The translations under genes were made by a program, and so were the position numbers. From Cliona cf. orientalis (taxonomy: Eukaryota > Porifera > Demospongiae > Clionaida > Clionaidae), in NCBI GenBank assembly GCA_963930775.1, contig OZ005703.1, positions 5,518,001 to 5,582,000 on the forward strand: a DNA stretch of 64,000 nt, read 5' to 3'. Below the pieces are notes generated by a model. The model was not told the DNA's origin. It worked only from the letters and a program-made list of their open reading frames with translations, and did not search any database. How positions within the stretch are numbered: position 1 is the stretch's first letter; each line of letters opens with the position of its first letter. Positions 1 through 64,000 of this stretch are shown here, piece by piece.

Positions 1-19
1 ATGTACAAACTTATTATAG

Positions 20-3000
20 GTCGGTACAAATGGAATCCTCTCCTTTGGTAGAGATTTCCGTCAGGATGTACCTGAAGCGTTTCCTTCCACTGATGCTGAA
101 ATCTACTTTTCTTACCTTGTGGCTCCCTACTGGTCTAATATTGACACACGTTTGGATGGTCAAGTCAACTATGAAGTATACGTGATGGGAGAGAGTATCA
201 CATCAGATGATTATCTTGGACGCGTTTCCACTCTCATCAACTCGGAGCAAGATCCAGCCTTCACTGGGAACTGGATGATAGTGGTGACCTGGGATGGAGT
301 GCACCCCTTCCCTCATGGAAACTCTGCTGAACAAGATAGAGTTGATCCATATCTTCAATCAGTGAGTACCTACAAATGCTGCAAAGTAATTAGCTTTCTA
401 ATAAGGGGTGTATATAAGCCAAGAGAAAATACTGGATTATAACACATGCATCAACTTGTGGGAAATATTATATAGCCTATGTTTTTCCTCTTTGCTTAGG
501 TGAACACCTTCCAAGGCATCCTGATCACTAACGGCACAAAGTCTTACTCTGTGTTCACCTACGAGTGTGATCAGATGGAGTGGTCTGATGAGGCTACCAT
601 TGGCTTCAATGCCGGTGGAGAGTACAATGCCTCACACCCTCTCAGTGGCACTCTCCTTGCCAATGCCGTTGACTGTCTCCACATCAATATAAATGAGACA
701 GTGAATAACATAATCTATGACCTTGTCCGTGGAGAACTGAATGTTGGCACCACCCCACCTCCCCCATCTTCTCTAGGTGTGCTTGGACATTATAATGTGC
801 TGTGAATTAATTCAAAATCATTAATGTACATGTGCATGTATAGGTTCCTGTGTGGCTGCTGAATACTCTGACTGCTGTGAGGATGGCGTTTGCCTTGGGC
901 ATATTCTAGATTGCTTCTGTGATGAATTCTGTTACAACTTTGATGATTGCTGCAATGATGTTGCTGATATTTGCTCTATTGGTAATAATAATGTATTCCT
1001 ATTGTTTATCCTAGTAACAATGTTATCTTCCATATTCTTCATTTTCTATTTGGACACGATGTACAACAGAGGCACCACTTGGTAAGATCATACAGATATA
1101 GTGGTATAATACTGTATACTTACTTACATTTAACCCTCATTTCAGGGAATGAAACCTATCTTGTATTTGGAACTGTGGAGCTGCTTAGTCGTGTCAGTCT
1201 GGCAGGAAATGACCTTCATGTTCTTGTCCACCAGCCAAATACAGCAGTACTGGGCGTCGACTATGACTATCAGTATGTACTCTTATTGATGTAAAAAGTT
1301 ACCTTACAATGTCATATATATCTGCTACCCCAACAAAGACGAGGTTACCTCTACTGGTCTGAGGGTATTGGTGATGTGATGTATCGATCGGGCATGGATG
1401 GCTCCAATATTGAAGTTCTGTTGAACACGAGTATTGATGTGGTTGGTGAGTGGACTCAGCAGTATCAAAAAATGTATTTATTGACTCGTGTTCAATTCGC
1501 TGTAGATGATATTGCATTGGATTGGATCGGTAACAATCTTTATTGGACTGATGCTGTCCATGCTCGGATTGAAGTCATGGATATGGACACTGGGTACCGC
1601 ATGGAGCTAATGAGAACAGGAGCCAACACAATACCAAGGGCAATTGCAGTTGATCCCAGTACTAGGTGAGTTCTCTAAGTCCCCAGCGTGGCCTAGTTTA
1701 GTTAAAACTGGTGTTAGTAGTTGATCTAGTTAAACTTTACTAGCTAGATCCAGTAGTTAACTTAGTGATTAAATTTTGGTTTTTCTTGTTCTAGGGTCAT
1801 GTATTGGACTGACTGGGGTGATGAAGCAAGGATAGAAACAGCATCAATGGATGGCTCAGACCGAAGAGTCCTGCACAATACTGAGCTCACCTGGCCTAAT
1901 GGTCTCACTATTGACTACCTAGCTCAGAGAATCTACTGGGTGGATGCTTTCGAAGATAAAATAGAATACTCAAATGTCGATGGCAGTGGAAGATTTTTGC
2001 TTCTCTCTGACCTAGACCATCCATTCTCTATAACTCTGGAGGGTAATCTACTCTTCTGGACAGATTGGATAAACAATGCCATTCATGCCACTCATAAGAT
2101 CTCAAGTACTGGTGCTAGCTTTGTCTATAACAATCTACGAGATAGACCTTTCGGAATTGAAGCAGTTACCCCAACCCGCCAAGCCCTAAATAGTAAGTAT
2201 AACCTCTGTTTTACATTGGCACTCTGAATATTACTCATTCTCATAACCTTTTAGTATCCAACCCATGTGACAGTACATCATGCAACTATATGTGTCTGTT
2301 GAGCTCAACTGATCAAAATGGCTACAGCTGTGCATGTCCAGATGGCTATGAACTCTCTTCCAATAATGCTGACTGCACATGTAAATTAATCACTCTTATG
2401 CATGGATATTAGATAAGATATTGATTATCTACTTTACCAGTTGTTGGTACTCTACCTCCACCGACTGCTGTTGGCTCATGTGCTGATGCTGGATACCAGA
2501 ACTGTTGTATTGCTGGCTACTGTGCCGGAAGTCCTCCGACCTGCAGCTGTGATATAGCGTGCTATCTGCGAGGAGATTGCTGTCCTGATGCAAATATGAC
2601 ATGCCCTCGTGGATCATGTGCAGCTGCTGGTTACAGAGCATGTTGCACTGATGGTGGTACTTGCCGAGGGAGTGCAGGGTGCTTCTGTGACTACGCTTGC
2701 ACCTTCTTTGGTGACTGTTGCTACGATTTTGAGGACCTCTGTCCGACTAGTGTTGGCACAGTGGTAGGCTCTTGTGCTGCTGCTGGCTACAGTACATGTT
2801 GTGATGATGGATCAGAGTGCTTGGGCACTCCTGCCAACTGCAAGTGTGATGCTGAGTGCAGAGATCATGGAGACTGCTGTGCTGATATTGGTTCAACATG
2901 TCCAGTTATCCGTAAGTTCTTTAAGGAGAAGAGAGTGCTTGCATTTCCGTAATATTATTATTATTATACTTCCATTACAGCTTCTGGAAATTTCACTGTT

Positions 3001-3911
3001 CAAATAAGTAAGTTTTAGCTATTAAGGGTCAAATCTATATGATTATATTATTATGGTTCTCAAATGCACAGCCTGGCTGCCGTTTCTTACCCTGCGTGCA
3101 ACACCAGGTGTGGTAACAAATTCATTGGCAGCTGTTGATGATGGTGCGTCTCCTGCCATTTCCATACCAACTGGCTTTCCCATTGGGAATTCAAACCAAT
3201 CTGTTGCCTACGTAAGTACTTTTCTACAAACTATTCATACTAGCTATTATTTGTAATTGTTCTGTAGATTGGTACAAATGGAGTGATATCTTTCCAGCAA
3301 CCCTTCACCTACCACATTCCCTCTCTTTTCCCTTCTTCTCTAAGCTTTGTCTCATCGGCTTACCTTCTTGCTCCATTTTGGAGTGACGTAGACATATCCA
3401 TTTATGGTTCCATATTCTATGAAGTACACAGTGATTCTGACTCCTTGCTGATCCAGCAAGTAAACAACTTCATTTCAAATCAAACAGAAACTGACTTTAG
3501 TGGCACATGGATGTTGGTAGTTCAGTGGGATGAAGTTCGTCAGTATCCAGGATTCTTAACAATTCCAGTAAGTACAGTAATGATTTGTATGATTGTATCA
3601 TTGCATGAATAATACTTTCGTAATAATAATTATTTAGACCAACACATATCAAGCCATTGCTATCACTGATGGTTCCCAGTCCTATGCTGTGTATACCTAT
3701 CGATGTGGAGACCTGCAGTGGCCTGGAGGAGCCACCATTGGTTACAATGGAGGCCCAGTTGGAGGATTCTATGAAAACCATCCCTTATCTGGTGCTGCTG
3801 CAAACAGTATCGCTTGTATTAACACTGGTGTGACAGAGTGGTCCAATGTGATCTACAATGTCAGCATTGATACATATATCCCCACTGGTCAACCACCTAC
3901 TGATGAATCAG
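20..3911 (+). CDS. Repeat unit 1 (partial): NIDO-A end, SMB, YWTD propeller, EGF, 3 SMB, NIDO-B
   Basis: Exons: 20-361 and 500-776 (rest of NIDO-A); 844-981 (SMB, 8 Cys); 1070-1081 (12-nt microexon, E-A-P-L-G across the junctions); 1146-1272, 1339-1445, 1506-1665, 1795-2192 (propeller of about 264 residues with YWSE, YWTD, YWTD, YWVD and FWTD blade motifs); 2255-2380 (six-Cys EGF after the propeller, as in LDLR and nidogen); 2441-2911 (three SMB domains with CC and DCC motifs); 2981-3007 (27-nt microexon); 3072-3211, 3268-3567, 3638-3911 (NIDO-B). The NIDO-C domain and first NIDO-A exon of this unit lie left of the window. The 82-base intron after the SMB exon is the shortest version of an intron that is 344-880 bp in the other units. 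Confidence 0.88.
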
Positions 3912-6900
3912 GTGAGTAACATTTCATTTGTATAATATAAGTCAAAGGTATGACATTTGCTCTTGGTATACCAACACAGTGACAGAGAATGAATAAGTAA
4001 CATGTATTATTGCCTATAGCTTTGACTGCCGTGATGCAGTCTTCTTCATGGCATTAGTAATGAATACAAAACTTTAGCTTAGAGTTCAGTTTGTGGTTGT
4101 GCGGCCTTGACCGCATCCACAGTGGGCCCACTAGTATAATAATCGTCAGAGTCTTGTATCGTAATTCGCATTAACACAAACTTTTTGTGTTATAAATTTT
4201 CGTACAACAATATTTTCGTCAATTTCAAGCGTGCACCATATATTCACTGTGTAAGTTAGTATAGGTAAACTATTTTCGGTTAAATAATTTTCATCACTTA
4301 GTGGAAAACGAAATCTTTTAACAACGAAAATTTTGCAAACTACGGTAGTATGGATGGTTCCTCTATGTAGCCTCTAAATTTTCTTATTTTTATTGCTTGA
4401 TCACGGAGGTTTCCAGAAGTGCTATTTGTCAAATTGTAGTGTGAAATATCCATGCTTTCTATGCTCAGCGCTATAGGCAGAATTATCTTTATAGACATAT
4501 ACTTGACTGCCAGCTATAATGCTGGATGTCCTCCAAATAATATTATTCGATTGATGCGTGCATACACACATATAATCAAGTAGTCAACTTGAACACGAGT
4601 CTCCAACACTATAATTATCTTTTGCTATTTTTCCAGGGCTTCCCTATATCTCACTGGGTACAACAGATGGAGTTGAGAGAGAATACGTCGGCCACTTTGA
4701 TGATGGAGCCTCACATGCCATCCATATTCCAAATGGATTTCCATTTGGAAATTTCATTCACTCCTCAGTTTACGTAAGTAGCCAAACACTTGCACATTGT
4801 TGACACTGCATGTTATACATGTAGTATATCACAATCCACTACTGACCATTGATGTTAATTGGTAAACATTTACTGCAATTGCATGCTATACAACAGGTTG
4901 GAACCAATGGGATCTTCTCATTCTCTGCACCATTCTACTCAGCAGTTGCTCGGGCTTTCCCCAGCACACTAAGCACAGTGGCTAATGCATATCTTGTGGC
5001 ACCATACTGGGATGATGTAGACATACGTCTGGCCGGAAACATCTCTTATGAGGTGCATTCAAGGAGCAGCAATAATCCTGGATCCATCCAACTGCTTGAT
5101 CAGATCAGCCAATTTGTAGAAGACTCAACTGATGATGCATTTCAGGGAGACTGGATGCTGGTTGCTGAATGGGAGGAAGTCCATCCTTGGCCACATGGTT
5201 TGGACAATCCAATATTCCAAATTTTCTTTCCGGAATTGGTACTGGTAAGTTAGCCTCAGATTCAGCGAGGAATTGTATGTATTCATAAGGTACCATGTAT
5301 TATACATGCATGAGATTGCTCTTAATTCTTAAAATTAATGTTCATTATCATGTGCTCTACTACCATACTTGATATAATTATTTCTCGTCATAGAACAACA
5401 CTTGGCAAGGACTAGTGATAACTGATGGTGCCACTTCATATGCTGTCTTCACCTATCGCTGTGGAGACATGAACTGGGCTTATGGTCCAACCATTGGATT
5501 CAATGCTGCTGGAGACTACTATGTCAACCATCCCAATACTGGCAGTACAAGTGGCGAGGAGATTGCCTGTCTTAACTCTCCTACAAGCCAGTGGTACAAC
5601 TTAGTGTATGAGATCAGCCTACCAAATGCCACCAACCTGACAGCTGAGCTACCTACTGTCGAGCCACGTAAGACTGCTATTAAGCACAATGTCATTGTAA
5701 ACAATGTGATAGTTACCTCTTCTGTAATTGCAGCTCAAAGTAGGTATTTGTCATTTTTGGAGTTCACAAACAGCACAGCAACCTCAGGCACTCTACCTCC
5801 CTGTCAGAACTGTACTGTTGCCATCACTGTTCCAGGAAATGGATTTCCCTTTGGTTCTTACTACCATTCAACGATCTATGTAAGATTTTTGTCTGAGATT
5901 GTCATTGATCATTTAATTCACATACAAAATTATTATAGGTCGGTACAAATGGAATTCTCTCCTTTGGTAGAGATTTCCGTCAGGATGTACCTGAGGAATT
6001 CCCTTCCACTGATGCTGAAATCTACTTTTCTTACCTTGTGGCTCCCTACTGGTCTAATATTGACACACGTTTGGATGGTCAAGTCAACTATGAAGTATAC
6101 GTGATGGGAGAGAGTATCACATCAGATGATTATCTTGGACGTGTTTCTGCTCTCATCAACTCGGAGCAAGATCCAGCCTTCAGTGGGAACTGGATGATAG
6201 TGGTGACCTGGGATGGAGTGCACCCCTTCCCTCATGGAAACTCTGCTGAACAAGATAGAGTTGATCCATATCTTCAATCAGTGAGTACTTAAAGACTTGC
6301 AATCTTTGGCATATTATACATGTCCATTTTAGAACTAAAGTTAGCAACTAGCTGGGCTAAAACAACTTATAGCTAACAAACTTACTAGAAATAATCTATC
6401 CAGCTTTTTATGTGTCTCCTCATTACTTAGGTGAACACCTTCCAAGGCATCCTGATCACTAATGGCACAAAGTCTTACTCTGTGTTCACCTACGAGTGTG
6501 ATCAGATGGAGTGGTCTGATGTGGCTACCATTGGCTTCAATGCCGGTGGAGAGTACAATGCCTCACACCCTCTCAGTGGCACTCTCCTTGCCAATGCCGT
6601 TGACTGTCTCCACATCAATATAAATGAGACAGTGAACAACATAATCTATGACCTTGTCCGTGGAGAACTGAATGTTGGCACCACTCCACCTCCCCCATCT
6701 TCTCTAGGTAGTGCCACTTTGCTGCATCCAATAACCAGTTGAACGTTTGTGACCTTTGAATTTGTTCTTCTTTTGTAGGTTCCTGTGTTGCTGCTGGATA
6801 CTCTGACTGCTGTGAGGATGGTACTTGCCTTGGGCATATTCTAGACTGCTTTTGTGATGAGTTCTGTTACAATTTTGATGATTGCTGCAGCGATGTTCCT

Positions 6901-9900
6901 GATATTTGTTCTATTGGTAAATACTTAATGCATGATAATATTAGTCTGACATGTATGTACCCTTCATTATCCATTAAGGTCAGTTCACTATGTGTTGTTT
7001 CAAAGCACACTTTTTTCATGATCAGATGCAAGGACTCTATGCAAAGGAACATAAGGATAGAACGCAGGGCTATCCTAGTGTTGCGTTGTAGCATGAATGT
7101 GAGGGGGACGCAATGCAACAAAAGTTCTTGCATCCTTGTGAACTGATCTTAAGAGTAATATATTGTTACTCAAATTAAACCCTTTTCTCAGTAGACTTTG
7201 TATGTAAGAGTTGTAGAGTAGATCATCGAAATCCGGACGGTTTTTATAAAGCAACCCATAACTTTCGGACATAATAATGATTTTAAATGATAGAGTACTC
7301 AGTAGATAAAGCTACCAGTCAGCTAACGAATGACGCAAACCGTATGTCCCAATCTTTGTTGCAACGCATGCAAATTGTGCTCAAAGATACAGTGTTACAA
7401 ATTTATAAACTGGACCTCCGCTTCAAATCTCGGACATGCTTGCATATTCTATCTTGGTGATGATCAGAATCGGTCAACGCTGCTACAGGTACATGCACTA
7501 GCAGCTAACTCCGGTCCACCATTTCGATCGTGTTTAGCCACGCCCACCAGTGGGACTCCACCCAATCATTTTCGATGAATCGGACGCAAATAGAGGATGA
7601 CTACTGGCTAGCTCCACTTGTAAGCTAAAGAAAGTTGTAGGAAGCATGGAATCATTTAGTATATGGCCTACCATGATTGTGGTTCCGACCAAACTCATCT
7701 AAAACCGCATGTCCGGGATTCGACGATATCCGATGATTGGTAAATTACTCTACTTATCTATATTAATCATCTTTTTTCCACATGATGATGAAACAGAGGC
7801 ACCACTAGGTAAGTCAAAAGCTCACATGCTCCCTCCAATAGTGTAAACATCGGCTCTATTGTTATCTTAACTAAATAGGAAACGACACTTATCTAGTTTT
7901 TGGAAGTATTCAGCTGTTGACCCGTGTTGGTCTGACAGGAAGTGACCTTCACGTTCTTGTCCACCAGCCTAATACTGCTGTACTAGGAGTAGACTTTGAC
8001 TATCGGTAAGTGTCAATCAAGGTGTGGTAAATTCTGAGCCATAAATCAATAAGTAATTTAACATTTACTACGATCTATTTTGAAGACGTGGTTACCTCTA
8101 CTGGTCTGAGGGTATTGGTGATGTGATATATCGATCGGGTATGGATGGTTCCAATATTGAAGTTCTGTTGAACACGAGTATTGATGTGGTTGGTGAGTGG
8201 ACTCAGCAGTATCCAAAAATGTATCCACCGATATGTATTCAATTCGCTGTAGATGATATTGCATTGGATTGGATCGGTAACAACCTTTATTGGACTGATG
8301 CTGTACATGCTCGGATTGAAGTCATGGATATGGACACTGGGTATCGCATGGAGCTAATGAGAACAGGAGCCAACACAATACCAAGGGCAATTGCAGTCGA
8401 CCCCAGTACTAAGTGAGCTACTATAATATCTAAGTCCCCAGTGTGGCCTAGTTTAAAAGAGAGGATAGTGTTATTAGTAGTTGATCTATAGCTAGATCCA
8501 GTCATTGGTTGTGCTTGTTCTAGGGTCATGTATTGGACTGACTGGGGTGATGAAGCAAGGATAGAAACAGCATCAATGGACGGCTCAGACCGAAGAGTCC
8601 TGCACAATACTGAGCTCACCTGGCCTAATGGTCTCACTATTGACTACCCAGCTCAGAGAATCTACTGGGTGGATGCTTTCGAAGATAAAATAGAATACTC
8701 AAATGTCGATGGCAGTGGAAGATTTTTGCTACTCTCTGACCTAGACCACCCATTCTCTATAACTCTGGAGGGTAATCTACTCTTCTGGACAGATTGGATA
8801 AACAATGCCATTCATGCCACTCATAAGATCTCAAGTACAGGTGCTAGCTTTGTCTATAACAACTTTCGAGATAGACCTTTCGGAATTGAAGCAGTTACCC
8901 CAACCCGCCAAGCCCTAAATAGTAAGTATAACCTCAGTTTTCAATGGTACCGCAGATCTGAATAATCATTATACTCATTTTGTTTAATTTTTCAGTAACA
9001 AATCCATGTGATGGTACATCGTGTAGCTATATGTGTCTGTTGAGCTCAACTGATCCAAATGAGTACAGCTGTGCATGTCCAGATGGCTATGAACTCTCTT
9101 CCAATAATGCTGACTGCACATGTAAGTTAATTAGCACTCTCATGCATGTCAGTGATGATATTTTATCTGCAGTTGTTGGTACTCTACCTCCACCGACTGC
9201 TGTTGGCTCATGTGCTGATGCTGGATACCAGAACTGTTGTATCGCTGGCTACTGTGCCGGAAGTCCTCCAACCTGCAGCTGTGATGTAACCTGCTATCTG
9301 CGAGGAGATTGCTGTCCTGATGCAAATATGACGTGTCCTCGTGGATCATGTGCAGCTGCTGGTTACAGAGCATGTTGCACTGATGGTGGTACTTGCCGAG
9401 GGAGTGCAGGGTGCTTCTGCGATTATGCTTGCACCTTCTTTGGTGACTGTTGCTTCGATTTTGAGGACCTCTGTCCGACTAGTGTTGGCACAGTGGTTGG
9501 ATCCTGTGCTGCTGCTGGCTACAGTACATGTTGTGATGATGGATCAGAGTGCTTGGGCACTCCTGCCAACTGCAAGTGTGATGCTGAGTGCAGAGATCAT
9601 GGAGACTGCTGTGCTGATATTGGTTCAACATGTCCAGTTGGCCGTAAGTGTGTAGAAAAATAATGAAATATCACTGCAATCATGTGAATTTATTATTCTT
9701 GTGCAGCTCCTGGTAATTTCACAGTTCAAATGAGTAAGTAAAACTATGTTGGAGATTGATACATCACAAATTTTTAACTCTTAAATGCATAGCCTGGTTG
9801 CCATTCTTGACCCTGCGTTCAACACCTGGTGTGGTTACTAGTTCAGTTCCAGGAGTTGATGATGGTAGTTCTCTTGCCATTCCCATACCCACTGGATTCC

Positions 9901-12900
9901 CCATTGGAAACTCCAACCAATCAGTTGCTTATGTAAGTATTGAAAATGCTGCGAATCATGACATGAAATCTTGTACTTTATAGATTGGTACAAATGGAGT
10001 GATATCTTTCCAGCAACCCTTCACCTACCACATTCCCTCTCTTTTCCCTTCTTCTCTAAGCTTTGTCTCATCGGCTTACCTTCTTGCTCCATTTTGGAGT
10101 GACGTAGACATATCCATTTATGGTTCCATATTCTATGAAGTACACAGTGATTCTAATTCCTTGCTGATCCAGCAAGTGAACAATTTCATTTCAAACCAAA
10201 CTGAAACCGACTTCAGTGGCACATGGATGTTGGTAGTTCAGTGGGATGAAGTTCGGCAGTTTCCAGGATTCTTAACAATTCCAGTAAGCTCTATTATAAG
10301 TGTTACTTATTCTCCAATTCATTGCATGATTATTTTTTATTTGCCGTGATATAGACCAACACTTATCAAGCTATTGCCATTACTGATGGTTCCCAGTCCT
10401 ATGCTGTGTATACCTATCGATGTGGAGACCTGCAGTGGCCTGGAGGAGCCACCATTGGTTACAATGGAGGCCCAGTTGGAGGATTCTATGAAAACCATCC
10501 CTTATCTGGTGCTGCTGCAAACAGTATCGCTTGCATTAACACTGGTGTGACAGAGTGGTCCAATGTGATCTACAATGTCAGCATTGATACATACATCCCT
10601 ACTGGACAGCCACCTACCAATGAATCTGGTAAGTTACCGTAATAGTTGGCCATGAGTCATGTGGAACATTTGCAAGATCTAAGATTGCTGGATCAAAAAA
10701 AAAAGTGGCAGTAAATTCCTGTGTATACGTAGACGTTAAAGGGTTTACATCTTGTGTGCACTCGTCCAATCAAATCCTTTGTCTTTTGCTATTTTCCAGG
10801 GCTTCCCTATATCTCACTGGGTATAACAGATGGAGTTGAGAGAGAATACGTCGGCCACTTTGATGATGGAGCCTCACATGCCATCCATATTCCAAATGGA
10901 TTTCCATTTGGAAATTTCATTCACTCCTCAGTTTACGTAAGTAGCCAAACACTTGCACATTGTTGACACTGCATGTTATACATGTAGTATATCACAATCC
11001 ACTACTGACCATTGATGTTAATTGGTAAACATTTACTGCAATTGCATGCTATACAACAGGTTGGAACCAATGGGATCTTCTCATTCTCTGCACCATTCTA
11101 CTCAGCAGTTGCTCGGGCTTTCCCCAGCACACTAAGCACAGTGGCTAATGCATATCTTGTGGCACCATACTGGGATGATGTAGACATACGTCTGGCCGGA
11201 AACATCTCTTATGAGGTGCATTCAAGGAGCAGCAATAATCCTGGATCCATCCAACTGCTTGATCAGATCAGCCAATTTGTAGAAGACTCAACTGATGATG
11301 CATTTCAGGGAGACTGGATGCTGGTTGCTGAATGGGAGGAAGTCCATCCTTGGCCACATGGTTTGGACAATCCAATATTCCAAATTTTCTTTCCGGAACT
11401 GGTACTGGTAAGTTTATCTCAGATTCAGTAAAGAATTGCATGCATTCACAAGGTACCATGTATTATACATGCATGAGATTGCTTTTCTTGAATGTTCATT
11501 ATCATGTGTTCTACTACCATACTTGGTATCTAGTGATAATTATTTCTCCTTACAGAATAACACTTGGCAAGGACTAGTGATAACTGATGGTGCCACTTCA
11601 TATGCTGTCTTCACCTATCGCTGTGGAGACATGAACTGGGCTTATGGTCCAACCATTGGATTCAATGCTGCTGGAGACTACTATGTCAACCATCCCAATA
11701 CTGGCAGTACAAGTGGCGAGGAGATTGCCTGTCTTAACTCTCCTACAAGCCAGTGGTACAACTTAGTGTATGAGATCAGCCTACCAAATGCCACCAACCT
11801 GACAGCTGAGCTACCTACTGTCGAGCCACGTAAGACTGCTATTAATTTTTATAGTAACAGCAGATCTAGATATGAGGTAATGATAATATATCATCATTTA
11901 CAGCTCAAAGTAGGTACCTAGGATTTTTGGAGTTCACAAACAGCACAACAACCTCAGGCACTCTACCTCCCTGTCAGAACTGTACTGTTGCCATCACTGT
12001 TCCAGGAAATGGGTTTCCCTTTGGTTCTTACTATCATTCAACTGTTTATGTAAGCGGAGTCAAATTACTTGCTATAGAATTGAACACTCACATGACATCA
12101 TGATATTATAGGTTGGCACAAATGGAATCTTCTCCTTTGGTAGAGATTTCCGTCAGGATATACCTGAAGCGTTTCCTTTAACTGATGCTGAAATCTACTT
12201 TTCTTACCTTGTGGCTCCCTACTGGTCTAATATTGACACACGTTTGGATGGTCAAGTCAACTATGAAGTGTACGTGGTGGGAGAGAGTATCACATCAGGT
12301 GAATATCTTGGACGTGTTTCCGCTCTCATCAACTCAGAGCAAGATCCTGCCTTTACTGGGAACTGGATGATAGTGGTGACCTGGGATGGAGTGCACCCCT
12401 TCCCTCATGGAAACTCTGCTGAACAAGATAGAGTTGATCCATATCTTCAATCAGTGAGTACTAAAGACTTGCATTCTTTTGTGTATAATGACGTATATAT
12501 CCATTATTGTTAAAATTAGCAGCTATATATAGGTCAATGATGGCATCCTAAAGCAATTTATCTAGACTGCTGTTTATTTGTCTCTTTGCTTAGGTGAACA
12601 CCTTCCAGGGCATCCTGATCACTAACGGCACAAAGTCTTACTCTGTGTTCACCTACGAGTGTGATCAGATGGAGTGGTCTGATGAGGCTACCATTGGCTT
12701 CAATGCCGGTGGAGAGTACAATGCCTCACACCCTCTCAGTGGCACTTTCCTTGCCAATGCCGTAGACTGTCTCCACATCAACATAAATGAAACAGTGAAC
12801 AACATAATCTATGACCTTGTCCCTGGAGAACTGAATGTTGGCACCACTCCACCTCCCCCATCTTCTCTAGGTAGTGCCACTTTGCTGCATCCAATAACCA

Positions 12901-15900
12901 GTTGAACATTTGTGACCTTTGAATTTGTTCTTCTTTTGTAGGTTCCTGTGTTGCTGCTGGATACTCTGACTGCTGTGAGGATGGTGTTTGCCTTGGGCAT
13001 ATTCTAGATTGCTTCTGTGATGAGTTCTGTTACAATTTTGATGACTGCTGCAGTGACATCACTGATGTTTGCTCTATCGGTAAATTAATGTTATCTGTTT
13101 GATCAACCATGCTTGATCTCTATCTGAAAGTGATATGTTTAGGTTGTACCCTTTAGTAATTTAAATTAAATGTGAAGCTCCCCACATGGATCCGATGGGA
13201 ATTCTTGATTAGCCATCTAATTTACTTCATGCACGTTATTTCGCACTCAATTTTATACAGCAACATTTAATACATTTAGCCATTGTTTCCTAATGGATGC
13301 CCAAATCAGTGATGAAACTTTCTTTTCTTGCAAGAGGGAATGATTTAATATGTATAATGTTACCTTTTTGCATAATCTTATTCATATTTTTTTCTCACTG
13401 CTGCTCTCATAATGATGAAACAGAGGCACCACAAGGTAAGTGAAAGTTTAAACAACCACACCCAAAGAGTGTACATGTCCATTAATTTTTGTTTTAATTA
13501 GGAAATGACACCTATCTTGTTTTTGGAAGTATTCAGCTGTTGAGCCGTGTTGGTCTGACAGGAAGTGACCTTCACGTGCTTGTCCACCAGCCTGACACAG
13601 CTGTACTAGGAGTAGACTTTGACTATCAGTAAGTTACTTTCTAGCAGTGCAGTATCCTCTTAATTTTAGATAACAACTGATAATAATATTATAGTGATGA
13701 ATAATTGCTAACTTTTGTGATTCAATTCAGGCGTGGTAACCTCTACTGGTCTGAGGGTATTGGTGATGTGATATATCGATCGGGCATGGATGGTTCCAAT
13801 ATTGAAGTTCTGTTGAACACGAGTATTGATGTGGTTGGTAAGTGAATTCAGCTGTGTCCAAAATGTATTGAATTTGGCCATGTTTAATTCACTGTAGATG
13901 ATATTTCAATGGACTGGATTGGTAATAATCTTTACTGGACTGATGCTGTCCATGCTCGGATTGAAGTCATGGATATGGACACTGGGTATCGCATGGAGCT
14001 AATGAGAACGGGAGCTAACACAATACCAAGGGCAATTGCAGTCGACCCCAGTACCAGGTAAACTGAATCCTCCTGAAAGTAACAATAGAGAAGCTAGCAG
14101 TATTAGTAGTTGAACTAAAGATTTAATTAATTATAATTTGGCGTTGATTCTCTCTTATTCTAGGGTCATGTATTGGACTGACTGGGGTGATGAAGCAAGG
14201 ATAGAAACAGCATCAATGGATGGCTCAGACCGAAGAGTCCTGCACAATACTGAGCTCACCTGGCCTAATGGTCTCACTATTGACTACCCAGCTCAGAGGA
14301 TCTACTGGGTGGATGCTTTCGAAGATAAAATAGAATACTCAAATGTCGATGGCAGTGGAAGATTTTTGCTGCTCTCTGACCTAGACCACCCATTCTCTAT
14401 AACTCTGGAGGGTAATCTACTCTTCTGGACAGATTGGATAAACAATGCCATTCATGCCACTCATAAGATCTCAAGTACTGGTGCTATCTTTGTCTACAAC
14501 AACCTTCGAGATAGACCTTTCGGAATTGAAGCAGTTACCCCAATCCGCCAAGCCCTAAATAGTAAGTATAACCTTAGTTTTACATCGGCACTCTGAATAT
14601 TACTCATTCTCATAACCTTTTAGTATCCAACCCATGTGACAGTACATCATGCAACTATATGTGTTTGTTGAGCTCAACTGATCCAAATGAGTACAGCTGT
14701 GCATGTCCAGATGGCTATGAACTCTCTTCCAATAATGCTGACTGCACATGTAATTTAAATTAATCACTCTTATGTATAGATATTAGATAAGATCTTGTTT
14801 ATCTACTTTACCAGTTGTTGGTACTCTACCTCCACCAACTGCTGTTGGCTCATGTGCTGATGCTGGATACCAGAACTGTTGTATCGCTGGCTACTGTGCT
14901 GGAAGTCCTCCAACCTGCAGCTGTGATGTAACCTGCTATCTGCGAGGAGATTGCTGTCCTGATGCAAATATGACGTGCCCTCGTGGATCATGTGCAGCTG
15001 CTGGTTACAGAGCATGTTGCACTGATGGTGGTACTTGCCGAGGGAGTGCAGGGTGCTTCTGTGACTATGCTTGCACCTTCTTTGGTGACTGTTGCTTCGA
15101 TTTTGAGGACCTCTGTCCAACTAGTGTTGGCTCAGTGGTAGGCTCTTGTGCTGCTGCTGGCTACAGTACATGTTGTGATGATGGATCAGAGTGCTTGGGC
15201 ACTCCTGCCAACTGCAAGTGTGATGCTGAGTGTAGAGATCACGGAGACTGCTGTGCTGATATTGGTTCAACATGTCCAGTTGGCCGTAAGTGTGTAGCAA
15301 AGTAATGAAATGTCACTGCAATCATGTGAATTTATTATTCATTCTTGTGCAGCTCCTGGTAATTTCACAGTTCAAATGAGTAAGTAAAGCTACGTTAGAG
15401 ATTGATACATCACTAATCTGTAATTCTCAAACGTATAGCCTGGTTGCCATTCTTGACCTTGCGTTCAACACCTGGTGTGGTTACTAGTTCAGTTCCAAGT
15501 GTTGATGATGGCAGTTCTCTTGCGATTCCCATACCCACTGGATTCCCCATTGGAAACTCCAACCAATCTGTTGCTTATGTAAGTATTGAAAATGCTGTGA
15601 GTCATGACCTGAAATCTTGTACTTTCTAGATTGGTACAAATGGAGTGATTTCTTTCCAGCAACCCTTCACTTTCCACATTCCCTCTCTTTTCCCTTCTTC
15701 TCTAAGCTTTGTCTCATCGGCTTACCTTCTTGCTCCATTTTGGAGTGACGTAGACATATCCATTTATGGTTCCATATTCTATGAAGTACACAGTGATTCT
15801 AATTCCTTGCTGATCCAGCAAGTGAACAATTTCATTTCAAACCAAACTGAAACCGACTTCAGTGGCACATGGATGTTGGTAGTTCAGTGGGATGAAGTTC

Positions 15901-18900
15901 GGCAGTTTCCAGGATTCTTAACAATTCCAGTAAGCTCTATTATAAGTGTTACTTATTCTCCAATTCATTGCATGATTACTTTTTATTTACCGTGATATAG
16001 ACCAACACTTATCAAGCCATTGCCATTACTGATGGTTCCCAATCCTATGCTGTGTATACCTATCGATGTGGAGACCTGCAGTGGCCTGGAGGAGCCACCA
16101 TTGGTTACAATGGAGGCCCAGTTGGAGGATTCTATGAAAACCATCCCTTATCTGGTGCTGCTGCAAACAGTATCGCTTGCATTAACACTGGTGTGACAGA
16201 GTGGTCCAATGTGATCTACAATGTCAGCATTGATACATACATCCCCACTGGTCAACCACCTACTAATGAATCTGGTAAGTTACCGTAATAGTTGACCATG
16301 AATCATGTGGAATATTTGCATGATCTAAGATTGCTGGATCAAAAAAATTAAAAAGTGGCAGTAAATTCCTGTGTATATGTAGACGTTAAAGGGTTTACAT
16401 CTTGTGTGCACTCGTCCAATCAAATCCTTTGTCTTTTGCTATTTTCCAGGGCTTCCCTATATCTCACTGGGGACAACAGATGGAGTTGAGAGAGAATACG
16501 TTGGCCACTTTGATGATGGAGTCTCACATGCCATCCATATTCCCAATGGATTCCCATTTGGAAATTTTATTCACTCCTCTGTTTATGTAAGTAATATAAA
16601 TTATCAGTTATAATTATGTCCAAGATTGAACACTGATATTAACTACTAGAGCTTAGTAGTAGCTAAGAGTTAATATTCTGTGCATAACAGATTGGAACCA
16701 ATGGTATCTTCTCATTCTCTGCACCATTCTACTCGGCAGTGGCTGTGGCTTTCCCCAGCTCACTAAGCACAGTAGCTAATGCATATCTTGTGGCACCGTA
16801 CTGGGATGATGTAGATATACGTCTGGCTGGAAACATCTCTTATGAGGTGCATTCAAGGAGCAGCAATAATCCTGGATCCATCCAACTGCTTGATCAGATT
16901 GGCCAATTTGTAGAAGACTCGACTGGTGATCCGTTTCAGGGAGACTGGATGCTGGTTGCTGAATGGGAGGAAGTCCATCCTTGGCCACATGGTTTGGACA
17001 ATCCAATATTCCAAATTTTCTTTCCGGAATTGGTCCTGGTAAATTAAATTATGCACAGAGTTAGTGTAGAATATCAAAATTTTTTATAATTTTACACACA
17101 AGGAATTGGTTTTTTTTTATTGGTGTCGCAAAAGCTTGATTTATGATCTACAGTTAGCTACCTTCATATTGTGCTCGATTAGCATGCACAGTCTATGAAA
17201 TTATTTTTTCTCTCCCAGAACAACACTTGGCAAGGACTTGTGATAACTGATGGTGCCACTTCATATGCTGTCTTCACCTATCGCTGTGGAGACATGAACT
17301 GGGCTTATGGTCCAACCATTGGATTCAATGCTGCTGGAGACTACTATGTCAACCATCCCAATACTGGCAGTACAAGTGGCGAGGAGATTGCCTGTCTTAA
17401 CTCTCCTACAAGCCAGTGGTACAACTTGGTGTATGAGATCAGCCTACCAAATGCCACCAACCTGACAGCTGAGCTACCTACTGTCGAGCCACGTAAGACT
17501 GCTATTACCGTATAGCCGGAAATATTGGCGGGCATTAAATTTGGCGGTTGAGTCCAAAATCGCAATTGAAAGAATATTAATTTGGTGGTTCGGTACGGGA
17601 TTGCCATACGTATATATGCGAGTAGGAATTTTTGGCGGATTTTAATTTGGCGGTTGTAATAATAGACCGCCAAACCGCCAAATTTTCCGGCTGTATGGTA
17701 TGATTAATTTTTATAGTAACAGCAGTTCTAGATATGAGGTAATAATATATTATCATTTATAGCTCAAAGTAGGTACCTAGGAATTTTGGAGTTCACAAAC
17801 AGCACAGCAACCTCAGGCACTCTACCTCCCTGTCAGAACTGTACTGTTGCCATCACTGTTCCAGGAAATGGATTTCCCTTTGGTTCTTACTATCATTCAA
17901 CCATTTATGTAAGCGGAGTCAATTACTTGCTATAAAAGTGAACACTCATATGACATCATGATATTATAGGTTGGCACAAATGGAATCTTCTCCTTTGGTA
18001 GAGATTTCCGTCAGGATATACCTGAAGCGTTTCCTTCAACTGATGCTGAAATCTACTTTTCTTACCTTGTGGCTCCCTACTGGTCTAATATTGACACACG
18101 TTTGGATGGTCAAGTCAACTATGAAGTGTACGTGGTGGGAGAGAGTATCACATCAGGTGAATATCTTGGACGTGTTTCTGCTCTCATCAACTCAGAGCGA
18201 GATCCTGCCTTTACTGGGAACTGGATGATAGTGGTGACCTGGGATGGAGTGCACCCCTTCCCTCATGGAAACTCTGCTGAACAAGATAGAGTTGATCCAT
18301 ATCTTCAATCAGTGAGTACTAAAGACTTGCAATCTTTGGTGTATAATGATATGTCCATTATTAGAGTTAAAATTAGCAGCTAGCTCAATGATGGCATCCT
18401 AAAGCAACTTATCTAGCCTGCTGTGTTTGTCTCTTTGCTTAGATGAACACCTTCCAAGGCATCCTGATCACTAACGGCACAAAGTCTTACTCTGTGTTCA
18501 CCTACGAGTGTGATCAGATGGAATGGTCTGATGAGGCTACCATTGGCTTCAATGCCGGTGGAGAGTACAATGCCTCCCACCCTCTCAGTGGCACTCTCCT
18601 TGCCAATGCCGTTGACTGTCTCCACATCAATATAAATGAGACAGTGAATAACATAATCTATGACCTTGTCCGTGGAGAACTGAATGTTGGCACCACCCCA
18701 CCTCCCCCATCTTCTCTAGGTGTGCTTGGACATTATATTGTGCTGTGAATTAATTCAAAATCATTAATGTACATGTGCATGTATAGGTTCCTGTGTGGCT
18801 GCTGGATACTCTGACTGCTGTGAGGATGGCGTTTGCCTTGGGCATATTCTAGACTGCTTCTGTGATGAATTCTGTTACAATTTTGATGACTGCTGCAGTG

Positions 18901-21900
18901 ACATCACTGATGTTTGCTCTATCGGTAAATTAATGTTATCTGTTTGATCAACCATGCTTGATCTCTATCTGAAAGTGATATATTTAGGTTGTACCCTTTA
19001 GTAATTTAAATTAAATGTGAAGCTCCCCACATGGATCCGATAGGAATTATTGATTAGCCATCTAATTTACTTCATGCATGTTATTTTGCACTCAAGTTAT
19101 ACAGCAACATTTAATACATTTAGCCATTGTTTCCTAATGGGATGCCCAAATCAGTGATGAAACTTTCTTTTCTTGCGAGAGCAAATGATTTATGTATAAT
19201 AATTATTAACCCTACTTGCATAATCTGATTCATATTTTTTTTTTCACTTCTGCTCTCATAACGATGAAACAGAGGCACCACAAGGTAAGTGAATATTTAA
19301 ATAACCACACCCAAAGAGTGTACATGTCCATTTTGTTTTAATTAGGAAATGACACCTACCTTATTTTTGGAAGTATTCAGCTGTTGACCCGTGTTGGTCT
19401 GACAGGAAGTGACCTTCACGTTCTTGTCCACCAGCCTAACACAGCTGTACTAGGAGTAGATTTTGACTATCGGTAAGTTACTTTCTAGGAGTGCAGTATC
19501 CTCTTAACTTTAGACAACTGATATAGTGATAAATAATGGCTTACTTTTGTGATTCAATTCAGGCGTGGTTACCTCTACTGGTCTGAGGGTATTGGTGATG
19601 TGATATATCGATCGGGCATGGATGGTTCCAATATTGAAGTTCTGTTGAACACGAGTATTGATGTGGTTGGTAAGTGAATTCAGCTGAGTCCAAAACATAT
19701 TAAATTTTACCAATCCATGTTTAATTCACTGTAGATGATATTTCAATGGACTGGATTGGTAACAATCTTTATTGGACTGATGCTGTACATGCTCGGATTG
19801 AAGTCATGGATATGGACACTGGGTACCGCATGGAGCTAATGAGAACGGGAGCCAACACAATACCAAGGGCAATTGCAGTCGACCCCAGTACCAGGTAATC
19901 TGAGTTCTCCAGCAGTATTCGTAGTTAAATTAAACATTTAGTTAATTGTGAGATAATTTGGCCTTGATTCTAGAGTAATGTATTGGACTGACTGGGGTGA
20001 TGAAGCAAGGATAGAAACAGCATCAATGGATGGCTCAGACCGAAGAGTCCTGCACAATACTGAGCTCACCTGGCCTAATGGTCTCACTATTGACTACCCA
20101 GCTCAGAGAATCTACTGGGTGGATGCTTTCGAAGATAAAATAGAGTACTCAAATGTCGATGGCAGTGGAAGATTTTTGCTTCTCTCTGACCTAGACCACC
20201 CATTCTCTATAACTCTGGAGGGTAATCTACTCTTCTGGACAGATTGGATAAACAATGCCATTCATGCCACTCATAAGATCTCAAGTACTGGTGCTAGCTT
20301 TGTTTATAACAACCTTCGAGATAGACCTTTCGGAATTGAAGCAGTTACCCCAATCCGCCAAGCCCTAAATAGTAAGTATAACCTTTGTTTTTCACAGACA
20401 CTCTAAATATTATTTGTTATCATAACTTTCAGTAACAAATCCATGTGATGGTACATCGTGTAGCTACATGTGTCTGTTGAGCTCGACTGATCAAAATGGC
20501 TACAGCTGTGCATGTCCAGATGGCTATGAACTCTCTTCCAATAATGCTGACTGCACATGTAAATTAATCACTCTTATGCATGGATATTAGATTAGATATT
20601 GATTATCTGTTGTTAACAGTTGTTGGTACTCTACCTCCACCGACTGCTGTTGGCTCATGTGCTGATGCTGGATACCAGAACTGTTGTATCGCTGGCTACT
20701 GTGCCGGAAATCCTCCAACCTGCAGCTGTGATGTAGCCTGCTATCTGCGAGGAGATTGCTGCCCTGATGCAAATATGACATGCCCTCGTGGATCGTGTGC
20801 AGCTGCTGGTTACAGAGCATGTTGCACTGATGGTGGTACTTGCCAAGGGAGTGCAGGGTGCTTCTGCGACTACGCTTGCACCTTCTTTGGTGACTGTTGC
20901 TTCGATTTTGAGGACCTCTGTCCGACTAGTGTTGGCACAGTGGTAGGCTCTTGTGCTGCTGCTGGATACAGTACATGTTGTGATGATGGATCAGAGTGCT
21001 TGGGCACTCCTGCCAACTGCAAGTGTGATGCTGAGTGCAGGGATCATAGAGACTGCTGTGCTGATATCGGTTCAACATGTCCAGTTGGCCGTAAGTTTGT
21101 AATGAATTGATGAAGTGTCATTGCAATCATGTTAATGCTTTTTTATTTCTTTGCAGCTCCTGGAAACTTCACAGTTCAAATGAGTAAGTGAAGCTAATAA
21201 TATTATTGCATTATACCTTATCTTTTATTCTCAAATACTTAGCCTGGTTGCCATTCTTGACCTTGCGTTCAACACCTGGTGTAGTTACTAATTCAGTTCC
21301 ACGAGCTGATGATGGTAGTTCTCTTGCCATTCCCATACCCACTGGATTCCCCTTTGGAAACTCCAACCAGTCTGTTGCTTATGTAAGGATCAAAATTTCT
21401 TATTAGTTAGGCTAGTTGATAATCAATGATTAATAATATTATGTTTCTGTATCTTGTAGATTGGTACAAATGGAGTGATTTCTTTCCAGCAACCCTTCAC
21501 CTACCACATTCCTTCTCTTTTCCCTTCTTCTCTAAGCTTTGTCTCATCGGCTTACCTTCTTGCTCCATTTTGGAGTGACGTAGACATATCCGTTTACGGT
21601 TCGATATTCTATGAAGTACACAGTGGTTCTGACTCCTTGCTGATCCAGCAAGTGAACAATTTCATTTCAAACCATACTGAAACTGACTTTAATGGCACGT
21701 GGATGTTGGTAGTCCAATGGGATGCGGTTCGTGAATTTCCAGGATTTTTGACAATTCCAGTAAGCTCTAGTGATTTTGATCATTATTTTCAAGGGTGCAC
21801 TGATCATGGATTATTGTTTTATTGTTTTACGTAGACCAACACATATCAAGCCATTGCCATTACTGATGGTTCCCAATCCTATGCTGTGTATACCTATCGA

Positions 21901-24900
21901 TGTGGAGACCTGCAGTGGCCTGGAGGAGCCACCATTGGTTACAATGGAGGCCCAGTTGGAGGATTCTATGAAAACCATCCCTTATCTGGTGATGCTGCAA
22001 ACAGTATCGCTTGCATTAACACTGGTGTGACAGAGTGGTCCAATGTGATCTACAATGTCAGCATCGGTATGTTCTTTCCTACTGGTCAACCAATAACCAC
22101 TGAAACTGGTGAGCTTTATCGCATGCTAGCAATTCTAGGGCTCATAATAATTGCGAGTTTATGTCTATAGCTTCACTCTTGTCTTATGATATACATTGTG
22201 CACTAGTGAATGCAACCACATCGCCCTTCACCTCACAATCACCCATGACGACTCAATCCCCTACTTCACAACCAACAACAGCTTCTCCTACTACAACGAA
22301 CAATATCACACTGCAAACAACAACTCTGCTGACTTCAGGTCCCACAACTGGGCAACCTCAGACCACTCAGCCAACAGGTGCCACAACTACACCACAGCTA
22401 AGTAAGTGCTGTGTGTATCATCATAATTAATATCTAGCAAAGTTCAGTGCACATCTTTGTTGTTAAGAGAAGTTGTTACCGTGACAGTCACAGGATGAGC
22501 TTCGAATTCTCAAATTGCCACATATCTCATTGCATTCGGTTCTGTTGTTTTGCACCCAAAGATGTCAAGGTCTAGATGTCATAATGAGTGAAAAGTGTAA
22601 TTCAAGAGTTAGAAACTAAGGGCTTAAGAGCTATTAGTCCTTCCCTGAACTATGATGGCCCATGCATTGATAGGACAGGTAGCATGTGCAACTGAGGCAA
22701 CCCATAACCTGTTTTCACTGTGCATGCATGCATGGGTGGTGCAGCTGGTGCTTGTGGTCCTCATCTAGTGCTTAGTAACTGAAGGAAAATGAGTCACTTT
22801 AATTTTTCGTTATTCATGATCAGTTAATTACAACTATTATCAGTATGCCAATATAATATATATTGTAGTCCAGATGGTGAATAATAAACTGGTATATTTT
22901 GCACCTAATACTTGTCCCATAGGAGCTCTCATGATTAGCTACACTAATTCATACACTCTATAATATGCACAGTATTACGAAGTACCCAATTGGGATAAGT
23001 ACTATTACGTGGAAATGTTCCAGGTTGTTATCCATAAACCTTGTAGCTATGTTCGTCATACCGATAGTAGTTATAATTAACTGGATTATGACAACTATGA
23101 TGAGATAGGTGGTAGTGTGTGGAACCAACGCAACCCACTTTAGATAAAATTAATGTGATCCACTTGTTTTGGGTGTATGTTCATTGGCCATGCTTATCAG
23201 CACCTGGTAATACTGTACACTGTTGACTGATGCACTCAATGGCATGTTGTATGAGCCGGGTAAATGGTGTTCTGTAGAACACTCGATTGTATACAATTTA
23301 AAACATACACCTTATGATCAATGTTTACGATATTATAGGTGCTCCTGGCTCAGTTGATGGCCTTTCTGCTGTATCTCCTGATGGATCTGTCACTACATTG
23401 ACTGTGACATGGAGTGCCCCAGCCCAGCCAAGTGGAACAGTCTCCCAGTACTTTATCATAGTTACAAACTATTCCCTTGCTTTAGTTACAAACAAGACTG
23501 TATCTGGTATCACTACCTCAACCAGTGTGACTGGCCTGGGTAAGTTCTTGGGAAGAAAAGCTTTGGTGTAACTACTCCCCACTAGTCTAAACAATGATAA
23601 TTAATTTTGCATGATTACCAGATATTGCTCTGCGTCTCTATGTGTTTGCACTCAATTACTATATTACTGCTTATTTACTTTTGTTTTCCAGGTCCCTTTA
23701 TTCCATACAATGTGACTGTGATCGCATCAAATGCAATTGGTAACAGTACTCCAATGTCTATTCTCAGCTTCACTCAAGAAGGAGGTCAGTGATTATTCAT
23801 TGGCAGTTGCATATTGTCACGGTTGACTGCTGGATGATATGGTGTGGATGATGAAACTTTGCAGGGGTTGTCATTTGAAAATTGATCTCATCTTAAGGGT
23901 TATTAAAATTTGGGCACAGTTCATTTAGTTCCAAATTCCTTTTCTTTTGGCTATCACTGGGGGAAACTACAATAACAAACTCCTCTTAACACTGATATTC
24001 CTCCAAATTAAAGAGTTGTACATGTATCTGTCCATCACAGTGCCCCCAGTTCCACCTTCCAATATCAAGGTTGAGGCCGAATCCGATACCAAGCTAACAG
24101 TTACCTGGGATGCTTTGACTCCAGAGGAAGCCTGGGGATTTGTTACCTACTACACTGTTTCCTACAAGAAACCCACAGCCTCTGATACTGGCCTTGGCAT
24201 GGAGATAAGTGTCGCAGGCATCGAAACCTCACTTCAGATTGAAGGTCTCGACCCGAATCAGGACTACATCATTGTCATGTGGGCAAATACAACTGCTGGT
24301 ATGGGAGAACAATCCAAACCAATATCTACCAAAAGTGAGTGATCACATCTATGAAGAAATTAATATGCCGTATTTCTTCCAAAAATTCGGCCCTTCTAAT
24401 TATTCGGCACCCTTTACCGAATGATTGAAAATAGTCGGCAAAGGTCGTCACGCGTATATGCTATAAACGGGAATAGAATGCGCGCGAACGCAGACAGAAT
24501 GTTGAATAATAATATTATTAACCTCTAAAAATTCGGCGAAGCTAAAGCAATATTATTATTTTCATGCCGAATGTTTAGAAGAAGTACGGTAGAATGAACT
24601 TGAGAGTTTAATTTATCCCATGTAGCATCTACTGGCACTGTTGTTGGTGGTGCAAAAATCAGTGGTGGTGGCATAGCCGGGATCTTGGTTGGAGCTATTG
24701 TAGGACTAGTCGTGCTTGTTTTGGTGGTACTAATTGCTGTCTGGATGTTCAGAAAATACAAGAAGAAATCTGTGGCGGGCTATGATTTCTTGTAAGCCAA
24801 CAATGAAATAACTACACGTATAATAATATTATGACTACCTATAATATTATTATTATGGATAATCACGATTGTGAAATAAAAATACTGATCATTTTAAATG

Positions 24901-25266
24901 ATTGGTACCTTCATGCATGCTCGAGCTCATCGATGCATTACTGTTACTATTATTGTGAATCTTAATTCCAGTAGTGACTCAGCTTCAATGACCAGTGAAA
25001 CCAGCAGTGGAGATTTCAGGCCAAGAATGGACTCCTATCAGTCAAAATTCAAGAAGAAGCAGCTACAGCTAGAAGAAGTTGAAGGCAAAGTGAAGCCCAC
25101 CAGCTACAAGCCTATGGGTGGAGTGACGTCATTTGAGAATCCCTTGTATGAATCCAATCCTCAGCCAGAGGTATTTGCACTGCCAGGGGTAGCTTCCTAT
25201 GCAGATGATTCTTCTAAGACGTATGTGAACGTTGGTGAAGAAAAGGTGGATCTGAGTAAACTGTGA
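20..25266 (+). CDS. Giant modular NIDO/SMB/YWTD/EGF/FN3 single-pass receptor, 5' partial, 74 exons in window
   Basis: A single open frame of 15555 nt results when 74 exons with GT..AG borders are joined (exon lists are in the unit entries). It encodes 5184 residues plus a stop at 25264-25266. Order in the window: partial unit 1, complete units 2-4, Thr/Ser/Pro stalk, two FN3, one transmembrane helix, cytoplasmic tail. In total there are 11 NIDO domains (the first partial), 16 somatomedin B domains, 4 YWTD propellers and 4 EGF domains. NIDO plus YWTD plus EGF recalls nidogen; YWTD-EGF plus a cytoplasmic FxNPxY-like motif recalls LDL-receptor relatives. Function is inferred: a very long adhesive or endocytic surface receptor. 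No start codon or signal peptide is visible, so the gene continues upstream. Splice borders are my reading of the sequence, supported by identical exon lengths in all copies and by the frame closing exactly. Confidence 0.9.
3912..4636 (+). other. Long intron between units 1 and 2
   Basis: The intron is 725 bp, against 171 and 175 bp at the equivalent positions between units 2-3 and 3-4. The extra sequence is AT-rich with no convincing reading frame and no recognised element; an old insertion is likely but I could not define its ends. Confidence 0.55.
4637..10628 (+). CDS. Repeat unit 2 (complete): NIDO-C, NIDO-A, SMB, YWTD, EGF, 3 SMB, NIDO-B
   Basis: Exons: NIDO-C 4637-4773, 4897-5244, 5394-5667; NIDO-A 5734-5879, 5939-6280, 6431-6707; SMB 6779-6916; microexon 7797-7808; propeller 7879-8005, 8086-8192, 8253-8412, 8524-8921; EGF 8996-9121; three SMB 9173-9643; microexon 9707-9733; NIDO-B 9793-9932, 9984-10283, 10355-10628. 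They sum to 3804 nt, exactly 1268 codons, with no exonic indel against the other units. NIDO domains show the family pattern G-T-N-G-(I/V), a Y-(L/F)-(V/L)-A-P-(Y/F)-W core and W-D/E-E/G-V-(H/R). The donor after 8412 reads AA|GTGAGC where unit 1 has AG|GTGAGT, changing one Arg codon to Lys. The intron before the 12-nt microexon has grown to 880 bp. Confidence 0.88.
6917..7796 (+). other. Long intron before the microexon in unit 2
   Basis: This intron is 880 bp, against 88, 344 and 348 bp in units 1, 3 and 4. The extra middle part (roughly 6960-7740) holds no recognised coding sequence. A transposon remnant is plausible, but I saw no clean terminal repeats. Confidence 0.5.
10800..16274 (+). 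CDS. Repeat unit 3 (complete): NIDO-C, NIDO-A, SMB, YWTD, EGF, 3 SMB, NIDO-B
   Basis: Exons: NIDO-C 10800-10936, 11060-11407, 11556-11829; NIDO-A 11904-12049, 12112-12453, 12594-12870; SMB 12942-13079; microexon 13424-13435; propeller 13502-13628, 13731-13837, 13898-14057, 14164-14561; EGF 14624-14749; three SMB 14815-15285; microexon 15353-15379; NIDO-B 15439-15578, 15630-15929, 16001-16274. Exon lengths equal those of unit 2. NIDO-C, together with its first intron (10937-11059), appears identical to unit 2 (4774-4896), whereas unit 4 has an unrelated intron there. This points to recent gene conversion or unequal exchange between units 2 and 3. Confidence 0.88.
16450..22108 (+). CDS. Repeat unit 4 (complete, last): NIDO-C, NIDO-A, SMB, YWTD, EGF, 3 SMB, NIDO-B
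   Basis: Exons: NIDO-C 16450-16586, 16691-17038, 17219-17492; NIDO-A 17763-17908, 17970-18311, 18443-18719; SMB 18787-18924; microexon 19273-19284; propeller 19346-19472, 19563-19669, 19735-19894, 19974-20371; EGF 20433-20558; three SMB 20620-21090; microexon 21157-21183; NIDO-B 21243-21382, 21460-21759, 21835-22108. The end of NIDO-B has diverged (M-F-F-P-T-G-Q-P near its C-terminus), and splicing then runs into the stalk exon rather than another NIDO-C. That marks this as the final unit and fixes the natural unit boundary after NIDO-B. The intron 17493-17762 carries a MITE absent from the other units. Confidence 0.88.
17508..17698. mobile_element. MITE in an intron of unit 4
   Basis: The ends are inverted repeats: left CCGTATAGCCGGAAATAT, right complement CCATACAGCCGGAAAATT. 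Internal GGCGGTT / AACCGCC stretches extend the hairpin. The element is about 191 bp, flanked by TA on both sides. The same intron in units 2 and 3 lacks it, so the insertion is younger than the unit duplication. No coding capacity. Superfamily not assigned. Confidence 0.75.
22207..22401 (+). CDS. Thr/Ser/Pro-rich mucin-like stalk exon of the giant receptor
   Basis: This 195-nt phase 1-1 exon encodes about 65 residues dominated by Thr, Ser, Pro and Gln (for example T-T-Q-S-P-T-S-Q-P-T-T-A-S-P) with N-x-T sites. Such a composition normally carries dense O-glycans and acts as an extended spacer. It links the last NIDO-B to the first FN3 domain. It begins after the AG at 22205-22206 and ends before GTAAGT at 22402. 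The exon is short and low in complexity, so its exact borders are a little less secure than those of the repeat exons, but both splice phases fit. Confidence 0.8.
22402..23338 (+). other. Long intron between stalk and FN3-1
   Basis: A 937-bp AT-rich stretch between donor GTAAGT and an acceptor ending TTATAG. I see no gene or recognisable repeat in it. Confidence 0.6.
23339..24334 (+). CDS. Two membrane-proximal FN3 domains of the giant receptor
   Basis: FN3-1 is encoded by exons 23339-23539 and 23692-23784; FN3-2 by exon 24041-24334. Each domain is 294 nt (98 residues). Both show the fibronectin type III pattern: Pro-rich start, L-T-V-T-W core Trp in strand B, a tyrosine near strand C (Q-Y-F or Y-Y-T-V-S-Y), a Leu-rich strand E turn (V-T-G-L or I-E-G-L) and Y-x-V-x-V/I-x-A-x-N near the end. 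The outer borders are phase 1. The region is membrane-proximal, a usual place for FN3 spacers in animal receptors. Confidence 0.85.
24364..24591. mobile_element. TIR element in the intron before the TM exon
   Basis: The left end (GCCGTATTTCTTCCAAAAAT) pairs imperfectly with the complement of the right end (ACCGTACTTCTTCTAAACAT), both followed by TCGG. The element is about 228 bp with no reading frame. Short non-autonomous DNA transposon is the simplest reading. Confidence 0.6.
24626..24791 (+). CDS. Transmembrane exon of the giant receptor
   Basis: After a Thr/Gly-rich lead, this exon encodes a hydrophobic helix of about 25 residues beginning G-G-G-I-A-G-I-L-V-G-A-I-V-G, followed by a basic stop-transfer stretch R-K-Y-K-K-K. 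It predicts one membrane span with the modules outside and the C-terminus in the cytosol. The small-residue spacing (G-x-x-x-G type) is compatible with helix-helix dimerisation; that is inference. The exon ends in phase 2 at GTAAGC. Read-through would instead give a stop three bases later, so intron retention here would produce a receptor with almost no cytoplasmic tail. Confidence 0.82.
24972..25266 (+). CDS. Cytoplasmic tail exon with FxNPxY-like endocytosis motif, and stop codon
   Basis: This last exon encodes about 98 residues, rich in Ser, Lys, Glu and Pro, ending K-V-D-L-S-K-L-stop. The codons at 25132-25149 spell F-E-N-P-L-Y, which matches the F-x-N-P-x-Y motif of LDL receptor and LRP tails. 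In those proteins the motif binds PTB-domain adaptors and drives clathrin-mediated uptake. Other tyrosines (Y-Q-S-K-F, Y-K-P-M, Y-V-N-V) could be phosphorylated. The YWTD-EGF ectodomain together with this motif suggests an endocytic receptor; no ligand can be named. No clear AATAAA signal was seen soon after the stop. Confidence 0.85.
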
Positions 25267-25608
25267 TTGGCATAGCTACCATATCACTATCTATTGAACC
25301 CTAAAATTTTTTAAAATGATTATTACTGTACATGTATAATATAGCTATAGTCACTATGCACTTATGATATACAGGCTGCTTTATTTTGTGCTTAGCAACA
25401 CCCATTAGTTTTTATACACTCGCAAACATTTTTTACATTAATGATTGCGCAATAATCTGCTCGGCCGTGCGCATGCGTAGAGCCCATACCGGATAAAGAC
25501 TTCAATAACTTTGATAATAATAATTAACACCATCCTCTTCCCCTACCAGCGAATACGCCCCTCTTTGTGTTTTTGTTGAGCATCGCATTCTGTTCATATT
25601 ATGGTAAA
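25267..25608 (+). other. Short intergenic region between the giant receptor and GPCR A
   Basis: Only 342 bp separate the stop codon of the giant receptor from the first ATG of GPCR gene A. The stretch must hold the 3' UTR of one and the promoter and 5' UTR of the other. A TGCGCATGCG sequence lies near 25467. No TATA box is evident. Confidence 0.5.
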
Positions 25609-27894
25609 ATGCGTTCATTCGCTCAAGCATGTCTTCTACTAGTGACTACAGTTACTTTGAGCCTAAAGCCCAGTCTGTGTTCAGAAAGGCTAAACTGCAC
25701 TGTCTTACAATTGCTAAACGTCCAACCGTACCCCGACGATGGAGTATTTGCTGGATTCGACAGAGGTCTGGATCTTGTTCCAGCGGCGCACCTAGCTGCT
25801 GAAGAAATCAACAATCGCTCGGATATTTTGACGGGATTTGACTTACAAGTCATAGATATTGACTCAGAAGCTTGTGGAAGGGGAACCATCATAAAAGGGC
25901 TGGTAAATGTCTACAGGGAACTGGTGAGTCAAGCCCCCGATTCTCCTGAGTGCTTGGTTGGAGTCATGGGGCTCCCATGTTCCTCTGTAACGAATGTCCT
26001 TGCTCCTATCATTGGTCACCACAACACTGGCTATGTTACACTGGCTAATTCTGTATCACCAGCACATCGGAACATTGAGGAATATCCCAACCTGTTTCAT
26101 ACCATATCATCCTCGAGTGTGCATAGTATTGTGCTCCTATCACTTATGCAAAACTTTGGATGGAACAAAATAGGAGTAGTCTATGATTCGCTCAGTATTT
26201 TCTACCGTACCACAGCAAATGATTTCATCCGAAAAGGAAAACTTAATACTATTGAGTTAACTGTTAATGTACCGATCACAACATCAGAAAGCATATCAGA
26301 GGCTTTTAATATCATCGATTCAGAAGAAGCTCGTATCACCTACTGGCTGGGTAATGATGACCAGAATGCACTGTGCTTATGTGAAGCGTATCAAAGGGAG
26401 TTTCTCTATCCTGGGCATGTGTTTATTTTGAGATATCATGAGAAGATTATGGAGAATATACTCAATGCCAATACAACGTGTAGTATGGACCAGTTGCTAC
26501 ATGCAATGGACGGGGTGCTTTTAACTGACTACAGGCTCTATGTAGATGATAACACTACATTATTTTCTGGATGGAGCTATAGTGAATTCCGTGAGAGATA
26601 TGCCATTAAACTGGAGGAAGTTGCAAGTATGATCAATAAAAGCTTAAGTGAAAATGTTTACGCAAACTCTTTCTACGACCAGGTTTGGACTTATGCTTTA
26701 GCTCTTAACATTTCCATCCCACAACTTCAATCGAAAGGCTTATCCCTATCAGATTACAGCATCGGAAATAATGGAGCTATATCAAGTATTATCCGACAAA
26801 ATCTTATGAATCTATCCTTTCAAGGTGCCTCTGGATGGATTGAGTTCAACAAAGACAATGAAATCCCATCGTACGTCAATATTTTTCAAGTTATAAATAG
26901 AACCATTAGACTCGTTGCGATTTACGATCCAACGATGCAAAATATCACGTTCCTGAGGAATATCCAAGAAAGTATCCCAGGCGACACTTTCGATATAATT
27001 CACACTCTACTTCCCAGCTGGCTTGTGGGAAGCATATTCACATTTCAAGCCATACTCTTCTGCCTCATTACAACAAACACATTATTGCTGTTTCTGTGGA
27101 GGAAGGAAAGGGAGATCAAGGCATCAAGCCCAGTTTTAAGTGTGCTGATGATCATAGGTTGTTATTTACTCTGGGGTGCACCCATTGTACTAATTTTGTC
27201 CAGAACAGTTGTGATAATGAACACGGCAGTGCACAAATTCTTATGTAACTTAAAGCCATGGCTGCTGATCGGATCGGACTTTATATTTGCCACATTACTC
27301 ATACGAATGCTTCGAATTCAACAAATATTTCGAAATAAACAAATGACAGAAATGAGTGACTACTGGAAGGATAAATACCTAGTCGCATACATTCTCACCA
27401 TATGCATAGGCAAATTAATCCTTCTGATTATATTAACTGTCACCGATCCTAGTCATCCTCACAGCAATCTTCAGTATGTGCCTCCAGATCCCATCCACAG
27501 GCTCCCCTACTATGAAGAAGCTGTGCATTGCACTACTAATGCACCGCAAGTGTGGTTGATTGCCACTGCACTTTACTCTGGAGTAGTGCTATTTATGGTA
27601 TTGCTATTGGCAATAATGACTCGCCACATCAAGAAACATGTGTACAAGGACACAAAGAAAGTGAATGTTTTCATATTCTTTGTTGTACTCTCACTAGCCG
27701 TAGCCATACTTCTCTGGTTTCTGTTTCTTGAATTAGGCAATGAAACTGGAGAGAACGTTGGAGAGTGGCTGGTTTCTTTCTCCATATCTATGCTATGTCA
27801 GGTGTGCATCTTCGTTCCCAAACTGCTACCGTTAGCAGTGAAGAAGATCATGCATGCATTCATATTGTACAGACCGAAAAGATGTTTGCTATAG
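25609..27894 (+). CDS. GPCR A: class C (GABA-B-like) receptor, single exon
   Basis: The frame encodes 761 residues from the ATG at 25609; the frame is open 14 codons further upstream but has no earlier ATG. A hydrophobic signal peptide covers residues 1-25. Residues about 30-450 form a Venus flytrap (ANF_receptor) domain with the class C pattern: V-G-V-M-G-L-P-C-S-S-V-T followed by A-N-S-V-S-P-A-H-R, and Y-D-Q-V-W near its end. Seven transmembrane helices follow at about 467-745, with I-K-A-S-S-P in loop 1, the helix 3 Cys (F-L-C-N-L-K) and loop 2 Cys (V-H-C), K-D-T-K-K-V-N in loop 3, and F-V-P-K-L closing helix 7. There is no cysteine-rich linker domain, which is typical of GABA-B type rather than mGluR type. 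The tail is about 17 residues. It is the most divergent member here and the only one without close copies. The ligand is unknown. Confidence 0.9.
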   Translation: MRSFAQACLLLVTTVTLSLKPSLCSERLNCTVLQLLNVQPYPDDGVFAGFDRGLDLVPAAHLAAEEINNRSDILTGFDLQVIDIDSEACGRGTIIKGLVNVYRELVSQAPDSPECLVGVMGLPCSSVTNVLAPIIGHHNTGYVTLANSVSPAHRNIEEYPNLFHTISSSSVHSIVLLSLMQNFGWNKIGVVYDSLSIFYRTTANDFIRKGKLNTIELTVNVPITTSESISEAFNIIDSEEARITYWLGNDDQNALCLCEAYQREFLYPGHVFILRYHEKIMENILNANTTCSMDQLLHAMDGVLLTDYRLYVDDNTTLFSGWSYSEFRERYAIKLEEVASMINKSLSENVYANSFYDQVWTYALALNISIPQLQSKGLSLSDYSIGNNGAISSIIRQNLMNLSFQGASGWIEFNKDNEIPSYVNIFQVINRTIRLVAIYDPTMQNITFLRNIQESIPGDTFDIIHTLLPSWLVGSIFTFQAILFCLITTNTLLLFLWRKEREIKASSPVLSVLMIIGCYLLWGAPIVLILSRTVVIMNTAVHKFLCNLKPWLLIGSDFIFATLLIRMLRIQQIFRNKQMTEMSDYWKDKYLVAYILTICIGKLILLIILTVTDPSHPHSNLQYVPPDPIHRLPYYEEAVHCTTNAPQVWLIATALYSGVVLFMVLLLAIMTRHIKKHVYKDTKKVNVFIFFVVLSLAVAILLWFLFLELGNETGENVGEWLVSFSISMLCQVCIFVPKLLPLAVKKIMHAFILYRPKRCLL

Positions 27895-30846
27895 TGTTTT
27901 GTGTTATCTCCATAATTATTAGTCAATAATCAAGAAGTTGGCTGGTGGTGATTTGGGATCTCCATACACATGTAACATGCTATTGCAACAACTATTCTAT
28001 GTTACTGAAATAATGTGCGTCCATTTTTGATGCCAAAAATTTAAGTAGTTAAGTGCTTAATAGAATTACCTAACACAGAACTGTAACAATAATATTATTT
28101 GTAGTGATGTCTTCGTGCATGCCATTGAAGTTAGCTCATATTTGAGAGTTGTTTACTTAGAGATTAGCAATCAGACTTTTTGTAGCAGAATACACAAACC
28201 AATAATATTATCACCTATTAAACCTACCGGTATAGTGGAATCAACCATGCATTGCCAAGATAACTGTCGTACAACTAGCTCCTTATGTGCAATGTAGTTA
28301 TTAAATCATTATGATGCAACGAGAACATTAGCACTCATATCATAAAAGCTTACGACACTCATGATCACGTACACATGCCCACATGACACTACACATAATA
28401 TAAATGCTAGTGAAGACTTTCTAGTAGAGTGATTGTACACTTACACTGTTACAGTACTCCTTCCCTAGGCCTGGGGAATACTACGCCCATATTTGTAACA
28501 TATGAGTCAAAACAAGAGCAGTTTAAGACAAAATCATGAAGTGTCAATCTGAAGCAGTAGATGGATCACCGTAACCCTGCCCCTTCTTATTACAATTATG
28601 ACTACAACCCACTCAGTTTACTGCCATCCCACTTTTTGTTTACGATTAGCCTCTAAAATATAATAATAATAATAATAATATTCCAGCTTTTGTTTTTGGA
28701 TAGATTAGCAGGTATGCAAGCCGCCAACTTTCGGACCTGTGCGTGCATACTTCAGTATACACAATTGTGAATACAGTTTAGCATAATAACGAGTCAAATT
28801 GTACTACAAGCACAACATTATCGCATTAAAGTGTGCGTGTACACAGAAATGAGTCAGTACATAGCATCTTCCACAGGAATCAGAGCTAGTATGCAAGAGT
28901 GTATACCTTCTAAGTGAGTGCATTACAACATGGAATATAAGGGATCCAGTGTTGAAGTCCATCAAGACAATGTTGGCCATTTGGCTCTGCCTTTGCTTGA
29001 TTGGGGTAGTGACACTCGATAAGGCATTTGGGATCGAGGGAAAGGGGTACAGATAAACCTTTCATGTACTATAAATATTGATAGTAGCAATCTAAGTTTA
29101 CGTTACAGGAGTAAATCAAAGCTGGTGGAGTGTGTACGATATTAATTATTACAACTACAATTATTATTATACTGTATGGTCTCAACTGCCAGTCATGATC
29201 ACTGGCCAAGCATAGCACCCCCCTAGGCTGGTGTTTCAACCATTATACACCTAACTGCATGTTAAACCCCAGCTCAAGATCAATGCCATGCATTGTGCAT
29301 ATGCATACACATAATATATATATAATAATACAGTATAGCTACACCACCTGTACTGTATTATAGTGGGTGGAAAGGTTACTACTGGGACAGTACAAATCCT
29401 GCATGACATTGTAGAAATTCCATGTAGGGCATCAAAGAAGAACAATTGCAAGTGTTAGTACCACTAGACAGTGAGCTAACCCACTACCAACAATGTGGCA
29501 ACAGAAGCCATAGAGTTCAAAGGCAGTCACCTGCCCAACTAACTGAATTATGGTCACTAGCTAGGTTTCCACAATACACAAAGGAGGTCATGTGGGTTAA
29601 TACCTTATTAATATTGGTGCTACATGCATAGCTGATTTAGTGCCAAAAATCCTAGGACTGTAGTTTTAATTTAATTTTCCTGGCTTTCTGTATTGCTTAC
29701 TAGATATCAGTGGCATGCTCTACCTATGCAATTATATAACTACACTATGATTTCCTAAGGTGTATAATTACTGTAAATTAAGGTGTGCCATGGATACCTA
29801 AGTGTGGCGTAATGGGATTCCCATGGAGGGAAGAGTGTGGAATTCTTAAATCATCACTTATTGATCTGTACTATGATTCTACAAACCAGAGAGTGTTTTC
29901 CTCACCACAAAATTTAGTGCCATACTACTTTACTATGCAGCCAGGATGTAATTTTCACTGATGAGGTTATATGAAGCCTTTAGAGGTTTGTACTATTAGT
30001 GAGCTGTTTTTCCTTATCCTGGATTGTTTATGGCACATGTATTAAAACAGTGCTATAGATCTAGTCTAAGGGTCATCCAGACTCTAGTAACTGTATATAC
30101 ATGTTTACGAGTAAAGCGGCTTAGTAGCCTTAATAGTTATGTAATCACGTCTCCCAGGAGAGGAAACTTGAAAGTTTATATAGACAGTCAGTCTGTTTGG
30201 CTAAGCTGTATAGCCAATGCAAATTGCATACAATGTATAATAACACTTTCAATGGACCTTGTCGCTAGATCTCAAAGTTCACTGCTTACACAAGCAATTT
30301 TACCATAGCTATGTGAAGTGAGAGAAACATTTGTTTAAACCACTGTATATAGTGATGCATTATGAGTCAGCTAGACGTGACAGTCATTATTATCAATTAT
30401 GTGTCACTTACGTACCATACTTGAAATATTTGCTTGTACGGTGACTTGTAAGGTAATGTGCTCAACTACCTAACTATTAGTTCAGTGTATCAGTGCTGTG
30501 TACTGCTGATTAGAAGTAATATGGACGAAGATAGATACACTGGGTTGTAGTTAATGGTCTTACAAGAGGTTGCCAGGTAACTAGACTGCTAGCTCAGTAT
30601 AATTATACATGTAGTGTCCCCAGGTGGCCTCATAAACTGGTACAAATAGAGCTTCCTATGAAATGATCAACACTCTGCTATAATAATATGACACATAATA
30701 CCGTGTTTATGGTTTACGCCTATGATAAAAAAAATGCAAGATCTAGCTAATAGAGCAAGAAAATTTGCGTTGTATGTAGGACTTTTGGAATGTGACGACC
30801 TTTACCAGGTAGATCAAGCATTTTGCACATGCGCAGCCCCTAGCCT
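27895..30846. other. Non-coding spacer downstream of GPCR A
   Basis: I see no gene in this 3 kb AT-rich stretch. It has a short ATA/AAT microsatellite near 28658-28680. The short frames present lack domain features and codon pattern. Confidence 0.55.
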
Positions 30847-30900
30847 AGCCACACCCTTCAATCTGAAATTTAGACCTCCTTTAGATTGAAGGGTGTGGCT
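30847..30900. repeat. 54-bp perfect-stem hairpin
   Basis: AGCCACACCCTTCAATCT and its exact reverse complement enclose an 18-base loop. It sits just left of a larger TIR element. It may be a tiny foldback transposon remnant. Confidence 0.7.
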
Positions 30901-30911
30901 ATAGAGAAGTA

Positions 30912-31434
30912 CAGTGGTCCCTCTTTTGAGAGACCGCACTTGAATCCAAATAAAAATGGTCTCCCAAACGAGGTGGTCTTCCACCAGAGGAGGGTGGAGC
31001 AATAGGTGGAGCTTTGCAAGAGTGGGTTGCATTATGCCATACATAATTTATATGAAAAATAGTTGCTTGGTACCCGTATTCATAAGAAAGAAACTACTTT
31101 TCAACCTCCAGTCACAGGGATATTTTTAGCCCGATGAATCACTCCTCTTCTAATATGAGAACTTTTCTCTTTCCAGTCGCACATTACTGTGGCAAAATTC
31201 CATTCCAAGGTAGATCTACAGATTGTGCAATGTGCACGTGGGGTATTTGATCTACAGACCGAGCTCTAGTGATGGTCTTTAATTTCCACATAATTGGTGG
31301 TCTTTGGTTGGGTTCTAGAGGTGGTCTTTGACCAGAGGGCTGTTTGTATGTAGAGTGGTTTTGTGCATGCACTTTTTGGTTCTTAATAAGAGGTGGTCTT
31401 TCACTAGAGGGGTCTCTCAAAGGAGGGACCACTG
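30912..31434. mobile_element. 523-bp TIR element with TA target duplication
   Basis: The ends read CAGTGGTCCCTC...TTGAGAGACC, and the complement of the right end begins CAGTGGTCCCTCCTTTGAGA. TA flanks both sides (30910-30911 and 31435-31436). Internal GGTGGTCTTT motifs recur in both orientations. The TA duplication is compatible with a Tc1/mariner/pogo-type non-autonomous element. No transposase frame. Confidence 0.75.
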
Positions 31435-31436
31435 TA

Positions 31437-32314
31437 CATGGATTGACGACCCTTACCTACCTAGACATTTAGGCCTACTCACTGATATGCACAGCATCTG
31501 TTGACCAGTATGCATGCTTGAAATTCTGGCAATGTGGCAGGCATCTGCTACTAGTATAATTTTAATAAAATCTGTGTGCATATGGTGTTGAAAAAAGTTA
31601 CAAAGGAGGATGACATGGAGTGTCCCACCTCCCAGGCTATAACTAGATCTCTTAGGCAGGCCACACCACTGGCTGATAGAAGATAATATAAGTTCACGGA
31701 TTAGAGTTTGACCATAACTAGTAGTACATTAATATGGAATTTCTAGATTACAGTGTTATAGGGTAATAGCAATTCATGATTAGCTATTGTGGTGGTCAAT
31801 AATGACATTATGTTGCATTGTATGCAAGAATAATTTTTGCTTTAGGCACCTGCTCAGCCTACACAAACACTGTACATATCATGCGTGAAAGATCAGAAGG
31901 AAATACTCTAAGGGAGGGATGTTTGGGGGTTCTCAGTGGCTGGGGTTGTCCCATGCTGATGATCAATATCAAGGAAGTGGTTATGGTTCAATCTCCCTGG
32001 GTCCCTGCATGCCCACATATGGTATTATGTATACTGTATGTGGGCATGCAGGGAGGGGAGAGTTGAACCATAAAGGTTTTCAGAGTAACCTGACCCCATT
32101 ACAAGCATTCCTATTCACTAGCCCGTGGCTCACAAGTCGTTAACAATAAAGGTAATCATAGCGATGCACATCTGGGGAATGTGAGGCTATTCATTTTTAG
32201 CTATGTCATGTGATAGTATTAGCTATACTAAGTTATAGCTAATTTCAAAGGCTGTTTGTGAATGAGTAGTTACCTATTATCCATATCCAGCATAGGCAAA
32301 GTGGCTGATATAAG
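31437..32314. other. Upstream region of GPCR B
   Basis: No gene is recognised. It contains an imperfect hairpin at 31982-32072 (arms around TATGGTTCAA and TTGAACCATA, with GCATGCCCACATA in the stem). The last few tens of bases before 32315 (GTGGCTGATATAAG and on) are shared with the other B-type copies. Confidence 0.55.
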
Positions 32315-34660
32315 ATGTCAAATTTGACTAGTTTCAGCCTATTAGTAGTCACAACTTTAAGCTTCAGTGAGATCCTTGGAAGCCTAGGATCCACAGTGCA
32401 TAGTGAGAACACTCAGACAAGCTGCTCAACTTTGTATCTACTCAATGTGGTGCCATATCCAGACAATGGAGAGAATGCAGGTTGGGATCGGGGCCTGGAC
32501 CTAGTCCCAGCAGGCCACCTTGCTGCAAAGCAAATAAACAATTACTCTGAACTACTATCAGAATATAAACTAGAGCTTATTGATATCGATTCAGAGTCTT
32601 GTGGAAGAAGTACTATAACTAAAGGAGTTGTGAACCTGCACACGGAACTGGTGACCCCTATTCTCAATAACAGAAGCTCTTGCATTGTTGGTATCATTGG
32701 ATTGTATTGCTCCATGGTAACAAATGCGCTTGCTCCCATTGTCAGTCGTCCGGGGGTCGATTATATCAAGTTGGCTGCTTCTACCTCTCCTGAACATCGT
32801 TATGATCCTACCTTTAGGGATGTATTCCATACCATTGCGTCTTCAAGTGTGTTCAATGAAGCTGTCATCAAGATGATGATGACATTTGACTGGAAAAGAA
32901 TTGGTTTGATACACGATGCTCTTGGCTTCTACTTCAAGACCACATCCAATGATTTTACACGTCGTGCTGCTTCACTTTCAGATATTGAGCTGATTGTGCG
33001 AGCTCCAATTGAGACATCATTGCAAAGTATCCATGGACGATTCAGTATCATCAGTGATAGCATTACCGATACATTTAACATAATCAACAACCAGGAGGTC
33101 CGCATTAGCTACTGGTCTGTTACTGTTGATGAGAGCTCCTTTCTCCTCTGTGAAGCATTCAAAAGACACTACCTTTGGCCTGGACATGTGTACATCCTTC
33201 AAGAACGCTCCGTAGGTGATATACTCAAAACAGAGACATCGTGCACTCGTGAACAGATGATACAAGCAATGGAGGGAGTGTTCTTGTTGCAGTACAGAAT
33301 CTATGTTGAAAATGATGTCGAACTCTATTCTGGATGGACCTATGAAGAATTCCAACAGAGGTATACTGCTAAGCTATGGGAAGAGGCAGTGAACAGAACT
33401 GACAAGGTGGAGGAAAATATCTATGCTAACTCATTGTATGATCAAGTCTGGGCTTTTGCTCTTGCTCTAAATAGTTCCCTTCTAGATATTAAAGCACGGA
33501 ATCTATCTTTTGATGATTACGGAATTGGAAATACGAAAGTAATATCTGATATCATCAAAGGTGAATTGAGTAAAGTAGACTTTCAGGGTGCTACTGGAAG
33601 AATAATGTTTGATCGAGATCGAAGCATACCTTCTTCTGTTGATATTATGCAAATCAAGAATGGGAAAGAAGTCCTCGTTGGTATATATGATCCGTTTCAC
33701 AAAAATATCACTCACCAAAACTTTCCTGACAGCATACCTGAGGACACTTTTCAGACTGTCTACATCCTGCTTCCACTGTGGCTTGGAGGCTGTATATTAG
33801 TGACTCAGATCATACTTCTGTGCTTGATCACCATAAACACAGTGCTGCTTCTTTGGTGGAAAGAGGAAAGCGAAATCAAGGCAAGCGGTCCAATCTTGAG
33901 CATACCAATCATGATCGGTTGCTACCTTCTGTGTGCAGCTCCAATCGTCCTTGCAGTGAAAGAAATGATTTTGATACAAGATGTTACTCTGCTTACGTTT
34001 TTATGTAATGTAAAGCTTTGGTCACTGTCAATGGGGATTGATTTGATATTTACAACTCTTTCTTTGAGATTGCTGAGACTATTTCACGTGTTTCGGTCCT
34101 TTCATAAAACGGGAAAATTCTGGTCGGATAAATACTTATTTCTGTACTTACTTTTGATATGCTCAGTGAAAGTAATTCTCGTACTTCTTTGGACTTACTT
34201 GGACACCTTACGTCCTAAGACCAATCGACAGTACGTTCCTTCAGCAACCCCACCACATTATCAAGTCAGCATTGAATGCGACAGTCAAAACCGGGCACTT
34301 TGGGTACTAGCTACATACTTGTACTCGGGAATTCTGATCGTCTTTGTGCTGTTCATGGCTACCCAGACTCGCCGTATCAAAAAGGCCTACTTTAAAGATA
34401 CAAAAAAGGTGAACCTTTTTATATTCCTCGTTACTATTATTCTCGCAACAGCTCTACCTCTCTGGGTACTTTTTGGTGCCATTCGTATAGAAATTGGAGC
34501 ACACGTATGTGAGTGGTTGGCCTATTTTTCTGTGGCCATACTCTGTCAACTGTGCCTTTTTTCTCCAAAACTTTTGCCACTGGCTTTAAAGAAAACCAAA
34601 CTGTGCAGGTTCACCCACTCTCCATCAATGTCTAGGATAAAAGTTTTTCACGTATATTAA
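32315..34660 (+). CDS. GPCR B: class C (GABA-B-like) receptor, single exon
   Basis: The frame encodes 781 residues from an ATG preceded by TAAG. A signal peptide covers about residues 1-28. The Venus flytrap domain (about 35-470) has I-V-G-I-I-G-L-Y-C-S-M-V-T, A-A-S-T-S-P-E-H-R and Y-D-Q-V-W-A-F-A-L-A-L-N. The 7TM part (about 482-750) has I-K-A-S-G-P in loop 1, F-L-C-N-V-K at helix 3, I-E-C in loop 2, K-D-T-K-K-V-N in loop 3 and F-S-P-K-L at the end of helix 7. There is no cysteine-rich domain. It is the only intact B-type gene in the window; 48659-50971 and 59625-61958 are close but broken copies. By family it should signal through G proteins at the plasma membrane, probably as a dimer; partner and ligand cannot be read from sequence. 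Confidence 0.9.
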   Translation: MSNLTSFSLLVVTTLSFSEILGSLGSTVHSENTQTSCSTLYLLNVVPYPDNGENAGWDRGLDLVPAGHLAAKQINNYSELLSEYKLELIDIDSESCGRSTITKGVVNLHTELVTPILNNRSSCIVGIIGLYCSMVTNALAPIVSRPGVDYIKLAASTSPEHRYDPTFRDVFHTIASSSVFNEAVIKMMMTFDWKRIGLIHDALGFYFKTTSNDFTRRAASLSDIELIVRAPIETSLQSIHGRFSIISDSITDTFNIINNQEVRISYWSVTVDESSFLLCEAFKRHYLWPGHVYILQERSVGDILKTETSCTREQMIQAMEGVFLLQYRIYVENDVELYSGWTYEEFQQRYTAKLWEEAVNRTDKVEENIYANSLYDQVWAFALALNSSLLDIKARNLSFDDYGIGNTKVISDIIKGELSKVDFQGATGRIMFDRDRSIPSSVDIMQIKNGKEVLVGIYDPFHKNITHQNFPDSIPEDTFQTVYILLPLWLGGCILVTQIILLCLITINTVLLLWWKEESEIKASGPILSIPIMIGCYLLCAAPIVLAVKEMILIQDVTLLTFLCNVKLWSLSMGIDLIFTTLSLRLLRLFHVFRSFHKTGKFWSDKYLFLYLLLICSVKVILVLLWTYLDTLRPKTNRQYVPSATPPHYQVSIECDSQNRALWVLATYLYSGILIVFVLFMATQTRRIKKAYFKDTKKVNLFIFLVTIILATALPLWVLFGAIRIEIGAHVCEWLAYFSVAILCQLCLFSPKLLPLALKKTKLCRFTHSPSMSRIKVFHVY

Positions 34661-34997
34661 TTTTCTAACAAATTAAAAGTTATATTTTTTATGTCACTTG
34701 AACAATATGAATTTGATGGAAAATATTCTCTCGTTGATTGCATGAGCTAATATATTATATGCATTGGTTGCAGGCTGTTGCTTGTGGAATGTTAATTGTT
34801 GTCCCACTGCGCATGCCTTGCATTTGCATGCGGATGGTTCTGATTGGATAGAATGCTGTAGGCTGTGCAGGATTTAAAGTAATTATAATTGGCGCAGATA
34901 GTTCGGCACTCTCGGCAGCAACTGGCAATTAAGCTAAAGTACCCTTTATGGATGAATGTTTCCAGGTATGTCAATTCCTGTTTTGTGCAATGCATTA

Positions 34998-35417
34998 TTA
35001 AAGGCATTGTGTCCATACATAAGGCCTAATTGCTTCTTAATGAGCTCATTAGTTCAAAAATTCAATTAAAGTGGGCACAGGAAGTACGGGCGCGCCTAAT
35101 ATCACGATATAGTCCACGGAAGTACGCGGAGATCGAACACGTGCAGCGCAGAAGACATTCGTGACGGTCGAGTTGAGAAGCCTGCAATCTTCGGTTATGG
35201 ACGGCTAAAGAGTAAGAAAACTGATAAGTATAGGATCGAGAGCCTACACGATGCCTAGAAAGTCGAACGCCCAGCAGAGCGAGCCTCAGCGGGCAGATTT
35301 GAATGTACACGCGAACTTATCAGCCATCCGTCACGCCCAGTGTTCATTTACCGCGTGGGCGCGTGCGGCTTCAATTAGCAGGCAATCAGCGCTTATAGCA
35401 TGACACAATGCCTTTAA
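34998..35417. mobile_element. 420-bp TIR element in the B downstream spacer
   Basis: The left end TTAAAGGCATTGTGTC has an exact inverted match at the right end, GACACAATGCCTTTAA. The interior is GC-richer than its surroundings. The matching places at about 48310-48345 (inverted) and 62260-62280 lack it, giving two empty-site comparisons. TTAA at both ends could be a piggyBac-like target duplication; this is tentative. Confidence 0.7.
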
Positions 35418-35473
35418 TTTTGTGAGCGAAATTATCTCAGTCTGAGGGGTGCTGTGAATGATATCTGGAGTTA

Positions 35474-35785
35474 TGCACCTATCAATGTCATGCCCCACCT
35501 ACCCCAAGTCGGGCTAGGGTGGGGGCATATAGGGGTTTTGCAACAATTAATTAGCAAAGTACTTACCCTAGGGGCAACTCTTAGATTCAAAGTCCCCTAT
35601 TGTAGATAGGGGATCAGTAGGGGCCTTTGTATAAATGATGCTCATATGCGCAGAAGTTACAGACACAGTACCAAAAGACACGGTACAAATCCCCAACCCT
35701 CGGGACAAATCTTGATACAAACCCCCTACAAAATCCCCTACCTGGCCCGACTTGGGGTAGGTGGGGCATAACAATGATAGGTGCA
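35474..35785. mobile_element. 312-bp MITE with TTA target duplication
   Basis: Long inverted ends begin TGCACCTATCA and continue through ATGCCCCACCTACCCCAAGT. TTA flanks both sides (35471-35473 and 35786-35788). The inverted sister region near 48256 and the direct one near 62335 carry the joined empty site (GGAGTTATATGC-like). A 3-bp TTA duplication is typical of PIF/Harbinger elements. No transposase. Confidence 0.85.
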
Positions 35786-35975
35786 TTATATGCATGGGGT
35801 GCAATGAAGACCTGGTCTGAAGTCCCTATATAGAGGTGCATGTGTGTATGCAGTGAGTGTCCTAAAAGTTTCCCCACGATAACCACAAAATGAATGAACT
35901 CATGACCACACTATTTCTATATTAGAGGAAAATTTCCCACCTACATTATGGCAGTTAGTAAAAAGCCGTCCATAT

Positions 35976-36057
35976 GATAGTTAGACGTTGGTTTTGCATA
36001 TTCTACTGCGAAGCGGCAAAGCCGCGAGTAGAATTGCAAAACCAACATCTAACTATC
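35976..36057. repeat. 82-bp foldback
   Basis: GATAGTTAGACGTTGGTTTT pairs with the right arm AAAACCAACATCTAACTATC (one mismatch), around a GC-rich centre AAGCGGCAAAGCCGC. It abuts the dispersed repeat that follows. Confidence 0.75.
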
Positions 36058-36166
36058 TTGGTAGCAGTCACTACTGACCCGTTAACCTACTAATGACCCT
36101 CTATCACCTCTAACTGTCCCACAACTTGAGGTTGAAAATTATGTTGCTATGGTAACTGCTACCAAA
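36041..36166. repeat. Dispersed repeat, copy 1
   Basis: This stretch recurs nearly base for base at 42821-42945. Its ends GGTAGCAGT and ACTGCTACC are inverted repeats, suggesting a short non-autonomous element. Confidence 0.7.
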
Positions 36167-36742
36167 TTATGATGGCTAGCTCATAGGCTATGAACATGTC
36201 ATAAATGCACAATTATTGCAAATCTGGGATGCTATTAATACCAGTAGTATAAATAATAGGAGGGGACAAATTATAGCAACAAACTATACTACGGATGAAT
36301 ATTTGGATTTCTTATGTGTATGTATAGTTACAAATCTGCAGGATAAAATTTTAGCATGCACATGTTTCAAGTGTAAGAAATGTGAGAAATTATGTTTTGA
36401 TAAGCAGGACATGTAGGAAATTGGCCATGGTGTAGTGAATAAGAAACAATCATTACACGGTCCTGCTTATTGTATCAGCTCCTATTGTAGGTCATGGTCT
36501 CTTATTCATGATCATTGACAATTGAATTTGCTGACTATCAGGCCACGACGAAAACAACAAATAGGTATTGTAACATGTCGACATCATGATATTGCCACGT
36601 GACTACTAGCTTAGCCTACAGTAAACATACTGAGTTACTATAGCTAGTGGCAAACTTGGCAAGATTTTAGCTGCATGAGTAAAATATCGCCAAATAAAAC
36701 AGTCATCAATTTAGGGGGCTTGTCCAAAATCCTTGTGGAAAA

Positions 36743-36763
36743 TTAACGTCATTATGACGTTAA
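36743..36763. promoter_or_regulatory. CRE-like palindrome upstream of GPCR C (distal)
   Basis: A 21-base perfect palindrome around a central T contains ACGTCAT and ATGACGT, the core of CREB/ATF sites. It lies about 1 kb before the gene C ATG. The same palindrome is at 63434-63454 in the duplicated region. Regulatory use is inference. Confidence 0.4.
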
Positions 36764-37135
36764 CATTAATTTTACCCCCTCCCCCCTCTTACGTCACAGA
36801 ATTCAAGTTCAGCATAGATTCAATACTGAAACTCTGATTCTGCTCCATTTAGCCTATACATTCGCTATTCACTTGTATTCTACAGTGCTAGCTATGTCTT
36901 CGTGGATTCATCACATAGATCTACCTGTGCTTCTTTGACAGTTTCTTGTTTGCCTGTAGCTATGTGTACCCTTTTAAAATTTAGCTACATGTACGTAGTG
37001 CTTGACACAGCTATCACTAAAATGCAAATTTTGACACTGCTGGAGGCATATCTGTTCAACCACAAGAATGCACAATCGCTAAGTTAAACGTCTGCAGTTG
37101 TAAAACATCATGGACCAAGACCCCCCCCCCCCCCC

Positions 37136-37152
37136 AACGTCATAATGACGTT
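37136..37152. promoter_or_regulatory. CRE-like palindrome upstream of GPCR C (proximal)
   Basis: AACGTCATAATGACGTT is a 17-base perfect palindrome with two TGACGT cores, about 625 bp before the ATG. It is exact at 63740-63756 and degraded at about 52773-52789 upstream of the broken C-type copy. Confidence 0.4.
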
Positions 37153-37776
37153 AATTTAGTCTAGTTGGCCTTGGGTGGCATGGAATTCTGATCTGTACAG
37201 CATCATTTACCATACTACGGTCATGGTGATTCTGTGCATGCCATGATGATCATGTGATTACCATGTTTGCTCCACATGCATGCCATAGTACTGTAGTAAA
37301 TCAGATGGCTGGTATGGTCTATGACCATGAAGTCTAAAAAATTAATATGCAATTGTAGTAGTAGGCAGTAATATATTATAGTAGTAGTATTAACAGGGCC
37401 GTAGGAAGCAAATTTTGAGTGGTCAGGCCCGACATTGGTAAAGAGATTGTAACCACATAATACGATTATTGCTTTGCTGGGGTATGCAAGGTGCACATAG
37501 TACCAACGACCTTTACCGAAAGATCGATCAGAAAAGTGGTCAGGCCATGGCCTGACCAGCCTGACCGGCTCCTACGGCCTGATACAGCTAATAGATTATA
37601 GACTAATTGTAGTATAGCGTGCATACGTACGCGTGCGGTACAATCATGCATACGGACCGCCCCCCGGAATTCCCGCGAACTAGTAACAGTTGATGAAGGT
37701 CACCAGCAGATTTAATAATAGTCGGCACGACTATTAAATTAATTTGCTCGCATATCTCAGCTCAGATTGTCCGACA

Positions 37777-40122
37777 ATGAGCGCATTGGAATCATCGAAT
37801 CGGCGCGGCCCGGAGTCGACAATAGCCAGCACTGTATTAACGTCAGTGCTCATTCTAGGTTACCTTTCTTCACGAGGTACACAAGCTGTAGCTCAAGGCC
37901 ATCATGGACCAGAGTCAGAGTGTCCCACCCTCTATCTACTGAATGTACAGCCTTATCCAGTCAGGGCAAAGGAGTCAACTGCTCTATTCATATGGGACAA
38001 AGCGTTTGAATTGATCCCTGCTGGTCACCTTGCTGCTGAACAAATCAACAACAGCCCTGACATTTTGCCAGGACGTCAACTGAAACTAATCAATATTGAC
38101 TCAGAGGCCTGTGGAGTAAACTCCATCAGTAAAGGTTTCACTAATGTGTACAGAGAACTCGTTAATCTTAATCGTTCATGCATTGTGGGTGTCATTGGAC
38201 TTTTTTGTTCTGCAATGACAAGTGCCATATCTCCCATCATCAGTCATCCAAACATTGGAGGGTACGTCCATATAGCAGCCTCTACCTCACCAGTGCATCG
38301 ACATACATGTAGTGAAAATCATTCTCAGAATAACTCTAAGCTGTTCCACATCATAGAGTCTTCTAGTATATTCAATGAAGCCACACTGGCACTGATGCGT
38401 ACCTACAATTGGCACAGAATCACATCCGTTCATACTGATTCAGAATTCTACTTTTTGAGCACTTCTGTGGATTTCGTATGTAGGATTTTATCCACGCCTG
38501 AACTCAAGTTAGCGGCAAGCATACATATTGCAGAAAATTCACTGGCACATATTATGGAGAGGTTTGACGTTCTTAGACAGGAAAATGCTCGGATCAGCTA
38601 TTGGTCGGTGACCTATGATCAGGCAGCTTTTCTTTTGTGTACAGCTTATCAAAGAAATTTCACCTGGCCAGACTACGTCTACATAATTCAAGAACATGAC
38701 ATCAGCCGAATAGTTGAAATAGAAACATCATGCACTAAAGAGGAAGTAGTGATAGCAATGGAGGGAGTGTTTATCCTGAAATACAGGCTGTATGTTGAAA
38801 ATGACACTGAATTGGTCTCGGGAGTGAACTATAGTGAGTACGAACAACTCTATTCAGACAGGCTAAAGGAGTTTGCAAATACTACAAATGAAACTCTTCG
38901 AAAGAATGTGTATGCCAATTCTATGTATGATCAGGTATGGTCATTTGCCCTTGCAGTTAACAATTCTCTATCGTCAATTGAATCACAGAACTTGTCCTTT
39001 GAAGACTATGGGCTAGGAAAGAGTGTGCCAACCATACCAAATATCCTCAAAGGTGAACTCAAACATGTCACATTCCAAGGTGCTTCTGGACGAATAGATT
39101 TCAGTAACAACCAGGGGAGTCCCACCCATGTTGACATATTCCAGGTTCAGAAAGGAAAGCCTAAACTCATAGGAATTTATAATCCATATGATCGTAATAT
39201 CACACTAACAGAAGCAGCCCCACATGTAAGGGATATCCCGAAGGACACATTTGATACTATTTATCAGCTACTCCCACCTTGGCTTGGAGCATGCATACTT
39301 GTGGCACAAGTAACACTGTTTTGTCTGATAACAACAAATTTGGTTCTGATTATCTTGTGGAGGAAGGAAAGAGAGGTAAAAGCAATCAGTCCTCTCTTAA
39401 GCATATTCATGATGATTGGGTGCTACTTCCTCTGTGCTGCACCGCTGTTCACGACTATGTACAGGATTCTCATTGTACATAATAGGGATCTAGTTATATC
39501 GTTGTGTCATTTAAAGATATGGGCATCATCGATTGGAATGGAACTGATCTTGTCAATTCTGTTTTTGAAACTACTACGGATTTACCACATATTTCATACT
39601 AAACGTATGATAATGATGAGCGATTACTGGGAAGATAAGTACCTCGTCATCTATGCACTTCTGATATGTGCAGGAAAAGTTGTCGTTTTGATTCTTTGGA
39701 ATACTATCACCCCGATATCCTCCCACAACTCCGAAGAATATATATTATTAGACAACAGATCACCGTACTACAGGGTCACTACTCATTGCCATACATCAGC
39801 AGAGTGGTCAGCAGCCGTACTGCTTTACTCAGGAGTGCTATTATTCATGGTAGTAGTGTTGGCTATTGAGACTCGGCACATTAAGAATGACCCATACAAG
39901 GACACAAAGAAGGTCAATGCATTCATTTTTTTCATCGTAACTGTCCTGATGATCTCTATTCCCCTATGGATCATCTTTGAGGAGATCGAGATTGAACTTG
40001 CAGCCAACATGTTTGAGTGGTTGAGCCACATTTCTGTACCACTGCTCTGTCAAGTTTGTCTGTTTGTTCCAAAAACATTGCCACTAGCGATAATGAAATT
40101 GCTATCAAAAAAAAGAAATTAG
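37777..40122 (+). CDS. GPCR C: class C (GABA-B-like) receptor, single exon
   Basis: The frame encodes 781 residues from the first ATG of the frame (GACAATGAGC). The N-terminus is long and polar before a hydrophobic signal segment (about residues 20-40). The Venus flytrap domain (about 45-485) has V-G-V-I-G-L-F-C-S-A-M-T, A-A-S-T-S-P-V-H-R and Y-D-Q-V-W-S-F-A-L-A-V-N. The 7TM domain (about 495-770) has W-R-K-E-R-E-V-K-A-I-S-P, S-L-C-H-L-K at helix 3, T-H-C in loop 2, K-D-T-K-K-V-N in loop 3 and F-V-P-K-T after helix 7. A run of eight A near the 3' end shifts the frame so that the protein ends K-K-R-N. The two related copies have seven A there and continue about 24 residues further, so the short tail here may be a one-base change, polymorphism or error. 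Confidence 0.88.
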   Translation: MSALESSNRRGPESTIASTVLTSVLILGYLSSRGTQAVAQGHHGPESECPTLYLLNVQPYPVRAKESTALFIWDKAFELIPAGHLAAEQINNSPDILPGRQLKLINIDSEACGVNSISKGFTNVYRELVNLNRSCIVGVIGLFCSAMTSAISPIISHPNIGGYVHIAASTSPVHRHTCSENHSQNNSKLFHIIESSSIFNEATLALMRTYNWHRITSVHTDSEFYFLSTSVDFVCRILSTPELKLAASIHIAENSLAHIMERFDVLRQENARISYWSVTYDQAAFLLCTAYQRNFTWPDYVYIIQEHDISRIVEIETSCTKEEVVIAMEGVFILKYRLYVENDTELVSGVNYSEYEQLYSDRLKEFANTTNETLRKNVYANSMYDQVWSFALAVNNSLSSIESQNLSFEDYGLGKSVPTIPNILKGELKHVTFQGASGRIDFSNNQGSPTHVDIFQVQKGKPKLIGIYNPYDRNITLTEAAPHVRDIPKDTFDTIYQLLPPWLGACILVAQVTLFCLITTNLVLIILWRKEREVKAISPLLSIFMMIGCYFLCAAPLFTTMYRILIVHNRDLVISLCHLKIWASSIGMELILSILFLKLLRIYHIFHTKRMIMMSDYWEDKYLVIYALLICAGKVVVLILWNTITPISSHNSEEYILLDNRSPYYRVTTHCHTSAEWSAAVLLYSGVLLFMVVVLAIETRHIKNDPYKDTKKVNAFIFFIVTVLMISIPLWIIFEEIEIELAANMFEWLSHISVPLLCQVCLFVPKTLPLAIMKLLSKKRN

Positions 40123-41220
40123 ACTACAAAAATTTCCCTCCGTAATTTCAAAATGCTCCTCTCTATGGAAGGTATCACAAGACAACTAAATATGATCAAG
40201 GCTGAATATGTTTCAATAGTGAGTTAGTCATGTGTGATAGACTATACAAATTGTGTGTCTTAGCTCTAACAAACTACTACGGTAATAACCACGATAATAA
40301 TATTATTATGCACAGTGCAATGCTATAGACAAAATATTCTACTGACCAGATCACGTTAAGACTATGTATATAAACGACATTTTGTTATGAACATACTGTG
40401 GCATTTCATGCATAATATTATATAATTCCCATAGAGATGACTTGCTTAAGGCCGGTTCATCTATTCAAATAATTTGAATTATGTCCATATATAAATTAAG
40501 GGAGATTTTGGAGTTAATTGGTTAATTGAGTTATACAAGTTGCCATGTACGTGCATACCACCTCTTCCACATAATACTGATACACGAGACAAGATGATTC
40601 CCCAAAGGATCATAGGTATTCGAATTTTGATACCTTCTACCATAGTTCACATAATAGCCCACACATAATACAATAGTCAGTATATCTCATGTACTAGTAG
40701 CAATATTAACCATTATATACTGTCTATAATAAATTAAAATTTAAATGAAGGGCTCAGAAGCAAAGTGGGCTAACCCCAAACTAAATGTGAGGAATTGTCT
40801 ATAAAGCTCAAAAATGGACTAAAGACCATACATTATACTCTACCAAGTTGCCAAAAAATTGAATTTTCTATAGCTCATAAAACACATTTTAAACATGTTT
40901 TCAAGATTCGGGAGGGGGGGGGGGGGCTAAGTCAACATTTATGGGTTAGCCCACTTTGCTTCTGAGCCCTTCAATAATTTATTATTACGCCCTGATATTG
41001 TTTTAATTAAGCATATTATAATAATTTATATCCGCACAATTTTTTTTTTTTTTTTTTTTTTTTTTTGTCTATAACATTTTATGCTTTTGATAGCAAAGGA
41101 TACACGTTTAGCATACATTTGCTAATATAAAAGTGGACCCTTAATAAGATAGAGGTAAACTAATAAGGTGAAATTGTTAATGAGTAAGATAGTTACAAAA
41201 TTAATGATTATAATTACGAA
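40123..41220. other. Spacer after GPCR C
   Basis: The part up to about 41000 is similar to 41889-42490, downstream of the C-type fragment. It contains a MITE (40747-40972) and a pure T-run of about 26 at 41041-41066. No gene. Confidence 0.6.
40747..40972. mobile_element. 226-bp MITE with 30-bp perfect TIRs
   Basis: GAAGGGCTCAGAAGCAAAGT and the next ten bases are matched exactly in inverted orientation at the right end (ending TTCTGAGCCCTTC). A G-run sits in the middle. The corresponding place at about 42465-42475 lacks it. The target duplication is unclear in AT-rich flanks. No coding capacity. Confidence 0.85.
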
Positions 41221-41891
41221 AGTCGATTGGAATGGAACTAATCTTATCAATTCTGTTTTTGAAACTACTACGGATTTACCACATATTTCATACTAAACAT
41301 ATGATAATGATGAGCGATTACTGGGAAGATAAGTACCTCGTCATCTATGCACTTCTGATATGTGCAGGAAATGTTCTCATTTTGATTCTTTGGAACACTA
41401 TCACAAAAATATCCTCAACCGTCACCCGAGAATATATAACATTAGATAACAGATCACCGTACTACTGGGTCACCACTCATTGCATTACGTCAGCAGAGTG
41501 GTCAGCAGCCATACTGCTCTACTCAGGAGTGCTATTATTCATGGTAGTAGTGTTGGCTATTGAGACTCGGCACATTGAGAATGACCCATACAAGGATACA
41601 AAGAAGGTCAATATATTCATATTTTTTATCGTAACTGTCCTGATGATCTCTATTCCCCTATGGATCTTCTTTGAGGAGATCGAGATTGAACTTGCAGCCA
41701 ACATGTTTGAGTGGTTGACCTACATTTCTGTACCACTGCTCTGTCAAGTTTGTCTGTTTGTTCCAAAAACATTGCCACTAGCGATAATGAAATTGCTATC
41801 AAAAAAAGAAATTAGACCACGAAAATTTCCCTCCGTCATTTCAAAACGCTCCTCTCTATGGAAGGTATTGCAAGACAACTTAACATGATCA
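41221..41891 (+). pseudogene. C-type GPCR 3' fragment (helix 3 to tail)
   Basis: From 41224 onward the sequence matches the C-type genes from the middle of helix 3 (S-I-G-M-E-L-I-L) through helix 7 and the long tail, with the stop at 41886-41888. There is no Venus flytrap domain, signal peptide or helices 1-2, and the upstream DNA (41067-41220) has no likeness to gene C. It is closer to the copy at 53446-55888 than to gene C (for example N-V-L-I-L-I-L-W and the loop 2 sequence). It retains an open frame of 218 codons, so the truncation is recent, but it cannot make a receptor. Confidence 0.85.
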
Positions 41892-42820
41892 AGGCTGAAT
41901 ATGTTTCAATAGTGAGTTAGTCATGTGTGTGATACATATGCATGTAGGCTATACAAATTGTGTGTCTCAGCTCTAACTAACTACTACCACAATAATAGTA
42001 TTATGCACAGTGCAATACTATATTAGACAATAATTATCGTACTGATCAGATCATGTTAAGGCGATATAATATATATCATATATTATAATACAACATTTCG
42101 TTATGAATGGCATTTCATGCATATTAATAATATAATGCCCATAGAGGCTGAGATGACTTGCTTAAGGCCAGTTCATCTATGCAAATAATTTGAATTATGT
42201 GCACATAACATAAGTTAAATTAAGGGAGACTTTTAACATTGGAGTTAGGTTAATTGAGTTGTACAGGTTGCCATGTACGTGCATACCATGCACCTCCTCC
42301 ACATAATACTGATACACAAGACAAGATGATTCCCCAAAGGATCATAGGTATTCGAATTTTGATACCTTCTACCACAGTTCACTTAATACATAATAATAGC
42401 CCACACATAATACTATAGTCAGTATATCTCATGCAGTAGCAATGTTAACCATTATATTGTCTATAATTATTACGCCCTGATATTGTTGATTAAGCATAAT
42501 ATAATAATAATATTCATAATTATCTGCACAATTAGCTGTATGTGAAATTACGTAAAGCATCTGGGGACCCACTAGTGTAGTTCATATTCTAGTTATTTTA
42601 TGCGGCGCAGTTATATAGAGCTTGTTGGAAATCATCTAAGGTACTTGGTATTGTTAATACCAGTGTTCCACCATATATACACATGCACTGATTAAGTTAT
42701 TGTGGGCTAGGGTAGCTCTGTTTTGTTAGTTTTTGAACATGACTTGACTATGGATGTTCTACTCTACTGCATGGAGAATGATCTTAGTGACATTAAATGT
42801 TGTTACCATAGTAACATATA

Positions 42821-42945
42821 CCAACATCTAACTATTTTGGTAGCAGTCACTACTGACCCGTTAACCTACTAATGACCCTCTATCACCTCTAACTATCCCA
42901 CATTTTGGGGTTGAAGATTATGTTGCTATGGTAACTGCTACCAAA
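42821..42945. repeat. Dispersed repeat, copy 2
   Basis: Near-identical to 36041-36166, with GGTAGCAGT / ACTGCTACC inverted ends. It is followed by unrelated DNA, so it is an independent insertion or a segmental-duplication relic. Confidence 0.7.
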
Positions 42946-43218
42946 TAGCCATAGACACTGCAATGTCAATTATTTAGTATGTTTTGACAGCATACAATAA
43001 TATTTATACAAATACAAGTTCCTATGGAAAGCGTGCATGCATGGCTGATGTATGACAATAGGGCCATAGATTACCACAATTACGTAATACCATGCATGAC
43101 GTCCATCAAAACAGGAAGTGATATCATGCATCACGCGAAGTGAGTGCACATTCTAATAAGGTAATATGTCATAGCTGCTATATACACGAATCAGCTACAT
43201 TATTTGGTGACCCTTATA

Positions 43219-43557
43219 TATAGAGGGATTCCGCAAATCGATTATCCCGCGGCGCTAATTAGCTAAGCGGCCGAAGTCGACGTTTTACGCCTACTGCCGT
43301 TCTCAGGCTTGTAAGGATCGTCTTGGATACCAAGACCGACTGCTTGGAGCTTCTCTTTGTATCGATTCTTCGCTTTATTGCTCAGACCTTCGAAATAGTC
43401 GCTCGTTTTCGAAAAAAACTTGACACGTTTCAATACAACATCATGCAGCAGTTGGCCTTTTTGCCCACAAAGGGTGTGGCAGTAGGCGTGGTACGTCGAG
43501 TTCTGCCGCTTAGCTAATTAGCGCCGCGGGATAATCGATTTGCGGAATCCCTCTATA
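43219..43557. mobile_element. 339-bp MITE with 53-bp perfect GC-rich TIRs
   Basis: Left arm 43219-43271 (begins TATAGAGGGATTCCGCAAAT) and right arm 43505-43557 are exact inverted copies. The likeness continues imperfectly inwards (CGACGT, ACGCCTACTGCC). The arms carry ATTATCCCGCGGCGC, far more GC-rich than the neighbourhood. TA flanks suggest a Tc1/mariner-like origin. The internal 64-codon frame resembles nothing known. Confidence 0.88.
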
Positions 43558-44564
43558 ATATTATACACAATGACATTGTAATAATAGTTCAGCTGTTAGG
43601 CCACACCAAATGAGACTGTAGTTTTCCGTCCACCCATAATTGCAAAAAGGATGCAGGCGGGCAGTGTATTATGTATTATGTACAGTAGTATTACTGTGAA
43701 TCTCATTAAAAGTCTTCCGAATCTCATTAATAATTCATGAATCTCATTGACTTTATTGACCTTGCCGAATTAAAGAAGCTTGCCGAACTTCATCGATCAT
43801 CGTCGGACTTCAGGATTGTTCAGTGCAACGATCAGTATCATAATATTATAGTATTAGGCCAAACAAACTTAATTACTAGTTTCTCAGGCTTTCAAATTTC
43901 AAAACCCATGCGGGAGGCGGCTTTTTATTTTATTTTTTAATGAAAAATGGGCGTGGCGATAGTGACCACGCCCATTTTCGCTAGTGCTGCACGTGGTTGA
44001 TACACCAGCTAGTGCTGAAATACAAGTATTGAAGTCCAACCAGAGAGAATATTCAGCCTAACAATCAAGTTTAGCTTTCTATTTAGTAGAGAAAAGTTTT
44101 ATCAGTCGTACTAACCTTGTAAGATGACAAGATTTAGCCTGCACCAGATGACGTCATCATCTTTGAAGAAAATAGCTAGCTAGCTGCTGGCTAAATACCA
44201 CTTTCACGGGGACTTCAGTTGTGAGATGTCAACCAAACTGTCTCGAGATGCCAGAAAACAGTTAGTTTCATGAACTCTTTACTGTATGTTCCAATTTTTG
44301 TCTGTTAATTAAATTAATTAGCACGTGACTGCTCACGTGAAAAATAAATAAAAAAGTCTTGCTTTCTCAAAATTTGATGCGGGCGGGCCTGAGAAACTAT
44401 TAATTAACTTTGCTTGGCCTTAATACTGCTGAATTAAATACTTATCACTTGAACTTAACACTTTTGCTGATCATTCACTGACAGATTCATTGAGTGCTAT
44501 GCTTGTGGCTACCTCGTTGGTAGAGTGATAGCTTAATTATTACTCCGCGCGCACGCGCAAGGCA

Positions 44565-45164
44565 GGGGCGTAGCCAGGATTTATAGAACGCTGTGTCTAC
44601 AGTGCCGGTACCGGCACCGCAATTTAAGCGTTATAGTGCCGGTAAATCCATATAAAATACTGTACTCTTACGTAGCCCTAGTCCCCGCCCCCTCCTGCAT
44701 ATGGCAATATAAATTTGTACATAAATTTGCCGGCACTCTAGACACTGCGTTTATCGAAAGGGGGGGGGGCTGAAAAATTTTCTGATTGACCACGCCCACT
44801 AATTATATCACGTGACCATAGTCAATTACTCGTTATTACAGTATACTATACTAATACTGCAGTCGACCACGCCCATCGTTTGACCTTTCGAACTCTTGTA
44901 TCTTGGAGTGGTAGCTACCTCGCTTAGCAGCTACGCGTCTGAACGAGCTTAAAATAGTAAGTATAGAAACTTATCCTTAGTGTTCTATATCATTTTAGTT
45001 ACAAATTTTATATAGTTTGTCATGCAGCTTCAGCTTGTCAGGCCCAGCTATTGTACGAGCTATTGTATATCCATAGACAGTTGGCCACTCACTGAGCCCA
45101 CTATGGGAAGACAAAGGGGGGGGGGGGCTCGAGCCCGCTGAGCCCTATGCTAGCTACGCCCCTG
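44565..45164. mobile_element. hAT-like TIR element, about 600 bp
   Basis: The left end CAGGGGCGTAGCCAGG pairs with the right end GCTAGCTACGCCCCTG. Flanks GCAAGGC and GCAAGGG are a near-perfect short duplication. A C-A-G-G-G-G start with about 8-bp duplication is usual for hAT. The interior has a G-run and no transposase. Confidence 0.65.
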
Positions 45165-45547
45165 CAAGGGGTAAAGCAATCGGTTTGGTTGTTGTCGGCA
45201 CGAAAATCGCCAGATCTCGCGTTCGAGGTATCTATACGTGCTGTAAGCACAACCAATAATTGGTAGATATCTGTAAAAAAAACTGGTTTGTACGCCCTTA
45301 CTACTACTAGTGCTACAAATCGTGCATTTTCTGTTCAGCAGGCCTGTGGTTTATCGACCACACCCACTCTTTTAGCATAATAGTGCTAATGTGCTGCGCA
45401 TGCTCAAGCTCAATGTTGGAAAGGGTCGTCAAGTCTGCAATACTGCGCTACAGTGGCTACAGAGCGCGCGGGGCATGTGCTCTACAGAGCTCTAGTTCTG
45501 TTTGTAACATCTTTGTCAAACCCTGCATCAAAATTAGTATAGGTAAT

Positions 45548-45700
45548 AGTGAGGTTGTATGTTGAATTTGGGTAAAATAGCACTCTGAAATAGGTATTTG
45601 GTTCAAAAATTGTACGAGCAATAGCGAGTACAATTTGATGAACCAACTGCCTATTTCGGAGTGCTATTTATCCAAATTCAACATACAACTTCACTATCAC
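45548..45700. repeat. 153-bp foldback
   Basis: Arms of about 60 bases, starting GTATGTTGAATTTGGGTAAA on the left and ending CCAAATTCAACATAC on the right, pair with a few mismatches around an AATAGCGAG centre. Confidence 0.75.
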
Positions 45701-45717
45701 AGGCTAATAGTATACAC

Positions 45718-46415
45718 TCAGGGGCATTAAGGCACGGGTCATAGCTTTTTCTCTTAAAAAAACAATTTTTCTAATATCTCAGAAACTACTTAACAAAAAT
45801 GTTCCAAAGTTGGTGTATTTGTAAAATTAATTACCCCAAACATGATGAACCACTTTAGGGCTACTAATTAGTCTCGTGCCAGTGACTGATTAAATTTAAT
45901 GCTGACATTGCATAATTTAATTAATTAAATGCGGAGGACTAATTAACCTTAATTAAACTTAATATTTTGGTAGGTTATTAATTATATCATAAATTAAATG
46001 ATTCCTTCTGGGAGATTCCAATAAATTTAATGGATTGAGAGATATTAAACATTTTCTATTTAAAGCACACCATCTTTAAGTGCATTTGCAGGATTTTCTT
46101 GCATTCTGACATATATTTTAACTTCTTCCAGATGAATTCAAATACTATCTGACTTCCTAAATTTTGGTTCAAAAAATCAGATTTAATTAAGGTTAATTAG
46201 TCCTCCGCATTTAATTAATTAAATTATGCATTGTCAGCATAAAATTTCATTAGTCACGTGACTGATTAGTGGCCCTAAAGTGGTTCATCATGTTTGGGGT
46301 GATTAATTTTACAAGTATACCAACTTTGAAACATTTTTGTTAAGTAGTTTCTGAGATATTAGAAAAATTGTTTTATATGAGAAAAAAGCTATGACCCGTG
46401 CCTTAATGCCCCTGA
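45718..46415. mobile_element. 698-bp foldback element with long arms (hAT-like)
   Basis: Arms of about 230 bases begin TCAGGGGCATTAAGGCACGG and are matched in inverse at the right end. Flanks G-T-ATACAC (45710-45717) and G-C-ATACAC (46416-46423) are an 8-bp duplication with one mismatch. The 8-bp duplication and CAGGGG end fit hAT. The arms differ by small changes, so the insertion is not brand new. Confidence 0.8.
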
Positions 46416-46531
46416 GCATACACGAAGTCAGATAGGTATTTCAACTCAGAATGGTATTTCAAACTCAGGTGCCTATTTCACTTGTAATACTTGTAATTGG
46501 TATACAAGATTTGTACACATCATGGCAAAGT

Positions 46532-46861
46532 CAGTGGCGTAGCTAGAGCTATTGATCTGGTAGGGCCACAGTTGCGCATGTGCAAGGTGTGACCACACCC
46601 ACTAATTAACGGAATCGTGTATTTCTCGATTTGTAATGAAAATTATGCTAGTTGAAGTCAGAGTTCGTGTTGGTTTGTCCCTTTCTGATGCTCTTCAGGG
46701 TCCATCAGGCATAGGAGCAGCTCGTTTTCCCTTGTATTCTGTAAGTTTATCATGAAAACTTGTTCAAATTGTAGCTATGGCAAGGGATGTTGAATGCTTG
46801 GGCCCAGATGATGATTGGTAGGGCCTAGGCCCTACCAGGCCCGCCCTTGGCTACGCCACTG
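46532..46861. mobile_element. 330-bp hAT-like MITE
   Basis: The ends CAGTGGCGTAGCTA and TGGCTACGCCACTG are inverted repeats. GCAAAGT is duplicated exactly at 46525-46531 and 46862-46868. No transposase. Confidence 0.82.
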
Positions 46862-47280
46862 GCAAAGTACAAGTATACTATTATGATAGAAACAGATGCA
46901 CGTGTAGTTATTGCAGTCATCAAAAGGGCCTTCAGATACTGTATTGCCTCACTTTAGTGGTATATAGCAAGCTAGGTGTGTATATTGCATACTATTGTGA
47001 TAATTATTATTATCTTCAGTACCAGTATAATATACATTTTGCTTGTCATGGGAATATTATATTAAGCCATGGAAGCACCAGTATAAACTGTTACAGTAGC
47101 TGCAAGTACACTTTTAGGATTACATCGTTGTAATCATAAACAATAATATAGGTAGTAATGCTGATTGCTAGTAGACCAGTACCATCCTCAATAAGATTTC
47201 TTAGAATACTGATCCTTGATCTGATACTACGTATGGTAAAGGTCGCAGTCAATCGCTCCTGCACAGTTTATAGCCAGTGG

Positions 47281-47830
47281 CACGTTTTGGAGAAAATAGG
47301 CACAGTTGGCACAACATAGCCACCGAAAATAGGCCAACCACTCACATACGTGTGCTCCAACTTCTATACGAATGGCACCAAAAAGTGACCAAAGAGGTAT
47401 CTATAGCAGTTGCGAGAATAATTGTGATGAGAAATATAAAAGGTTCACCTTTTTGTGCCCTTGAAGTGAGGTTTCTTGATATGGCGAGTGTGAGTAGCCA
47501 TGAACATGACAAAGATGATCAGAATTTCTGAGTACAAGGATGTGGCTAATAGCCAAATTACCTGGTTTTGGCTATTGCATTCGATGCTGACTTGATAGTG
47601 TGGTGGTGTTGCTGAAGGAATGCACTCTCGACTGAATTTATGATGTAAGGTGTCCAAGTAAATCCAAAGGAATAGGACAAATAGCTACTTTCACTGAGCA
47701 TATGTGTATCGTCTGGATATGACACCACATTTAATAGGTACAAAGTTGAGCAGTTTGTCTGCATGTTCTCACTGCTTGCTGTAGATCCTCCAAAGATCAG
47801 ACTGAAGATTACTAACAGGCTGAAGCTTGG
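47281..47830 (-). pseudogene. B-type GPCR remnant 1 with large internal deletion
   Basis: On the minus strand the sequence starts like a B-type N-terminus (signal segment, then C-S-T-L-Y-L-L-N-V-V-S-Y-P-D-D). It then jumps to helix 4 (C-S-V equivalent, ATATGCTCAG) and continues through loop 2 to the end of helix 7. About 1.6 kb coding for nearly all of the Venus flytrap domain and helices 1-3 is missing. The two parts are out of frame, and further small indels follow. The same junction occurs at 57372-57965, so the deletion came before the duplication. Confidence 0.85.
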
Positions 47831-48126
47831 TATTTTATATAATTATGTATGAATTACGCATAATAATATTATGGGTATATCAGCCACGTTGCTTATGACC
47901 AAGAGTAATGGATATTATGATACTATGACCACAAAGTGGTTTAGTGATCTGGACTTATAGACTGATCCGAGGTCTGTTATCCACTGAATCAGAGGGGAGT
48001 AGTACAATCAATTTGTACCAACTCTTGAGTGTAGCTACAATCATGAATGGAGATACTGAATGTGGGTCCATGTTCACTTCATGAATAAAACACGAGGAAG
48101 ACATGTATGTGGCTGCCAGTACGATG
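47831..48126 (-). other. Upstream flank of B remnant 1
   Basis: About 300 bp duplicated at 57966-58261. The match stops at GGCTGCCAGTACGAT (ending 48126); beyond it the left copy runs into inverted B downstream sequence. Confidence 0.7.
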
Positions 48127-48658
48127 AAATAGTGTGGTCATGAGTTCATTCATTTGTGGTTGTCTTGGGGAAAACTCTTAGGACACTCACTGCATACACA
48201 CATGCACCTCTATTATAGGGACTTCAGATCGGGTCTTCATTGCACCCCATGCATATAACTCCAGATATCATTCACAGCACCCATCAGACTGAGATAATTT
48301 CGCTCACAAAATTAATAATCGGGAATAATGCATTGCATAAAACAGGAATTGACACACCTGGAAGCATTCATCCATAAAGGGTACTTTAGCTTAATTGCCA
48401 GTTGCTGCTGAGAGTGCCGAACTGTCTGCGCCAATTATACTTTAAATCCTGCACAGCCTACAGCATTCTATCCAATCAGAACCATCCGCATGCAAGGCAT
48501 GCGCAGTAGGACAACAATTAACATTCCACAAGCAACAGCCTGCAACCAATGCATGTTAGTTCATGCAATCAACGAGAGAATATTATTTTCCATCGAATTC
48601 GTATTGTTCAAATGACATAACTTTAATTTGTTAGAAAATTAATATACATGAAAAACGT

Positions 48659-50971
48659 TTATCCTGGACATTGATGGAGAGTGGGTAAATTTAACCTGCA
48701 CAGTTTGGTTTTCTTTAAAGCCAGTGGCAACAGTTTTGGAGAAAAAAGGCACAGTTGACACAGCATAGGCACCGAAAAACAGGCCAACCACTCACATACG
48801 TGTGCTCCAATTTCTATACGAATGGCACCAAAGAGTACCCAAAGAGGTAGAGCTGTTGCGAGAATAATAGTAACGAGGAATATAAAAAGGTTCACCTTTT
48901 TTGTATCTTTAAAGTAGGCCTTTTTGATACGGCGAGTCTGGGTAGCCATGAACAGCACAAAGACGATCAGAATTCCCGAGTACAAGTATGTAGCTAGTAC
49001 CCAAAGTGCCCGGTTTTGACTGTCGCATTCGATGCTGACTTGATAATGTGGTGGGGTTGCTGAAGGAACGTACTCTCGATTGGTCTTAGGACGTAAGGTG
49101 TCCAAGTAAGTCCACTGAGCATATCAAAAGTAAGTACAGAAATAAGTATTTATCCGACCAGAATTTTTCCGTTTTATGAAAGGACCGAAACACGTGAAAT
49201 AGTCTCAGCAATCTCAAAGAAAGAGTTGTAAATATTAAATCAATCCCCATTGACAGTGACCAAAGCTTTATATTACATAAAAACGTAAGCAGAGTAACAT
49301 CTTGTATCAAAATCATTTCTTTCACTGCAAGGACGATTGGAGCTGCACACAAAAGGTAGCAACCGATCATGATTGGTATGCTCAAGATTGGACCGCTTGC
49401 CTTGATTTCGCTTTCCTCTCTCCACCAAAGAAGTAGCACTGTGTTTGTGGTGATCAAGCACAGAAGTATGATCTGAGTCACTAATATACAGCCTCCAAGC
49501 CACAGTGGAAGCAGGATGTAGACAGTCTGAAAAGTGTCCTCAGGTATGCTGTCAGGAAAGTTTTGGCGAGTGATATTTTTGTGAAATGGATCATATATAC
49601 CAACGAGGACTTCTTTCCCATTCTTGATTTGCATAATATCAACAGAAGAAGGTATGCTTCGATTTCGATCAAACATTATTCTTCCAGTAGCACCCTGAAA
49701 GTCTACTTTACTCAATTCACCTTTGATGATATCAGATATTGCTTTTGTATTTCCAATTCCGTAATCATCAAAAGATAGATTCCGTGCTTTAATATCTAGA
49801 AGGGAACTATTTAGAGCAAGTGCAAAAGCCCAGACTTGGTCATACAGAGAGTTAGCATAAATATTTTCTTTCACCTTGTCAGTTCTGTTCACTGCCTCTT
49901 CCCATAGTTTGTCAGTATACCTCTGTTGGAATTCTTCATAGGTCCATCCAGAATAGAGTTTGACATCATTTTCAACATAGATTCTGTACTGCAGCAAGAA
50001 CACTCCCTCCATTGCTTGTATCATCTGCTCACGGGTGCATGATGTCTCAGTTTTGAGTATTATCATTTACGGAGCGTTCTTGAAGGATGTACACATGTCC
50101 AGGCCAAAGGTAGTGTCTTTTAAATGCTTCACAGAGGAGAAAGGAGCTCTCATCAACAGTAACAGACCAGTAGCTAATGCGGACCTCCTGGTTGTTGATT
50201 ATATTAAACGTATCAGTAATGCTATCACTGATGATACTGAATCGTCCGTGGGTACTTTGCAGTGATGTCTCAATTGGAGCCCGTACAATCAGCTCAATAT
50301 CTGAACGTGAAGCAGCACGGCGTGCAAAATCATTGGATGTAGTCTTAAAATAGAAGCCAAGAGCATCGTGTATCAAACCAATTCTTCTCCAGTTAAATGT
50401 CATCATCATTTTGATGACAGCTTCATTGAACACACTTGATGATGCAATGGTATGAAATACATCCCTAAAGATAGGATCGTAACGATGTTTAGGAGAGGTA
50501 GAAGCAGCCAACTTGACATAATCGACCCCTGGACGACTGACAATGGGGGCGAGCGCATTTGTTACCATGGAGCAATACAGTCCAATAATACCAACAACAC
50601 AAGAGCTTCTATTATTGAGAATAGGGGTCACCAGTTCTGTGTGCAGATTCACAACTCCTTTAGTTATCGTACTTCTTCCACAAGACTCTGAATCGATGTC
50701 AACAAGCTCTAGTTTGTATCCCGATAGTAGTTCAGAGTGATTGTTTATTTGCTCTGCAGCAAGGTGGCCTGCTGGGACTAGGTCCAGGCCCCGATCCCAA
50801 CCTGCATTCTCTCCATCGTCTGGATATGGCACCACGTTGAGTAGATACAAAGTTGAGCAGCTTGTCTGAGTGTTCTCACTACGCACTGTGGATCCTAGGC
50901 TTCCAAGGATCTCACTGAAGCTTAAAGTTGTGACTACTAATAGGCTTAAGCTATATAGTCAAATTTGACAT
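48659..50971 (-). pseudogene. B-type GPCR pseudogene, inverted
   Basis: It is a full-length relative of gene B with at least three lesions. Near the start, an extra TATA after the fifth codon creates a TAG (50953-50951) and shifts the frame. A one-base insertion near 50058-50063 shifts the frame at the end of the Venus flytrap domain. A 23-base deletion near 49112-49118 removes part of helix 4 and shifts the frame again. Between lesions the protein is highly similar to gene B, including C-S-M-V-T, A-S-T-S-P-K-H-R, Y-D-Q-V-W and K-D-T-K-K-V-N. The high similarity means the lesions are recent; no full receptor can be translated. Confidence 0.88.
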
Positions 50972-53445
50972 CTTATATCAGCCACTTTGCCTATGATATA
51001 TTCTAGCTACATGTTAAGGAGGGTGAGGCCCTTGGTTTCACTATAACATAGTGACTGAGAATGATGATTAAATATCAGTTGAAACCTGCGTATAAAGTGC
51101 AACCCCAACACTTGAAATCAACAAAAAGAATGTCAAGAGAATCTAGGATCACTATTGTGTGTAGTGTATAGCTAATAATGAAATTTTGATCATTAATTTT
51201 ATTTTAAATTAGCAGTGCCATGTGCACTGATTCTTTGGAGAGAAAGATCGATCGGTTTCATCATAGTGTATCACCTGATTATTCAATCTTGACATAATTC
51301 ATCACAGTATATCATTTAGCTTGATTACGTCCATGGTGATGGCTCTCTGTAAGATTTCGATAGCTACTTGTATGAGTATAGCTAGATATCAATGAAGTCT
51401 AGCTACTTGAAACGTATGAATTATGACGTTGCGGGGAGTCACCATAAGTTCTGTACTGTAGATGATTTCTTGTGAGCAGTATTGCGTAACGGTGTAGGAG
51501 CGATATGGGCCTCCCCGTGATATAGGCCCCCCTACAAGAACTTAGAAATATAAAGTGGGAAAAAAAATCAAAGTATAATGTGAGATTTGAACCTGCTACA
51601 TTCTGTACCACACACAAGAGCCCCAGCCACTACACCACCGCTGTCGTTACTGCTGCCAATCATTATTTTTCCCCTTTCATAAACAAAACCTAGAGACTAA
51701 CCCTGCTAACCATTGGCAACCCATCCCCAACCCCCCCCCCCCAGGCCCTCCCACCATACCGATGCACATGTGATTGCGTCTGTTCCACACACAAGAGCCC
51801 CAACCACTACACCACTGCTATTGTCGCTGCTACCAATCATTATTTTCCCCCTTTCATAGACAAACCCTAGAGACTAACCCTGCTAACCATTGGTAACCCA
51901 TCCCCAACCCCCCAGCCTCTCCCACCATACCGATGCGCGTGTGATTGCATCATAATCACGCACCGATAATCTAATTAGGATATCTATACATAACGATTTC
52001 GCTAGCAATATGAGCCTGGGGGGGCCTGTATCCCTAGAGATATGGGGCCGAGGGGGCCCCCAAAAGGGGGGGGGGGGAGGCCTATATCTCTACTACAACG
52101 GTTGTGCATGAGTCATAACAGCCGGCCCACTACAACTGTAACTAGCTATAGCTACAAATTTGTAAACTACGTGGTTGGTATAAATGTGCAACTTCACCTT
52201 GTATATACGTAGTACGTACTTCTAGTTCATGACGACAAATCTCCGGCACAACCCTTGTATATACCATGTCATAGAAATCAAAGGCGCCGCCCGGTGAAAA
52301 ATTTGTTACTCGCCTCATTTAACTCAATCTCAGGGCATGAGTAAAACATCGCCAAATGTCGGAAACAGTCATCAATTTAGGGGCTTGTCCAAAATCCTTG
52401 TGGAAAAATTAATATTATTATGACATTAACATTTTACTCCCTCCCCCTCTTAACGTCACAGAATTCAAGTTCAGCATAGATTCAACACTGAAACTCTGAT
52501 AATTCTGCTCCATTTAGCCTACATTCACTTGTGTTCTACAGTGCTAGCTATGTCTTCATGGATTCATTGCATACTTGTGCTTCTTTGACAGTTTCTTGCT
52601 ACGTGTACACTTTTAAATTTCAGCTACCGTAGTGCTTGACACAGCTATCACTAAAATGCAAATTTTGACACTGCCGGAGGCATGTCTAGACTAAGTCTAG
52701 ACTTGTTCAACCACAAGAATGCACAATCGCTAACGTCTGCAGTTGTAAAACGTCATGGACCAAGACCCCCCCAACGTCATAATGAGATTAATTTAGTCTA
52801 GTTGGCCTTGGGTGGCATGGAATTCTGCTACCCAAGCATCATTTACCATACTACGGTCTCATATGGTCAATGGTGATTCTGTGCATGCCATGAATTTTGC
52901 TGCACATGCATGCCATAGTACTGTAGTAAATCAGATGGCTGGTATGGTCTATGACCATGAAATCTAAAAAAATTAATATGCAATTGTAGTAGTAGGCAGT
53001 AATATGTGACGTACTATGAGAAAAGGGACCATTTGCGGACGATTGATAGTATTCAATTTTTATGCCCAATTAGCTGGCTTTCAATAAGATTATGTAGCTG
53101 ATAGTGAGTAGCTACAACACATGTTCATATAGGCATAAACAGAGCGGATTAGCTACATGAACAGTACATTACTCCATACATGCAACAAGCTAGATACTAC
53201 GAGCAAAAAACTCCCAAATGGTCCCTTTTCTCAAAGCTGGTCACATATATAGTAGTAGTAGTATACAGCTAGACTAATTTGTAGTATAGCGTGCATGCGT
53301 ACGCGTGCGATACAATCATGCATACGGACCGCCCCCCGGAATTCCCGCGAACTAGTAACAGTCGATGGTCACCAGCGGATTTGATAATAGTCAGCACGAC
53401 TATTAAATTTGCTCGTATATCTCAGCTCGATCAGATTGTCCGACA
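50972..53445. other. B upstream DNA (inverted) joined to C-type upstream DNA
   Basis: The part 50972-52331 is the inverted counterpart of 58263-59624, including the SINE-like sequence. After 52331 the sequence is that of the C-type upstream region (compare 36670-37776). It includes a degraded CRE-like palindrome near 52773 and short stretches unique to this copy (about 53009-53240). No gene. Confidence 0.65.
51480..52105 (-). mobile_element. Composite repeat with tRNA-like SINE sequence (left copy)
   Basis: Inverted counterpart of 58497-59117. The B-box complement GAGATTTGAACC is at 51582-51593 and the A-box-like region around 51622-51640. The tandem part and G/C-rich ends are also present. 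Confidence 0.55.
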
Positions 53446-55888
53446 ATGAGCGTATTGGAATCATCGAATCGGCGCGGCCCTGAGTCGACAATAGCCAGCA
53501 CTGTATTTATAACGTCAGTGCTCATTCTAGGTTACCTTTCTTCCGGACGAGGTATACGTACACAAGCTGTAGCTCAAGGCCATCATGGACCAGAGTCAGA
53601 GTGTCCCACCCTCTATCTACTGAATGTACAGCCTTATCCAGTCAGTGTAAAGGAGTCAACTGCTCTATTCATATGGGACAAAGCGTTTGAATTGATCCCT
53701 GCTGGTCACCTTGCTGCTGAGCAAATCAATAACAGCCCCAACATTTTGCCAGGAAGTCAATTGAAACTAATCAATATTGACTCAGAGGCCTGTGGAGTAA
53801 ACACCATCAGTAAAGGTTTCACTAATGTGTACAGAGAACTCGTTAATCTTAATCGTTCATCTTAATCGTTCATGCATTGTGGGTGTCATTGGACTGTTTT
53901 GCTCTGCTGTGACAAGTGCCATATCTCCCATCATCGGTCATCCAAACATTGGAGGGTACGTCCATATAGCAGCCTCCACCTCACCAGCGCATCGACATCG
54001 TGGAAATGATTCTGAGAATACCTCTAAGCTATTCCACATCATAGAGTCTTCTAGTATATTCAATGAAGCCACACTGGCACTGATGCGTACCTACAATTGG
54101 CACAGAATCACATCCGTTCATACTGATTCAGAGTTCTACTTTTTGAGCACTTCTGTGGATTTCGTACGTAGGATTTCATCCAAGCCTGAACTCAATTACA
54201 AGTTAGCGGCACGCATACATATAGCAGAAAATTCACCGGCACATATTATGGAGAGGTTTGATGTTCTTAGACAGAAAGGAGCTCGGATCAGCTATTGGTC
54301 AGTGACCTATGATCAGGCAGCTTTTCTTTTGTGTACGGCTTATCAAAGAAATTTCACCTGGCCAGAGTATGTCTATATAATTCAAGAACATGACATCAGC
54401 CGAATAGTTGAAATTGAAACATCATGCACTAAAGAGGAAGTAGTGACAGCAATGGAGGGAGTGTTTATCCTGAAATACAGGCTGTATGTTGAAAATGACA
54501 CTGAATTGGTCTCGGGAGTGAACTATAGTGAGTACGAACAACTCTATTCAGACAAACTAAAGGAATTTGCAAATACTACAAATGAAACTCTTCGAAAGAA
54601 TGTGTATGCCAATTCTATGTATGATCAGGTATGGTCATTTGCTCTTGCAGTTAACAATTCTCTGTCGTTAATTGAATCACAGAACTTGTCCTTTGAAGAC
54701 TATGGGCTTGGAAAGAGTGTGCCAACCATACCAAATATCTTCAAAGGTGAACTCAAGCATGTCACATTCCAAGGTGCTTCTGGACGAATAGATTTCAGTA
54801 AAAACCAGGGGAGTCCCACCCATGTTGACATATTCCAGATTCAGAAAGGAAAGCCTAAACTCATAGGAATTTATAATCCATATGATCGTAATATCACACT
54901 AACAGAAGCAGCCCCACATATAAGGGATATCCCGAAGGACACATTTGACACTGTCTATCAGCTACTCCCACCTTGGCTTGGAGCATGCATACTTGTGGCA
55001 CAAGTAACACTGTTTTGTCTGATAACAACAAATTTGGTTCTGATTATCTTGTGGAGGAAGGAAAGAGAGGTAAAAGCAATCAGTCCTCTCTTAAGCATAT
55101 TCATGATGATTGGGTGCTACTTCCTCTGTACTGCACCGCTGTTTACGACTATGTACAGGATGCTCATTATACATAATTCAAGCCTAGTTACATCCTTGTG
55201 TCATTTAAAGATATGGGCATCATCAATTGGAATGGAACTAATCTTATCAATTCTGTTTTTGAAACTACTACGGATTTACCACATATTTCATACTAAACGT
55301 ATGATAATGATGAGCGATTACTGGGAAGATAAGTACCTCGTCATCTATGCACTTCTGATATGTGCAGGAAATGTTCTCATTTTGATTCTTTGGAACACTA
55401 TCACAAAAATATCCTCCACCGTCACCCGAGAATATGTAACATTAGATAACAGATCACCATACTACTGGGTCACCACTCATTGCATTACATCAGCAGAGTG
55501 GTCAGCAGCCATACTGCTCTACTCAGGAGTGCTGTTGTTCATGGTTGTGGTGTTGGCTATTGAGACTCGGCACATTAAGAATGACCCATACAAGGATACA
55601 AAGAAGGTCAATATATTCATATTTTTTATCGTAACTGTCCTGATGATCTCTATTCCCCTATGGATCATCTTTGAGGAGATCGAGATTGAACTTGCAGCCA
55701 ACATGTTTGAGTGGTTGACCTACATTTCTGTACCACTGCTCTGTCAAGTTTGTCTGTTTGTGCCAAAAACATTGCCACTAGCGATAATGAAATTGCTATC
55801 AAAAAAAGAAATTAGACCACGAAAATTTCCCTCCGTCATTTCAAAACGCTCCTCTCTATGGAAGGTATCACAAGACAACGTAACATGA
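53446..55888 (+). pseudogene. C-type GPCR copy broken by a 13-bp tandem duplication
   Basis: The copy starts at the same ATG context as gene C and is full length to the stop at 55886-55888. CTTAATCGTTCAT occurs twice in tandem at 53848-53860 and 53861-53873; gene C has it once. The extra 13 bases shift the frame about 135 codons in, at the start of the Venus flytrap core, and the upstream frame ends at once. Downstream the frame stays open for over 670 codons with intact C-S-A-V-T, A-S-T-S-P-A-H-R, 7TM motifs and the long tail (seven-A version). With a single lesion, this may be a very young pseudogene, a null allele at a functional locus, or an assembly slip. Confidence 0.85.
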
Positions 55889-56508
55889 TCAAGGCTGAAT
55901 ATGTTTCAATAGTGAGTTAGTCGTGTGTGTGATACATGTAGGCTATACAAATTGTGTGTCTCAGCTCTAACTAACTACTACCTACTATGCACAGTGCAAT
56001 ACTATAATAGACAATAATTATCATACTGATCAGATCATGTTAAGGCAATATAATATGCCGAACTTCATCGATCATCGTCGGACTTCAGGATTGTTCAGTG
56101 CAACGATCAGTATCGTATTATAGTATTATTATACACTATCATTAGTCAGTAGCATAGCTTTTGTTGATAAATAATGCAATAAATGTGACCAGCTCTGAGA
56201 AAAGGGACCATTCGGAATTTCGTGTTTGTCGTATGTAGCTTGTAATTGTGTTACAGTAGGGAATAATAATGTACAGTAGATGTATCCGTTGTATGTTGGC
56301 ATCAATACGCTGATACAAGTATATTTACTATACTTCATTTATAGAAAGCAAGTTGGTCATTGTCATGATAAAATTGGTCATGTTTCATACTCAGTCTACT
56401 ACCACGAATGGTCCCTTTTCTCATAGCAGGTCACATTAATTAGTTTCCCGTCCACCGCCTGTTTTTATTGACCTACGGTATACTGCGGAGGAGTCAGAAA
56501 AGAGTATC

Positions 56509-56604
56509 TAGCTATCTAAGGCCACACCAAATGAGACTTTAGTTTCCCGTCCACCGCCTGTTTTTATTGTATAAAGTCTCATTTGGTGTGGCCTTAGATA
56601 GCTA
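56509..56604. mobile_element. 96-bp mini-MITE
   Basis: TAGCTATCTAAGGCCACACC and the next bases (AAATGAGACT) pair with an exact inverse at the right end. Related single-ended sequence (GGCCACACCAAATGAGACTG) lies near 43600. Confidence 0.78.
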
Positions 56605-56928
56605 GCAATTAAAACCCGTCCTACGGTTTAGGCTATAAAGTACTACTAGATTGAGTGCTATGCTTGTGGCTATCTCTGTTGGTTGATGGCTTCATTAAGT
56701 AGCTACATTCTGTTTGTAACACCTTTGTCACACCCTGCATCAAAATTATGATAGAAACAGATGCATGTGTAATTATTGCAGTCATCAAAAGGGCCTTCAG
56801 ATACTGTATTGCCTCACTTTAGTGTAGCAAGCTAGGTGTGTATATTGCATACCATTGTGATAATTATTATTATCTTCAGTACCAGTATAATACGTATAGG
56901 ATATACATTTTGCTTATCATGGGAATAT

Positions 56929-57188
56929 AAAGCTCTGTTACACGTGCTGATCCAGATTAAACTGAACTGGTTTAAAACTGTGTTTACACACTAGTGCTTG
57001 ATCCAGATTAACATTTTCATGGCCCATTACTTTACATGTAATCCACTTTTAATCCACATCAAGATGTGGATTCTAATCCGGATTAACTAATCTGGATTAA
57101 AAGTGGATTAAGGTGTTTATACAGAAACTGGATTTTTTTAATCCGGATTCTAATCTGGATTTATAAGGACCTAGTGTAAACGGGGCTT
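56929..57188. mobile_element. 260-bp TIR element absent from the sister copy
   Basis: The ends AAGCTCTGTTACAC and the complement AAGCCCCGTTTACAC are imperfect inverted repeats; the interior repeats ATCCAGATTA / AATCTGGATT many times. The sister region near 47055-47065 lacks it, so it inserted after the duplication. Confidence 0.75.
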
Positions 57189-57371
57189 AAGCCACGGATG
57201 GAGGCACCAGTAACTGTAGCTGCAAGTACACTTTTAGGATTAAATCATTGTAATCAATTAATCATAAACAATAATATAGGTAGTAATGCTGATTGCTAGT
57301 GGAATAGCTAGTAGTGATCCATAGGGTGCCTTTAGTCCTAGACATTGATGCATGGAGAGTGGGTGGACCTG

Positions 57372-57965
57372 CACAGTTTAGTTTTCTTTATAGCCAGTGG
57401 CACAAATTTTGGAGAAAAAAGGCACAGTTGGCAAAGCATAGCCATCGAAAAATAGGCCAACCACTCACATAGATACGTGTGCTCCAATTTCTATACGAAT
57501 GGCACCAAAAAGTACCCAAAGAGGTAAGAGCTGTTGCGAGAACAACTGTGATGAGGAATATAAAAAGGGGCACCTTTATTGTGTCCTTGAAGTGAGGTTT
57601 CTTGATGCGGCGAGTCTGAGTAGCCATGAACATGACAAAGATGATCAGAATTTCTGAGTACAAGGATGTGGCTAATAGCCAAATTACCTGGTTTTGGCTA
57701 TTGCATTCGATGCTGAATTGATAGTGTGATGGTGTTGCTGAAGGAATGCACTCTCGACTGATTTTATGATGTAAGGTGTCCAAGTAAATCCAAAGGAATA
57801 GGACAAATAGCTACTTTCACTGAGCATATGTGTATCGTCTGGATATGACACCACATTTAATAGGTACAAAGTTGAGCAGTTTGTCTGCATGTTCTCACTG
57901 CTTGCTGTAGATCCTCCAAAGATCAGACTGAAGATTACTAACACAGTTAAACAGGCTGAAGCTTG
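57372..57965 (-). pseudogene. B-type GPCR remnant 2 with the same internal deletion
   Basis: Duplicate of the remnant at 47281-47830: N-terminal signal segment and first strand, then a jump to helix 4 through helix 7, with the parts out of frame. The frame 57783-57388 (minus) still spells loop 2 to helix 7 with I-E-C and a decayed K-D-T-I-K-V loop 3. It differs from remnant 1 by small indels. A product limited to a signal peptide plus a short tail is possible but not supported. Confidence 0.85.
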
Positions 57966-58496
57966 GTATTTTATATAATTATGTATGAATTACGCATAAT
58001 AATATTATGGGTATATCAGCCACGTTGCTTATGACCAAGAGTAATGGATATTATGATACTATGACCACAAAGTGGTTTAGTGATCTGGATTTATAGACTG
58101 AACTGAGGTCTGTTATCCACTGAATCAGATGGGGAGTAGTACAATCAATTTGTACCAACTCTTGAGTGTAGCTACAATCATGAATGGAGATACTGAATGT
58201 GGGTCCATGTTCACCTCATGAATAAAACACGAGGAAGACATGTATGTGGCTGCCAGTACGATACCTGAGATTGAGTTAAATGAGGTGAGTAACAAATTTT
58301 TCACGTGGCTGCGCCTTTGATTTCTATGACATGGTATAATAATACAAGGGTTGTGCCGGAGATTTGTCGTCATGAACTAGAAGTACGTACTACGTATATA
58401 CAAGGTGAAGTTGCACATTTATACCAACCACGTAGTTTACAAATTTGTAGCTATAGCTAGTTACAGTTGTAGTGGGCCGGCTGTTATGACTCATGC

Positions 58497-59117
58497 ACAA
58501 CCGTTGTAGTAGAGATATAGGCCTCCCCCCCCCCCTTTTGGGGGCCCCCTCGGCCCCATATCTCTAGGGATACAGGCCCCCCCAGGCTCATATTGCTAGC
58601 GAAATCGTTATGTATAGATATCCTAATTAGATTATCGGTGCGTGATTATGATGCAATCACACGCGCATCGGTATGGTGGGAGAGGCTGGGGGGTTGGGGA
58701 TGGGTTACCAATGGTTAGCAGGGTTAGTCTCTAGGGTTTGTCTATGAAAGGGGGAAAATAATGATTGGTAGCAGCAACAATAGCGGTAGTGTAGTGGTTG
58801 GGGCTCTTGTGTGTGGAACAGATGCAATCACACGTGTATCGGTATGGTGGGAGGGCCTCGGGGGGGGGGGGTTGGGGATGGGTTGCCAATGGTTAGCAGG
58901 GTTAGTCTCTAGGTTTTGTTTATGAAAGGGGAAAAATAATGATTGGCAGCAGTAACGACAGCGGTGGTGTAGTGGCTGGGGCTCTTGTGTGTGGTACAGA
59001 ATGTAGCAGGTTCAAATCTCACGTTATACTTTGATTTTTTTCCCACTTTATATTTCTAAGTTCTTGTAGGGGGGCCTATATCGCGGGGAGGCCCATATCG
59101 CTCCTACACCGTTACGC
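58497..59117 (+). mobile_element. Composite repeat with tRNA-like SINE sequence (right copy)
   Basis: The ends are imperfect inverted repeats (ACCGTTGTAGTAGAGATATA against the complement ACGGTGTAGGAGCGATATGG). Inside, a 171-bp tandem duplication spans about 58653-58994. A-box-like GGTGTAGTGGCTGGG (from about 58965) and B-box-like GGTTCAAATCTC (59009-59020) sit at tRNA spacing, followed by a T-run at about 59035. A tRNA-derived SINE embedded in or forming this element is the likeliest reading. Confidence 0.55.
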
Positions 59118-59624
59118 AATACTGCTCACAAGAAATCATCTACAGTACAGAACTTATGGTGACTCCCCGCAACGTCATAATTCATACGTTTCAAGTAGCT
59201 AGACTTCACTGATATCTAGCTATACTCATACAAGTAGCTATCGAAATCTTACAGAGAGCCATCACCATGGACGTAATCAAGCTAAATGATATACTGTGAT
59301 GAATTATGTCAAGATTGAATAATCAGGTGATACACTATGATGAAACCGATCGATCTTTCTCTCCAAAGAATCAGTGAACATGGCAATGCTAATTTAAAAT
59401 AAAATTAATAATCAAAATTTCATTATTATACACACACACAATAGTGATCCTAGATTCTCTTGACATTCTTTTTGTTGATTTCAAGTGTTGGGGTTGCACT
59501 TTACACACAGGTTTCAACTGATATTTAATCATCAGTCTCAGTCACTATGTTATAGTGAAACCAAGGGCCTCACCCTCCTTAACATGTAGCTAGAATATAT
59601 CATAGGTAAAGTGGCTGATATAAG

Positions 59625-61958
59625 ATGTCAAATTTGACTAGCTTAAGCCTATTAGTAGTCACAACTTTAAGCTTCAGTGAGATCCTTGGAAGCCTAGGAT
59701 CCACAGTGCGTAGTGAGAACACTCAGACAAGCTGCTCAACTTTGTATCTACTCAACGTGGTGCCATATCCAGACGATGGAGAGAATGCAGGTTGGGATCG
59801 GGGCCTGGACCTAGTCCCAGCAGGCCACCTTGCTGCAGAGCAAATAAACAATCACTCTGAACTACTATCAGGATACAAACTAGAGCTTGTTGACATCGAT
59901 TCAGAGTCTTGTGGAAGAAGTACGATAACTAAAGGAGTTGTGAATCTGCACACAGAACTGGTGACCCCTAGTCTCAATAATAGAAGCTCTTGTGTTGTTG
60001 GTATTATTGGACTGTATTGCTCCATGGTAACAAATGCGCTCGCCCCCATTGTCAGTCGTCCGGGGGTCGATTATGTCAAGTTGGCTGCTTCTACCTCTCC
60101 TAAACATCGTTACGATCCTACCTTTAGGGATGTATTCCATACCATTGCATCATCAAGTGTGTTCAATGAAGCTGTCATCAAGATGATGATGACCTTTAAC
60201 TGGAGAAGAATTGGTTTGATGCACAATGCTCTGGGCTTCTACTTCATGACTTTATCCAATGATTTTGCGCGTCGTGCTGCTTCACTTTCAGATATTGAGC
60301 TGATTGTAGGAACTCCAATTGAGACATCACAGCAAAGTACTCATATTATTAATCATGGCATTACTGATACTTTTAACATAATCAACAACCAGGAGGTCCG
60401 CATTAGCTACTGGTCTGTTACTGTTGATGAGAGCTCCTTTCTCCTCTGTGAAGCATTCAAAAGACACTACATTTGGCCTGGACATGTGTACATCCTTCAA
60501 GAACGCTCCGTAAATGATATACTCAAAACTGAGACATCATGCACCCATGAGCAGATGATACAAGCAATGGAGGGAGTGTTCTTGCTGCAGTACAGAATCT
60601 ATGTTGAAAATGATGTCAAACTCTATTCTGGATGGACCTATGAAGAATTCCAACAGAGGTATACTGACAAACTATGGGAAGAGGCAGTGAACAGAACTGA
60701 CAAGGTGAAGGAAAATATTTATGCTAACTCTCTGTATGACCAAGTCTGGGCTTTTGCACTTGCTCTAAATAGTTCCCTTCTAGATATTAAAGCACGGAAT
60801 CTATCTTTTGATGATTACGGAATTGGAAATACAAAAGCAATATCTGATATCATCAAAGGTGAATTGAGTAAAGTAGACTTTCAGGGTGCTACTGGAAGAA
60901 TAATGTTTGATCGAAATTGAAGCATACCTTCTTCTGTTGATATTATGCAAATCAAGAATGGGAAAGAAGTCCTTGTTGGTATATATGATCCATTTCATAA
61001 AAATATCACTCGCCAAAACTTTCCTGACAGCATACCTGAGGACACTTTTCAGACTGTCTACATCCTGCTTCCACTGTAGCTTGGAGGCTGTATATTAGTG
61101 ACTCAGATCATACTTCTATGCTTGATCACCACAAACACAGTGCTACTTCTTTGGTGGAGAAAGGAAAGTGAAATCAAGGCAAGCGGTCCAATCTTGAGCA
61201 TACCAATCATGATCGGTTGCTACCTTCTGTGTGCAGCTCCAATCGTCCTTGTAGTGAAAAAAATGATTTTGATACAAGATGTTACTCTGCTTACGTTTTT
61301 ATGTAATATAAAGCTTTGGTCACTGTCAATAGGGATTGATTTAATATTTACAACTCTTTCTTTGAGATTGCTGAGACTATTTCACGTATTTCGGTCCTTT
61401 CATAGAACGGGAAAATTCTGGTCGGATAAATATTTATTTCTGTACTTACTTTTGATATGCTCAGTGAAAGTAATTCTCCTACTTCTTTTGACTTACTTGG
61501 ATACCTTACGTCCTAAGACCAATCGAGAGTACGTTCCTTCAGCAACCCCACCACATTATCAAGTCAGCATCGAATGCGACAGTCAAAACCGGGCACTTTG
61601 GGTACTAGCTACATACTTGTACTCGGGAATTCTGATCATCTTTGTGCTGTTCATGGCTACCCAGACTCGCCGTATCAAAAAGGCCTACTTTAAAGATACA
61701 AAAAAGGTGAACCTTTTTATATTCCTCGTTACTATTATTCTTGCAACAGCTCTACCTCTTTGGGTACTCTTTGGTGCCATTCATATAGAAATTGGAGCAC
61801 ACGTATGTGAGTGGTTGGCCTATTTTTCTGTGGCCATGCTGTGTCAACTGTGCCTTTTTTCTCCAAAACTATTGCCACTGGCTTTAAAGAAAACCAAACT
61901 GTGCAGGTTGACCCACTCTCCATCAATGTCTAGAATAAATGTTTTTCATGTATATTAA
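59625..61958 (+). pseudogene. B-type GPCR copy with two in-frame nonsense codons
   Basis: Full-length relative of gene B in one frame (777 codons) with TGA at 60918-60920, where gene B has CGA, and TAG at 61077-61079, where gene B has TGG at the start of helix 1. Each is a single transition. A small in-frame deletion lies near 60344-60356. All other hallmarks are intact: signal peptide, C-S-M-V-T, A-S-T-S-P-K-H-R, Y-D-Q-V-W, F-L-C-N-I-K, K-D-T-K-K-V-N, F-S-P-K-L. As it stands it could make at most a soluble Venus flytrap domain of 431 residues lacking the 7TM part. Confidence 0.88.
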
Positions 61959-62823
61959 TTTTCTAAAGTCATATTCTTTATGTCGTTTGAACAATATGTA
62001 TTAGACAGAAAATATTCTCTCGTTGGTTGCATGAGCTAATATGCATTGGTTGCAGGCTGTTGCTTGTGGAATGTTAATTGTTGTCCCACTGCGCATGCCT
62101 TGCATGCGGATCGATGGATCTGATTGGATAGAATGCTGTAGGCTGTGCAGGATTTAAAGTGATTGGCGCAGACAGTTTGGCACTCTCGGCAGCAACTGGC
62201 AAGCTTAAGTACCCTTTATGGATGAATGCTTCCAATTCCTGTTTTGTGCAATGTATTATTCCTGATTATTTGTGAGCAAAATTTATCTCAGTCTGATGGG
62301 CGCTGTGAACCAATATGATATCTGGAGTTAATATATGCGTGGGGTGCAATGAAGACCTGGACTGTCTGGAGCTAGACTGGCAACTGGAATAACAAGCTTA
62401 ATTATGTCTGGCCCACCCTACCTATTCATAACACTGTGAAAATTTATTTATTTACTGGTAGTACAATGTACTGTTTTATTGATCTTAAGTTTGAGTGGAC
62501 TTTGTGTGTGCGTTGGTTAGTGTTTGGACCTGGTAGTTGTTCATTATTGCATAAATCAAATGTAATGATGTAATCCTAAAGTGTGTACTGTACATGAAAG
62601 GCCATTCACTCAGCTAACTCTTGGTTTATGTTTCCTGTTCATAGCTAAATCCATTACCAAGTTATTACCAAGTTATGGCTGCTTTTATTGCCAGAGGTCA
62701 TCGTCGTCTGGAATCACTACTCATAGGTTATAAACATGTCATAAATGCACAATTATTGCAAATCTGGGATGCTATTAATACCAGTAGTATATAAATAATA
62801 GGAGGGGACAAGACTATAATATT

Positions 62824-62955
62824 ATAGTCTATCAAGCTGGACCTATCAAGCTAGACCCTTTTTCGCCCGACGACCTTTACCTACTCCCTCCACACGCGCG
62901 TGTGGATAGAGTGGGTAAAGGTCGTCAGGAGAAAAAGGTCTAGCTTGATAGACTA
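62824..62955. mobile_element. 132-bp foldback element
   Basis: TAGTCTATCAAGCT...AGACC and GACGACCTTTACC pair with GGTAAAGGTCGTC...GGTCTAGCTTGATAGACTA around a CACACGCGCGTGTGG centre. The corresponding place near 36270 lacks it. Confidence 0.78.
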
Positions 62956-63433
62956 AACAACACACTATACTACGGATGAATGGATTTCTTCGTATAGTTA
63001 CAAATCTGCAGGATAAAACTTTAGCATGCACATGTTTCAAGTGTAAGAAATGTGAGAAATTATGTTTTGATAAGCAGGACATGTAGGAAATTGGCCATGG
63101 TGTAGCTAGTGAATAAGAAACAATCATTATACGGTCCAGGACCTGCTTATTACATGTATCAGCTCTTATTGTGGGTCATGGTCCCTTATTCATGATCAAT
63201 TGAATTTGCTGACTATCAGATTTAGGTGGCCACGACGAAAACAACTAACAAGTAATGTGACACGTCGACGTCATGATATTGCCACGTGACTACAATAATT
63301 AGCTATACTGAACAGTTAGCTACTATAGCTATAGCAGCAAACTTGGTAAGATTTTAGCTGCATGAGTATTAAAGACATCGCCAAATTAAACAGTCATCAA
63401 TTTAGGGGGCTTGTCCAAAATCCTTGTGGAAAA

Positions 63434-63454
63434 TTAACGTCATTATGACGTTAA
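63434..63454. promoter_or_regulatory. CRE-like palindrome (distal type), right copy
   Basis: Exact copy of the 21-base palindrome at 36743-36763. A further TTACGTCAC half site follows near 63485, as it does near 36789. Confidence 0.4.
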
Positions 63455-63739
63455 TTGACATTAAGTTTTACCCCCTCCCCCCTCTTACGTCACAGAATTC
63501 ATAGATTCAATACTGAAACCCTGATTCTGCTCCATTTAGCCTATACATTCGCTATTCACTTGTATTTCTACAGTGCTAGCTATGTCTTCGTGGATTCATC
63601 ACATATACCTGTGCTTCCGAGTTTGACAGTTTCTTGTTTGCCTGTAGCTACGTGTACACTTTTAAATTTTAGCTAGCTACATGTACGTAGTGCTTGACAC
63701 AGCTGTCACTAAAATGCATATTTTGACACTGCTGGCCCC

Positions 63740-63756
63740 AACGTCATAATGACGTT
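63740..63756. promoter_or_regulatory. CRE-like palindrome (proximal type), right copy
   Basis: AACGTCATAATGACGTT, identical to 37136-37152, at the corresponding place in the duplicated upstream region. Confidence 0.4.
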
Positions 63757-64000
63757 AATTTAGTCTAGTTGGCCTTGGGTGGCATGTCGGAATTCTGATC
63801 TGCAAAGCATCATTTACCATACTACGGTCATGGTGATTCTGTGCATGCCATGATGATCATGTGATTAATCATGTTTGCTCCACATGCATGCCATAGTACT
63901 GTAGTAAATCAGATGGCTGGTATGGTCTATCATCGGACCATGAAGTCTAAAAAATTAACTTACTCACTCCGTCTGACATTACTCTTTTCTCTTCCTTGTC

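Follow-up and report, generated by a model that had tools for sequence, protein, structure and literature searches.

In the LDL receptor and the LRPs (LRP2 or megalin, LRP4, LRP6 and others), a YWTD propeller is followed by an EGF domain, and this pair, which has a role in ligand release in LDLR-type receptors, is repeated in a giant ectodomain. Clusters of LDLa, the module with which LRPs usually bind their ligands, accompany it, and a single transmembrane (TM) segment leads to a tail in which NPxY is a sorting signal that brings in a PTB-domain adaptor, leading to uptake by clathrin. In nidogen, one protein combines NIDO with a YWTD propeller, SorLA/LR11 has YWTD-EGF with FN3 domains ahead of one TM, and mucin-4 and Mesh are single-pass surface proteins with NIDO. 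For sponges, published studies report a nidogen in Ephydatia muelleri (PMC7385117), describe an Aphrocallistes sequence annotated as nidogen that has NIDO alone, NIDO being called not nidogen-specific (PMC10280926), and assign SRCR proteins with LDL-receptor and YWTD domains, among three sponges, to Stylissa carteri only (PMC4772301). Further papers mention one NIDO gene in connection with how D. avara responds to symbionts (PMC11229196) and list LRP1/2/4/5/6 among animal gene families (PMC6040629). A figure legend for Halichondria panicea lists NIDO, somatomedin B-like (SMB-like), EGF, FN3 and LDLa as receptor domains, and their combination is possible there (PMC8242945). NIDO, SMB and YWTD in one protein were not found in the partially covered open-access literature, nor in the excerpts of PMC5395295, PMC8380372, PMC3447736 and PMC12549020.

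We analysed a 64,000-nt stretch of the Cliona cf. orientalis genome (the window, C15:5518001-5582000; assembly of 216.8 Mb in 149 contigs) together with 60 kb of DNA upstream of it, using a splice-aware gene finder trained on local open frames. The first automatic model (5,149 aa) ran through the stop codon into the next gene, skipped some exons in individual copies of the unit, such as SMB1 in unit 1, and lost the EGF exon except for a fragment in unit 2, and was replaced by a copy-guided model rebuilt using the four copies of the repeated unit (Table 1). An FN3-like stretch seen by eye on the 5' side, near -2950, gave no match at E ≤ 1 and was dropped. The gene starts 2.3 kb upstream of the window, which contains most of it; the preliminary description had counted more than 5180 residues in the window alone, and the 5,506 aa now obtained are those of the whole gene including this upstream part. 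All introns are GT-AG (median 74 nt), the spliced model has no internal stop, and the stop codon is at 25264-25266. Exons 1 and 2 encode MILSQKLRAGQILLSMLILVEFAQAQQ, which reads by eye as a plausible signal peptide, and the predicted protein continues with four units, a Ser/Thr stalk, two FN3, one TM and a tail with FENPLY, so that the stalk, FN3, TM helix and tail previously placed after the units are all present (the two FN3 by Pfam, the single TM by hydropathy). Only one segment in the entire protein, aa 5364-5399, reaches a Kyte-Doolittle mean of 1.8 over 19 residues. Neighbouring units are separated by stretches of 725, 171 and 175 nt, with exons in phase on both sides and a highest mean hydropathy in the three forward frames of 1.63, 1.34 and 1.34, respectively; the two short ones would be too short for gene boundaries. 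Because there is a single signal-peptide-like start, a single TM and short inter-unit stretches, the earlier proposal of one giant single-pass surface receptor is supported as a prediction from sequence. If retained, all three junction introns would bring a stop soon after NIDO-C, and short secreted forms are therefore conceivable. Elsewhere in the genome, at C3:3211000-3211700, a stretch of 147 nt duplicates the gene's 3' end at 85.7% identity, covering the last codons and the beginning of the 3' flank.

Table 1. Features of the receptor gene and its relatives on contig C19 (window coordinates unless a contig is named; negative numbers lie upstream of the window)
Feature	Position	Strand	Content or basis
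Whole receptor gene model	C15:5515728-5543266 (-2272 to 25266)	+	75 exons, 5,506 aa
Signal peptide exon (exon 1)	-2272..-2200	+	spliced model
preA, unit 1	-1395..-1223	+	spliced model
NIDO-A, unit 1	-1024..-677, -524..-251	+	spliced model
preB, unit 1	-184..-39	+	spliced model
In-window portion of 75-exon gene	1..25266	+	0 stops, 74/74 introns GT-AG
Unit 1 remainder, overall	20..3911	+	copy alignment; Pfam NIDO, Ldl_recept_b, sub-threshold SMB and EGF
NIDO-B, unit 1	20-361, 500-776	+	
SMB1, unit 1	844-981	+	
YWTD propeller, unit 1 (four exons)	1146-1272, 1339-1445, 1506-1665, 1795-2192	+	
EGF, unit 1	2255-2380	+	
SMB2-4, unit 1	2441-2911	+	
preC, unit 1	2981-3007, 3072-3211	+	
NIDO-C, unit 1	3268-3567, 3638-3911	+	
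Unit 2 (17 exons, order as unit 1)	4637..10628	+	copy alignment and model
Unit 3 (17 exons, order as unit 1)	10800..16274	+	copy alignment and model
Unit 4 (17 exons, order as unit 1)	16450..22108	+	copy alignment and model
Ser/Thr-rich mucin-like stalk exon	22207..22401	+	open, in phase, GT-AG
Two FN3	23339-23539 + 23692-23784; 24041-24334	+	Pfam fn3 E 1.3e-23, 2 stretches
Transmembrane exon	24626..24791	+	hydropathy, aa 5364-5399
Cytoplasmic tail, FENPLY (FxNPxY) and YVNV, stop	24972..25266	+	5' edge 24975 also possible
C19 gene 1	C19:812553-827238		full unit 52-83% identical, partial second unit, FN3-FN3, tail match; tblastn
C19 gene 2	C19:828675-837450		one unit, extra NIDO, FN3-FN3; TM and tail in automatic model
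Third C19 relative	C19:991927-1005766		three NIDO-SMB-YWTD-EGF-SMB blocks; tblastn
C19 cluster without NIDO match	C19:797360-804910		SMB-like, YWTD, EGF; tblastn

The repeating unit of NIDO, SMB, YWTD and EGF described earlier is present in four copies, its length being 1,264 aa (17 exons, 3,792 nt) and not 1,268. It brings together domains that as a rule belong to different proteins. Each unit runs NIDO-A, NIDO-B, SMB1, YWTD, EGF, SMB2-4 and NIDO-C, that is, three NIDO, one four-exon propeller, one EGF and four SMB-like domains, which gives 12 NIDO, 16 SMB-like, 4 propellers, 4 EGF and 2 FN3 in the whole protein when units 2-4 are counted by homology. The Pfam scan covered unit 1 and the C-terminal 413 aa in five pieces (aa 1-1300 and 5094-5506). 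In unit 1 the three NIDO scored 71.8, 94.9 and 97.1 bits (cut-off 25), and Ldl_recept_b scored 107.7 bits (E 4e-31, 4 stretches); compared with solved structures, NIDO-B gave two chance-level matches only (E 0.12 and 0.13). The EGF stays under the Pfam cut-offs (cEGF 22.2, FXa_inhibition 22.3 bits), and the alignment with LRP2 nonetheless spans it. The somatomedin B domain is an 8-Cys pattern. For the assignment of that domain to the unit the evidence is divided: a profile built from six of the domains matches PDB chains of EndoU (1.2e-5), ENPP3 (0.0019) and vitronectin (0.36), but PF01033 remains below its cut-off in unit 1 (20.1 vs 23.1 bits) and the domains are a variant with ten conserved Cys. 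Since their fold prediction (pLDDT 49) is unusable, 'SMB-like' is the safe name. Genome-wide, the 10-Cys SMB-like domains have 67 matches and Pfam somatomedin B has 7; several of the SMB-like matches lie close to Ldl_recept_b in places where no NIDO match is listed (C1:15.39 Mb, C14:2.68 Mb, C16:2.08 Mb and C18:5.64 Mb).

The propeller with its EGF was then compared with solved chains, scoring 221.3 bits with LRP4, 211.9 with LRP6, 192.7 with the best stretch of LRP2, with which it aligns over its length, 154.6 with LDLR, and 136.9 with nidogen, whose chain comprises the propeller only (240 residues aligned). For this reason the comparison was made per aligned residue, which gives 0.82 bits for LRP4, 0.78 for LRP6, 0.68 for LRP2 and 0.57 for both LDLR and nidogen. 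The predicted receptor shares with the LDLR/LRP family the repeated YWTD-EGF pairs, the single TM and the NPxY tail, but it has NIDO and SMB-like domains where LRPs have LDLa clusters, four near-identical units and an FN3 stalk. It differs from nidogen in being membrane anchored, with 12 NIDO and 4 propellers. No LDLa was found by Pfam in unit 1 and the C-terminus, and none of the 58 LDLa matches in the genome falls in the gene; no G2F was found in the scanned pieces, and the genome-wide search for it gave 0 candidates, being silent in control genomes too and hence no evidence of absence from the genome. Because neither LDLa nor G2F was found in the gene, the predicted receptor is neither a proper LRP nor a nidogen. 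In the scanned pieces no VPS10 or LDLa was found, a difference from SorLA/LR11, in place of whose modules there are NIDO and SMB-like domains; nor were AMOP, VWD or Sushi, a difference from mucin-4 and Mesh.

The architecture had been presented as an unrecognised one, which is not supported in that form: the gene belongs to a small family within this genome, with at least three relatives on contig C19, and its propeller-EGF core scores best with LRP chains. NIDO has at least 167 exon matches in the genome and Ldl_recept_b has 70, and among the matches listed the two are co-located, by eye, at six loci, one in the window, two on C19 and one each on C5, C6 and C11. The relatives were compared by tblastn of window exons against their loci, with 20 kb covered on C5. 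In the three C19 relatives NIDO, SMB-like, YWTD and EGF occur together. C5, C6 and C11 carry NIDO and YWTD-EGF arrays, in each case with an LDLa beside the YWTD matches; on both C11 and C6, seven YWTD-EGF pairs are flanked on either side by NIDO, at loci that may each hold more than one gene. The automatic models on C19 contain errors, the start and some exons of gene 1 being unsettled and the third relative being fused with its neighbours. In gene 1, 14 of the 17 unit exons have AG/GT borders and the window length modulo 3, while the borders tried for exons B2, SMB1 and Y2 misfit splice sites. In both gene 1 and gene 2 the protein finishes with FN3-FN3-TM followed by an NPxY tail, the motifs being FENPLY and ENPVY in the former and, as read by eye, YQNPLY in the latter. 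The tail of gene 1 matches the window tail significantly (E 2e-6, 52% over 68 residues), and gene 2 matches the window C-terminus weakly over the TM (E 0.068). In the third relative, the tail start SDTESETGSTFG... is related, and NPxY was not found in the 2.8 kb read. Just upstream of it, at C19:1010661-1014857, SRCR-like repeats and a hydrophobic segment were seen by eye. Alignments of NIDO and YWTD against contig collections gave no relative in any of four scans; these collections are of prokaryotes and viruses and are therefore uninformative on other sponges.

Class C GPCR open frames form a tandem array around the gene, occupying 25528-62000 of the window and extending upstream to -54347. 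ANF_receptor and 7tm_3 were found in all four array open frames scanned, the gene preceding the receptor is a GPCR ending near -5153, and some members are, by eye, split into several frames (e.g. 48659-50958 and 57388-57810, both on the minus strand). Such an array is in keeping with a sponge, as more than 120 metabotropic GABA receptors are reported for Ephydatia muelleri (PMC7385117). Two further minus-strand features were noted by eye: a 1,256-aa open frame from about -40977 to -37210, in which a long N-terminal part precedes several hydrophobic segments close to the C-terminus, and reverse-transcriptase-like open frames at -31742 to -30249, probably a retroelement. In the genome at large, and likewise pointing to a sponge, the motif CGASYAF, which we take to be of silicatein type, has three matches in one cluster on C12 (reversed pattern 0), and a fourth, on C19, reads CGACYAF.

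The gene is well supported by the sequence, from which we infer its function. We consider it an LRP-like, multivalent, endocytic type I receptor with a probability of about 0.6. Its core block would be an LRP-type propeller with its EGF, flanked by NIDO and SMB-like disulfide knots and multiplied to four via tandem copying and unequal exchange or gene conversion. The ectodomain may act as a long multivalent ligand catcher with its four propellers, twelve NIDO and sixteen SMB-like domains, held off the membrane by the stalk and FN3; after surface display and multivalent capture, NPxY would recruit a PTB-domain adaptor and lead to clathrin uptake, the route taken by the LDL receptor and LRPs. 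Material captured outside the cell is thus probably carried in by the receptor, plausible ligands being matrix glycoproteins, lipoprotein particles and microbial material. The earlier suggestion of endocytosis agrees with the tail: when it was shuffled 100,000 times, FxNPxY arose in 96 cases and NPxY in 1,141, and the genome has six exon matches to PTB (PID) domains. Amnionless is part of an endocytic receptor, and the TM and tail match its C-terminus weakly in Pfam (E 0.0014, 17.9 bits, under the cut-off of 30.4). Against an endocytic reading speak the third C19 relative, without NPxY in the 2.8 kb, the weak match of C19 gene 2, which leaves the tail of gene 1 as the one significant tail match, and the fact that no LDLa was found in the gene. 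The main rival is a cell-matrix or cell-cell adhesion receptor, since the tails of integrin beta chains, which are adhesion receptors, also use NPxY and since SMB2 of every unit contains RGD (aa 940, 2204, 3468 and 4732). NIDO, SMB-like and FN3 domains would then bind matrix or integrins, repetition would give strength, and the tail would couple to talin-like PTB proteins. This is possible though rather doubtful: NIDO and SMB are known from matrix proteins, an FN3 stalk is present and uptake is likewise deduced, but the RGD sits between cysteines inside the knot (CYLRGDCC) and therefore may not be exposed, it is kept in C19 gene 1 and replaced by HRN in gene 2, and FxNPxY together with the LRP-like propeller favours uptake.

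The history of the units bears on the other alternatives. Exons were traced in two sets (14 and 3), giving 68 comparisons, 17 of which are unit 3 against itself. None of the 68 contained a gap, 16 of the 17 unit exons align ungapped in all four copies, and AG/GT borders are conserved in all comparisons but one, the 5' edge of preA in unit 1; this first exon of the unit adjoins the signal-peptide exon there, and its start lies elsewhere. Any two units have 94.2-96.7% identity in their coding exons (3,655 nt, ungapped) and 94-97% in protein, while identity in the 15 intra-unit introns is 75.8-87.7%, each pair showing 54-119 gap blocks. In all six unit pairs dS is 0.11-0.17 and dN/dS 0.12-0.17. 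Identity is mosaic, units 2 and 3 sharing 99.7% in exon A1 and units 3 and 4 99.1% in B1, with unit 1 diverging in Y1 (79-81%) and preC2 (76-79%), which suggests partial gene conversion or unequal exchange among units. Such near-identical tandem units could change in copy number by unequal exchange, as a variable recognition receptor for immunity or allorecognition, differing among individuals in unit number or sequence, would require; we consider it unlikely, because purifying selection between units is seen in all nine segments, and the self-recognition suggested previously is unsupported, dN/dS being below 0.5 in 54 of 54 comparisons within this one genome (maximum 0.47; NG86, nine segments by six pairs, the short segments being noisy). 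Ungapped near-identical exons, low dN/dS and diverged, gapped introns thus look like a constrained gene, and separate genes, a pseudogene and an assembly artefact were set aside on the copy alignment, spliced model, constraint and junction lengths. Misassembly, or several distinct or dead genes side by side, might be invoked for the high repeat identity, the first junction of 725 nt and a single-gene model predicted from genomic sequence, but is very improbable, as the units differ at synonymous sites with diverged introns and intact exons, only one signal-peptide-like start and a single TM are predicted, the second and third junctions measure 171 and 175 nt, and the C19 relatives show the same domain order.

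For the endocytic receptor preferred here, the family as a whole could, quite speculatively, represent a sponge receptor class that reworked LRP-type propellers into giant arrays together with NIDO and 10-Cys SMB-like domains, with the unit number changing by tandem amplification. If so, receptors with NIDO and YWTD could take the matrix-linking role of nidogen at the membrane, and could underlie some of the 'nidogen' calls in demosponges. Sponge matches to NIDO and YWTD need not be nidogen, a caution relevant to the debate on basement-membrane genes in early animals. Furthermore, the gene offers a route by which a giant receptor may be assembled, from an LRP-type core, new partner domains and fourfold copying of a constrained 17-exon block, and it suggests an LRP-like toolkit beyond the classical LDLa-based design.
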